Assembly (NCBI GenBank): GCA_014904985.1
Contig: MU128962.1
Location: forward strand, 101,587-165,586
Direction of reading: 5' to 3'
Length of the DNA stretch: 64,000 nucleotides
DNA from: Hydnum rufescens UP504
Lineage: Eukaryota > Basidiomycota > Agaricomycetes > Cantharellales > Hydnaceae
Position 1 is the first letter of the stretch; the number at the start of each line of letters is the position of its first letter. The notes under the pieces were generated by a model. It was not told the DNA's origin and made no database searches. It was given only the letters and a program-made list of their open reading frames with translations. Of the stretch, positions 1 to 64,000 are shown one piece after another. Both the position numbers and the translations under genes were made by a program.

Positions 1-19
1 TCTGATCATCCTCCTTTAG

Positions 20-882
20 TTTCCGAGGCAATACTATTCTCGACACTTACGTCCGTCCTACAACCCCGGTCATGAATTATCGTATAGAAGAAACCGGCAT
101 TGGGGCTCATCACCTCGGTGAGTCTATTTTCGCTTCACTCTAATTTCAAGCCGTCCGTCATGACGTTCATGGGAGCAGAGCAAGGCATCCCCTTCACTGA
201 AGCAAAATCACTCGTCGCTGCAGCAATCTCCGGGAAGGTGGTCGTCGGGCACTCATTGTGGAAAGATCTCTATGTAAGTATCGCTCGTTTATATCAGCAC
301 CCCAAGTCGCATCGCCGAATGATGATTTGTACACCATTTCAGCTCTTGGAAATGAGCGTTCCTGCCTTCGGTGGGTTGATTTTTTGATTTTTAAATTTTC
401 TTGACGGATATAGAACTGATGCCGCTCTCGGTTGATTCGGCAGCCACTCGTGATACAGCCCTGTTCATCCCGTACAGGGCTGTGATAAATCCAAATGACC
501 TCAGTAGCATCATTGGATTGAATACCCTCGTTGGGTTCCTCATGCAAAGGCTTATCTCTGTGCATCACCAAGACTCGGTGAGTTCGTTCTATTTCGTGTC
601 CAATTGCAGGCGCTAAGACGTTGATTGACAATTCCCCTCTTCAGCTCGAGAACGCTAGGGCAACCATGGATCTGTATCGGTATGTGCTTTCTCGATATTT
701 TGTTGTGCAGGATTCATAACTGAACCTCGACAATTTTGGCCTCTGACTACTTTCCGCTCCACTTGCAACGATGACGAAAACGCACGATCAGGTCTGCCCA
801 GGATGCATGGGAAGGAGCCATTGACGACTGCGAGTGGCCTTGCGCACTGCCCCCGCCCACCTTCGCACGCTGCTACACCTGA
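20..882 (+). CDS. REX4/ISG20-like RNA exonuclease, 3' part (5' end outside window)
   Basis: Six exons fit: 20-117, 179-273, 343-370, 444-577, 645-679 and 792-882. Spliced, they read through the core of a DEDDh 3'-5' exonuclease. The order is an 'LDTYVRP' strand, a 'GHSLWKDL' motif holding the second acidic residue, a 'TRDTALFIPYR' segment, and the 'ENARATMDLYR' helix that ends the fold. A short tail 'WEGAIDDCEWP' follows, as in fungal REX4 proteins. The first acidic motif (DxE) should lie upstream of the window. REX4-type enzymes act in the nucleolus in pre-rRNA processing; that role is known for the family, not shown here. Exon phases agree at every junction, so I am confident of the family and fairly confident of the exon ends. 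The acceptor at position 19 is tentative. Confidence 0.85.
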
Positions 883-1960
883 TCTGGAGGGACAGACAGA
901 CGGGGGGCTGATGGCCACGTCATCCTCTAAATTTGTTGTGTTAGCTTGATGGCGGTTATCATCAGGTCTGGTTGATCTTTCTTGGCACATCTCTCTTTTT
1001 TTTTTTGGCTTTGGCTTTGGCTTGTTCTGCTTTGCTTTGCTTTGCTTTGTTTTTTTGCTTTGTTTCCTTCGTTTGTTTGTAGCCCCGCACTCTATTATCT
1101 TCAGATCGAACTCCACCCGTGTGTCCTGCTTCTTTCAGTTTTCAGTTTTCATGTATATTATCCGAGTCGCGTGTACTGTTGCTATCACTGTCAGTTTTTT
1201 TGTGGGCAGTCATCGATCGTGTAATTGGTTTTGGTGCCAGTCGATGCGTCAGTCTTTCTTGCCAATGAGGGGACACCACAGCCTAAGAATATCAAGATGC
1301 ATGTCACGAGCACTTAACAACCTGGGGAACAAGTGAACAGGCAGATCTCCTCCCATGCATGGCGCGTTTATATTAATTAGTCAGTCCTGTGGATCGTCAG
1401 CAATATCAAGAAACTCTAATACGGTTGTAGATTACCTACCTTTAATGGTAATGCTCGCTCAGAAATCGAATGTGGGCTGGGGCATGTCATTTGCACCCCC
1501 AGTCGGAGGGGAGAGAGACGGGGAGGGAGAGACTAGATCAGAATATGGATATAAACCTCTCAGTCATATGAATATGCATCCGCGTGTGTTCCTAGTCGAT
1601 TAGTTTCTATTTCTGCATCTGCCTGAGAATATGATGACATGACATCAAGTACGACAAACAGGTTAGTGTACATTTTTTTTGGTTTTTTTGTTCTGGTGCG
1701 TGGGTTAGAAAGGAAAAAATGGAACCTTGAGTGCAAAGAGAACAGATCGTCCAATATGTAAAGAATCGGAGAATAAGACGAGAGTAATGCGCGATGAAAC
1801 GACCTGGGATGCCTGGGATACATATTATTGTCGGTGGGCCGATGCCTGCAGAAAAGCCAGGGGGGAGTGAGGATAGAGACGAGGGTCGATGACAAGGGAC
1901 AATGATAGCAAAGATTACAACAGGGGAGAAAAAAAGCTAGAAGGGTTCGGTGATAGCAGG
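883..1960. other. Intergenic / 3' untranslated region between convergent genes
   Basis: This is the tail-to-tail gap between the exonuclease (+) and the membrane protein (-). It has T-rich tracts near 990-1075 and an A/T-rich block near 1670-1695, consistent with 3' ends. The small open frames here have no recognisable motif and no consistent splice pattern. I see no gene. Confidence 0.5.
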
Positions 1961-3586
1961 TTATGTCTTGGCGCTCGGAGTAGGCGCGGTGACCATTTTC
2001 ACTCCCTTCGTCTGAGGAGGGCTTCCTGCCCCACCCAGGAGGCCCAAGACAGCATGGAGCAACCTCTGACTCAGCTTCACAGGCAGCAGCACGGCACCGA
2101 CTACGAGATGGACGATCCGCTCCTGGAATTGGGGCCAGCCCCCATTTTGCATATTCTCTAGCACGAATGTCGCGGCATCCTGGGAGGGGCTACTTTTGTG
2201 ACGTCTGAGAGGCCGCGAGGAGGTACGATCGGAAAGCGGTTTAGCCCAATCGCGGGGGTCGTCTGCAAGAGTGCCTGAGGGGGCTAGAGGGCTCAATCTA
2301 GCGTGCCAGACAGCAGAATGTTGCTTGGGATCGGTGATGGTGGCCAGTTTATCATTGGCACTGGCAGCGGCAGCAGTTGCGGCTTGTACGCGTTGTTCGA
2401 GCGTGCCAATGTCGTGGACCAGGGCTTCCACTGAAGTTTGTACATCGTGGAATCGCGAATCGAGATCGAGCCGGACGAGTTCAGTTGCGTGTGATGAGGC
2501 AGTAGTTTGTATTTCGAGTTTCTGGATCGAGGCTTCGACGCGTTCCACGAGTGCTTGGAATTCGGCATTGTGGGAGGGCTTGGAAGCATGAATTTCTTCA
2601 AGAGAGCGTTCGAGCCGGTCGAAGCGAGCGTTGGAGGACGATGATAAAGCTACAGATGGAGGGGGGGGAGCATGAACTATTCGGTGGAGAGAATCAGTGC
2701 GATATGCGAGGAGATTGACGAGGTGGCGCCATGGGCGAATCCCAGTGGCGAGGACAAAGAGGCCCTCGCTGAACCAGGTAAGAGACTTCTCGGAGCCAAT
2801 GAGAAATGCAGCGTAGCGAAGGAGAATTGTACCGAGGAAAGGCGTCAACAGGCACAAAACAAGGAAAGACTTTGTGAAAACACGTGACGTCAGGACACGC
2901 GGCTCCGCATTTCATCTGGGGATTATGTGAGAAGAACTCGACGTACGAGTTCAGCGAGCCGCAATTCGGATCGCGCCAAAGCCCGTAAATTTGCAGCCTG
3001 CTCTGGCTCCTCTGGGATATTCTCCTCGGACTCAAAGTCGAATGCGGGGAGCGATGAGCGCGCGCCTTGAGGTAGAGCTCCCATGGGGCTGTGATGTACT
3101 GGAGTGTAAGTAGACGGAGTACATATACGTCCACAAGGGCGAACATCGACCTCACTTTTTATCAGAGCACGGAGGTAGCTTTCAAGGTCGACCGACGTCA
3201 CGGGTGAATATATGCAACGGAAAGAGAAAACAGACTTACTAGAAGAGAAGGGCGAGGGTAAGACCATCGCGAACAAAGTCACCTTGAACACAACAATCGA
3301 TCGGCGTCCTTGGAATAACCCAGTCTCTAGAGTGGGCCACAAACTCACCTCCAGTAAGGAACGAGCCAAGAGGCGGGAGAAGGGTAAGTGCAAGAGGACC
3401 ATCAAACCACACCGATTCGTTGGGAGCAGGCTCTTGGGCGTCTTCCTCGGAAGAGTCGTGAGCGTCACGAGCTAGGTGTTCCTGCCTTGACCTAGTGGTC
3501 ACTGGCGGGTGCTGGTTTTGAATAGTAGCGGGATGATCATCTCTATGTCTGCGAAATCGTGCTCGTTCGCCCTTGGTTACATTCAT
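1961..3586 (-). CDS. Membrane protein of unknown function with C-terminal coiled coil
   Basis: The exons fit complement(1961-2869, 2947-3098, 3156-3178, 3240-3586), 1431 nt or 476 aa. The first ATG (3586) opens a charged, Ser/Glu-rich N-terminus. Two short hydrophobic segments follow ('LALTLLPPLGSFL' and 'GLTLALLFYYL'), then an acidic linker. A strong membrane stretch comes next ('LVLCLLTPFLGTILLRYAAF'), and then 'WFSEGLFVLATGIRPW', a motif I associate with an uncharacterised conserved fungal family. The next ~100 residues look like a coiled coil rich in Glu, Arg and Leu. A basic linker and a final hydrophobic segment close the protein. The 23-nt exon is uncertain: without the 57-nt intron at 3099-3155 the frame also stays open (495 aa). 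No enzymatic motif is visible, and a membrane tether or organelle protein is only a guess. Confidence 0.72.
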
Positions 3587-5663
3587 GGTTGCAATGTCGG
3601 GGACAGGGAAGGAACAAGGAACGGAGAACGTATGGATCTACGCCGAGTGTCACCACAGAGTTCGGATGCAAATATGCCTGACAGTAAGGCCTATATATAG
3701 TACATCCCACAAAGAGAAGTACTCATAATCGTCGAGGCAATCGTCGATCAGAATCCAGAAAGCGTCGGTCTTGTTTTCCTTATGGGACATGGGAGACGCC
3801 GCAAATGCATCGTGGGGCTCTACTCGGAGCTTTAATCGATAAAACTTCATGAGGTCGCGAGGAGAGCCTTACGAAACGCGCAGAACGGGCAACCGCATTC
3901 CGTTTTGGAATCGACAACCTAAATTTGACCAAAAACAGAGTCTCTCCTGGGGTGTGGCCCCAAAATTTCCCGGTATTTTTGGGGCACGCGATTAGGCTCG
4001 TCAGTGCGTCAGTGGCCCACTCCTTTGATTACAAATCTTTTCGGGTTGAGTCTGGCTTGGACTCGCAATTCCAAATTGTCGGAAATAACCCACAAAAGGA
4101 ATCTAATAGAGTGTGGAGCGAGGTGCAAAATGACAGCTAGCAACATCCAGCACACCCCTCAAATAGATAGTGAGGACAGTTTTTCTGGGCTAGGAAAAAC
4201 TTAAATTCACCTATGGATCCCCATCCACATTATTCTTTACGATGTGGTCCCCATGCCCCATTGTCATTTACTCCACTCAAATTAACTGGTGTTCTGACTT
4301 TCTGTCATATTCAACCCTCGGACCCACTCATCTGATGATCTGGTGGAGGCCATCGGCTACTCCTTAGAGCCTGATGCTTTTGCAGGGTTGTGGATCACCT
4401 CTGATGGCTACAAATCAATGAAAGAGTTGCGATTCTTTTGAGCATTCCTACAAGTCACTAATTTCGTGGATTTCATTGACGAATTAAAGATTTCAAAGAT
4501 GACCGTCGCTTCGTTCATGTCGGCTTTTGAGAGTTCATGCCTTACTCTTCCGCAATTCGGATCGCGGTCCTTCACGAGTGAAAAACGTGTGATCACGCCC
4601 TCTCACAATGTCGGACCCCAGTTCCCGGATTGTTTTGCATTCCCGGAGAGATTAAGCGCGTAAAGATGCTTGAATGACGCAAGAATCAATCAATCTTTAC
4701 CCATCTCGGAAATGACGAGCGACGACTCGGCGGCTTCGCAGCTTCGTATACGAGGTCCTTCCCTTTTTGTCCTCTTTCATTCATTGCTTCACTGAGACAC
4801 TGCGCGATGTCTTCCTGAGGTGCTCTCGCAGAACCGGACGAATGGTATCTGTTAAGCGAACCTTAACGACATGTTGTCGGCCGGGGCCCGAAGACTGTGG
4901 GAGATTGTTATCATTCTGAGGGGTACAGTACATATTGCAAATAAAACATACATTGGCATTGGATGTGGAGTATTATTATAAATGATCCAAACGGAAGTAG
5001 TAAGCCATCAGCGTACTTATCTATTTCGTAGTTGACTGCTTTATACAAATAATTCATCTCTGTGAGTAGGGACTTCAGGCTGTGTGGAGTGGGGCCATGA
5101 TTGGTGGTGAAAGTGACCGTGAGACTCCGTGCTTGGAGCCATGGGCCCTCCAAGCCCCAGTCATCCTGACTCACGGTCCATGCACCCGCCTCTTCCATAG
5201 GCAGCAAATGTGTTTTCCAATGCAGAGAGGATGGACCCCCAAGCTAGATTAGAGACATCGCACCGAAGGGTACTGCACCCTAAATATGCGGTATTTCGGA
5301 AGCCCGGAATATATATCGCATAGAAGGTTATGGGCACCCAGACCAACGAAGCTGGGAGTGAGGCACGAGTGATAGCTGCAAATTGTACAATGACGGAACG
5401 GAAATTGCCGACAGTTTGTTTCAAGTCCAAGTCCAGGACTCCAGGGGTCGCGGCCACAGCCTACAGCGGCCGAAGTTTGAATCCGCTCCCACCCATCTTT
5501 CTCCCGTTTCCTTCTCATTTATCGTTCCGCCAAAAAAAGAGGCCCACCTCGTCTGCGGCCTCCCACCCACTCTTGGGCTTGCGCAAACTCAAAGGCTCTT
5601 ACCAAAACCTTCCTCCTCCTTCTCCTTGAGCCTGACAAGTGCTCCTGTGGCGAAGGGTGAGGA
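3587..5663. other. Intergenic region, divergent promoters
   Basis: This gap lies head-to-head between the membrane-protein gene (-) and the Obg GTPase gene (+). Short open frames occur at 4408-4663 and 4911-5518, but they lack motifs and consistent splice signals. A pyrimidine-rich stretch at 5480-5640, just before the GTPase start, is typical of a fungal core promoter. Nothing else is supported. Confidence 0.4.
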
Positions 5664-7517
5664 ATGCAAGGACGCTCTCCTCAAAAATTTGCCTGGTTTT
5701 TCTCCTCTTCTCCCACGGTTTTACGTAAAGCAACAATCTATTACCCCGGTCGCGCCGAACGCCGAGCCCACCTGTTCCATAAAAGGCAACTTTCATCAAC
5801 TCATTCACAACTATCTGGATTTTCAAGTGAGGAGGCAGCCCCTTCTGCTCGTACCCCAGAGGAGCGTGCGGCCTATTTTCGACAGCGCAGAGCAGAGTGG
5901 AAACGACGTCAAGGGGTAGGTATCTTCATTTTTTTCCCGACTCGGATTCACCCACTTTCTCTGCCACATACGACTTTGCAGAAATGAAACATTGGTTATC
6001 TCATTATTAGGGTCAAAACTTTGTAGATCATACGATAGTTACCGTCCGAGCTGGTATGTTGATTTCCATATTCCATCATGTCGGCATCTCGTGCTCCCTA
6101 CTCCTTTGCGACGACTTGTGCTCACCTGTTTCATGGTTGCGATGCAGGGAAAGGAGGCGACGGATGCACTGCTTTTCAGCGGGAGAAATATAAACCGTAC
6201 GGCCCTCCCTCAGGGGGGAATGGAGGCAGAGGGGGGTCCGTATATATTCGGGCCGTCAAGAATATCACATCTCTTGCCTCTGTGGCCAAGCGGGTCGTTG
6301 CACCGCCAGGTCTCAACGGTCAGGGGACATGGCGCAATGGTGCTCGGGTGCCGGACGTTTACATTGATGTGCCTGTCGGTACTGTCGTACGCGAGGTGCG
6401 CCGTGTGCGCGAAGTGGAAGAAGGGAACGAACGACGGCGGATCGAAGCGCTTTCCCCAGAAGAGCGCACTAACGAGGAGCGGGACAAGCGGTGGGTCCAC
6501 TACCCACTCTACAGGGACATCAATGAAGGGAACGAGGCATTCATGCAGGCCGAGCAGGCCTTGGAACGAGAAGAACGGGCGCGTAAACGGGAGGAAGATA
6601 GGCGGCGTGTGGGGGCACCCCCGCTTGTCCTCGACTTCAGTGAGCCTGATGTAGAAGAGGAAAGTCAGGTCGGAGGTGGGACCCTCATCGCTGCTGGGGG
6701 CGAGGGTGGCCTTGGAAATCCACATTTTGCCTCGGCAACGAATCGCTCGCCCAAATTCGCAACGCGTGGTCGGGAAGGGGAGCGAATGACGATTGAGCTG
6801 GAGCTGAAACTGCTGGCTGATATCGGTTTGGTGGGTTTTCCGAATGCTGGAAAGTCTACCATTTTGCGCGCTTTGACCAACTCCAAGGCACAAGTGGCGC
6901 CATACGCATTCACGACACTCAACCCCCAGGTTGGCATGGTTAGGTTATGGGACGATGGAACGTTCGATCACGGCCCTGGTACCTTCATTGAGGATGATCG
7001 TCAAGCCACATCTTCAGGCATCATCAGTACGGCATCCATTGTTGATCCATTTCGAACCGAGGCGATCCGGTTTACTATTGCGGATAACCCTGGCTTACTC
7101 GCTGGGGCGTCTGAAAACGTTGGACTGGGTCATTCATTCTTGCGGAGCATTGAGCGTTCGCTGGCGCTTGTGTACGTTGTCGATTTTTCAAAGGATGAGC
7201 CGTGGGATGATGTGGAGGTGCTTCGCATGGAACTGGAAGCATACAAAGAAGGTCTGAGTAGCAAGGCGCGGCTGATTATTGCTAACAAGGCTGATCTGGC
7301 TGTCGGTGAGAACGGAGGATCTGAGGATGAGGTGCGCACAGCAAAGGCCAAATTGCAACGCCTGGAAACGGCGGCGGCGTACATGGCTAATTCGGGTGGA
7401 GAAGGTGGAGAGATTCAGGTCATCGCCGTCTCAGGGAAGTACCGACAGAATCTGGACAAGGTGGTGCGGACGCTGGCGTCTATCGTGGACGGTGAGCGGG
7501 GGGCCGGTCAAGTTTAG
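5664..7517 (+). CDS. MTG2: Obg-family GTPase, mitochondrial ribosome assembly type (MTG2-like)
   Basis: Three exons, 5664-5915, 6011-6053 and 6148-7517, give a 554-residue protein. The Ser/Arg-rich first ~85 residues look like a mitochondrial presequence. The Obg fold starts in exon 2 ('NFVDHTIVTVRAGKGGDGC'), with the glycine-rich loops ('PSGGNGGRGGSV', 'GGEGGLGNPHF') of that domain. The G domain follows: G1 'GFPNAGKST' near residue 328, the Thr of 'FTTLNP' as G2, G3 'DNPG' near 411 and G4 'NKAD' near 478. A charged insertion of about 100 residues (Glu/Arg-rich, 6400-6660) splits the Obg domain, which fungal mitochondrial versions often have. Obg proteins bind the large ribosomal subunit late in assembly. 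ATG 5664 is the first in this frame after a stop. Confidence 0.93.
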
Positions 7518-7991
7518 CGCCGTTCTCGAGTAAGTCCTCGGGGCCGAATCGACGTAGCAAGCCTGCCACCTTTTAAAGGCAATTAAGGCCCAGGGCCGTG
7601 GCTTCTCGTGGTTTTGAATTCGAAATTTGTCCTAATTTGCCCCTCATCTTAATTAATCCAAAATCGCACATAAATTATTGGTCCTTCGCAGTGAAAAAAT
7701 ATGGGAAGGGCAAAAAGTGGAAGAAAGTACAGGTAGTCTCATTATGGAAATTTTCTTCTCGTCCTAAATTGCAATCTGAGCAAATAGGAACAGAAAAAAC
7801 CTGGAACGTATGTAAAGATCTACTGTACTACACAGTTTGCATCCGAAGCAGTCCTGATTTCAGGTCAGGTACACTCCACTTGATTTTCCGCAATCCCCAG
7901 TTGCCCACAACTCTGGCGTGTTGGCCGGCCTCACCATCCTCCTCCATCCTCGTCGTATTAACGCGCCGTCCTGACTGCTGTAAGCAAAAAG
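7518..7991. other. Intergenic region / promoter of the Zn2Cys6 factor
   Basis: The 474-bp gap between two genes on the same strand is A/T-rich near 7610-7700. No open frame here shows a recognisable motif. It probably holds the 3' end of the GTPase transcript and the promoter of the next gene. Confidence 0.4.
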
Positions 7992-10900
7992 ATGGATGCG
8001 GCTGCTGCTGCTGCTGCCAATGCAGCACCAGCAGCCACTCCTACCCCCACAGCGGCTTCTGGCTCTGGGTACGTGTACTATCCTCCAGGTCAACCCCCAA
8101 ATCTCCTCTATCCCATCCTCACTCACCCCTCGCTCCCAACAGCTCCCGGATCACGGTAGTCTGCGCAGAGGTACATTCTATTGTCACTCCATCTCATCTC
8201 TATCAATTCCCGCCCCTTTTCGCTCTCAATGTCTTCGATTTGAAGAGAGCACCACTTAATACGCCTTGCCCTATATTTTGATAGTGTAAACGCCTCAAGC
8301 TAAAATGTGACCGGCGTGCCCCCTGTGGGTCCTGTGTCAAACGTGACACTGTCGCCCGATGTCTCTACTCCGCGGCTGCAGCTGAAAAGATGTAGGTCGC
8401 CATGATCCAGCCCTTCTCTATCAGCCTAAGTTGCCGCATACACAGCGATTTACAGAGCTTGCACAATCGGATTCTGTCTCTGGAAGCTTCCGTTCAAGTA
8501 CTCGTCCAATCTGGTGTCCGTCGAGCCCCAACCGCAGAATACGAACGTACAGTTCTCGCTACCGGGCCATCGGGGAGCAGTAGCGTCGTAGTTAGCCTTG
8601 AAGATGTCGCCAGCATTTGGCTCGAACAACTGGATATCCTTAAGGACGTGGACCTCAGAGTTCTTCCCCCCGACTACAGCGAACGGACCAAGATGGCATT
8701 CCCCGATATGCATCTCTTTATAGACCCACTCTATCCGGACGAGGGCCCTTGCGTTACCTTCAAGCTGATCCACCAACTACCTACCCAAAGCGTTCGCGAT
8801 GTCCTCCTACGTCACCTCGAGATGACCATGCTCATGCATCCATCTTTCAATTTCCCAACCTTTAAGCGACGCGTCGAAGCCCTGTTTGATCCGATACTCT
8901 TTTCTCCCGGCTCTCCCCCTACAGAGTCAGAAAAGCCTCACGTAGGAGGGGCTGCCGCTCTCGCCAAGCGACCATCCTTGGCCTTTTTCGCTGCCACTGT
9001 CGGAGGTCTGGCTCTCGGCGCCCGAGTGGCAAGTTCGTCAATCTCACATTCCTCTCCCACGCCACAGTCGGAACGTGGAGAAACGTCACCACCAGGCGAG
9101 GCCAGTGCACTCCCGTATAGTGCCGACGCGCTGTTTCTCCTGTCTACCCAAGCCCTTGCCGTTGCCGAATTCAATCAGAATTATGATCTCGATCATATTT
9201 CTGCGGTCCTTTTGAATGGCTTATTTCTCTTGCATGACGGCAAGCAAAGGGTTGCCCATACCATTTACCCGACCATAGGCAAATTAGTCAACATCGCCAA
9301 AATGATGGGACTACACATCGATCCAGACGAGTTCCCTGGTAAATATACCCTATATGATGCTGAGTGTCGGAGACGTTCATGGTGGGACGTGTATTACTAT
9401 GATTTGTGTGTTTTTATCTCCCCATAGTATCGTTCCCCGGAATGCTCATGGTCTTGCCATCCAGATTCATGTCAGATTGTATGGGTCAAGAACCACTAAT
9501 TGACGACAATACATGTACAACTCGACTTCCGGCCGATGTGGACGAAGATGCATTCCATCCTGGGTCAGAAACCCTCCCCCCACCACGCCAAGAGTCGAAT
9601 TTTGCGTATTTTAGACAAAAATGCAGGTGTGCCATGACCCTTGCCCAATATTTTGGAGTTTCGCCCACTCTGATGCTCTCTTATCTAGCTTGGCACAGTT
9701 GATTAAAACCATGCGAAAGCGATGGGTCGCTGAACAGCCCACCTTGGAGATGTGGATGGAAGCTGCTCAAGAGTTCGAGTCTGAGGTGAACGCCTGGCTC
9801 GCCGAATTACCACCACCCTTTCGCATGTCCGCAAGGCCATCCGAGGAGGGAGAGTCCCCTTTCACCATTGCCCAGCGCTGCGAACTAGCCGCGTTGGCGA
9901 ACTCATTAATTCTCAAGGCCTACATTCCGCTTCTCAAACGATCACCTCAACGACCACTCCAAGCACCATCACGAGAAGCGGCGCTCGCTTGCTCGACGGC
10001 GGCACATGTGATCGTTCAGTCTTCCCAAGGCTTATTTCGGGCCTTTGGGCACAGCAGACCTGCATCGTATGTGTTCTATTCGTTCGGGAGGCAGATCTTC
10101 GCCGCCGCTGCGGTTGCGGCCAGCATTGTTATCCAGACACCCAATGCCCTCATTGCACAACCTGCGATGGCGGACCTTAAGTGTGCGCTGGATCTAATGC
10201 GTGACCCATTCGTTTCGGGCGCTCGTGGGCATGGCCTTCAAGGTTCTGCCGCTCCCAGTAATTCCCTTCACATCGTCGAATTGTTACATGCGAAGGCAGA
10301 AGAGGCGATCAAGCAAGGAGGCCCCTCCCACCTAGGGGCGAAGCGGAAACATGGTCTCCTAGAGGATATTCCTTCAGGGTTCTCCTTACCCTTCGTTGGG
10401 AGCTCTCTTGTTACTGGACCTATGGCATTGAATAACGGGTCCGGTCAACCGATCTCATCGGTCAATGGTGCTAGTCCTAAGTTGCGCCTGCGCTCTTCCA
10501 CACTTGCCAGCGGGAAGCGGGCAGGGGACGGTTCTGAGGCCTCGGGCTCGAAGACCCGTACCTCTCCAGGTACACTAGGGTCTCGTGCTCCAGCGGCGAC
10601 GAATGGCCCTCCATCCGTTCAAGGTTCCCGCACGCCACGCGAACGACGTCCTCGCAAGTCGACGTCGATGTACCCATCTATTGGGATTCGTGTGCGCAAA
10701 GGGCCCGGCACTGCTCCCTCCGTAGCAGAGTCTCAGTCGCTTTCCAGTGAGGCTTCGTCAACGCACCTGCCCCCCTCGACCGGCATCATAAACGGGGCAG
10801 TATCTGGCCCAGGGCCGGCTTCTGAATCTGTGATAAACAACTCTCGCCCTGGAACGGCCATGAGTGGGCCCCCTCCCCCTAGTGGCTCGGTTCCTGGGGT

Positions 10901-11879
10901 TGTTCCAAGTAGTAGCCCTTTCCGTGCTCCCATGCCATTACCCAGTTCCACTGGCGATCATACACGTCCGCCACAATCGCAATCACAACCGCCACCACCA
11001 ACGCAACATGTGCGGCAAGAGTCGATGGGATCTTCCTATGATATCCCAAGCTATCCTGCCCCTCCGTCTGATCCCAGCCCGTACCCATCCTTTCCAAACC
11101 CTCGCGGTTCGTACAACGCGGCAGAATATGGCCCGCATCCCTCAGTTGCTTCGACGTCTTCATCCCCTGGAACAGGATTCTATATGGCTCAGTTCAGTGG
11201 GCATATGGACAGATCGCTGACGAACTATGATCAATCGCCCTCCTCGTCGCACGAAATGGTCGGGGTCACAATGTCCGGTGAAGACTTGCAATCCCACAGA
11301 CAAGCAATAGATGCGCATCACCAACCCGAACAGCATCGGCCACAGCACAGCACCATGATGGCCCAAGGAATGATGCCCCATAATCACCAAGCACCACCGA
11401 CCCATTCCCCGATACACGCATATCAACACCATCCGATACACACTAAGCATTCCTTCGATTCTCCTGCTAGTGTGCAAAGCGAACGAAGTCGGGATTCTTT
11501 GCCCTATTCTGCCCCCCCTTCCCTCCTCACATCGCAGCGGTCACGATATAGTGACGTGGATATGAAGCCCCCCATGCCCAACTTCCAGATCGATGTGTCT
11601 ACGAATGCTCCTGGTCCAAGAAGTGGGGACTCGGTGATGGGTGATCGTAGTGCCGGTGCTCAGCAGCAGCAGAATCAACAACAGCAGCAACCACGGCCAT
11701 CACCATATGGGCCTGGGATGCAGCTGCCTTCGAATACTGTACCCGCGCCCTGGGAGCAACAGCAGCAGCAGCAACCGCAACAACCGCAACAGCAACAACC
11801 ACAACCACACCAATCCCATCATCCGCCTCAACATCCACAGTCCACTGCGGGCTACGAGTGGCCCCGATATGATTACTAG
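7992..11879 (+). CDS. Zn2Cys6 fungal transcription factor with MHR domain and Gln-rich tail
   Basis: Exons 7992-8068, 8143-8170, 8285-8391, 8446-9405, 9465-9626 and 9689-11879 give 1174 residues. An Ala-rich start is followed by a binuclear zinc cluster with Cys at 33, 36, 43, 49, 52 and 61 (CxxCx6Cx5CxxCx8C). The cluster is split by the intron at 8171-8284. A short coiled coil follows ('LHNRILSLEASV'). The middle homology region (fungal_trans family) includes 'RRRSWWDVYYYDL' and 'SDCMGQEPLIDD'. The last ~450 residues are disordered, rich in Pro, Ser, His and Gln, with Gln runs at 11664-11700 and 11758-11810. Such proteins bind CGG-type sites and regulate metabolism; the target is unknown. 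The 'VYYYD..SDCMGQ' signature resembles regulators of the xylanase/pectinase-type clade, but I cannot assign it. All exon phases match. Confidence 0.9.
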
Positions 11880-13144
11880 AGTTATCTTTCCTTTTGGGTT
11901 TCCTTATTCATCCTCTTCGTTTGGTTGTAGCTGACTACTCGAGTCTTTTTTCCCGGTTTTTATGCTCTTGCTTTATCTTCGTTACCGTGCTATCTTGCTC
12001 TTACTCCCCGTATGCTCCTCGCAACCGACCCCTTTCTCACACCCTGTCATCCACCTTCCCACTGTCTTCCGCCGTGTTTCCCCGCTTTCCTCCGCCGCGA
12101 CTGCCCTCGCATGCCGCTCACTAGCTAAACTATCGTGTTCACGTCCAACCCTGCATTGTACTCCTTAGCTGTCCCCACAACCATCCTATCTTCGACCTTC
12201 CATCTGAGGTCCTCATTCCTCCATGTCCATCTACAACAACACCCCCTTCCCTACCATTCCTACATCCACTCCGTTTTGCACGGTGCGCCTAATTGCGCCT
12301 TGGAACTTAAATCATGTAATTCGTACGAATCTTGGGTCGCTGGTTCTCGACTGGCCTCCACCAAATCAAAATGGCTTGATTAAAAGTCACTTTTCGCGCC
12401 CCGAGACCAAATAAGTACTGTACCGTAATATTTAAGTCGCTTGTGGCATTCGACCGTTTTTTTCCCTCTACTTTCTTTTTTCTGGCTGTATTACCCTGTG
12501 TGTACGTATAATACTTGCATCGTATACTGTAACTTCTGTGTGCTGGTTACTGTCCTGTATCTGATCTGTTTATGTGCAAAAAACCGTGGGTTAACGTAAA
12601 TCTAGTTTTCCCCCTTGTTCTATTATTACGGTTGATCGGAAATTTCAATGGGACGCGACAAAGAAGCACTCCTGATCGAAGAAGACTCAAGGTCGATGTT
12701 TTACATAGAATGGTATGTTTTGTATGTTGTCGTTTGAATGAGCGAGAAAGGGGAAGGTGTTGTCGGGGAATAACCACAGACAACGACACGAGTTCTCAGT
12801 TGTATCACAGTGTCTAGCATATATATATATATGAAATATATGGAAATAACGAGTGGAAATAACGAGAAAAGGGAAATGTATTTGGGATATGTGAGAAATG
12901 AGGCAAGCGCTTTGTCAGGATGTGTAAGAACTCATGTGGCTGACTCAAGCAGGGGTGGAGGTACTGTGCCCGAGGCTTTTCACCCGATTCTTGAGGATTT
13001 TGCTCCAAAAAGTAACGTGCTTCATTCGTCGGTCTTTGCTTTTTCTTTTTCGTGTATAATTTTATTGGCCCAGACCTCGAGGGAGAAGTACAACTGCGGC
13101 GATGATCTGCGTGCGGACGACGCCCCCCCTCCCCGTCCCCCTCG
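11880..13144. other. Convergent 3' regions
   Basis: This is the tail-to-tail gap between the transcription factor (+) and SEC11 (-). It is pyrimidine-rich at 11880-12200. A short (AT)n tract lies at 12819-12832, followed by a small direct repeat 'GGAAATAACGAG' at 12841-12865. I see no gene. Confidence 0.5.
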
Positions 13145-14104
13145 TTATGATTCTCTTTGAATTAGCGCCATCAGACCCAAGAAGCCTAGAAGGGCATATT
13201 TGAGTTGAGGGAAGTCATTCTGAATATGTAGAAAGTTAGGAGTCAGGGAGCGACAATTGGGGAAAAAAAAAAGAAATATTGCGGTCAGAGGACGCCGGTG
13301 CAATACACACCATTGCTATTGTCACATAGCCAACGTATGGAAGGAAGCTGGAATGTGAGGTCATAGGATCAGAACCCGAGCTGATAGGGGAGGGGGGGAG
13401 GAAAGAAGGGCGTGAAAAAGGAAGGGAAATACTCACCCGTGGACCTTTCCGATGATGTTTTTCCGCTGGAGCCAGCGAAGGCCTTTGTAGAGTTCAAGAT
13501 CATCGAGGCGGTTGTTGTCTTCCCGCAGATGGTCAATCTTCGATCAATTAAAGTTTTTTTTTCGGAGTATATACTTACCGCCTTTTGTGAGCAAACTTTG
13601 GTCGGTAGGTAGCGGTCCGCTAGAGAATATTTCGCAAGGTCAGAGAAGGCTATTTAACTTTCTCGAATGTGCATCCCTTACACTGTATGCGTTTCTATTA
13701 CCCTGTGGACGATGGGAATATCTGCTCCGGGGACTTTGTACACCGTTATATCGCCCACGACATATGGGGTATTACGTGGATTCATGAGGAATAGGAGGTC
13801 GCCACGATAGAACGCAGGTTCCATAGACCCGCTAGCACGGAATGTCAGATTGATTTAAGCAATAACACACTATATCTGGAAGGATCTCTTACCTTAGCAC
13901 CACCACAATTGGACTCTCGGTATTCGTGACTATCCCAAGAGCTTTCCATATCATGAGACCTGAAATGATGACCTGTGTGAAATTGAGGACTTGGAGCACG
14001 ACCTGGTTTCGTCAATGTGAGCATGGGGTAGCCCCTGTTGCGGCAGGTCCACATACATATCTGACGCCCAACTTCTGGATCGTTCGTATCTCGTCAGAGA
14101 ACAT
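13145..14104 (-). CDS. SEC11: Signal peptidase complex catalytic subunit SEC11
   Basis: Seven exons fit complement(13145-13219, 13311-13347, 13437-13518, 13579-13619, 13682-13831, 13893-14002, 14057-14104), giving 180 residues, the usual SEC11 size. The protein begins '[15 protein letters not shown]' and has a single N-terminal membrane anchor ('[19 protein letters not shown]'). The catalytic Ser is in '[15 protein letters not shown]' and the catalytic His in '[11 protein letters not shown]'. Next come 'LLTKGDNN', the conserved Asp box, '[10 protein letters not shown]', and a C-terminal hydrophobic segment ('[15 protein letters not shown]'). The enzyme removes signal peptides in the ER membrane. 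Every junction has a proper GT and AG and the phases agree. The start sits 585 bp from the start of the divergent PPX1 gene. Confidence 0.95.
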
Positions 14105-14689
14105 TTCTGCTGGACACGTGAATCGGCAACTGGCGAGGGGCTGTGCAAACTCCATTCGGGGAGTGTCTTAGTGCTTTAAAAGGTACTCTTAACCACGGTA
14201 TCTGCTTCTTTCGTAGTAATTTGTGTTGGCTTTGAACGAATATTTATCGTGAGACAAGGCCATCATGCGTGGACACCTAAATTATTTTCAATCTGTAGCC
14301 AGGCCCAAGTTTGGATGTCAGGGACGGAAATGAGACAATGACTCATCCCAGTGGCCCAGTGACACCCAATCATTCCCTCGGCGATATCTCGTGCGTCTTC
14401 GATACGTCCCCACTAAAATAGTACATCCTCTTACAGAAGGTATTTCCCGAGGAAACCTTGGCGAGTGAAATTGGCGCACTTGGAAGAAAGAAACATCTCA
14501 CGCCCCAGCTATGCAGCGGCCTTAGAAGCAGGGATGTGTAACCGCTTCGCCAAATCGAAACCTCACTTGCACGAGGAAAATGTAAGATCGGCTAGCGCCG
14601 TAGGAGTCGACGCGCTCGTAGCGCTCGAATCCGTGGTCGTACAGAGCGATAAATTTGCACCGGTGTGAACCTGGAGAGTGTCGTCTCAT
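14105..14689. promoter_or_regulatory. Bidirectional intergenic region between SEC11 (-) and PPX1 (+)
   Basis: The 585-bp head-to-head gap must hold both promoters. An open frame at 14465-14668 (+) has no recognised motif and no splice connection that I can support. No TATA box stands out. Confidence 0.45.
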
Positions 14690-16130
14690 ATGTCCGCGAG
14701 AAGCTCTCCGATTCAAAAGACACTACTCACACTATTTATGGTCGCGTGCCTCGTCACGCTGTATCGTTCCTTCCGCTCGATTTCCAGACGATCTTTTCAG
14801 TCGACATCCGTTCACACGATGTCTTCTTCTTCATTGTCTGAGTTCTTGTCTGCGAACAAGGCCAAGTTCCTTTCCGATCTCAAGGCCGACGGCGCAAAGT
14901 CATGGACAGTTGTAATGGGAAATGAGGCAGGAGGTAAGTGGGTGTGACGTGGTCCCTGGATTTCACTTTGACTGAGGGTGGGTGCAAGATCTGGACTCCA
15001 TCGCATCTGCCATCGCGTACTCATACCTCACCCCACGAAAACCAACCATCGGTCTCATCCAGACACATCGCCAAGACCTGTCCCTCCGCGCAGAAAACCT
15101 GTATGCTTTCAAACTTGCAAATCTTTCCCCAACGCACGACGATCTGTTCACGATTGACGATCTCCCTGTCCCTCCTGCTGAGCTCAAGTGCAACTTTGCC
15201 CTTGTCGACCACAATACACTCTGGGCACCTTGGCGCCGTCCCGATGCTAAAGTGGTCGGTATCATAGATCACCACGATGACGAAAATAACCACATCGATG
15301 CCGATCCCCGTGCCATCGTCGTCCCTCTAGGCAGCGCAGCCTCTCTTGTCACCGAAACATTCAAAGACTCATGGACCCCGGCGGATCCTGCCAATGTCCC
15401 CCCTCCCGAACTAGCCACGCTCCTCCTGAGTGCGATATACATCGACACCGCCGGTCTCAAGAGCTCTAAAGCCGAGCCCCTCGACCATGCCTCCGTAGCC
15501 TTTCTCGAATCACGCGAGTCGAATAACCCTTCACTCGGCGGCGAGGAAGTCTCGCTTTTCCGCATCGAGACGACGAAAGAGCTCAAATCGCAAAAGATCT
15601 CAATCACTCACCTCTCCTCGCGGGATCTCTTGCGGCGCGATTACAAGCAGTACACGTTCTCGACCGCGACGGAGGGCAATCCTATCCGCGTTGGGCTGTC
15701 AACGGTCCCGATGGGCATTAAACAGTGGTTGAAGAACGATCCAGACGGCTTCCGAGCGTCACTCGAGAGCTGGGCCACCGAACGCACCCTCGATGTTGTC
15801 GGTGTACTTACGACGTACAACAGTGCCCGCAAAGGCCACCACCGGCGCGAACTACTCATCCTCGTCGGCGGTGATCCGACATCTGCATACGGGCAGAAGG
15901 CACTAGTGGAAACTACGACGAACGTGCTTGTCGAGGGCCTCGAAAAGACCGCACTCCTGGATCTCGAACGTGTCGAGTTTGAGGGGGATTTTGCGGCCAT
16001 CGAAGGTGTAGCCGGGGATCGTGCGCATGGGGATCTTCCGGGGCAAATCAGGCTGTGGAGGCAACGCAATTCTGATGCGACCAGGAAGATCGTCGCCCCT
16101 GCATTCAAGGCCATCCTAGAAAGTATGTAA
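14690..16130 (+). CDS. PPX1: Exopolyphosphatase, PPX1-type (DHH/DHHA2 family)
   Basis: Two exons, 14690-14933 and 14989-16130, encode 461 residues from ATG 14690 or 418 from ATG 14819. The DHH-family metal sites are all visible: 'VVMGNEAGDLDS' (spanning the intron), 'LVDHN' and 'IIDHHDD'. 'GSAASLVTE' and 'AIYIDTAGLK' are also typical of this family. The C-terminal DHHA2 substrate domain includes 'KQWL', 'DVVGVLTTY' and a closing basic segment. PPX1 removes terminal phosphates from inorganic polyphosphate. The longer start adds a hydrophobic segment and an Arg/Ser-rich stretch that could act as a membrane anchor or mitochondrial targeting signal. The shorter start gives a normal cytosolic enzyme. 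The gene is convergent with the GH74 gene. Confidence 0.93.
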
Positions 16131-16448
16131 GGACTATCAAGGACTCAGAGACCTTGAGTTTGAATGTCAAGCCTTCCGCTTTCTGCTTTGTATGAACGCT
16201 TCCAATGTTATGGCTGTACAAGATACAGGCGAGAACGCTGAGCTCCAACTAAGTCACAATTTGGCGGTCCTTTTGCGGCAAAACGCACAACCCGCTGCAT
16301 GCCCTGGTTACTTTGTCGACGTACACATCACAACGGTTGGATATTTATATCGTCATAAGGAGGTAATAACGAAGTATCAATTCGCCCGGAGGGGCTCACG
16401 AGTGCTGGCTCAGGAGTAATTATCCTTTATTGCGCGATCTGTGAGATC

Positions 16449-19400
16449 TCAACTGCCGTAAAAGATTCCGCGCCCATTGGTCCCAACATATACCCTGTAA
16501 AAATATAGGGCTATATATCATACATTCGCCATAATTTCGGTTCACTCACCGCTTGTAGATCCTGGGATCGCCTGCCAGAACAACCGCGGACACGGTGGCA
16601 AAACCATGAGCAGCATCATTGATTTCTGAAGGAAGTTATGCATGCATTATAGAGTCTGCCTGTCCCTTCAACAAAAGGTTGAACCACTTACGAGTCCAAG
16701 AAGCGCCATTGTTAGATGTTCTGAACAGCCCAGTGACCCCGTTAACGATACCAGCCGCGAACACAGAGGGCGTTCCACCGGAAACTCTCGGAGCCCCAAC
16801 TGCAATCCCCCACGCTTGGGTCAGTCCGCCAGAGAGTTGGACTACACTCTGGCCATAATTCGTAGAATGCCAGATGCCTTGATTAGTAGAGATGTAGAGC
16901 TCTCCGGCTCTTCCGAGGTTATTCACCGCGATCCCGTTGGACCTCGTTGATGATCCAAGAGAGCTTACATAGGAGAAAGACGCCCCTCCATCCCAGGACG
17001 AGTAGACTTTCCCAGCGAGTGACGCATAGAACTGTCGTATTTCGATGTAGATTTAGAGATTGCCCGTGTCATCAATGTACGAGTTTGCACTCACATACGC
17101 GTCGTTACTCTTGTCAGCCTCGACGATCGCTCCAGCTGGAAGGCCATTAACCCCAACAAATGCCCCGGAATCTTTAGCAACATACGAGCCCCAGCGGGTC
17201 GTCCATACAATGGAAGTTCCGCGGGCAGAATAAGCCACGCATCCACCAGAAAGTGAAGAAGGCGCATGAGCATAGAGAGTCCACGTTGCCGCGCTATCTG
17301 TTGATACCGCAATCTGGCCAGCAGAATTGCCGATTCGGACCAAGTGCGTCGGCTGACTCCCAGCATAATCAATGTCGGTGACGGTACCGAAGAGAGGAAG
17401 GTGGAGCTTCGAAGGAGCCACGTCCATGTGGGTGTGCGCCCATCCGCCGATGTCACCGACAGCAGAGACAAGATGGGGGCCAACTGGAGGGGACACCAGT
17501 CCGAGGACCGCAGTCTAGTACGATGCCAGCGCAATGAGAAGAAGCCACATTGGTTGGGTGATTAGGTCCAATTTACCTCTTCCACGCCCACGGACAACGA
17601 AGAGACTTTAATCGAGTGGTCGGCGTCCCATTGGAGCAAGTTATGGGTGCCGTATAGGGTCAATCCAGTGCCCCAGAGCAGATGATTAGAATCAAATGGA
17701 TCAATCTGAAGACCTTCAATCCCCCACCCCACTTGTCTAGTACTCCTGAATATGGGGTGGAGTGAGCAAGAGAATGTGAGGCCATCGCATAAACACCTTA
17801 CGTAGTGAAAGACTTTATCCATGGTGCAGTGGACAAATCCCAATCGTAGGATCGAGCGACGAGAAGTTCATACTGGGAAGGATAGCTTCAGAGAAGTCAT
17901 CAGAGCGATATGCCGACACTAAACCCACAGATGGTGCAGGATACGAATACGAATATATGGTGGTCCAGCTATGACCACCATCTAATGAGCGCCATATTTG
18001 CGCGTCAGGATAGCTAAGCGGATTAAAGGCAATTAAACCCTGTTCCCCAATGTTTAGTAGAAAATGCCTTACCCCTGATCAAGACTTGCTGCCATAACCT
18101 TCAGGCAATCATGAGATGTGGCCAAATAGGCGGTCGGCATAATTAGCATTGCTCACTGTGCCAGGTCGTTGAGGATCGATAGTTAGGCCTCCAAAGCCGT
18201 ACCGATCTCAGAAGAAAAAGGCAATTCGTTAGAGACAGGCCACCGAACTGCGACGGGAAGATGTAATCACTATCGGCCACTGCTTGTGCAGGCGTGATGT
18301 TAGTCCAGACCCCGGTGGCAACATTGTATTTGGCGAGCGTTCCATGTCCTCCGTCGAAGGGGCCAGATGCTGATGAAATTCCCCACCAATCGTAAGAATC
18401 CTTTCGTATGACAAAGAATCAGAATTACATACCGTCGACGTACGATATATAAAGGGACTTTTCGGCTGGGGAAAGCACTCCATGATGAGGGAGGTACGTT
18501 GTGCTCTGACCAGCGACCGCAGACCCTGACTCGCCAGTTAGGCAGATTTTACGGGATTTACGCTTGAATATGGGACATACATGTGACACCAGCGTTGTTT
18601 GACATCCAAATGCTTGGACTTCCGATGGAGAGCACTCCGACAAAGATACGGGAGGTGCCAGCCGTGGTCACACTGGACGTGGTGTCAAATACGATCCAAC
18701 CCACGCCAAGGGGGTCGCTGTTGTACCCTATGAAAGGAAAGGATGGCTTCAGGAATAATCCAATCAACCAGTATTTACCACCACTCACCCGAAGTGTCAC
18801 TTGGATTTTGAGCATATGTACCAGTGGCAGGGAATGAAGTAACTCGACCCCACGTCAGACCAGCATCAGTGGATCTCCAAAGACCGTGACCGGATCGAGC
18901 ACCAAAATATAATACTTTGTTGTTATTGGGATCAATCATGAGACGCTCTCCAGCCCCACGTCCCGGCATATTTCCTCCAACCTGAGAATTCATTGGCGCC
19001 AATGAGCGCCACGAAATCGGAAAGAAAACGGATAATATTTCGTACTTTAAAAGGAAGAGAAACCGCAGTGAATGATGCACCTTGGTCTCTGGAAACGAGA
19101 ATCGAGCCGGTTTTTCCATCCATCGAGTTGGTATATAATCCAACAGCAATGTAGAGGTTATTGGGATCCACGGGATCCGTGGCTATGGATTCGCAGCCCC
19201 AGTAATTCGATCGAGCGGCGTCGGCAAAATCTAGCAGAGGCGTCCAAGTATCAGTCGACGAGTCCAGCTTGTACGCTCCACCAATATCAGTGCGCAAATA
19301 TGCGAGGCCTTTTTGTTTCTAAAGGAAGATGAAAGCCACGGGTAAGAAAGAAAGTGAAAGATTAGGTATAGGAAAATGAAGCTAACGGTATTAAATATGA

Positions 19401-19524
19401 CGTTTCCAATCCACCCTCCGCTAGCGCCTGTGTGCACATTTTTCCAGGTATACGCTTGAGCAATAGCCTCTGAAGCCAGAAGAGCCAGCAGAAGACCAGA
19501 GACAGCCAGAGAAGGTTGAAGCAT
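16449..19524 (-). CDS. GH74 xyloglucanase, secreted
   Basis: Fifteen exons on the complement: 16449-16494, 16550-16625, 16692-17031, 17095-17514, 17577-17745, 17802-17872, 17929-18013, 18073-18098, 18157-18206, 18244-18369, 18433-18525, 18581-18727, 18789-18981, 19046-19318 and 19387-19524. They total 2253 nt (750 aa), in phase throughout. A signal peptide (about 22 residues, ending AIAQA) precedes the first seven-bladed propeller. The family's two catalytic Asp lie in 'LRTDIGGAY' (about D57) and 'VGDIGG' (about D478). BNR-like repeats such as 'STDAGLTWGR', 'SLDGGHSW' and 'TSNNGASWT' recur, and the C-terminus is 'YVGTNGRGIFYG'. There is no CBM1 cellulose-binding module. The enzyme cuts the xyloglucan backbone in plant cell walls, which fits a saprotroph or plant-associated fungus. 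Confidence 0.95.
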
Positions 19525-21725
19525 AATGAGGTTCAGTGAGGGATGACCATCGTTTACTGCGCGCTTTTATACCGATTCTTCCCAACCCCAACGTTATTGC
19601 TCATTCCAAAGCAAGTGCGACCGACCCAGTTATCCAAGAGCAGAGGCCATGAGGTCCTAATGGTCGCTATCCTGCGGAATAGTCATGTTGCCGCCAACCA
19701 GATATGCGTTCGCATTAAATGATTCGGGGGAAATACGGAGAAAATCCCAGTGCAGTCGGTTTATAAGTTTTCGAATGTCTGTCTGACACGGTTGGCGGTC
19801 ACGTATAAGTCTGCTAAACTCGTTGACCCTTTACAACCCTGTGATCACTTGGCGTTCCACATCATGCAAAACCTGTGTCATTGACCCTCACTTGTTCTTT
19901 TGTAAATTTGTTCGTTCCTGCCTCAATGTACAGCTCAGGTTGGCAAGGTGTCCCTAAGCAATTGAAGCACACTAACATTTATCCGTCGTTATGAGCAGAA
20001 ATAAACGGCACCAAGAAACGGAGGGTGCCGGCTCCCTTAAACACGTGAAGAGTCGCATCGAAAATATTTCAGCGCTTGGGGTCGGCAACTCTGCCGCATT
20101 TTCACTGTGCAACATCATCATGTAGTGTTGCCGAAGACTTGAGTCCTTTTCGGATCTTTTACGCTGTCATCACATCGCTATTTGCCTCCGGCTTATCGAC
20201 TTCTATCATTTGGATCCCTTGTCTTTCATCCTGCGGCAAAAAAAAGCCCCAATGTCATAGTTGACGAGAAAAAAAAAAACACAGGACCTGGCTCAATTCA
20301 GTTGAGCCATCGCAGCAGCACTAGCAACATGCTTTCACAGCTGGCCCATGAGGTATTGCTGACCCCCACTTACAGTACTCTCCCAAAACATGACCACTTG
20401 CTTCTCTTACTGTAAATAGAGCTTGGGGTCATTCATCATTCTTTGCATCAGAAGTTGTAGATCATGAATAACATGATCCTCAGCTATCTTGGGGGTTCTC
20501 TACCATCCAGGATGTGTTCCGTAGATAGTTAATGTCCCGCTGGTGAGACCACAAGAATTGAGAGTTTGGTGAGACAGGTAGTATTTCGGATGTATTTGTT
20601 GTATCAACCAATTGCCAAACAACCTAGGAACTATCTTCATCACTCTCTGATGAATATTTGCCATCCACTATGACACTTGGCCTGGGATGTTTTCAGAGTG
20701 CAAATCTAAGTGCTCAGATGAGGTAGAGGCTGATCAGCCACTTATCCCACATGAAATCTCACCAAAACTAGTGTAATTACTCCAGATCTCATCACACACA
20801 CATCTAATTTGTGCCAAACTTTGTACATAGCATGTCCATAGATTTACCAATTGTTAAAAGATAGGAAGTGGAGCAAAATTGGGGAAGATATGTTACCTGA
20901 TGCAAGATGCAAGGAATGATGGATAACTGCACTTGATTGTGTGCAGACTGTCCTCAGTATTTGGGTGGTGAAATTCAACGATTTGAAATATGAGCATCCT
21001 CATTTTCCCGATAGTGCCTGGTCGGCTGCAAGCAGGGAATAGTGCAAGTTGCCAGTTACATTCCGGCGCGGGCTAGCATCACCTGTATGCTAAATGGAAT
21101 ATTGGGAGGATTTGATATTTTAGTAACTATCTGGGCCCCAAGGAGCTACAAATACCTGGGTCAGGTGTATCCATTACCGTCAATGTCACCCATTAATTGG
21201 GTGATGCTGATCACTCTAGGCAGGATCCATATAGGCAATCCATCCTGCTATCACTGCAGCTCGCGCCGTAGGCGGCGCGCAAAGGGCTTATCTGCGAGGA
21301 GTGCATGATGTTGTTTCAAATAGGTGACGTGTCAAGTAAAACCCGATTTGGTCCACAGCTAATTTAGGGGTCGAATCTGAGATCCTCGAATTTCATCATA
21401 AAAGCACCACAAACACCTGAGCACAATTAAGCAGGTCTATTCCGCTTAAAGCGTTTGAGAGAGCGACTGCTTTCGACGCAACTTGTGTTTGCGCCGCTTG
21501 CAGGTTGGATGAACGCGCATTGAATATCATAGGCAGTTCTCCATCAGTGCAATTCAGAAGCACACAGGTCCCGCAGACGCCTACCACAGAAGCACATTGT
21601 AAGCGCAGTTCCTCATTACGGCATGAATACGGAACATAGGATTATTACAAGCAAACAACGGCAGGCAAGCAGTGTCGATTCCGCAAGATAGCAAAAGAAA
21701 GGGAAGAGTCGATGTAGCCTACGCC
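19525..21725. other. Intergenic region with possible old repeat remnants
   Basis: The first ~500 bp are the GH74 promoter. From about 20320 to 21300 the base composition becomes A/T-rich and unlike the flanking genes, resembling the transposon-derived DNA beyond 32 kb. I can identify no terminal repeat or protein motif in it. An open frame at 21396-21587 (-) has no recognised domain. Confidence 0.35.
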
Positions 21726-23327
21726 TCATTCGACGGGCATAGGCAGTAGTCCTATGAACGCACAAGCCAGTCCCTCAGGAAACAAGTGCAAAATGCAGAG
21801 ATCCAGGAAGTACGCACCACCTGACATATTAGCATCAATTATGATATCGTTGCACCCATAGCTTGCCACAACCTCAGCAAGGCCCTGATCCGACCATCCC
21901 TGAAGGGTCAGTCTCCTAAGCGCAGGCCGTCCCGTCTTTTCGTCTCGCACAGAAGCGCGGAAACGAAGGAAGCGTGTCACTAAGGAGTGATATCGGTCCC
22001 CTGGCGTTACCTTATATACTGGGACGAACAAATCCAGACAAAAGTGCCGTACACGCGGTACGAGGAGGGTATCATCGGAATGCTGGGATTTGCATTGCAT
22101 TGGGGTTGGAGTACCATATGCGTCGAAGTGGTCAGAGCCAGAGTCCATCTCGAATGGGATATTCGTCGTCAGTGGAGATAAATAAAGGTTTTCGAGTTCA
22201 GAGGGATGCGAAGGCTCACCTCAGAAGACGATGGCAGTGCCACAGGCTGGTGTAGGAGGGCATCCCATGCCTACCAAATTCGCGAGTGCTGCTATCGGGC
22301 CATGCCCGCTATGCCCAAAGTATTTAAAAGAGGACTCTCTTTAGTCTAAGACGCATAAATGAACATCATGAGAGCACAAACCCAAGAGCAGGAAGAAGGC
22401 TCTTACAAAATCAGAGATCGCATCAGTAAAGCACACATCGCATTCCCCATTGTACCACAAATAGAAGCACAATAGCTGTGGTGCGCGAAGATGTCGTGCA
22501 GGAGGGCCAAATCGACTGATCCCGAGAATCAACTGGACACAGTAGGTTGTATTGTACGGATGGAGAAGAAGGGTCCGCAGACGCGGCATAATAACAGGAC
22601 CCTGCTTGTATGGTCCATGAACAGATAAACCTCCGAGGCTGAGATACTCCAGATTGACACAGAGGCTCAATGTCTGCATTAGATCTTCCGATGTATGGGT
22701 TGAGCGGAATATTTCGAGATGTGTTAATTGGTGAGCCACAATGTGGAGATTCGCGATACGCAGAGCCGAAAGGGATATGGCACGAAGACACGGTGTGCGA
22801 GCAGGGAAATCAGGAGGAAGCTCATAAACCGCCATTCCAGTGCTACACGCGTCACACCCAAGGTGGATCGATTCCAATTTATCGAGGTTAGATCCCTCGA
22901 TGGACCCCAAGAATTGCTCAAGATACCCTAAGGGAACAGAAAGCAGGCGGAGAGATCGCAATCGGCTGGGATGTTTTATGATTTCGAAATGGTCCTCGGG
23001 TTCCATTAGAGCGTGAACGTCGATCCCTCTTGGGGCTGATTGCTCGACCCATGTCCGCTGTTGCTCGATTGGCCAGTGGAGATCAATATCCTGCAAGCAC
23101 GACCGATCCTTGTGGGTTGGAAAGAACCAGGGGAACGGGAGAGGACTTACCGTCCACAACTCGGAGGCCGTCTGGACAACGTCCCGCCACCGACGAGATA
23201 CAAGGCAGAAATTAAGCAAGCTTGTCGTGGTCGGCTCGTTGTCATCGATGGCGCGTCTGAGAGCAGTGGAAAGAATCTTTATGACAATCTCTGTTGGCAG
23301 AGAGGGGATAGGCGACATAGACTCCAT
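21726..23327 (-). CDS. F-box protein (3' exons unresolved)
   Basis: The N-terminus, from ATG 23327, carries an F-box ('SLPTEIVIKILSTAL', then 'LLNFCLVSRRWRDVVQTASELWT'). This motif binds Skp1 in SCF ubiquitin ligases. Exon 1 is complement(23151-23327) and exon 2 complement(22407-23090). Exon 2 holds irregular Leu-rich repeats such as 'RLRSLRLLSVPL' and 'LEYLSLGGLSVHG', which would bind a substrate. A downstream open frame at 21726-22148 has matching composition ('LRRLTLQGWSDQGLAEVV') and is probably the last part. I could not find a single consistent splice path between 22407 and about 22080. The gene may be intact with small exons there, or damaged. F-box/LRR genes are strongly expanded in Agaricomycetes. 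Confidence 0.75.
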
Positions 23328-24656
23328 GCGACTGTATGGAAGACTGAGCGTGGCGATCCTGCCAAAAGCAATGTCAATGCCATTCCAACGAGAGCGAACT
23401 ATGAAGAACGAACTGATAAGAAGGGGGTTCAAGCTCCCGGGGTCCTGACGGAACGAGAACCAGCTTTTATAGCTAGCGCAGGTACGGAACGCGCCGAGAA
23501 TGATTTCCAGGCACAGCAGGGTCTTGAAAGTGGAGAGAATGAACGAGCAGGCGAAATTCTTCTAAAAGGCAGCACAATTGATGTTTGGTTGACGTAAGTT
23601 CAGATCGTGCGTGGCGTCTGTTACCACCAGGACGGTTCTGGGAAACTAGCACTACTGAGCGATTCGATGACACTCGGATCAGATCAGGATCCGTAGATGG
23701 GCGCACCTGGGCCAATGTTCACTCGGCGCGAGTCCAAGATGAGCCTTACCATCAGTGGCTTGGACAAATGATGCATCTTTGTCCAGGGTACTGGATGAAT
23801 TAATAACTACTGCCTGTACGGCACTGCCCGCTATTTGCTGTACAGTACGGATGAGCCAGGAAGACGCGCAAACAGCATTTTCTTATCATTTGGTGCAATT
23901 CACAAATTCACTTTGAGTCAGTCTTCTTCTATTGCAGTCACCAGGACTGCTTTGCTTCTGTTTGGAGGTTGTCTTGGTGTTGCCAGGCAACAGAGCAAGA
24001 AGCATGCATCTGATCCTGATTCTGAGCGTGATTGCGCACAGCGCCTGGAGATTTCAAAAGTGGATAGCAACAGATTCCGGAAATAAAGGACTGTCAGGGT
24101 GTACCAGAGGCAGCCGGAATGGGCTAGAGTTGGGACGTAAACGGGCACGTGGGCTTATGTCAAAACCGCACACCCAGGTCCGCTGTCAAGGCAAGTGACC
24201 AGAAGAGCTAGACAGATGTTGAAATTCAACCAAAGAGGTAATAGAAACAGGGGAGGAAGGTCTAGGAAACAACGAGGGAAAGTTGTAATGCGAGCAGAAA
24301 AGGAACAGCTTGGAATGGTTGAGGCATTCCCGAAACAGCAATTCCGCTCTTTCGATTCGCCACTTCTTCGCCTCGAGTTTCTCCTCGGCCTAACAGCCTT
24401 CGGAGCCGTTCTTCTTCCTTGTCCTTCACTATTTCTTTCACTGCTTTCTTGCAGGCCTCGTTGGTTACCTTCTCCGTGTCCACCCTTACCTTGCGCCTTT
24501 CCAATTTTGTCCGATCATCGCACCAGGCGAGGCGGTAAAGAAGGGAGAGTATGCTGAACAAGACGAGGTCTCACAAAAGCCCGGGGGGTTTAGTAGATTG
24601 GATATCAGGTCACAACGGTCGAACGTCGTGGCCGGAAGCCCCTGAACCACATATAT
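23328..24656. other. Intergenic region with one uncharacterised open frame
   Basis: This holds the promoter of the F-box gene, then about 900 bp of unknown content. An open frame at complement(24262-24561) includes a charged stretch rich in Lys, Glu and Arg around 'KKAVKEIVKDKEEERLRRLL', which looks like a coiled coil. It has no family match that I recognise and no clear start. It may be an exon of an unknown gene or chance. Confidence 0.3.
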
Positions 24657-25079
24657 TCATGAGAATGTAATGTCCGGCGGACGCGCAGAGGAGACCCGAT
24701 TTGAGTCGTCGTGGTCCTCCATATCGAGCAGGGAGATAGACATTATCGACGGAGTTATGTCCCCGATGCCACCGACATAGAGGGTGAAATTGACAAAGGA
24801 CACCGGGCGGAAGAAAGCAGGGGAACGCAAATAATGGCCCAGACTCGCGGACTCCCTCAGTGGCCTGGCCGGCCCGAGAGACACAGGCGGGGAAGCAGAG
24901 GGGATAGGATCCCCAGAGATGATGAAGAATCCTGGCGCATTGAGGCCAATTAGGCCAGGTCATTTTCACGACTCACCTCCTGTCACGTCATGTGAGGAAG
25001 CGGAATCGTTGAAGTAGTCAGTAATCGGGTACGGCCTCCACCCACCATTGATAGAGAAATAGGCCATTTTGCTGAACAT
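24657..25079 (-). CDS. Small protein of unknown function
   Basis: Two exons, complement(24657-24931, 24977-25079), give 125 residues. The 45-nt intron has a GTGAGT donor and a CAG acceptor, and the phase is kept. The protein contains 'MAYFSINGGWRPYPITDYF' and, near the end, a hydrophobic 'FVNFTLYVGGIGDITPSIMSIS', followed by an acidic tail. I do not recognise the family. The intron and coherent composition argue for a real gene, but there may be further 5' exons beyond 25079. Confidence 0.45.
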
Positions 25080-26722
25080 AGAATATGTCTAATCGGCGCC
25101 TCCAAGTCAGCATTGAAGCGCACATGGATGATATTGGCAATGCACACTTTACTGAGGGTCACTGTACGATGACTTTGTGCGGTAGACAGATCCATCTGCG
25201 TCTCTGTTGCAAGCACCTAGATCGTCCGTGAATTTAATGCATGCTCGAAGCTCGTACCCAGGGGCTCAGTCCAAAATTGCAATCTGACAATTGTTCCCCA
25301 TGCTTACCTCACTTAGCATCCTGGAAGTGGGGACTTGGGGCCATACTTCGTGAGGGGAGCGGCTCAATCTCAGCTATGTGCCGTCAGCGGCAAACGCTCT
25401 GGGAGCGGCACAGGAGCTGCGGGGGAAGTTAGCTCCCCAAAAATATTGAATTGGAGCCTGATTGTGTCCACGGGGAAAAATCAAAGATATCGGCTGGCAT
25501 GAAAGGTCGTTAGTACGCCTCTCATAGGTGCCAGTGCAGGATTTAGGGCAGCGGCAGATTTAATAAGAACCAAGCGGAAACCAAACAAGAGCAGATGGTG
25601 AGATCCAAATTACGAACCAAACAAGGTGTTTCGAAGGTGTTAAAAGTAAGGGGTATGCCACCAATATCAAATGCATGCTTGAGATGACCATCTTTTTCTC
25701 CAGACTTTCGAGACCTCAGATCCGAAATTGAACTGGGTGCAGTGTCGACTTATGAAGATCCGTAGCCAAGTGAAAAATCTCGTGGACATCGAACAGTACC
25801 GCCAATAAGTAGATCGCGCGGCCTCGGGGCTTCAGCCAATTTCGCTTGCGCATTGTGGATCCGCACGTTGCCCATCGAATGATGCATTTCAACTTGAATT
25901 TACCGAAGGCGATAAGCTCGGGACGGTTCTTAACATAAATGCGGTGCAGGGAATAGAACATTCCACAAGGCGGGTAAATCTATCAGCGGACCTATTTGCA
26001 GGTGCTGTGTTCCGCACCTACTAGTATAGGGCCGAATCATTGCACCCCCCATTCTGGGGCTCTTTAGGGCCTGTTCATAAGTGCCATTGCGTGATGAAAC
26101 GGGTTGTAGTGGAAGCAAAAGCATATGGCTGTATCCGATGCGGCTTCCTGATTTATTGTGTCGTGGACCCACTTCTTGGACATGTCTTATTCTTCTTCCA
26201 TAGTCTGCCTACTGCATATAGGATAATTCTATTTGGCCCCACGAGTGTTAGTGCCTCTCCCCTGCCGAGCCTGTGCCGAGCGTTATTTGAGGCAGTGCAG
26301 GGGTATGTGGTGGCGGTGGCAGTGATGCCCCCCCTTACATAATTGCCGCGCACCAAATCGCTGAGTCAGCCAACACCCGCAGATAGAACTAAAGAGGTGG
26401 CGAATAGAATTATCACTGTATATTTGATTTCACTTCTGAGCCATATGCATGCATGGAAAGGGGACGAATCCTGAAGGAATTCGGACCGTCTAAGTCTGAA
26501 GAGTTGCTCACACATGGGGTAGGGCGATCACCACAAGGTATTACCTCAGACGCCAAGAGTTGCCTTGAAAGAATACATAGGCGGTTCGGTGATTGCACGC
26601 TCGACCATAATCCCTCTCCTTCATTCTGACAACTGAGTAATGTAATGCAGGATCTAGCCATATAATCTCGAAGACGTGGAGCATAACATGGAAAATATGG
26701 CATACGGATATACGCGAGCGAA
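25080..26722. other. Intergenic region, no gene recognised
   Basis: Short open frames on both strands (for example 25716-25961 and 26040-26342) lack motifs, introns and consistent composition. The stretch may include the 3' end of the uS8 transcript. Nothing else is supported. Confidence 0.4.
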
Positions 26723-27568
26723 CTAGTAAACATATCCCAAAATTTTCCCTCCAACATTCTTGCGACGCGCTTCCTCATGATCCAAGATCCCTGAGCTCGT
26801 AGTCTAAGTAAACGTCGTCCCCATCAGCTCCAGGGGAACTGCCTATTGTGGATGAGGAAACCCGTACCAGGATGATAATTCCGAAACCACGAGACGGGAG
26901 GAGCAAGTTGACCCAGGACTCAATCTGGGTCACTTGGACGTTGAATCGCGGGGAGATAACGCCAGTTTTGTTTAATCGTCCGTTAAGCTGGACGACAATC
27001 TTCCCTGCACGGTGGTCGTCGATTTGTTCAAATTCGCCGATGTATCCTGAAGAGAGTTTATCAGTACATAACAAGGTATTAAACAAAACGCGAGAGAAAA
27101 AGAAACGTGGGGGTAATAACAGTGAATGTCGCACGATCGCGTATGAACCGCATCAAGAAGAGGTAAAAGAAACGGCAAAGACAATTGCAATCCAGGCATC
27201 GATATATCGGAGCGTTAAAACCAGTGGCAAGTGTGGAATTCGTTTGCCACCGGTAGTTATCACTCCGAGGAAAATAAGGAAAAACGGGGAGAACCCAACG
27301 ATTCTGATGAGAGGAAAGCGTACCATGTCGTTGCATCACGCTCAAGAATTTGACTACCACCTTAGAGCTTGGTCGGATGAGGACTTGGCGCTTACCACGG
27401 CGCTCAGCATTGACGATGTTGTTCTACGTGATACATATCAATACTAAAACCACAAATCAATCACTTGGACACAAACCAAGCAGTCATTCTATAGCACAAA
27501 GAAAGTCAGGTTGGTGCGTTCAAAAGTTGGTTCGAATCAACACTCACAAGGACAGAGACGCGGACCAT
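26723..27568 (-). CDS. RPS22: 40S ribosomal protein uS8 (RPS22 / S15A)
   Basis: Five exons on the complement, 26723-26803, 26868-27046, 27324-27423, 27477-27488 and 27548-27568, give 130 residues, the exact length of eukaryotic uS8. The reading starts 'MVRVSVL', then a 12-nt exon adds 'NDCL', then '[20 protein letters not shown]'. The core '[25 protein letters not shown]' and the C-terminus '[19 protein letters not shown]' are almost identical to the family. It is part of the small ribosomal subunit near the platform and binds 18S rRNA. Splicing fully restores an intact protein, so this is a working gene and not a decayed copy. It diverges from RPS17. Confidence 0.97.
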
Positions 27569-27890
27569 CTTGAGGATTTTTAAGGCGGAGGAAGGCCAAA
27601 GAGAACGCGCTGGGACTGCTCAGGAGAAATAAACGGGGCGAGACGTAAGTTCACCTAGGCTCAGAATGAGTGTCGTACTACAGGAAGTACGATTCAAACG
27701 AGCTGAAAGAAGAAGGGAATGAAGCGGCATGCTACGATGCAAGGCTCTCCCGATGCATTTGATGAGAAGAAAGAAAAGAGGTATTTACCTTTTTACGAAG
27801 AGGAAGCGGGACAGAAGAAAGCGGACTTGCCGAAGAACTGTACAGATCTCAAGACTAACCTCCCATCTAGCTTCACTCCTCGAGCGTAAC
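27569..27890. promoter_or_regulatory. Shared divergent promoter of two ribosomal protein genes
   Basis: Only 322 bp separate the start codons of uS8 (-) and eS17 (+), so the two must share a promoter region. This would suit coordinated expression of two 40S subunit proteins. The region is purine-rich on the + strand (27690-27840), so pyrimidine-rich toward the uS8 side. Confidence 0.7.
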
Positions 27891-28586
27891 ATGGTGAGTT
27901 GTGCATCTGATGCCTTGTTGTGGATCCATTCTGAGTGGTGTGTTTAGGGTCGCGTTCGCACAAAGACAGTGAAAAGGGCCTCCCGGGTATTGATCGAGAA
28001 ATAGTCAGTGAATCTGGTCTGCACTGAGTTCATCACAATTCAGAGTATGGTATCTGTAGCTATCCCCGCCTCACCCTCGATTTCCACACCAACAAGCGCA
28101 TTATTGATGAAGTTGTGCGTATGTCACTGTTCTCTCTGCATCCTTCCATTCTCATTTCACTGTACCCAGGCTGTTGTCCCTTCAAAACGCCTTCGCAACA
28201 AAATCAGTGGCTTTACGACCCACCTGATGAAGCGAATTGAGCGAGGTCCTGTTCGCGGAATCTCCTTCAAGCTCCAAGAGGAGGAGCGTGAGCGGAAGGA
28301 CAACTATGTCCCAGAAGTTTCGGCCCTTGCGGTTACTGGAGGGTTGGAGGTTGACCCTGATACCAAGGTGCGTTGTTGCTATCGGTAGTCGGGGATTTTC
28401 GAGCAGTAATCTGTAGACCTTCTGACATGTATTTACGCGATCTGTCTTCTCTAGGCACTTCTGCAGCACCTTAACTTCGACAGCCTCCCCATCGTCGTAG
28501 GCCCAGTGATCACTAACCAAGTCGTCACCGAGCGCCCACCACGCGGACCCAGGCGAAATGTCCCCGGCGCTGTTCCCAGACAATAG
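27891..28586 (+). CDS. RPS17: 40S ribosomal protein eS17 (RPS17)
   Basis: Five exons, 27891-27893, 27948-28003, 28060-28114, 28170-28367 and 28455-28586, give 147 residues. The first exon is only the ATG codon, a common layout in ribosomal protein genes. The protein reads '[19 protein letters not shown]', '[15 protein letters not shown]', '[20 protein letters not shown]' and '[20 protein letters not shown]'. It ends with an Arg/Pro-rich tail. eS17 sits on the head of the small ribosomal subunit. The donor after exon 2 (GTCAGT) is a weaker match than the others, but the phase and protein sequence fix it. Confidence 0.96.
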
Positions 28587-29584
28587 CGCTTTGCGGTCAT
28601 AACACATCGCTGTAGTCCCATCTTTCCGATGGCTTAAAAACAGAAGGCCCTGGAGATTCATGCTGAGTAGGTACATGCGATACTATATACTATGTCATGC
28701 ATGTTATCCTTTTGCTCTTTTTGGTTCCCTATGCCATCTTGCACTCGCTTGAGGAAAGACAGCATTTGGATTGTGTTACCACACAATTTCTGAAGATGTG
28801 TTAGTCGACAGCGCGGCTGGAGGTACCAGTCGCCAGTTCTCTGATGCACGAGTGAATTATCAGACGAAGACGGACTATGCATATGCCTATTGTGAATAGC
28901 CGGGACTTGCTAATAGTAACTTGCAATCCAACTCCAGATTGCTCTGCGGGGTGGGTTGTCGTTCCACATGTAACTGATTGCTGGAAGCATATCTCGCATC
29001 TGTCGATGCATCAGAGAGGTCGGCGAATTCGCAAGACTCCTTGAGCACCCTAATCCGTCTGTTAAGCTGCGTGATTCCGATCAATGCAAGGCAACTCTTC
29101 AAGTTCGCGAAACGGTTCTTGAGGTAGTGTGAATTGTGGGCGCCAAGAGCTTCGGCACTTTCCATGTAGTGGCTGAAGTGCGGCTCACAATTACCTTGTA
29201 TAAGTCAACAGACACCCCCTGGCTCATCTGGTCGTTGCCATCAATGCACAGCTCGTCAAGTGGTGAGAATTGACTCATCCAATGGTCCTTGCCGAATGCA
29301 TCTCCAGAATTAGTTGTGGGCGCATCTAGTTTGTCACCCTGAATATCGAGGGCACCAATCGGCTTCCAGTCTCACCGCAGAGATTAAGTATTCCTTATCT
29401 CACGTCCGTGTTACTGGTTGGCGGCCGACGATTCTCTAAGTTGAATTGTATGGCGTGCGCTCGCGCAATAAACACATTGGACGTCGTACAATTCGCTCAT
29501 CGCGTACACTGATAAATTTTTGCTCCCGACCCTTTCTATCGATAAAGCGGCGGACTTAGTGACCTGGTTCGTATTAACACACCC
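28587..29584. other. Intergenic region, no gene recognised
   Basis: This 1-kb stretch lies between two genes on the + strand. Small open frames on the minus strand (28658-28882 and 28887-29165) show no motif. A pyrimidine-rich stretch at 29520-29545, just before ATG 29585, fits a promoter. Confidence 0.4.
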
Positions 29585-31200
29585 ATGGCCCCCTCTGTCG
29601 CTGAAATCGTTCCCGTGACGATCGATTCAGATACCAGTGTTGACAATGTCACATTGTTGAAGAAGCACTCCCTTGACAAGTCCTCTGTTGTGTCGGCCGA
29701 GCTGAAGAAAGATGTGGGTAGTCTAATTTCAATCTTTGTATTCACTACACATTCCAACTAACACGATCGCACAGGATGGACCTCTGTTTCCGTTCTATTA
29801 TCCACACTTTGATAACACCGAAAGTTCCCTCCAACTGAGATTTTCGGTAAGCAAAACCTCCGAACTCGATGCGAGACGCAGTGAACTGACTTGAAGTTGA
29901 CCTGGCATAGAACATGTCGATGCTGGAAGCCGGGCCGATCCCGCGAAGCCTCACTTGCTCGCAACTGCTACCACGGAGAACCTCACCCCATACATTGGCA
30001 CTGAGATCAAGGGTGTGCAGATTAGTCAGCTTAATCAAGAGGGTCTGGACGAGCTCGCCTTGTATGCCGCTGAGAGGAAGGTTCTCGTCTTCAGAGACCA
30101 GGATTTTAAGGATCTTGGCCCCGATCGTCAAGTGGAAATTGCAAAGCAAGTGCACGCAGGCCATATTTGGGGATGTTTACTGAAGAAGCTGTTTGACAAC
30201 TTCTAGACACTTCGGCCCTATTCAGCTGCATCCTACGTCGGGTAACGTCAAAGGCTATCCTGAATTCCACGTAGGTAAGAAGTCTCCATCTCTTATTTTC
30301 TCCTCCATAGGTCACGAATCCGCATCCCATTCGTTAGTGTATCGCGACGGTCAGCACAATCGGTTCGAAGAGTACGGGGGCTCGAATAGGCTCTCGAAGA
30401 CTCAATGGCACTCGGATGTCACATATGAGAAGCAGCCACCATGCACTACTTTCTTCTTCTCCCTCGAACAGGTTGGTTTCTACCTTCGCGACAGGGTCTG
30501 TATTTTGACATAACTCGCCATGCTAGCCACCAAACTCTGGAGGCGATACCCTCTTCGCTTCCCAAGTTGAAGCGTATAATCGCCTCTCGCCGGGATTCCA
30601 ACAGCGTTTGGAGGGACTTCGAGCCGTCCACTCCGCGGTGCATCAAGCGGATTTCTCTCGCAAACGCAACGACCCAGTGAGACGCGGGCCTATTGAAACC
30701 TCTGTATGTAGTTACATGTTACTATGGCGTACGTGCGTACACTCACGCGCTATGTAGCATCCTGTTGTGCGGAAGCATCCAGTTACGGGGGAGAAGGCGT
30801 TGTTCGTCAATCCGGGGTTTACTAGATACATCGAAGGCTACAAGCAAGAAGAAAGTGATAATCTCCTTAGATTCCTCTTCGGTGAGGCTCCATTGTCACG
30901 TGTCGGGTCCGCCAGCCTTGCTCACGTTGACTTGCCCCGCTCCCCAAGATCATATTGCGCGAGGAGCTGACTTCCAGATCCGCGCAACATACAAGCCTAA
31001 CACGGTCGTGGTCTGGGTCCGAATTCCCTCATAATCATGACGGCCATGTGCTTCAACTGATGATGATTGGTTGGTAACAACGTTTATCCTTACAGGATAA
31101 TCGTGTTACTGTGCACTCAGCCACGAATGACTTTCCGAGCAAAGTGCGCCGCCATGCAGTTCGGCTTACTCCTCAGGGCGAGATTCCAATTCCTGCTTGA
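29585..31200 (+). CDS. TauD/TfdA-type Fe(II)/2-oxoglutarate dioxygenase, with an apparent 1-nt frameshift
   Basis: Nine exons: 29585-29713, 29775-29846, 29911-30145, 30207-30274, 30338-30471, 30527-30703, 30758-30881, 30949-31016 and 31096-31200. They total 1112 nt, one short of a 370-residue frame. The iron site HxD is in '[10 protein letters not shown]', the distal His in 'RVTVHSAT', and the 2-oxoglutarate Arg in 'RRHAVRLTP'. Also typical are '[11 protein letters not shown]', 'VLVFRDQDF' and '[11 protein letters not shown]'. This family releases sulfite from taurine or other sulfonates, or acts on related acids; the substrate is unknown. The missing base lies near 29820-29826, where the frame changes within 'FDNTE / PPTEIF'. 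The intron 30146-30206 has a GC donor. The gene is either a young pseudogene or the window has a base error. Confidence 0.87.
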
Positions 31201-32928
31201 GCGCTCAGGGGCCTTATCGCGCATGGATGGATCTTTTTGAGAATTTGTTGTCTCACAAAGAGGATTTTGTTGTATACTATGCTGGCAGACCGAACCATCC
31301 AAATGGCATTTTTATATCCAGGGCTATTCTCATGGTTGGACCGGGAAGAGGAAGGAACACTCATTTGCCACTAATTATATCCGTCCATGGATTCATTTTG
31401 ACACGAAGGCGCGAACGTGGCGTTGATAAAGTATAACACTTTCGGGCCACAGGAGATTCCGCTGTTGGAATGGTTCTCGACTGAACTATAGGTACACACG
31501 TCTATGAATTCACCAAAACTGACTGAATGATAACTTGGGCCTTGCACCAATCCAACGAAGACAAGGTCACGTCTCCGTAGGTACGTCACCACACAAGATC
31601 CTATGCAAACAGCTTAATCCTGAATCATCTCCGATAACGGATCATTTCCAAGAGGAACCACAGAGATAATATATAGTTGGCCAGCGTCATACTCTGCACC
31701 AGATGGCACATTACTACTCGCACTCTTCCTACCCGAATTGGAAGCAATCATTTGACCCTGGAGTTGGCGGCCAATCGCAAATCGCAGACCAGAGCAGCCT
31801 CTGATTTCCGCAAGTCATCGGGATGAAGTGACCTCGCATCGGCCCTGTATGTCCATAGGTTGGGTCGGAACTTGCTAATGCGTCTTCTTGGAGCGTCTAT
31901 TCATCGCCATCAGGCCAGGGCGCACTACCGAGGCCGACAGTGAATTGCGGCAGGAGAGTGGGTGCCTGGCACACGAGCTCGTCCCCAACCTTTCTGCCAC
32001 ATCAGATCAGATATAGTGAAGAAATGTGCGAAATCCCGTGCAGACCGTCATTTTGCGGGGATCCCCTCCAGACCCAGGACGCAGAACAGGGCTTGGAAGG
32101 GCTCGTTGCAGGTACCCCCGCGTCCGGCTTTGCTGCGCATGACCCGTATGTTAATTACCAACAATTTTCCCCGATCTGGATCTGTCAAAGCCTCATCTTG
32201 GGACCCCCCAAGACCTTGTCCGTGGTGATTCAGCCAAACTGATATTGCTGATGGCCAGAGGGCTTTCCAGGATTGTTTCAGTGTCATCCCACACCAATTC
32301 CGCTATGTGGAGCCTGTTATATTTGCTAGCATTATATTCCCTCAGGGATCCACTGAACCAAGTCAAGTCATGGAGTAGAATTTTTCCTGCCATATTATGG
32401 CAGATAATAGTTTTGTTTCCTGCAGTCTAAAAGAAACCCCTAAATAATAGGAATAATAGGGGTTGATAAATTGTATGGTAATGAGAGTGTTAACTGGCTA
32501 TCTTGTCCATTTGCCACACACATTCAGGGGTCCTGTAATGATAATGGGCACCATCACAGGATTATAGTGAAGTTGTGGGATTATTTTCCCACAGTCGGGC
32601 TATGATGATTCCTCCACCTAATGCACCCTCAAAATAGTACCTCTTAGATGGTTTGAGTTTGCATCTGCAAACCACCTAAGAGGTGTTCTGAGTATAGGCA
32701 TGTCTAAGACATGCCTGAGGGGTATTTTTAGGGAATTTTTTTCAAAGTTCACTATCCTATTTATCCCACACTAATTGCTGTGAAGTGGAGAAATCCTGGA
32801 ATTAAGCATCTCAAACTTCTTGGATCACCTTCAAACTTGGCATATACATAGAAAATAACAGTATCTACTTCTAAGAAAAATTATAGGCAATTATAATGAG
32901 AATTGGGGGTTGGGCAGCCTGGTCAGTC
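31201..32928. other. Transition from gene space to transposon-derived DNA
   Basis: From 31201 to about 32400 I see no gene. Beyond that the sequence turns A/T-rich and repeat-like. Two short palindromes stand out. At 32640-32683 arms 'CCTCTTAGATGGTTTG' and 'CAAACCACCTAAGAGG' face each other across 12 nt. At 32698-32716 lies 'GGCATGTCTAAGACATGCC'. They probably mark ends of small decayed elements. Confidence 0.45.
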
Positions 32929-33094
32929 ACTTTTCCCCATCATATTAGATATAATCTGCATTGCATTTATCACATCTAACTAGATGTTCACACCGGGTGC
33001 CCCCCAGGGGCCCCTAGCCATATTATTCATTATTATTAATTTATTATTATTATTATTATATTATTATATACATCCATGGGCTCACCCATGCACC

Positions 33095-34779
33095 CAAGAA
33101 GAACAGCCAGAGGCTGCTCTTCTTGTGCAATTGTAGCCAAAGAAACAACAATACTTACCTTTACATTAGGGGGTTGGCTTGGCTTGGCTTGCTGGGTCTT
33201 TGTTCACTGGGTTTGCATTCTCAGGGTCTTCATTTGGTGGGTTTGGGGTTGCTGGGTTTGGCTCAGCGGGTGTGGGGTTGGGGGATTCGTGCAGATTCAA
33301 GTCCAAGATCTAGAAAAAACAATACATTAGTTAAACAAGAAAGCATCTAAGAAGCCACACAATTAATTAAAAAAACTCACCTTGTAGTACCACACACCTG
33401 CTGCTGTGGGTGTGTGGTACTTTATTTCCTCATGTATTACCAGCCGGGTTTTGATACAGGAGGTTGCAGGGGTTCTTGCATTGGTATTTGTTTGTGTGAA
33501 AGGTGGAGACCTAATAGAAAAAAAAAGAGTTGGTCAGTTAAGAAGTAAAGGCAGTGCAAAAAGAGCAGCTTTCGCTGCTCTTTTTGTGCAGCCGTATGTA
33601 CTGGGGGGGGGGACTCACCTTATATGGGACGACACCCACAGCAGGTATTTGGTTCCCAGGGCTCTCATTTGGTGCATCCTTGTCTGTTGTGACATTGTTT
33701 GGCACACCCTCAATTGGCGCGTCCTTGTGTGGCACATTGCCATTTGGCATGTTGCTGTCTGGGCCCTTGTTGTTTTGCAGGCTTTCGTCGTACTGTAGAA
33801 AAGATCTTGAGCTAGAATAATAGAAAATGTGTTAGTAAAAGAAGTCCAAAGCAGCACAAAAAGAGCAGCTTTCACTGCTCTTTTTGCGCTGCTGTATCTA
33901 TGGGGGGGGGAACTCACCTTGCATAGGACCACACACCCACAGGTGTGTGGTTCCTGGGGCCCTCATTTGGCATGTAGCAGTGTGTCGTGTCCTCATTTGG
34001 CATGTTGCTGTTTGGGATATCTTAACCTAGAATAATGAGTAAAGTGTTAGGTAAAAGTAATACTCATGCAAAAAGAGCAGGGACTGCTCATTTTGCGCCT
34101 TTGTAGCTATTGAAAAAAATACATACTTTATATTGCCACACACCCACTGCAGTGGGTGTGTGGCTCCTGATTCTCCTGCTCTTCTGGTCTGTGGCTTCAT
34201 GCACACATCATCACTCGTTTGTTACCATGTTGGCCCATAATCATGTGTGGGGTCTTGTTGGTGGTGTACTTGTGGATTCACTGGTTGGTTTGGGCTCGCA
34301 TTCAGGATCTAAAAAAATTAATATGTTAGTCAAACATTAAAGCAGCGCAAAAAGAGCAGCTTATGCTGCTCTTTTTGTGCGGCTGTATCTACTGGGGGGG
34401 GGACTCACCATATATAGTGCCACACACCTGCTGCAGTGGGTGTGTGGTTCCTGGGGCCACACGTTGGGCGCATTCTCATCTATTGCATGTTTGACATGTT
34501 GGCATCTGTCGCGTTCTTGTTTGGTGCATTGCCATTTTGGCGTGTTATCATTTGGTGTGTCACCATTTGGCGTATCGTTGTTTGGGCCCTTGTTGTTTTG
34601 CAGGGTTTTGTCAGGCCTTGGACCAGGTCATGATCTAGAATAATAAAAGTACATTAGTAAGAGTATTCAAAGTAGCGCAAAAAGAGCAGCTTTTGCTGCT
34701 CTTTTTGCACTGTTGTATCTACCATGATAAAAAAAACTCACCTTGTGACCACACACCTGCCACTGCGGGTGTGTGGTCA
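33095..34779 (-). repeat. Left hairpin-module array of element I (minus-strand sense)
   Basis: Hairpins alternate. H1 type (CACACCC...GGGTGTG) lie at 33387-33420, 33627-33656 (degenerate), 33925-33955, 34135-34164 (a perfect 30-nt palindrome), 34419-34448 and 34746-34779. H2 type (GAGCAGC...GCTGCTC) lie at 33095-33125, 33557-33586, 33857-33886, 34069-34095, 34348-34377 and 34678-34707. Read on the minus strand, each H1 is followed within ~10-15 nt by a 5' splice-like site (GTGAGT), then an intron-like segment with H2. Next comes a branch-point-like CTAAC/CTAAT and a 3' TAG. Introns fit complement(33511-33618), (33812-33917) and (34309-34408). The stretches between are 'exon-like' and G/T-rich on the plus strand. 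Confidence 0.85.
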
Positions 34780-35639
34780 TTGCTTGCCTTTCTAGGCAGT
34801 ACATGGGCAGTTGTAAGAAAGAAAGAAAGTAACTCAACACTGGCAAATGCCAGCACCTCAAAAGTGCCCAAGTCCCAGCACCATGAGCATAATACAAATT
34901 AATAGGAAGGATCTAGACATGCAATCAATATTATATAATAAATATTTGTCCAAAAAATGTGAAGAAGACAATGATAATCAGGCAGAGCTCAATAAGCCAC
35001 GATATGCCTAATTGCAAAGAGGATTAGGCCATTTCTATGGGTCAGAATTGGCCCAAATTTAAATATATTGATGATATATGTGCACCCTACATGGGTGACT
35101 AAGTACATTAGATGTTTCTGCCATTTTTCAAGTTTTCATGCCCTCAATTCCCTAAATAGGGAATTGAGGGCATGAAAACTTGAAAAATGGCAGAAACATC
35201 TAATGTACTTAGTCACCCATGTAGGGTGCACATATATCATCAATATATTTAAATTTGGGCCAATTCTGACCCATAGAAATGGCCTAATCCTCTTTGCAAT
35301 TAGGCATATCGTGGCTTATTGAGCTCTGCCTGATTATCATTGTCTTCTTCACATTTTTTGGACAAATATTTATTATATAATATTGATTGCATGTCTAGAT
35401 CCTTCCTATTAATTTGTATTATGCTCATGGTGCTGGGACTTGGGCACTTTTGAGGTGCTGGCATTTGCTGGTGTTGAGTTACATTATTTCTTTCTTACAA
35501 CTGCCCATGTACTTGCCTAGAAGACACCCGCAGTGGCAGGTGTGTGGTCACAAGGTGAGTTTTTTTCATCGTGGTAGATACAACAGTGCAAAAAGAGCAG
35601 CAAAAGCTGCTCTTTTTGCTGCTTTGAATTTCTTTACTG
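34672..35639. repeat. Core palindrome of element I
   Basis: The arms mirror each other about position 35155.5. Close to the centre they are essentially identical ('CCCTCAATTCCC' facing 'GGGAATTGAGGG'). Similarity continues for about 480 nt on each side, including one H1 and one H2 hairpin per arm. The core shares its sequence plan with the palindromes at 60236 and 63431: a 'GAGCTCAATAAG' box, 'CAGAATTGGCC', an A/T-rich TATATAAT stretch, and an outward-reading short open frame. Confidence 0.93.
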
Positions 35640-37041
35640 ACCACTTTAATTTCTCTAGGTCATGGCTGGGTCCCAGGCACCAAATGTAATCCCACCAAAC
35701 AATGAGACTTGACCTGCCAGGGCCCAAATGGCAACATGGGAACTGAAAACACCCCCAAACGAGGCCACACCAAATGAAATGGCACCAAACAAAACCACGC
35801 CCAGCAAAAATGCAACACGACATGAATGCAAAAGGTGGCTATGTGCCGACCAAGTGGCCACATGAACCACACACCCACTGCGGCAGGTGTGTGGTTCTAT
35901 AAGGTAAGTGCACCCCCAATGGCACAAAAGAGCAGCAAACGCTGCTCTTTTTGAGCTGGTTTTAATTCCTAGCTAATGCATTTATTACTCTAGGTGATTG
36001 CCTGAACCACAAACACCAAATTGAAGACCCCCCGAACAAAGCCCCCCACCTCCCGAAAATGACAATGCACCTGCCAAACAAATGCCACAAATGCGACCCA
36101 CCAAAACAGCAAATACTGAACAAAATCCACCAACGACAACCGACCAAGGAACACCCACCAGACAAAACCCAGGAATGGGAATGGACAACGCAAAGGCATG
36201 GAACCCCCAGACAAACCACACACCCACTTTGGTGGGTGTGTGGTAATTTTATTAAGGTAAGTTGTATAAATACAATTGCACCAAAGGAGCAGCATATGCT
36301 GCTCCTTTGGTGTACCTTTTCTTTTTCTTTTTTACTAATGTATTATTTATTATCCTAGGTTTCATCTGAACCCACAGCCCCCCAATCAGTACCCATGACC
36401 CTGCTGGACAAACACGCGAGAATGGCAACCCACCCATGAGGACAGAAACCTGAAAACCAGACCACCCACCTAAACGATGACCAGCCCCTGTAAGCAAAAC
36501 CGAATGTGTGACTGTGGCACAACCAAGTACCACACACCCACCTGAAGTGGGTGTGTGGTACTACAAGGTATTATTTTTTAAATTTCTATACATACAGGGA
36601 TGTGAAAGGACCAGTGCAAGCTGCTCCTTTTATGTCCCTTCGAATTTTTTTTACTAACGTATGGTATTATTGTAGGACCCAGACCGGAGCTCCTGAAACA
36701 ACAACCCACCCCAACAGCCACCCGTGACCCATCCAAATGACCCACCCAATGGTGAACCGCCAGGCCATGCCCCTGGTGCCACACACCTGCTGAGGGGGGG
36801 TGTGTGGTACAGAAGGTATATGTATTTTTTGTTTTGGTTTAGCAAGTGGCATAGAAAGAGCAGCATGAGCAGCACTTTCTGCACCACTTTGCTTCAAAGC
36901 TAACTTCTTTTTTTATTTATTCTAGGTTATTGTGCAACAGATACTACCTGCTGCCCCAGCAATAACCCCCCCTTTGAAAACTGGCTGAACCCCTGATGAA
37001 GCAATGGGGGCACCACACACCTGCCTTAGCAGGTGTGGTGC
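35523..37041 (+). repeat. Right hairpin-module array of element I (plus-strand sense)
   Basis: H1 hairpins: 35523-35549, 35865-35896, 36215-36244, 36526-36562, 36777-36810 and 37010-37041. H2 hairpins: 35589-35618, 35925-35953, 36279-36312 (a perfect 34-nt palindrome), 36598-36640 and 36845-36886. Intron-like segments with GT...AG ends are 35555-35658, 35904-35993, 36257-36358, 36568-36675 and 36816-36925 (90-110 nt). Each has a TACTAA/TACTGAC-like branch motif. Exon 2 (35659-35903) has early stops in all three frames, so this arm cannot encode one long protein. Confidence 0.85.
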
Positions 37042-37432
37042 TACTTCATAGTCTTTTTTTTTTTTTTGAATTTTTAAATAAATAAATAAACATGAGACTG
37101 CTGCCTTGGGTGTAGTGTATAATATAGTAAAAATAAATAAATAAATAATTATGAATAAAATACATCATCCCCAATTAAGCCCATGTAGCCTGCTGGCCAG
37201 CAAGTCTGAGATTAGGTGACTGACAGAAGTGCCTAACCCAATACCCCCAACCCGATATATTGAAGTTTTCTGACCAGTCTAAGTTCTGGGGCAGGGGCCC
37301 CTGAGGCCCCCCATGTCTCAATCTGAAATGACCTTATCTGGCCCCTGGGGGCCCCCTGGCGAAATCACTACTTAGATATAATAAAAGCAAGGCTCATTAT
37401 ATCTAAGTTGATGGGGAAAAGTGGCTGACTGA

Positions 37433-38504
37433 ACTGGGGTTGGGAGAGGAATCCACATCAGAGACCTGAATTTCATTCAGAAGTTTCTGTGTATGCACTA
37501 CTTGCCACTGCTTGATTCTTGGTAACCTGAGGCAAAGATGGCACAAATCCAAGGATGCTGGTCTCATTTGACCCTTTGTATTGCCTGACAAGAGGTGGAG
37601 GTGGTCCTGGATAAGTTGTGGGGACAGGCTGGTGAGCATACCTCAAAATTCCAACAGATCCACCAACAGAATGGAATTGAACATGTCCAGGTGCCCCAAT
37701 CCATGCTGGGTGGGGTCATGGATGATCCCAAGGAGGCTGGTGGGAGGGGCTAGCAATTTGTGGTTGAGGTGATGCAGTTTGTTTACTTGTTGTGGCTTGC
37801 TTACCTTACATGGATCAAAATGCCCATCAATCTGATGGCCTTCATCACTGAGCCTCAACATGAGAGTTGCCCATATTCCACCCAGAGATAGTCAAGAACC
37901 TTCCTCATGTCAAACAAACAGTTTTATCATGGTGAGGGGGCCCCAGGCCTGGTGAATCCATTTATGGGCATTCAAAATGAGTGAATTTTAATATATTTTG
38001 GGACTGATTCACTTCATGAGCAAGCAATTTTGCAGTTTCTACACATTTTTTTGCTCAGGGTCCTAGATGCCTTCTGTGTGCATCTACAGTATGAATTTGG
38101 AGAGCAACAGAATAGAATTGGGGGCTCTAGGAGGGCAACAGCAATTAGTAGGGTCTGGCAATGGCAGTGATATGTAATAGTATAGACATGTCTAAAATAG
38201 CCTGCCACAGGCACTGCCTGGGAGGGTTTGTTCACCAGCTGGAGAGTGTTACAGGTCTAATTTAGGCATGTCTAATAAGATATTTTCTGGAGCCTTAGAG
38301 GTGTCTATCATCCTTACTGTGTGTCTACTGGTGTCTAAATCAAACATTTTGGGCCCAACCCTGGTGGCAGTACTAATAGGTGTCTAATGGCATCTAGATC
38401 CAATAATAATCCAATAATAATGGTGCTATTGTGGATCCATGTCTACTAGTGTCTAAATTAAAACAAAGGCTTGTGGCTATGCAAAACCTAAGGACTCTGC
38501 ACCT
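37433..38504. other. Transposon-derived filler between two elements
   Basis: A/T-rich sequence with short repeats of 'GTGTCTA' and 'CATGTCTA' (38160-38460). Open frames such as complement(37403-37639) have no motif. It is probably decayed element DNA. Confidence 0.4.
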
Positions 38505-38814
38505 TGGTCAGCCACTTGGGCTGACCTCAAAAGGAGTACCATTTGAGGTCATTTTGCTGGCCTAAGGAGGACTGATTTTCTTTGATGTCAATTGACAATG
38601 ATCAAATTTGACCTTAGTGATTTGTCCAAAATCAATATTACATAGAGCAATACCTTATCTCTAAATTACAGTGTGGATTATAAGGCCATAGTTAAAAATG
38701 ATTATTTATTAAGGCTGCTCTAATCATGTACTTAACAAAATCTACCAAACAAAATCTATGGAATGAAATTAAACAAAAAGGAAATTAAGGGTGGACTGGA
38801 TGAGAGCAACATGC

Positions 38815-41192
38815 TCATAAGAGCCCAGCAGGAGTGCCCAGTAGTAGATCCTGATTCTCAAAAATATCCAGGCCTGGGAACTGCGAGAAATCAACATCAA
38901 CATTGGACATTGGAAAGTCATTTATGTCCATAGGCATAAATTCGAAGGTTGAATGATACGTAGATGATGCCACTGAGGTCATGTCAACATCAGCCATTGG
39001 AGGGCTCATAGTGCCAACTCCAAACATGGGCAATGGGGATGGTGGAGTAGAGGTAGATGACAATGCTGGGCCTATTGAGTGAGTGGACGTGGCCTGAGGG
39101 CCCTCATCTTCATCTTCTATGATCATATTTGAGACCACCTTCTTCCTCTTTGCCCCCTTCTAGTTCCACTCCATCTGTGACCTCATTTTTCCTCCACCTC
39201 TTGGGGTTTGGCCTAGTAGTCCCATCAGCCCTATCATCTGGATTTGGATTGCCCGAAGTTCCACCTTGCTCAGATGGAACAGACCCATCTTTAGCTGATG
39301 GTTTCTTCTTAGCAACCTCACCCTCCCAATCTGTGACATGTAACCTCAAGTCATCACTATTATGGACAAGCATTGTTGTTGGCTGTAGAGCCTGATCTTC
39401 TGGTTCTTCAAGCCGTTTCACAGTGAGACATTTGTTATCATCCGCAGTGAACAGTTGGTTCCACATGTTGGTCCAGTGCTCCATTCATACAGAAGAGACA
39501 GTAAATCCAAGCATATCAGGAAACTCTTGGGTCGCAGGCCAGTTTTTGATCCATAGGCAATGTCGTATAAGGAATGCAGGGATCATGCCCCAAGGAAACT
39601 TCGATCCAACAGTTGCTCCACTACATTCCTCAAAAAGCTGTGTGAGCTCAGCTGTACACATGGTCCGCTTGGCATGCATGTCAGGGGGCATCTGCTTTGG
39701 GGCTTGTGTTGGCCATATTCCTGTTAGCCCTTCTATGGCAATGATGTAAGAATGAATTGTCAGTAGAAGCGATGTTTGGACTGGTAATTCCGCTTTACAC
39801 CATTTTTGCATGGCACTCATCCCACACACCATTGTGTTATGTTTGGATGCAGCAACGTTGGGATTCCCAGATATGATGATGTACATAATATGCATATTGA
39901 GCTTGGCACCCCATTTAATATCATTGGACCATCTCTTGTTCAGGCTCTTCATCTGGCTCCCTAACTCAGCTGCATTCAATGAGATCTTCTGGGCAGTCAC
40001 AACTTTGCATTTCGTGTGCTCCGCTACCAGCTCCTTCGCCTTTTGTTTCCATGCCTCAGATTGCGACCCCCATGTTCTGAAATGAGGGCAAGATATGTCA
40101 GCTTGATCACCTGTGCCACATATTCATGATGTGGTCCTGGAAAGGCCGTGAATGTTAGAATAGATGTCTGGAGTGAAGAGAGATAACATATTACTTATGA
40201 GTTGCCTTCTCAGGATCTTCAGGAAATGCATTCTGGTATGCATTCCATGCATTGCCACCAGCCTGCCACTCCTTAGTGGCAATGACCAAATTCGCAATCC
40301 ACATCATGGCATCAAGAGGATGTCCCCAGGCCTTTGCGCAATGCCTAAGACCCGCCATCAGGTCATTGGTGAGACCCTTGACCCCTAGCACTTGTTCCTG
40401 GGTGAAGTGACCCCCTGACATCATGGAGGACACAACCTCCTTGTCCAGATCATTGTCATTGTCATCATTATCATCATTAATGAGATTATTGATGTCCTCT
40501 TGATCTGCCACAGACGCATCGACAAGATCATCTGTGTAGTCTTGATTTGCCACAGGATCATCACTGTTGGACTCATACCCATCGTCCGACAAAAACAATG
40601 GATGCTCAGGGGCATTTATTTCATCCTCCAGAGCTCTGTCATTGACCATGGGGAAATGAGCTGGGTATGAAGATGTTGCAACAATTGGGGAGGGTGATTT
40701 AGTTTGTGTGAGAGCGTGAGAAAACATGGGTGGTGGGGGAATGCAAGCATGAGATGATAGTGGAATAGGGACCAGAGGTGAAGGATGATGAGAAGCTTGG
40801 CTTTTCGTGCCTTGTTGTGTAACTTCATCTAGACACTTTGCACCATGAGGGGGGCCAGTATGCTCCTTGAAGACAGCTTGGTGAGGGTGAGACCTTAGTT
40901 CTAGCTTGACAATGGCATGGTTGACATGGGGTGGAAGGGGCAGCTGCTCTGACAAGTCGGCTATGTGTTGAGATTTTGGAGTATTGGACCCAGGGCCTCT
41001 AGGTTTCTTGTAAGTTTTCAAGTTTCCCATGCTTACACAAACAGAGCGAGGGTAGGGAGGCCAACTAAGCAAGTTCCCTGAACAATCAAACTGTGTTCTT
41101 ATTACTTGGGAAGGAGCAAAAGCAAAGAACACAAAAAAGTATGTTCTGGTGTGGAAGATAAAAACATCCAGTATCAGAAAATGTGAAATCAC
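38815..41192 (-). pseudogene. Degenerate transposon-associated gene of unknown function
   Basis: The main pieces are complement(40191-41192), an intron, complement(39485-~40080), then 39110-39484 and 38815-39138. The N-terminal part is Pro/Ser-rich, then very acidic (Asp/Asn run), followed by a conserved-looking 'WIANLVIATKEWQAGGNAW'. The second part ('WKQKAKELVAEHTKC', 'KWGAKLNMHIMYIIISGNPNV') looks globular. One in-frame stop separates 39485 from 39484. A run of five G near 39155-39160 then shifts the frame, so that the tail ('KRKKVVSNMIIEDEDE') is out of phase. I do not recognise a catalytic domain. Similar lineage-specific proteins accompany KDZ transposases; that link is inference from position. 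Confidence 0.55.
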
Positions 41193-41269
41193 ACCACTCC
41201 CAGCTTTTGGACAATCACATGACCAATTATGAAATTAATTACAGCTATGTGCGGAAATCAAATTTGTTC

Positions 41270-41690
41270 TATAACTCCATCAGTTTTGATTGGAGAGGTA
41301 TGCCCATATAATGCTTAGAAAGCTACGATTCACACCTTTCGAATGGTACCAAACACAAGTCGAATGGACCAAAACTGCACTCTCCAGGCCAATTTTACTA
41401 TCAAAATCCAGGATTTCCAGTAAAAAATGAATTCCTCCATCAGTTCGCATTCAATCCTCTCAGAACAACTGCACCTGGAAAGATATAAAAAAATCTGCAT
41501 CCAACGGTACCAAGTGCGCAAAGAACAGATCAAAACTGAACTCTACAGAATGATATTACTATCAGAATCAACACCCATCAGTAAAAAATGAATTTCTCTG
41601 TCAGTTTACATCAGATCTGCTCGGAACCACCATGCCCAGAAAGCTGTTAAAAGACCGCATCTAATGATACTAAGAACGTCTACTACGGAT
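41270..41690. repeat. Degenerate tandem repeat, about 135-160 bp period, block A
   Basis: Three diverged copies each contain 'CTCCATCAGTTTTGA' or a close variant, then 'GAAAGCT', then a 'CCAACGGTACCAA'-like segment. The same motif order recurs in block B at 48630-49080. No coding potential is visible. Confidence 0.7.
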
Positions 41691-42701
41691 GCAAACTGCT
41701 GTTTCTGCATTGAATCCCATCCCATGCACTTGTCCCCATTATCAACCAGCAACAAAACACCTTAACCATTGGACTATGCCCAAATTAATCTCCAAAACCC
41801 AGAGATATCCTTTCATTTCGCCTCCAGAATGCTCCACATGGTCAGTGACCACATGCTCCAAGCATTCCACATGCTCAGCAAATTGGTGACATCACCCCCC
41901 CTCATGATTCCCTGTGTTCTCTTTATGAATGACATCACTATGACATCACCCTCATGATTCCTTTTGTTCTCCTTATGCATGACTTCAGCTATGACCGCAT
42001 TATGACATCATCTTGTTATTTTTCTTTTGTTCTCACCTATGACTCACATATGACTCACCCATGAGGGAGTCATATTTCTTAAACACAGCCACCTTCAGAA
42101 AGGTATAAAAGCTGGTAGATTTCCTGTATCCCCCCATCATCTCCTCTCTGGAAATCATCACTGTCAACCACTGTCAACTTTTCTGCTTGCCTCTAAAGAA
42201 CAGTCTATCTATAAGCCATCTGGAGCTAAGTCATCTTCAAGGTTGTTGAGACAAAGCCACTGGTAGCCCTCTATGTGAATCACTAAAGCCAAGGATAGTT
42301 GCAGGACCTAAGGTTAGAGTTGCTGGACATCCAAGGAAAAGTAAGCATAATGAAATATGAATCAGGTTTTGAAGAAAGAAGGAAGAAACATACTAACAAG
42401 ACTAACCAAGCACTGACCAGTCTGTAGCCCACAGATATCTGCATTTTGACCAGGAGTATGTAAACAAGAATACACAAATATCAGTAAATGAACCAACACA
42501 ACATGAACAATGTATAAGCCTTTCTACAAGCATCACAGATGTATAAGCCTTTCTATAAGCATCCCAGACGATATATCATTGACTACAGCTAGTCCGTATC
42601 CCTTCCTATTCTCCACTGAACACCATACACATCTTGCAGAGTGTGATCAACCATTGAAGCGAACCAACCCAATGAATAACAACAGAAATACAGTCTCCCA
42701 T

Positions 42702-45055
42702 CTACACACTGGCTGAACCAGATTTTGATTTGACAGTCATCGGAGCTCCTAACCCTTCTTCTATACCATCATCATAGTCATCCTCATCTTCTTCCCCACC
42801 TGAATTCCAAAGATATGGATCATCCATGTTGATCTCTGGTGCCAGAGTGGCAGAAGGCAAATTCAACTGAGATGGATCACCCATTGTGATCTCAGGGGCT
42901 GGAGGGGCAGAAGGTGGAGAAATGACAGGAGTGGAAGGCTTGGGGAAAACCCCAGGACTGAAGACTGTATGAAGGTCATGCAGCCAAACTTTCGCAAGGT
43001 AAGGGGTCCCCATAGATCCTGAAGAGAGAAATGAATCCCAAATGGACTGGACAAATGGTTCATCCCTATCTCCCTCATAATAAGCTTGAGGGAGCATCCA
43101 CCATGGGACTGGATGTTCCATGTGAGTGACTGGGACTTGGAGATGAATATGGTGGTGGATCAATGACTTAGCTGACCTCTTGGCTTGATCCACATGTGTC
43201 TGAGCCAAAGCAATATCTTCTGGGCCATGTTGGTCAGGAAATGTATCCTGATGAGTCCATAATTCCCACACTACCCAAACTGGAATGCCCCTTCCTACAA
43301 GCTCATCATGCCATTTTACCTCCTCAGAGCCAAGAGGATCCTTGAAGACAGCACCAACAACTCAGTCGTCAACACCAAATGTAGGATGTGGAACCTCGCA
43401 TAGTGCAAGAAGGCAATTGATACAGCAATGCATGAGGTAAGAAGCATAACCATTGCACTTGTATGCAAAGAAGAGGAGTGATGTGACATGTGATTGAGGC
43501 CAGGGTTGATCAATGATGGATGTGAAGGCATTTTGCATGGATTGATCTTTCATCCAATCAGGATTCACAGGGGTTCTGTCAGGGTTTGCCCCTTACTCCA
43601 GTCAACTCCGGTCCACTCTGGATCACTCCGGTCCTTGTCCACCCACCTCCAGTCCAGTTCTCTGCTTAGTTCCTTTGCCCAAGTCCACTTTGCTTCCAGC
43701 TTGATTCCAGTTTGACTCCGGTCCAACCCTATCTTGGTTTCATTTCCCTTTCATTTCCCATTGCTTCTGGTTTCCCCCCTGGCTGAGTTCCTGTTCCTGT
43801 TCCTGTTCCTGTCCCCCTTGTAACTGCCCCCAGTTTAGCAATCACTCCCCTGTAGTATAGTCATCATGTATAAGTAGTCCGAGAGCGAAGTCCAGAGACC
43901 CCAGCTTTGGTCTCTCAGGATTTCCGCTGTTACTCCAGACTACAGGTCAGCCTTCATGTATTCTGTATTCATATTACATAATCTCAGGATTTCCGCTGTT
44001 ACTCCAGACTACAGGTCAGCCTTCATGTATTCTGTATTCATATTACATAATCTCAGGATTTCCGCTGTTACTCCAGACTACAGCTCCAAGTATCATCCAG
44101 TTGACTCCACGAGCTTAAGGACTGCTGTGCTCATTTCCGCCTAGTCCCTCCCGGGCTGCTGGACTGCTCCTCCGACATCCCTAACCTCCTTATCTCATTC
44201 TTGCCTGGATTCTTGCGGACTTAGCTGGACTTAGCCGGACTTACACTGGACTTAGCCGGAATTATTTGTGTTTACATTTGTTTGGTGCCCTCGTCGCAGC
44301 GTGGCCCTGACAGATGGTTGTGAAGTCAGTGGGAGAAATGAGGGGGCCAGGTCAGGTACTAGGCCAAGGAGCATCACCTGCCTCATTGTAAATGTCTTGG
44401 GCGCCATGCCAATGTCCCGAAAACTGAAAATGCTGCAGCAAATTGGTGTACACCAGTGACCATTCTGATATATTGTAGATACAGGTCGCCTTTGATAGTG
44501 CTTCTACAAAATGCACGTATGAGACATTGGGATTGATACTTGATATTTTAATAATCAGAGATAAAACTCACTGAACTTCTGAGCCACAGCATCGTGTGAA
44601 AGACCCCAGACTACATGATGAGGGAATGGCACAACTGTGTTGTGACGACCAACAGGGTACTGGACAACCTCTCCTTTTTCATCCCAAGTCAAAGGTATCT
44701 TATCTTCTGTAGGCAGACATCCCTCTCTGCCAGCATGAGCAGTGGAGTTAGACACCAAGATGCCATTCGCAGAGCTTGACAAGGCAAGATTTACCTCTCT
44801 GCTAGTGACAGAGTGAGAAGTCATTGCCAGCATCTCTGATGTTGAACTTGAGGCAGCAAGACTGCCACTCCTACTCGCATCAATAGGATTGGCAGTCATT
44901 GCATGGGACACATCCGCATTGGAGGCAGCAGGACCGCTGGCCATGCTTTTGGCAAGGCCTGCAATCATCATGTTGGTGGAAGCCTTCATTTCATTTTCAC
45001 CAGATTTGATTCCATGAATGAGGAACACTATGCCATCAATGTGGAGATCTGACAA
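42702..45055 (-). pseudogene. Transposon-associated gene of unknown function, split by an LTR
   Basis: Open pieces on the minus strand are 44555-45055 (Ser/Ala-rich, then 'VQYPVGRHNTVVPFPHHV'), about 44313-44440 ('TMRQVMLLGLVPDLAPSF'), 43362-43568 ('NPDWMKDQSMQNAFTSIID') and 42702-43271. The last ends in a Pro-rich, then acidic tail. The pieces follow one another in the same direction with plausible small introns. The solo LTR at 43577-44312 sits exactly between two of them. I do not recognise the domain. The product resembles other uncharacterised basidiomycete element proteins in its 'NPDWMKD' region, but I cannot name the family. Confidence 0.5.
43577..44312 (+). mobile_element. Solo LTR of a retrotransposon
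   Basis: The 736-bp block begins TGTCAGGG and ends CCCTGACA, the usual inverted ends of an LTR. It contains a 69-bp tandem repeat (starts near 43913, 43982 and 44051) and CT-rich promoter-like stretches. The flanking 5 bp (GGTTC and GATGG) do not match, so there is no target-site duplication. This may reflect recombination between two different copies. A truncated reverse copy lies at 55999-56302. Confidence 0.88.
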
Positions 45056-46559
45056 ATTATGCTATGTCAAAGGCAGACTAGTCTGCCATTGCATGGATCA
45101 GCTGTATACCCGTAAGTCTTTTGGGTGCACCTGTCATCACTGTTGTACTTTGTCTTCCAAAGTACTAATTTTACTATTAGCTCTTCATTGCTACTCAACT
45201 CAAGAGCAATCGTGGGGCAAGGGGTTTTATTTTTGTGGAGCACCTAAATGATCATGCAAATTTTGGAGTAAAGAATCCATTGTTTTTACATCTAGTCATA
45301 TTTACATTCATGTCAACCAGGATGGTCAGATGAGGATCTTCACCTCTTCATTCCAAGGACCCCACCTCCTCAAAACTAGGAATCCCCTGTCATTCATCCA
45401 TGCACACCCACCCTACAACAATCCTCCACTCAGCATCTATCTGCAGGATCAGGATTATCTAGGCAGGACACAGTCTCAGTATCAACTCCCATGCAGAGTC
45501 ACCACCTGGGATGTCAAGAACTTGAGGATTATGTTGTGGTACTTGAAAGACGATTGGTGGAAAAGGATGAGGAACTTTGGGTGGCTCTGTGGTGGAAGAA
45601 TGAGGCTGAAACAAAACTTGAAGATGTGAAGGACCATCTTAAACAGATCTTAGAAACACTGTGATTCATTGTCATACTATTCATTTGGTTAGACTGATTG
45701 AAAAAAAAATTATGGACAGACACTTTCGCTTAATTGAACTGTAGCACCAGCCATACTCCAGACTGCACTTTTCACATACTGGTAGGTTGGAATCATGGCT
45801 CTGATATTCCAAAATATTTACATGATTGGTGAGGATTCTGAAGAATTGTGAGGAATCCGCATCAACTGGGTGACAAGGCCTTGCCCAATCTCCAGAATAT
45901 GTACCAAGAAATCCCAACTTCCCATATTAGGAATTCTATGGCCACAAGAAGCAAGTAGATTACTTAGAGTGCTCAGAGGATCAACTATCAATTGAGGAAT
46001 GACTATGTGATGCAAGGAGCATAGAAATCGACCAATTCAAATATTAATATTGCCTTCTTGGAAGGATTTTACAGCCGTTTCTTCATGAATTTTCTTCATT
46101 GTTGACTGACCAATGCATCTAATTGAGACAATGCTGCTGTCCCCAATTTTACGCAAAAATGCCAAGAATTAAAGAAGTTATGGCCAAGTGTCCAACTTCT
46201 AGGTGTCCGGCAACCAGGTCTGATGAGACTACTGAATTACCCTTTCCATAATTTAAAAGTGTTTAATCACATTCCTCTGCTCTGATAGGGCTGAAGAATA
46301 GCTAGAGGTGCCATCTTTTAATATGACCTTTTCACATACTATTCCTTACTGGGTCCATTGCTGCCACCAGGTTATTGCCATTTCCCTCACAGTGCCATCA
46401 ATTCTTGTTGACATCTGCTGTCATGTGAGGAATGGTTTTATGATGTGTGAACGAAATTAGACTGGCCACGTACTCAGGACCCCCACTTGTGGCAGAGCAT
46501 AGATCAGCCATGAAGCCACACTGCTTGACACAAGTACAATATAACTAGGTGAAGGAATT

Positions 46560-47929
46560 TGCCAAAGCAAAATGGGACCTTGACACAGATCCCTCATTTT
46601 TGGATAGAATCCTTCATAATTTTTCAAATATGTAGATATAGTTATTTTCTATGTACCTACCAAGTTTCAGCCCCATCAGAGGAGAGGACGATGACTAATT
46701 TCTCCAATTATTCACTTTGTGGCAATAACCTGGTAAGGAATAGTATTTTGTTTTGCAATTTTCCGAAAGTGCCAGCACCAAACCTTGACTCAAGGAACTT
46801 CACCACAAACTTTCATTTTGTGTAGAGGTTTCCAGGCTCCTCAAGATATGGTGACTACAGGTGCATGAGCTTGCTCTGCTACCTGTATTCCCGGTTCCTC
46901 AAAATTATTGAGGCTTTGTGTTGAAGGTTCAGTGTGAGCTTCAGCTTGCTCTTGGACTTCACAACAAGCTCAAATGAACTCACATTGGACAGTGTCACTT
47001 TCTCTAGAGGTTCTAACCACCATTGTCGCATCTCTCATTCATGGTGCCAAAATGAAAGCTCTTCAAGGTCACCCCATCCTGGGACTTGCATGACTACTTT
47101 CTTATCACAAAGATCCCCAACCATCCTGAAAGTGACACCTTCGTCAATGACATCCTTTCAGGTGTGGATGATCCAAAAACCATGATTTTGAGAGGCCTAG
47201 GTCAGTTTATCATGTGGTGTAGTGTTGTCAGGCTCCACGTCATCACACTTCATTGCACATCGGATTATAACACCACAAGCCTTGCATTCCACGTTCCTGA
47301 TGAAGACAGTGAGTGCATTTCGAAGACTCTTGTGGGCAATCATGAGAACCACAACAAGAAGAGTATTTGTACAACACTGGTAAAGGCAGCATTTTGCAAT
47401 GAACTTGCCCTCAAGTCAGCTGGTACATGTGTTTATCACTATATGTATATTGTTCAATGATTGATTCAACCTCTTATAGGGTTCTGAAGTTTCCCTGATC
47501 GATTAATGCCTTGGGTAGGCTTTACAATGTTCAACAAATGCACATATTCATCAGTGGGTCTTGTGCCCCAGTGGTGGAAGGGTTTTCAGCCCTCCAAGAA
47601 GGATTGGGAGCTCATCGAGAGAATCACAGTGGACTGGGATGCCAATCCATGTCCCAAGGTGATGGCCAGTACAGTCATTCCTACCCAGTTTCCAAGGCAC
47701 TTCTTTTGCTGGCCAGCAATCTCTGCACCATCCGAAACCATTCCCACAACCTTGATGACAAGTGCTGTGGAGTGTTCAGGGAATGAACATTTGCCCAAGC
47801 ATCCTCACATCAATTCATCAGCAGGTTCTTCAAGTGAACCTATCCTCTATAATTGGTTTGGCAACAACTCCAATGGTTGCAAACATTATCTTGATTCTAG
47901 ATTATGGGAGCCCTATTACAAGAGATAAA
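46560..47929 (+). pseudogene. Degenerate transposon-associated gene of unknown function
   Basis: Consecutive plus-strand pieces form a decayed gene: 'FAKAKWDLDTDPSFLDRIL' (46558), 'VPAPNLDSRNFTTNFHFV', then 47086-47460 ('MHDYFLITKIPNHPESDTF'). A final exon, 47506-47929, has 'PWVGFTMFNKCTYSSVGLV' and ends 'DSRLWEPYYKR'. Stops and frame changes interrupt it near 46860-47090. I do not recognise a domain. Its place inside the KDZ element suggests an element-borne accessory gene. Confidence 0.45.
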
Positions 47930-48629
47930 TCACATCCCTTCCTGTTGTCATCACCGTAGCCTCCTCACCTCATTGTCATTTCCTCTTCATCTTCATCTTC
48001 ATCTTCATCTTCATCTTTGTCTCATCTTCATCCTTGCCCCCTCTTTGTCCCCACCCCCTCTTTGTCTTTGTCTTTGTCTTGTCTTCCTCACTCATCACTA
48101 CCATCTTTCCCTCATATAACACATAGTAATCATCATGCTGTTCACTTGATTGGTTTCGTGGTGAACTATGCTGTTGGAGGGAAAAATCCCTACCACATAA
48201 AGTTCTCTTCCGCGGTTGAATTTTCCGATGAATGAATTATAAATGTAACAATATGTCGTCTGAATAACAAGTCTTTCATCTGTTCATGAATGAGGATGAA
48301 TTCCATATGCCTGAAAATAAGTAAATGGAATGCCCATTCTCCTTGTACATGAGTCAATCTCCAAGGTCTTCAACAGGCCACACAGACTGTATTCATTTAT
48401 GCTCTACCATAAGCTATGATATGGTGGACCCAGCAATTCAACTTGCCCTTCTGTATATCGTCTTGAATTCCCCTTCAACCCACTCATACAAATCTTGTTG
48501 CCTTAAGGGCGACTCTAACAAATGGTGATTATGTAATACGATGGATTACATGCCTGGACCTCCATTCCTACTTGTGGATGCATTACATAATCAAAATAGG
48601 GGCAAATGCGGCACTCTCAAGGAGTATTC

Positions 48630-49080
48630 GTCGAATTTCTCCATCAGTTTTGATCGGATCGACTCGGAAAGGTAGCGCTCAGAAAGATATGATTCACACC
48701 TGTCCAACGATACCAAGTACGAGTCAATCCGATTAAACCTGCATGGTATAGAACGTTTTTACTGTGTAATCCATGCTCTCAAGGAGTATTTCTCGCTTTT
48801 CGAAGCCAATTCGTATTGGATCGATTCGGAAATACATCGCTCTGAAAGCTGTGATCAATACCTATCGAATTATACCAATTACGTGTTTATCGGATCGGAA
48901 CTGAAGCTTCTGGAACGATTTCACCTGCTCATTCATAATCAGAAGGTGTATTTTGCGAATTTCTCCCTCAGTTTTGATCGGATTTGCATGAAACGACCGC
49001 GCCTAGAAAGGCATTGAAAATGCCTATCCAACGATACCAAAGGCGTCTCGAACAAAGCAGAACTCGGCGTTCTACATACG
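48630..49080. repeat. Degenerate tandem repeat, about 150 bp period, block B
   Basis: Copies start near 48635, 48795 and 48955. Each has a 'TTTCTCCMTCAGTTTTGATCGG'-type opening and, about 70 bp later, an 'ACGATACCAA'-type segment. This is the same family as block A at 41270-41690. The two blocks lie about 7 kb apart and flank the middle of the element. Confidence 0.7.
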
Positions 49081-49899
49081 AATTTCCTCCATGTCTCAGG
49101 GGAACATCAATCCCCCTTCCAATTTCCAAATATCGAATATTGTCCGGCAGCCTTATATCCGAAGGATAGGACATCTAGGACGACTTATTCCACCATTCCT
49201 CAAGGGAATCTGTCCACAAGGGAAGGAGAAATAGTCATTTTATGCTTTATCCTATCCCCAGTCTTGTAAATTGAATATCTCTGTCAGTTTTGAAGCTTTT
49301 GACTTGATTAATTTTTCTACATATTTCCCCTATCCCCCTGCTTCCGTCGGATATTTGATCTCATAGCTGGGTTGTATATTAAGCGAACTGTGTTGAAAAT
49401 TCCATTGTCTTCCCCCTCCCCAGTCTGAAGCACTGAAGTATTGCTGCTGGATTTCTGGGCGAATTCCATCTGAGGACACTGCTCCTACTGCACTTTGTCT
49501 AAGGCCACAAGACTAGGACCTTGGAGTGTGGTATTTGTGGCATAATTTCTCTTTTATTCATCTGCTTGGGCAACTACTGCTTACAGTGGATTATCTTCTA
49601 TCCTAAAGACCCTCCTACACTTGGACCTGAACATTCGGATTATTTTGGTGGCCCCCATTCTTTGTTCTCGATTCCATATCGTGGACTGTAGCAGAGATCC
49701 CCCCTTTTTCTCTTGCTTACAATGCTCATATTTGTACATGTCTGTATAATCTTGTATAATAAATACATCTTCAATGGCAAGATGAGGTGCTGGATGTTGC
49801 CACCTTTTTGCTTCTATCTCACATCTTGCCACCATTAAGGTAAGCTGAACAGCGCACTAGATCCCTTCCTTCCTGAGCTCAATGGTTTCCATCATGCAG

Positions 49900-51113
49900 A
49901 AGGCAGTCATCTGATAAAATGTGGTACTGTCACATTGTGATACTACTTGTTTTTCAGTGTCTTCAAGGCATCGTCCCGATGTCTGATAAAACACCGTACC
50001 ATCACATTGTGATAGTACTTGTTTTTTAGTACCTTCAAGACATCATTGTCCTCGGTGCTCGGTGAAGCGGGCTGCTGCAGTTTGCTGTGGCACTCATTTC
50101 CTGGCTCTTGTTACTGTATTTTTTCTTTGTTCTGTCTCATGTCTTGCCACCACCAAGGTAAGCTAAACTAGCACCCTATTCCCTCTCCCCTTGAGCTCAA
50201 TGATTTCCCAAGTTGTTGGCTACAGAAGTCTGACATCTGATAAAATGCCATACAATCACATTGAGATAGTACTTGTTTTTCAGTACCTTCAAAACATCAT
50301 TGTCCTCGGTGCTTGGTGAAGTGGGTCACTGCAGCTAGCTGTGGTACACATTTCCTGACTCTTCAAGTGTGTAACTGGCTTGTAACATGTTGCATTGTTG
50401 CATTGTGATAGTGCTCGTTGTTCTAGTGTCCTCAAGCTTTGTCCTACTTTCTTTTGCAGAGTGAATCACTGTGGCCAGTCTGTGGTGTCCACTCCCAAAT
50501 TCCTCAACTATGCATCTTTGGTTGAACGCTGCATTGTCCCATTGTTGTGGTGTCTGTTTCTCCAATGTCCTCAAGTCTGCTCACTCCCTTGGTCAAGTGA
50601 ATCACTGTGGTTTCTCTAAGTGCTCACTTGTCATCTCCCTCAAATACTGTGCACATACAATCCTTGCTCATCGACAAATTTGGTGAACCAGCCCTTTTAT
50701 TTTGATACCTCGCATCAATTCTCAATGTAAGTTGAAGTGTTCAGTGTTCCACTGTAATATCTTCTCAATAGCTAACCTCCTTTCTTTTGCAGAGTGAATC
50801 ACTGTGACCAGTCTGTGGTGTCCACTCCCAAATTTCTCAACTGTGCATCTTTGGTTGAATGCTGCATTGTTGCATTGTCGCAGTGTCTGTTTCTCCAATG
50901 TCCTCAAGTCTGCTTACTCCCTTGGTCAAGTGAATCACTGTGGTTTCTCTAAGTGCTCACTTGCCATCTCCCTCAAATACTGTGCCCATACAATCCCTAC
51001 TCATTGAAAAATTTGGTGAACCAGCCCTTTTATTTTGATACTTCATGTCAATTCTTAATGTAAGTTGAAGTGTTCAGTGTTCTGCTGTAATATCTTCTCA
51101 ATAGCTAACCCTC
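49900..51113. repeat. Direct repeats upstream of the KDZ transposase
   Basis: One family occurs at about 49910, 49980 and 50230: 'ATCTGATAAAATG', then 'CACATTGTGATAGTACTTG', then 'CAAGACATCATTGTCC'. A second, larger repeat of about 333 bp is present twice, starting at about 50458 and 50791, with over 90% identity by eye. Each copy ends 'CTTCTCAATAGCTAACC'. The second copy ends only ~20 bp before the transposase ATG, so the repeats could carry its promoter. Confidence 0.8.
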
Positions 51114-53870
51114 CCTTGTAGTGTTTCCAGAATGATTCGCAGTGCCATAAGGACTGTAAAAAAGAAGGAGTCCCGTGTGTCTGCCCATGGTCACATGAAG
51201 GCTGGGACCATTTGTGCCTTCAAGGCTCATCAATTGAGGATGAAGGCCTCCAATTCTCGAAAACGAGCCCATCCAGATGCAAACCCAACCATTTCAAGCA
51301 ATGTACTTCTGAATGCTGTCCTAGGCATTGATGGCATTGACACAGCTCTTCAGGATTCCATCAGCCAAGAACAGCTCAGTGTTCAGTACAATGTTACCCC
51401 TCTCTCAACCAATACTGCCAGTGTCATTGATGATAAACGCTCATGCCATGCCTGTCACAAACATGCCCAGGCACATCGGTGGAACAATACTGTACTCCCA
51501 TCTCTTATTCGTCCTTACATGAAGTTTCAGAGGGAGCAGCACCATTCTTCTTCATTGGATGAGTCTGGCAGGTTCATTTGCAAGTGCAGCAGCAGGCACC
51601 ATACTTTGGAGGTGACCTGTGTTCATATGGAACAGATTGAGGATGTTGTGTTGGATGTCTGTGAATGCAGATCTGCCCCTGTCCAGCTAGTCCAAGATGG
51701 TTTCTTCCCATGTGCCCTGGTTTGGCCTACATTGGCTGTAAGTCTTGATATGCTGGAATTCGTCTCAGAGCTTTTCCATCACATTGCTCCCAATGAAAGA
51801 GGCTGGGTGGCAACTCTTACCAAGTACTTGAAGACCCGTGGTTATTGTTTCACTATGGTGGATTCATTTTGTCACCGTTTGCAAATGCCCTGGCCCACTA
51901 TCAGCAGCTTGTTGAGCTTGTTGATGCAGAGGTTGAGAAGTTGGTAGATCATTCACGAGGGCAATCTCATGTCTCTCCCCACTCCCCAATATCAATGTCT
52001 GCATCCCAGCTTGATGTGAAGACCCTGGTTAATGAGCGCTATTATTCAAATGTGCAGGGTACAGTCAACACTGTCACCATTCGTGATTGTCCTAGCATTT
52101 ACCTACAATCTCGGTGTCCACTGTGCTTTGGCAGTAACAATGCTGAGATTGGAGGCCTAATGGTTGATTCCATTGTCTGCATTGATGCGAACTTCCAGCT
52201 GAAATGACACAAGACTTGGACCAACGTGTGGGGTATCAAGGAGAGACTGGAACCCAGGATCCACACATTACATCACCAAGGACGATTGAGCTGTCACAGG
52301 AGGCCTTAGAGGCATGGGAGAAAAAAGTCCGAGGTATCCAACCTGGAAGAGGAGAACCAAGAGCTGGACAGAAGCACAAAGCCCATGAGGTGGTGGAAAG
52401 AGAAGATCTGCAAGCAGAGGAAGGAGATAAAGTTGAAAGGAATCTAAACATGCTGAATTCTACATACCGTGCCTGTAGTGAATCTTTCATTGCTGCCGAT
52501 GGAGATCGAATAAAGGCATCAACTCAATACTTCAGTGACACTGGCATCCTTGCCATGCTCTGCCAACATGATATTCCCATATTTCTGGCAACATGTGGAC
52601 TGCTGGGAGAAACAATTTTATGTGTTTGCCCTTCTTGATGCCCTTATCAAGCATCTGCCCCATTATTGGAGAATTGGTGCCTTATATGATATTGGCTGCC
52701 AAATAGACCAATCACTCAAGAAATGGGACTTTCTGCCAGAGTGGTCAGGGTGTTTGGAGTGGGGTGTATCGATTTTCCATGTGTATGGGCACCAGTGGAC
52801 CTGTCAACTATGGTACCACCCTCAAAAGAATGAGATCTGGGTCTTTCAGATGGAGAAGGGTGTGAGCAGTTTTGGAGTGAGTTACAGTGACTTATCCCTG
52901 GGCTTCGGGTGACAGGCTACCACTGTTGACTATTCCTTCTGGACTTACAAGTGGAACACATTGATGAGGGGAAATGAGAGGGTTTTGGAAAGTGGCTGAG
53001 GGATTGCACTGATCATGCCTGACATTGTTTGGATGAAGCCCAGGAGAAACTTGGTCTTCAGTCTATTGAGTATCTCCTCCAACAATTCAAGAGCAGTGGC
53101 TTTATCACAGTCAACCAATATCCTGGCAGTCCCAGACCCAGGGTGCCCATGCCATTGATTGTATCCTTTCACTACAGTCCACATTAGATGCCCAGCAGGA
53201 GAACTTGCAAGACTTAATAAAGGAGGGCAATGATATGGTTGGAGAGGACAGTGTGAGTGAAGCTGCACTTATGGAATGGCAGGAAAAGGTTAAATCAACA
53301 AAGGCCTCAGTAGTGCGCCTTGAAAACAACATACAAAAGAAGGTTGAGGAGCTGAAACTCAGGGATCAGGTTGCTGCCCAGAAGTTGTCAAAGCTGAAGA
53401 AGGATAAATGGATTACTCTTCAGCTCAACCTTCATGTTCTTAGGGAACAACTCCTCCAAAAGTTAAGGGAGCAAAAATTTGAGCTTGCAACTCTGGATCA
53501 CACCCATTCCACTCGCATACTGGACCAGAAGATGAAGGCACATGTAGAAAAGGCTGTGAAGCACTGCTCCTCTGGGATTGAAGGCACTATGAAGAAGTAC
53601 AATGTGACATTGGTGGAAATGGTTGAATATAGGAGATCAAAAAGTATCTCAAGGGATGCTTATATTCCACCAATGCTTTCGAAGGAAGGGTTGTACAGAC
53701 TGGATGTTGATCAGGATATATGGGAAGATACAAGGGGTGATGTCACTGACTTCCCTGATGGTGTCCTTCCTCCATGGTTGGCAGATGCTTTGATCAAGCA
53801 AGGGATATGTACCACACAGGAGATCATCAACTGTAAAGAGGAGTTGGAATGCACAATAGGGACACTACTT

Positions 53871-55513
53871 TGGACCTCTTAGGCTGGCTTCCACTACACA
53901 GGAAGGGACCTAAGAGGTCTCAGACTGCTAAGTAACCACAATGCCAACAGAGGCTGCTCACAGGGTCTGACCCTAGGGTAGCTCATGGAGCCTCATTTTA
54001 TTGTCCATTGGAGCTCCTGGCTTCATGCATAGAAGCTCCTGCAGTGCAGCAATCTGTTTATTGCAGCTGCTTTAAGGCAGTATTGGAGCTGCTCACAGGC
54101 TGTTAATACTATTGTAGCTGCCCTGGAACTCCATCCCATAGAGAATCAGAGCTGCTCATCTTCCTGTAGCTGCTGTTAATGGCCCAAGGAGCAGCAGCTA
54201 CTATTATTGATATCTTGAGTTACTCATTTCTCCATTCAAGAGCTGCTCAACTCACAGCAGCTGCTCATTTCACAGCAGCTGCTTGTCTCCCAGCAGCTGC
54301 TTGTCTCCTAGCAGCTGCTTGTTTCCCAGCAGCTGCTTGTTGAGGGTTGGAGTTGACATGGTACAGGTTGGGAACATCTACCCCCATGTCTAGTAGTATA
54401 GTTGATGGTTGGGGACTGTTAGGAGTTGGGGTTTAGGGTTAGGGTTGGAATTGGCCAGGTGTATGTCTACCCCTGGTTGGGGGCTGCTGACTAATCACCC
54501 TTACATATGCTGCTGTAAGTATGATTAGTCACCAGAAATGTTCCAATGGCAGGATTTGAACCTGTGACCTCATTGTAGGGCCTGGGATTTTGGCAGTTAG
54601 ACCACTTTCAACCCCTCCCACCCACCCATGATTTTTTGTACTACAAGTAGGCACATTCAAGCCTAAGGTATATCAGCTAGTTATGAAGTAGATTGGAGCT
54701 GCTATGGAATGGAAAGGAGCTGCTGGCACTAAATGTCAGTAGCTGCATGCTGATATAGCAGCTGATTATTGGTCATTATAGGAGCTGCTGGCTCTCAGAG
54801 GTGCTGGAAGCACAGCCACATATTGGCTCAGCAGAGCTTATGAGCAGCTCTTTGGATGTTATATCAGCTGCTATAGAAGTGATAGGAGCTGCTGGCTCTG
54901 AATCTCAGCAGCTGCATGGCATATAGCAGCTGATTACTGTTCATTATTGGAGCTGCTCATTCTCAATATACCAGCAGCTGCTAGGAGCACAGCCACATAC
55001 CAGCTTTTCTGATGATATATCAGCTGCTATAGAAGTGATAGGAGCTGCTGGCTCTGAATCTCAGCGCTGCATGCCATATGGCAGCTGATTACTGTTCATT
55101 ATAGGAGCTGCTCATTCTCAATATACCAGCAGCTGCTAGGAGCACACCCACATACCAGCTTTCTGATGATATATAAGCTACTTTGGGATGGATAGGAGGT
55201 GCTGACTCTAAGTCTTAGTAGCTGCATGGGTACATAGCAGCTGATTATTGTTCATTATAAGAGCTGCTAGCTCTGAGGGTAGCAGCTGCTGCTGTAAGCA
55301 CAGCCACACAGCCACAGATCAGGACCTATGAAGAGCTCTTCTGATGATATAGCAGCTACTATAGCATGGATTGGAGCAGCTGGCTCTCAGTATGACAGCA
55401 GGTGCTAGAAGAAAGCCCTGATAGCAGCTGAGTGCTGTGATTTCAGGAGCTGCTGGATATCAGTGCTGGACCTCTTAGGTCCCTTCCTGTGTAGTGAAAG
55501 CCAGCCTAAGAGG
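53871..55513. mobile_element. Foldback-like element inserted in the KDZ transposase
   Basis: A ~47-bp sequence at 53871-53918 (GACCTCTTAGG ... CCTAAGAGGTC) recurs as its reverse complement at 55467-55513. Each copy is itself a hairpin with 11-bp arms. The interior (53919-55466) is non-coding and full of AGCTGCT/GAGCTGCTGG words. It includes three to four tandem units of about 130-150 bp between 54830 and 55330. No open frame of note is present. The surrounding transposase frame resumes after the right copy ('NLFPWAVEWCK'), so this is an insertion. No clear target-site duplication is visible. Confidence 0.75.
54536..54632 (-). repeat. tRNA-like / SINE-like segment
   Basis: On the minus strand there is a good RNA polymerase III B box ('GGTTCAAATCC', complement of about 54552-54562). 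Upstream of it, an A-box-like 'GTGGTCTAACTGCC' lies at the usual distance. The would-be acceptor ends do not pair, so it is not a functional tRNA. It is better read as a tRNA-derived short repeat inside the larger insertion. Confidence 0.45.
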
Positions 55514-55998
55514 TCAAACTTGTTTCCCTGGGCTGTGGAATGGTGCAAGGTGGAGCACAGTAATCTTTGGACGTGGTTCTCTAAGGAGTATACTGCAGTG
55601 GAGAGACTGGTCGACTTCACACAAAATGATGATGTCTCATTCTTTGCCCTTGTTCAACTGCATCAACTGTACAACTGGTGGCGACTTGGAGAAAAGATCT
55701 TTCTCTCATTAATTCTACTACCCCATGCTGGGATGATATCCACCCTCCAATACCTCTAGAACATCACCATCTCAGTTGAGTTTCAGGCATATCATCAAGG
55801 GGGCATAAGGATGATGGGTTGAGTAGTGTGGTATCATCTGATGATGATGATGATGGAGAACTAGAGAAGGATTGTGAAGTAGAGGACCTTGGTTTTATTG
55901 CACTCATAGATAGCACCCTCATAGATAGTGAAGATTAATCACCTCGGTCAGCCACTTGGCTGACCTTAATAGGCAGGACAAATCCTCATCTAGTCAGC

Positions 55999-56302
55999 TG
56001 TCAGGGCCATGCTGCGACGAGGGCACCAAACAATGTAAACACAAATAATTCCGGCTAAGTCCGGTGTAAGTCCGGCTAAGTCTGCAAGAATCCGGGCAAG
56101 AATGAGATAAGGAGGTTAGGGATGTCGGAGGAGCGGTCCAGCAGCCTGGAAGGGACTAGGCGGAAATGAGCACAGCGGTCCTTAAGCTCGTGGAGTCGAC
56201 TGGATAATACTTGGAGCTGTAGTCCGGAGTAACAGCGGAAATCCTGAGATTATGTAATATGAATACGGAATACATGAAGGCTGACCTGTAGTCCAGAGTA
56301 AC
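55999..56302 (-). mobile_element. Truncated LTR, reverse orientation
   Basis: The sequence is the reverse complement of the 3' ~380 bp of the LTR at 43577-44312, with one fewer internal 69-bp unit. It begins TGTCAGGG, the complement of the LTR end. It breaks off at 56302, just before the GGTCAGTCAC end of the next hairpin element, which probably cut it. Confidence 0.85.
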
Positions 56303-56564
56303 CAGGCTGGTCAGTCACAGGGGGACCTAATTTAGGTACCACTTTCGGGGCAGAAAATGGTACTAAGAGGTCCCCAAACCTTACGGCTGAAATCAGCCAT
56401 TTCAATTCAGTTTTTGGGCCATCTGTCGGCCAATCCATGGCTGTGCTAGATTATTTATTATTATTATTATTATTACTACTACTATTATTATATACATATT
56501 ATCCCCCCAGGGTCTGCCACCACAGGGGGGGGGGGGGCGTGGTTCCTGCGGGTCACACACCTGC

Positions 56565-59500
56565 ATATACCCACCACACCCGCCGCAGCGGGTGGGTTCA
56601 TTTGCCCCGGTCGGGGCTGGTTCCATTTGGCACACCCTCGAGGGTGCGGGTTTTCGTTCATGGGGGCTCGTTCATGGTTTTCGTTTGCGGCGCATCATTC
56701 GGTGGGTTTGTGGTTGGGGGTTTACGCGGGTTCTGGTTCAGGATCTAGAGAAATTAACAATGAAACATTAGTTTAACAGTAATGCAGTGCAAAAAGAGCA
56801 GCTTACGCTGCTCTTTTTGCGCCACAAGAATAAAAAATAAAAAGAAACAGATACATACCTTGCAGTACCCCACGCCCGCTGCAGCGGGTGTGGGTGCTGG
56901 GGCCCTGTACTCTGGCTCGTACGGTGGGTTGTATGGGTCCTCCCTGCGGTTTTCGTTTGTGGGGGGTCATTCGCGGGTTTCGTTCGCGACGTGTCGTTCT
57001 GTGGGTTCACCTTGGTCAGTCATCTAAGCCTACCTAGTTAGGTACCACTTCCGGGGCAGATAATGGTACCTAAGGAGGTCCCATCACTATTTCGGCCGAA
57101 ATGGCCATTTTTATGATTTCACCTCCTGGCCCAGAATTGGCCGAAATGGCCGAAAATTGGCAGAAACTTGGCCGAAACTGGGACTTAGAGAGAATCTCAG
57201 ACTTGCAGGACAGCAGGCCATGCGGGCTTATCAGGGATAATCACCAGTATTTATTATTACATTCCCCCCTCTAGTGTTTCATTTATAGTTATTTATTTAT
57301 TATCATTATCACTCACCCCAGGTGGGGGCTGTTTTCATTTGGCAGTCTCGTGTTTTGTTTTTGTTTTTATCAACTTATGTATTTATTTATTTAAAAATCA
57401 ATTAAAAAAACATACCACACACCTGCTACGGCAGGTGTGTGGTACCGTCCGTTGCTTCCTCAAGACTTTGGACGGGGGGTCGTCTGGTGTTCAGATGCAG
57501 GTTCAGGGGCATGTTGCTGGGTGTCGGGCGGCAAAATATTAAGTTAGAAATTCAAAGCAGCGCAAAAAGAGCAGCTATCGCTGCTCTTTTTGCGCCACTT
57601 GCAAAATAAAAATCAAAATCAAAAACAGACCTTTTGTACCACACCCCCGCTGAGGGGGTATGTGGTACTGGGCATTGCTGCCTTGGGCTTGGATGGGGGC
57701 TCGCCTGGCTCGTCGGTGGCCATTTGGGCGTGTTTGGCTTGGCGGCTCACCGTTGTGCGGTCGTTTGGGGTCGCGGCCGTCTGTTGTCGTCGTTTCGGGA
57801 GCTTCAAATTCAATCCTAGAATTGAATGATAACGAACGTTAGTAAAAAAAATTTGAAGTGACGCCGAAGGGGCAGCTTGCGCTGCTCCTTTGGCGTCACT
57901 GTAGATGTAGAAAGTATTTAAAAAAATACCTTGTAGTACCACACACCCGCATTGGCGGTGTGTGGTACTCGTTGTTGCCCGGGGTCGCGTACCTTCAACT
58001 GCCGGTTTTCTGTACAGTTCTCAGGTGGGTTGGGGGGTTTCGGGTATGTACTTGTTTGGGGGAAGGAAGATCTAGAATACAAGAATTTAGATCAGTAAAA
58101 GTTAACACGATGCAAAAAGAGCTGCCTTCGCAGCTCTTTTTGCGCCGTTGGGGTGCGTTACATTACATACCTTGTATAGAACCACACACCCGCTACTGCA
58201 GGTGTGTGGTTGTCTCTGTGTTTGGCGCGTCGTCATTCACGGGGATGTTGTCGTTCTGGCGGGGCTTCGCAGGTCTTCATTTGCGGCGATACCTAGAATG
58301 AAAAATTATTAGTTAAAAATTAAAAGCGATGCAAAAAGAGCAGCTTTCGCTGCTCTTTTTGCGCCGTTGGATACGGGAAAATCACCTGCCTTAAATAGTA
58401 CCAGACACCCACCGTGGCGGGTGTCTGGTTTGCATTGACTTTTCGTTCGGCGGGGTTTGGTGGTGCATTCGTCGGGTTTTCTTTTGGCGTGGCTTCAGTC
58501 TGTGTGGATCAAATTATGACCTAGATATTAAAATATGTGTTAGTTAAAAATTCGAAGCAGCGCAAAAAGTGCAGCTTTCGCTGCTCTTTTTGCACCACAG
58601 TATCTATTGAGGGGGGGGGAACTCCCCTGAACTAGTACCACACCCCCGCCGAAAGCGGGTGTGTGGTACTCCCTTTGCACCCTGGTCACGTACTTGGTTC
58701 TGTATGGGGGCTGGTTGTCACTTGGGCGGGTGTTTTGTTTCGCGGGTCTCGGTTCAGATCCTAGAGTGAGAATGTCGATTAGTAAAAAAATTCAAAGTGA
58801 CGCAAAGGGAGCAGCTTGCGCTGCTCCTTTTGTGTCGTTGTACATATAGAAATCAAATAAAAAAAATAAAAACCTTGTAGGACCACACCCACCGAAGTGG
58901 GTGTGGTCCTTGGTTTGTACCGTGGTCGTGCGGTTCGTACTCGGTACGGGGCTTGGTCGTCATGTTGGGGGTTTGAACTCTCCGGGTTTTGTTTGGCGGG
59001 TCCGTTGCCGTTCTCGTGTGTTTGCTTGGTGGGGTCGTGGGTTCAGACAACCTAAAATAACGTATAATACGTTAGTAAAAAGGAAAAAAGAAAAGCCATG
59101 CAAAAGGAGCAGCGTACGCTGCTCCTTTTGCGTGGTTATATGCTCACCTTAAAATTACCACACACCCGCCGAAGCGGGTGTGTGGTTCGTCTCTTCACGT
59201 GGCACGTCGTCGTTCGGGGTCCCTTCTGCGGGCGTGTTACCTTAAAATTACCACACACCCGCCGAAGCGGGTGTGTGGTTCGTCTCTTCGCATGGCACGT
59301 CGTCGTTCGGGGGTCCCTTCTGCGGGCGTGTTATCGTTGTGGGGGGGCTTGCTTCGTGGGTCTGCGGTCTTCATTTGTGACAATACTGTACCTAGAATAA
59401 AATATAATTAGTTACAAAATTAAAAGCGACGCAAAAAGAGCAGCTTTTGCTGCTCTTTTTGCGCGGCTGCATCTATTAGGGGGGGGAGACTCACCTTAAA

Positions 59501-59720
59501 TAGTACCACACCCGCCGCAGCGGGTGTGGTTCCTGGGCTCACTCATTGGGCGGCCTGTCGTTTGTTGTTTTGGTTTTGATCTGGAGGAATACAGGCTACG
59601 TTAGTATAAAAATTCATGGCAGCACAAAAAGAGTAGCTTGCGCTACTCTTTTGCGCTATTGTATTTACAGAGACAAAACTTACCTTATGACCACACACCC
59701 GCATCAGCGGGTGTGTGGTC
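56565..59720 (-). repeat. Left hairpin-module array of element II (minus-strand sense)
   Basis: H1 hairpins: 56570-56600, 56864-56896, 57413-57443, 57636-57668, 57936-57969, 58180-58211, 58400-58429, 58634-58670, 58878-58909, 59158-59187, 59251-59280, 59505-59530 and 59689-59720. H2 hairpins: 56789-56820, 57560-57595, 57857-57900, 58113-58142, 58331-58362, 58560-58595, 58799-58836, 59101-59130, 59431-59462 and 59624-59652. The H1-donor-H2-branch-acceptor order on the minus strand is the same as in element I. Stems run to about 13-18 bp. Several carry paired base changes that keep the stem intact. Confidence 0.87.
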
Positions 59721-59754
59721 GTGTGGTCGTGGTCGTGCGGTCGCGGTCGTGCAC

Positions 59755-59865
59755 TGTTGCTGCAGCTGTTGCAGCTGCTGCAGCAGCTGAAGCTGCTGTT
59801 GCTGCTGTTGCTGCTGTTGCTGCTGTTGCTGCTGTTGTTGCTGTTGTTGCTGTTGCTGTTGTGGC
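59755..59865. repeat. CTG/GTT trinucleotide microsatellite
   Basis: About 35 units of CTG, TTG and GCT lie just inside the left arm of element II, next to the core palindrome. They give rise to artificial poly-Leu, poly-Gln and poly-Ala frames. The right arm has no matching block, so it expanded after the palindrome formed. Confidence 0.9.
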
Positions 59866-59879
59866 ATGGTCGTACGGTC

Positions 59880-60600
59880 GCTTGCTGGGTGTGGCTGCGT
59901 AGAGTTCGAAATTCAATGCCGGCAATTGCCGATACTCAAGAAGCGCCCAAGCGCTGGTGCTGCAAGCACAGTACACAATAATACCAAGCATGTATATTAT
60001 AGATAAATACTATATAATAAAAATATGTCCAGGAAAACCCGAAGAAGAGGATGGTAATGAGTCAGAGCTCAATAAGGCATGAGATGGCTAATTACAGAGT
60101 GGATTGGGCCACTTCTACACATCAGAATTGGCCCAAATTTGAATATAGTAGTGTTATATATACACTCTACATGGGCGATTAATTATCTCGGACAACCTTC
60201 ACATTTTTCAATTTTTCACGCCTTCAATTCCCTATTATAGGGAATTGAAGGCGTGAAAAATTGAAAAATGCGAAAGTCGTCCGAGATAATTAATCGCCCA
60301 TGTAGAGTGTATATATAACACTACTGTATTCAAATTTGGGCCAATTCTGATGCGTAGAAGTGGCCCAATCCACTTTGTAATTAGCCATCTCATGCCTTAT
60401 TGAGCTCTGACTCATTACCATCCTCTTCTTCGGGTTTTCCTGGACATATTTTTATTATATAGTATTTATCTATAATATACATGCTTGGTATTATTGTGTA
60501 CTGTGCTTGCAGCGCCAGCGCTTGGGCGCTTCTTGAGTATTGGCAATTGCCGGCGTTGAATCTGCATCTTGCTTCCTATCTCTGCAACCACAACAAGCAA
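59880..60600. repeat. Core palindrome of element II
   Basis: The arms mirror about position 60236 ('CCTTCAATTCCCTA' facing 'TAGGGAATTGAAGG'). Near identity runs for about 350 nt on each side, with weaker matching beyond. A TATATAG/TATATAAT motif on each arm points outward. About 25 nt beyond it, an ATG opens a short frame read away from the centre ('MLGIIVYCACS.SAWALLEY') on both strands (start 59991 minus, 60481 plus). Confidence 0.93.
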
Positions 60601-60622
60601 CCGCCCGAAAAGGCAACCGCAC

Positions 60623-62150
60623 GACCATGCACCCGCCACTGTGGGTGTGTGGTCACAAGGTGAGTGTTTTTTCTAGTAGATACAACGGCGCAAAAAGAGC
60701 AGTGAAAGCTGCTCTTTTTATGCGCTGCTTTGGAACATCTTACTAACGTCTCTTTATTTATTTTAGATTGAGGCCTCGTCCAACGCACGATGAGAGCCCA
60801 AACAGCCATGCGACGTACGGGAACGCGACGCAGCAACGCGACATCCGGCACCGCGACACAGAAACGCGACGCACGACAGCGCGACACGGCAACACGCCAA
60901 ACGAAGACGCGCCAAACGAAGACGCGATACACGGTAATGCGACACACGGCAACGCGACCTACGGCAACGCGCCAAACAAGCACGCGACCGCGCCAAATGA
61001 GGCCCCCAGGAACCACACACCCGCCACGGCGGGTGTGTGGTACTATATAATGTGAGTCCCCCCCCCAGTAGCTACAGGCACGCAAAAAGAGCAGCGAAAG
61101 CTGCTCTTTTTGCGTGGTCTTTGACTCTTAACTAACGTATAATCTTATATTCTAGGTCACCACTTCCCGCATGAACGAATACCCACGCAAGAACCCCCAT
61201 AACCCTGCCCATCGACACCCGAACGAGGGACCCGTACAAACCGCCGCACATGCGAGCTGGAGTACGGCTCCAGTACCCCACACCCGCTGCAGCGGGTGTG
61301 GGGTACTACAAAGTAATATTTTTTTTTTACTGACATGCATTATTCTTGATTAGGGCCCGTCCAACGCAGGATGATAACCCACGAAACGACGAAAGCCCAA
61401 ACAGTGCAACGTGCCACACGGCAATGCGACACGGCAAGCAATACACGGCAACACGATACACCAACGCGACACAGCAATGGGCCAACGACGCGACCGCACC
61501 AAAGCCCACGGCAGCACGCCAAATGAGGGCACTGGAATCACACACTCCCCCGGCGGGTGTGTGGTTCTATATCAGGTAAGTCCCCGCCCCCCTCAGTAGA
61601 TACAGCCACGCAAAAAGAGCAGCTTTCGCTGCTCTTTTTGCGTGGCCCTTATTTCCTAACTAATTTAAAAATAATACTTTGTAGGTTTCAACTGCCCTCA
61701 CGAACAAATACCGACAAAGAACCCCCCGTAACCCTGCCTATCGACCCCCGAACGACGGGGGACCCATACGAACCGCCGTGTGTACGAGCCGGCATATGTA
61801 CGCACCGGCGTATGGACGAGCCGCGTGCACGTCCCAGTACCCTACACCTGCGGGTGTGGGGTACAAGGTATGTGTTATGTTTTTTTTTATTTCTTAGTCT
61901 TGTGGCACAAAAAGAGCAGCATAAGCTGCTCTTTTTGCATTGCATTAATGTTGTACTAACATTGAATCCCTTATTTCTATAGACCCTTGACCAGAACCCG
62001 CACGAACCCCCCCTGAACCCGCCAAATGACACCTTGGGAACGAAAACCGTGAACGAAAACCCACTCCCTCGAGGGAGCGCCCAAATGGAACCGGCCCTGA
62101 CCGGGGCATAGAGAGAGAATCTCCACACCCGGACACAGGGCGGTGTGGGT
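60623..62150 (+). repeat. Right hairpin-module array of element II (plus-strand sense)
   Basis: H1: 60623-60654, 61012-61041, 61272-61307 (a perfect 36-nt palindrome), 61536-61566, 61837-61864 and 62124-62150 (degenerate). H2: 60688-60725, 61081-61114, 61606-61645 and 61909-61938. Introns: 60660-60766, 61052-61155, 61313-61353, 61576-61684 and 61868-61982. The 41-nt intron has lost H2. Exon 1 (from ATG 60481) splices in frame into 60767-61051, a Thr/Asn/Arg-rich stretch with 'NEDAPNEDA' and 'GNATYGNAPN' repeats. The next junction (phase 2) hits a stop within a few codons. Confidence 0.85.
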
Positions 62151-62339
62151 ACTGGGGCTGTGTACTCCCGCTCGTACTACGGCGGTTTGGATGGGTCCTC
62201 CCTGCGGTCATCGTTCGTGGGGGTCGTTCCCATTTTCGTTCGCGGGGGTTCATTTGGGTTTCGCTCGTGGCCCGTCGTTTGCGGTTTTCATTCGGCGGGT
62301 TTGTAGTCAGGGGTTCGCGTGGGATCGAGTTTAAAATCT

Positions 62340-64000
62340 AGAGAAATAGAAAATACATTAGTTAGAAATAAATGCACGCAAAAATTTAAAAAAAAAAACT
62401 TAGCTCATAGCACCCCACACCTGCCAGATGGGGGTGGGTACACATCTTGCACAGGGCCTGTGCCCTTGGGCTCGTATATAGCTTGTGTGCCGTTTGTGTG
62501 GGTACTCCCTGTGCCCCGTCGTTCAAGTGTCGATAGGGGGGGGGGGTTATGGGGTTTTCACGTTGGTATTCATTCGTGCGGGAGGTGAGGACCTGTAATA
62601 GAAGCATATATGTTAGTTAAAAATTAAACACTGCGCAAAAAGAGCAGCTTGAGCTGCTCTTTTTGCGCGGGTGTATCTACTGGACTCACCTTATACAGGT
62701 ACCACACCCGCCGCGGCGGATATGGTACCTGGGGTACTTATTTGGTGCGGTCGCGTTACTGTTGGGCGCGTTACCGTATGTCGCATCTTCGTTTCGCGCA
62801 TCCTCGTTGGGCGTGTTGCCGTCTGTCACGTCGTTTGGCGCGTCTTCGTTTGGAGCATTGCCGTTTGGCCCTCGTTTCGCGGGTTTTGTCATGCCTTGGA
62901 TCCCAGGCCTCAATCTAGAAGAATACAAAATGTGTTAGTATAAAGATTCAAAGAGCGCAAAAGAGCAGCTTTCGCTGCTCTTTTTGCGCCATTGTATCTA
63001 CTAGTAGAAAAACTTACTTTATGACCACACACCCGCAGGTGGCGGGTGTGGTCGCGTGCTTGCCTTTCAGGCGGTTGTTTGTTGTGGTTCTGGAGATGAG
63101 AAGTAAGATGCGAAATTCAACGCGGCAATTGCCGATACTCAAGAAGCGCCCAAGTGCTGACGCTACAAGTACAATCCAGATTAATAGCAAGCATATAGAC
63201 ATGGAAATATAAATATATAATAAATATTTTTAAAAATGTGAAGAAGAGGATGATAATGAGCCAGAGCTCAATAAGGGACATATGCCTCATTGCAAAGTGG
63301 ATTGGGTCACTTCCACGCATCAGAATTGGCCAAAATTTAAATATAGTGATGGTATATATACACCCTATATGGGCGACTAATTATATTGGACGATTCTGGC
63401 ATTTTTCATTTTTCATGTCTCAATTCCCTAATAGGGAATTGAAGGTGAAAAAATTGAAAAATGCCAGAATCGTCCAATATAATTAGTCGCGCATATAGGG
63501 TGTATATATACCATCACATATTTAAATTTGGCCAATTCTGATGGTGGAAGTGACCCAATCCACTTTGCAATGAGGCATATCGTCCCTTATTGAGCTCTGG
63601 CTCATTATCATCCTCTTCGTTCACATTTTTAAACAAATATTTATTATATACTTTATATTCCATGTTATATGCTTGCTATTAATCTGGATTGTACTTGTAC
63701 GCAAGCACTTGGGCGCTTCTTGAGTATCGGCAATTGCCGGCGTTGAATTTCGCATCTTACTTCTCATCTCCGGAACACAACAAACAACCGCCTGGAAAAG
63801 GCAAGCCACGCGGACCACACACCCGCCACTGCGGGTGTGTGCCATAAAGTAAGTTTTTTTCTACCTATAAGAACAATGGCGCAAAAAGAGCAGCGAGAAG
63901 GTTTCTGCTCCTTTTTGCGCTCCTTTTGACCTTTATACTGAACACCATTTGTATTGCTTCTAGATTGAGGCTGGGATCCAAGGCACAACGAAAACCCGCG
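62340..64000. mobile_element. Element III: third palindromic hairpin-array copy (runs off the window)
   Basis: The left array is short (H1 near 62410, 62698-62729 and 63023-63053; H2 62634-62669 and 62955-62989; minus-strand sense). The core palindrome centres at 63431, with arms of about 415 nt (63014-63850). The right arm starts with H1 63812-63844, a donor GTAAGT, and H2 63879-63920 with an enlarged loop, then a 'TTCTAG' acceptor at 63957-63962. The remainder lies outside the window. Confidence 0.8.

Follow-up and report, generated by a model that had tools for sequence, protein, structure and literature searches.

What kind of genetic element builds giant palindromes whose two arms continue as arrays of intron-like hairpin modules? 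The question is raised by a 64,000-nucleotide stretch of a Hydnum rufescens UP504 contig (the window), for which inspection of the letters alone had suggested a new class of non-autonomous element, a self-propagating intron array or a pair of divergent multi-exon RNA genes. The evidence presented here makes it likely that the palindromes are the centres of high-copy, non-autonomous, hAT-like cut-and-paste transposons, each composed of two half-elements joined head to head. The features of the window are collected in Table 1.

Table 1. Palindromes, module arrays, element boundaries and target-site duplications in the window
Feature	Position	Strand	Details
Palindromic core P1	34798..35513		centre 35155/35156; arms 34798-35154/35157-35513, 357 nt, 99%
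Palindromic core P2	59911..60561		centre 60236; arms 59911-60235/60237-60561, 325 nt, 97%
Palindrome P3	62878..64000		centre ~63431; 90% identity over the whole
P1 left arm, 6 outward modules	33293..34776	-	34618-34776, 34292-34447, 34010-34163, 33795-33950, 33494-33652, 33293-33417; outermost without H2
P1 right arm, 5 outward modules	35522..36942	+	35522-35675, 35867-36010, 36216-36375, 36530-36692, 36779-36942
P2 left arm, 9 outward modules	57506..59718	-	59564-59718, 59375-59529, 59037-59185, 58744-58906, 58504-58666, 58276-58428, 58055-58209, 57799-57965, 57506-57665
P2 right arm, 5 outward modules	60625..61999	+	60625-60783, 61013-61172, 61276-61365, 61538-61701, 61840-61999; abuts P3 left arm near 62110
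P3 left arm, 2 outward modules	62576..63051	-	62898-63051, 62576-62727
P3 right arm, first module	63815..63980	+	covariance model
Complete non-autonomous element around P1, 4,522 bp	32915..37436		termini CAGCCTGGTCAGTCAC / CAGTTCAGTCAGCCAC
Target-site duplication GGGTTGGG, left copy	32907..32914		exact 8 bp
Target-site duplication GGGTTGGG, right copy	37437..37444		exact 8 bp
Second element, holding P2 and P3	57008..64000		left terminus CACCTTGGTCAGTCAT at 57008; right end beyond window
Adjacent family element, terminus CAGGCTGGTCAGTCAC and partial arm	56303..57007		module 56728-56895, minus; adjoins 57008

The three palindromes share a common core, as the sequence-only reading had held, with pairwise identities of 76-81% between cores and arm identities of 99%, 97% and 97%, the last for the inner arms of P3 (63346-63413/63450-63517), which are nested in the longer palindrome. 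Modules were located with a covariance model of H1, donor, H2, branch and acceptor built on 25 modules, 19 of them from the window, and 29 full-length matches were recovered in the window at E <= 6.6e-11. Six minus-strand modules lie left of P1 and five plus-strand modules right of it, ten minus-strand modules lie left of P2, five plus-strand and then two minus-strand modules fall between P2 and P3, and a single plus-strand module lies right of P3. With the boundary between the P2 and P3 arms set at the strand switch near 62110, all 29 point outward with respect to the palindrome to which their arm belongs, which bears out the orientation first described. Across the whole window no strong match falls beyond 33293-36942 and 56728-63980; the family had been taken to extend over 32929-64000, and there are arrays at both ends of that span, but it is not continuous, as 37437-56302 is other DNA and the P1 element begins at 32915. 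Some introns, read by eye, have no H2 (33293-33417 and 61276-61365). Donors are weak or broken in some modules of the P2 left arm (58504-58666 and 58276-58428). For one module, at 61840, the centre of P3 is slightly closer than that of P2. Most of the weaker matches (E >= 1.7e-8) reflect hairpins read on the wrong strand, and a few are degenerate modules.

The P1 element is a cut-and-paste insertion of a whole unit, as its 8-bp target duplication and empty targets demonstrate. Its ends were placed by alignment to two other copies (L010 and L011), both of which end at identical bases. Exact 8-bp duplications at shared termini were found in three of the six elements with both ends placed (P1, GGGTTGGG; L021, CCACAGGT; L022, CAAATTCC), a set with complete lengths of 4,522, 4,604 and 6,728 bp; a matching duplication is absent from the other three (L010, L011 and L029), and for eight further single ends the fetched stretch yielded no second end with an identical flank. 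The uninterrupted P1 target is present at six loci, where 186 or more of the 190 bases of the joined flanks align at 92-96% identity, without a net gap in four cases, and at four more loci a shorter alignment crosses the joined-flank point at 74-81%. Among assembly artefacts, large perfect palindromes are a typical kind, and foldback chimeras could in principle produce such structures; the chance that they did so here is negligible, given that the arms of P1 and P2 are 99% and 97% rather than 100% identical and that the genome holds 302 exact centres. For P1, the non-identical arms, target duplication and empty targets effectively refute an artefact, the origin that the sequence-only reading had named as fatal to its proposal.

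The family is abundant and high-copy in the Hydnum genome, with 302 exact palindrome centres (0 for the reversed-pattern control), 288 + 289 matches to the H1-plus-donor pattern (0 + 0) and 3,507 exact H2 hairpins (0). Orientation was surveyed with 94 of the 577 H1-plus-donor matches and 50 of the 302 centres, on contigs C1-C26; among the matches listed, 31/31 within 1 kb of a centre read outward, as did 48/50 within 2.5 kb and 51/58 within 4 kb, while 36 of the 94 had none of the 50 listed exact centres within 4 kb. At 19 loci of the same genome (L009-L027; L028 overlaps the window and was left out of this count and of the stem table below), modules with all signals comprised 89 outward, five inward (L013, L014 and L019) and 18 beyond 2.5 kb. 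Outward modules occur on both sides of the palindrome at 14 of these 19 loci, and the plan of the window thus recurs elsewhere in this genome.

Similar hairpins in the thousands might instead reflect introner-like mobile introns gathered in a transposon, and structured introns do proliferate in fungi according to the parts of a stwintron study drawn on here (PMC8469720). That account is very improbable for the present family. All three sampled H1 matches without an exact centre nearby sit in module arrays, as do all three sampled isolated H2 hairpins (a small sample of the 3,507), such that insertion of introns into host genes was seen at none of the six sampled sites. Further, a whole exon-plus-intron unit is duplicated in tandem within an array, and H1 is part of the exon rather than of the intron. 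While the family shares with introners and stwintrons the many similar, structured, intron-like units, these features set it apart and speak against the proposed self-propagating intron array.

The ends of the element indicate its affiliation. The pattern CANNN(T/C)(G/A)GTCAGYCA fits 17 of 19 tabulated arm ends (the misfits are L018_R and L010_L), and an element with a hAT domain, L029, matches the left end of P1 over 219 bp at 79% and is related at its right end too. Between the ends of L029 lies a PF05699 match (C43:261035-261208; 38.4 bits) with two internal stops. Ten frames of P1, L021 and L022, among the longest there and 126-247 aa in size, gave no Pfam match over the cut-off. As the termini are hAT-like and the duplications 8 bp long, yet no transposase occurs in the frames examined, the sequences suggest a hAT-like non-autonomous family rather than an autonomous hAT, one that probably uses the machinery of another transposon. 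Mobility of the kind first suspected is upheld by the exact 8-bp duplications, the shared termini and the six empty targets, whereas the family is not rated a wholly new class because its ends are hAT-like. With the hAT superfamily it shares duplications of 8 bp at the target, CA(G)...(C)TG ends and termini similar to the ones found on an element that carries a hAT dimerisation domain; it differs from hAT non-autonomous members in its size (4.5-6.7 kb, not miniature), palindromic core, intron-bearing arms, swappable halves and the absence of a detected transposase. MITEs are usually shorter than ~0.8 kb, and all three complete elements exceed that length. A second candidate partner, L030 (C5), was set aside, having a single terminus in the 6 kb fetched and no modules, and hAT genes near palindromes, judged by eye, were about as frequent as chance and were not used as evidence. 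This genome is rich in KDZ transposases (584 first-look candidates, 150 scored); none was tied to the family termini, whose positions were compared by eye only. In the portions of the source consulted, Zisupton likewise makes 8-bp duplications and two Kyakuja families make 7-bp duplications and have no inverted repeats (PMC12730594).

Each element is built of two half-elements head to head, every half consisting of half a core, an outward module array and a terminus. Comparison of whole arms identified the pairings alpha + beta (L014), beta + gamma (L013 and L023), gamma + gamma (L019) and alpha + delta (L022 and L026, the latter assigned from ~530 bp of its right arm), with the switches of arm class falling at the palindrome centre. 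L013 and L023 may represent one duplicated insertion. In an arm tree of 24 palindromes, from which four of unrelated core (L012a, L013b, L021b and L024b) were omitted, 11 have sister arms, three have arms in distant clades (L012b, L014a and L025), three are sorted by side, six are unresolved and one is an outlier; the conservation profile omitted the same four and L014b. By raw identity, the two arms are closest to each other in just 12 of 28 palindromes, where the 28 include the four with unrelated cores. Universal concerted evolution of arm pairs was rejected on these two counts. For L022 it is the outer arms, differing from each other, that point to a mixed origin; the two arms of its core group as sisters. 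Beyond this, we tentatively raise the idea that the half-element is the unit of inheritance, any half being re-joined with any other at the palindromic hub with no fixed left or right, and that each half may be an RNA locus on which selection acts via the introns, not the exons, with thousands of hairpin introns per genome.

The closest known systems are the Foldback/Galileo architecture and hAT non-autonomous elements; among the top results in open-licence PMC papers, none was found to describe a fungal transposon that is palindromic and bears arrays of introns. As far as the sections of the source consulted describe it, Galileo of Drosophila (P superfamily) has long inverted arms with internal repeats and copies that mix subfamily arms, features shared with the present family, together with 7-bp duplications, a P-type transposase and long inverted repeats that form the termini (PMC3573991). 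In the present family the palindrome occupies the centre, with arms that diverge outward and contain splice signals; no long terminal inverted repeats of the Foldback type were found, the terminal similarity of P1 amounting to ~90 bp at 80%. The same sections report 12 chimeric Galileo copies without matching duplications (PMC3573991), unlike L022, which retains its duplication with two different outer arms. They also describe binding sites in the arm repeats of Galileo (PMC3573991), and arrays take up much of the arms in the present family, so the hairpins could be subterminal transposase-binding or DNA-folding sites with secondary splice-like signals. We regard this as improbable, as an ordered donor, branch and acceptor would not be expected and introns that lack H2 still have splice signals.

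Of 150 modules, picked by a model that itself includes the splice signals, 110 have all three of these signals, against 0.9 in shuffles. Between copies, introns diverge about half as fast as exons, with non-CpG differences at 111/2798 intron, 133/3280 core and 282/3802 exon positions (intron versus exon, P = 3e-9), although minisatellites may inflate the exon rates. Exon exceeded intron in six of nine arm pairs, one pair was tied at zero and two with tiny exons were reversed; an earlier version of the test on 10 pairs, before the intron finder was changed, three pairs dropped and one added, gave the same direction in 5/5 pairs with introns and internal exons.

The exons invite a further explanation, a captured and tandemly duplicated host gene carried Pack-type in a hAT element, with exons that once coded. 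In its favour, exon 2 of P2-like arms has an open, P/N-rich frame that matches three annotated Hydnum rufescens proteins, and of its best 20 matches to a Hydnum protein 10 are free of stops and the other 10 contain TGA only; coding by this exon is possible. Coding exons were rejected as a general explanation, as exon length modulo 3 varies, no codon-phase bias was found over 16 exons (P = 0.91) and exon indels are out of frame (20 not a multiple of three, two a multiple). Pfam gave no match for exon 2 or for the three proteins, two of which contain, by eye, a translated H2 and for that reason look like gene predictions on element copies. A captured gene is accordingly judged unlikely. The Hydnum rufescens UP504 annotation includes proteins that correspond to exons homologous to those of the family, and three or more of the predicted 'hypothetical proteins' of Hydnum are likely transposon fragments.

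Slower introns and cores, together with the splice signals, are also what would be expected if the arms were functional divergent non-coding RNA genes, with the H2 introns as product, the exons as throwaway and the transposon as mere vehicle. In intron-encoded RNA host genes of the UHG type, introns are conserved above exons and exons are mostly non-coding, both of which are seen here; the family differs in being multicopy, mobile and arranged in head-to-head pairs, and no Rfam family was matched in the window at gathering scores, nor were tRNA genes found. The hairpins bear on both sides of the matter. Non-CpG stem pairs of H1 and H2 show changes on both sides of the pair and one module folds with z = -8.1, but template switching can restore perfect inverted repeats and mimic such covariation, H2 is missing from some introns and CpG pairs decay uncompensated. 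Among 119 scorable sense H1 stems, both CpGs are intact in 18 and both sides are mutated in 71, the latter comprising 26 CA/CA (unpaired), 18 TG/TG (wobble) and 27 re-paired stems (18 TG/CA and nine CA/TG). Re-paired states show no surplus (Fisher P = 0.05 for the reverse tendency), within a 3x3 table that as a whole deviates from independence (P = 7e-5); selection keeping H1 at inserted copies was rejected on this lack of compensation. Functional RNA genes are consequently a minority possibility, and the divergent multi-exon RNA genes first proposed may describe the body of the element, whose intron signals are strong and from which transcription and splicing would be predicted.

Under the preferred reading of paired hAT-like half-elements, each half would comprise half of a near-perfect palindromic core (~325 bp), outward modules and the terminus given above, and each module a mostly non-coding exon with H1 at its end, a 5' splice site, an intron of ~105 nt usually containing H2, a branch point and a 3' splice site. 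A hAT transposase may act in trans on the termini, and the core could serve as a bidirectional promoter for two divergent spliced RNAs. The palindrome centre would tend to break or to form a cruciform, and repair templated by another copy would either homogenise both arms or swap one, making half-elements exchangeable units; CpG deamination would then decay copies after insertion. Although long perfect palindromes are usually unstable, a minimum of 302 exact centres persists in this genome, and their arms bear signs of homogenisation and of swapping at the centre. They provide a natural system in a fungus for studying how palindromes break and are repaired. The family also poses the puzzle of why a transposon with no detected protein keeps intron signals and has introns slower than its exons.

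The second element of the window holds two palindromes, and no terminus-like motif (<=3 mismatches) occurs in 60601-63000. Its left terminus is common to L020 and L022, and its CpG observed/expected ratio is 1.0.

Self-comparison of the window bears out the three palindromes that the sequence-only reading had placed at 35155/35156 (P1), 60236 (P2) and 63431 (P3), and the family of palindromes and modules to which they belong is a real, abundant, and mobile feature. In the 63.2 Mb assembly (539 contigs), an exact centre pattern occurs 302 times (reversed control, 0), and a query with the palindromic core returned 534 candidate places, of which 40 were scored, with matches on both strands. Modules also surround a palindrome at two further loci (L033, with a 2.5-kb palindrome at 94%, and L034), whose cores hardly resemble the main one in sequence. 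The left arm of P2 also has a CTG/CAG-like trinucleotide-rich tract between the core and the first module. Protein matches indicate Cantharellales: elsewhere in the window, an Obg GTPase gene has Ceratobasidium and Rhizoctonia among its best named protein matches (53%). Two others, at 83 and 97%, rank higher and align to part of the protein.

Based on a covariance model spanning hairpin H1, donor, hairpin H2, branch motif, and acceptor, there are 29 strong full-length modules in the window and, as originally described, each points outward from the palindrome to which its arm belongs; the stretch from P2 to P3 carries five modules on the plus strand and then two on the minus strand. The model produced 533 matches (E <= 0.01; wrong-strand hairpins included) in 24 other stretches. 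Amongst the 150 best of these modules, a strong donor was present in 121 (7.8 after simple shuffling of these segments), a branch motif in 141 (37.0), an acceptor in 136 (11.5), and all three in 110 (0.9), a partly circular test, as the selecting model itself includes these signals. A pattern of H1 plus donor, using neither H2, branch, nor acceptor, had 577 matches and 0 in the control. Modules called from motifs only at 19 fetched loci were outward in 89 cases and inward in five within 2.5 kb of the centre (18 were more distant), and outward modules flanked the palindrome on both sides at 14 of these loci. Intron-like stretches are 96–114 nt long (10th–90th percentile), some of them lacking H2 by eye.

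Non-CpG differences per site in 10 arm pairs were 0.040 for introns, 0.041 for the core, 0.053 for tails, 0.060 for the H1 zone, and 0.074 for exons, with introns below exons (P = 3e-9), the H1 zone (P = 0.008), and tails (P = 0.018). Exons exceeded introns in six of nine intron-bearing pairs, both were zero in one, and the two reversed pairs have exons of only 45 and 38 sites. No codon-phase bias was seen in 16 exons (P = 0.91), and of 22 exon indels only two have lengths divisible by three. Exon 2 of P2-like arms speaks against a general non-coding reading, as a possible coding exon: of the 20 copies that best match a Hydnum protein, 10 are open and the other 10 are interrupted only by TGA. 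An element exon matches three H. rufescens UP504 proteins (80, 63, and 57%), the first of which has best-scoring matches of 73–84% in the assembly (84% for the window copy). That protein, whose exon structure comes from gene prediction rather than RNA, matches the right arm of P2 in two blocks flanking a predicted intron; by eye, its first exon ends within H1 instead of at the predicted donor. Two of the proteins (P0002 and P0003) contain translated H2 by eye, and all three appear to be gene models called on copies of the element.

Alignments of two other copies (L010 and L011) to the window end exactly at 32915 and 37436, and an exact 8-bp duplication, GGGTTGGG, lies immediately outside the P1 termini. 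Exact duplications occur at the same terminus type in L021 (6,728 bp) and L022 (4,604 bp); L010, L011, and L029, with both ends placed, had no matching target duplication, and eight single ends had no partner within the fetched stretch. Joined P1 flanks with one duplication copy had 17 matches: two are the window's own P1 flanks, five match one side only, four cross the joint at 74–81%, and six cross it over 186–190 bases at 92–96% (four without net gap). These six are empty targets of P1. The insertion site sequence is itself a repeat, found without P1 at six places. The terminus pattern CANNN(T/C)(G/A)GTCAG(T/C)CA fits 17 of 19 arm ends (14 elements). L029, on contig C43, matches a hAT dimerisation domain (two stops inside) and has 219 bp in common with the left end of P1 (79% identity), the right end being related; a motif search found no H1 or H2 in it. 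Ten of the longest frames in three complete elements had no Pfam family above cut-off. On this evidence, the family is best read as a hAT-like, non-autonomous transposon, which would be mobilised in trans. The proposal of a non-autonomous element stands as far as mobility goes, as a variation on a known kind rather than the new class envisaged.

The architecture of this element was not found described in open-licence PMC papers, and the main text of a mycorrhizal genome survey including H. rufescens has no word starting 'palindrom' (PMC7550596). Galileo/Foldback is the nearest published architecture; 12 chimeric Galileo copies are reported to lie between non-matching 7-bp flanks in D. mojavensis (PMC3573991). 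Zisupton likewise makes 8-bp target duplications (PMC12730594).

A self-propagating intron array, also suggested initially, is disfavoured by a small sample (six sites out of thousands): three of three H1 matches without an exact centre nearby lay inside module arrays, as did three of three isolated H2 matches, one (L036) with an adjacent core. Tandem duplications of a 294-bp exon and intron unit (L019) and a 93-bp exon-H1 unit are a way in which arrays can grow. Host genes of intron-encoded RNAs (UHG type), with introns more conserved than their mostly non-coding exons, offer an analogy for the element. Structured, proliferating fungal introns are described from the Hypoxylaceae (PMC8469720).

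Features and their locations
Feature	Location	Basis
Uninterrupted P1 target	C148:146931, C101:42699, C6:26557, C5:130142, C21:373897, C9:220173	joined-flank match
Outer-arm class alpha	left arms of L012, L014, L022, L026	whole-arm comparison
Outer-arm class beta	L013 left, L014 right, L023 right	whole-arm comparison
Outer-arm class gamma	L013 right, L023 left, L019 both sides, P3 left arm	whole-arm comparison
Introns without H2	33293-33417, 61276-61365	by eye
Hydnum protein match	60786-61025, 61175-61330
Predicted intron	61052-61155
Tandem exon-H1 unit	59146-59333
Trinucleotide-rich tract	59750-59866
Obg GTPase gene	6078-7514
KDZ-type region	43998-56302	inverted repeat
ORF in KDZ-type region	51132-51947	CxC1 + CxC2
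L033 palindrome	205-2701
L034 palindrome	1459-2088

In a core-arm tree (48 arms, 24 palindromes), 11 palindromes have sister arms, three have arms in distant clades (L012b, L014a, and L025), three are sorted by side (L016b, L018, and L021a), six have no clear placement (L010, L011, L013a, L019, L023, and P3), and one is an outlier (L014b). The outer arms also fall into classes, and the pairings alpha with beta, beta with gamma, and gamma with gamma rule out any division into constant left and right types; on its right side, L012 matches beta for ~450 bp only. L013 and L023 share a nearly identical flank on one side, may be one duplicated insertion, and should count once. Arms may have been exchanged when the palindromic centre recombined or was repaired after breakage, and template switching could equally give mixed pairings.

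CpG sites in H1 have become TG or CA on both stem sides, with restored pairs not in excess. Non-CpG stem pairs altered on both sides include two AU to CG (20 and 18 of 150 modules), AU to GC (14/150), and CG to UA (10/150) in an alignment fitted to structure; in a MAFFT alignment of 25 modules, both-side changes occur at 13 of 28 pairs, CpG positions included. These changes suggest that stems were maintained while module classes arose, and palindrome correction could give the same pattern.

CpG observed/expected ratios are 1.0 for the P2/P3 element and 0.91 for host DNA (1–30000), compared with 0.25 for both P1 and the KDZ-type region and 0.17 for 37436–43900. Based on 0.25 versus 1.0, P1 looks old and CpG-decayed and the P2/P3 element neither; the ratios suggest methylation-driven decay in the older repeats and a recent P2/P3 insertion. 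The KDZ-type region, enclosed by an inverted repeat of 236 bp (94%) and encoding KDZ-associated cysteine-cluster domains, is probably a KDZ transposon of ~12.3 kb, and the genome has KDZ transposases in great numbers (584 first-look candidates, 150 of them scored).
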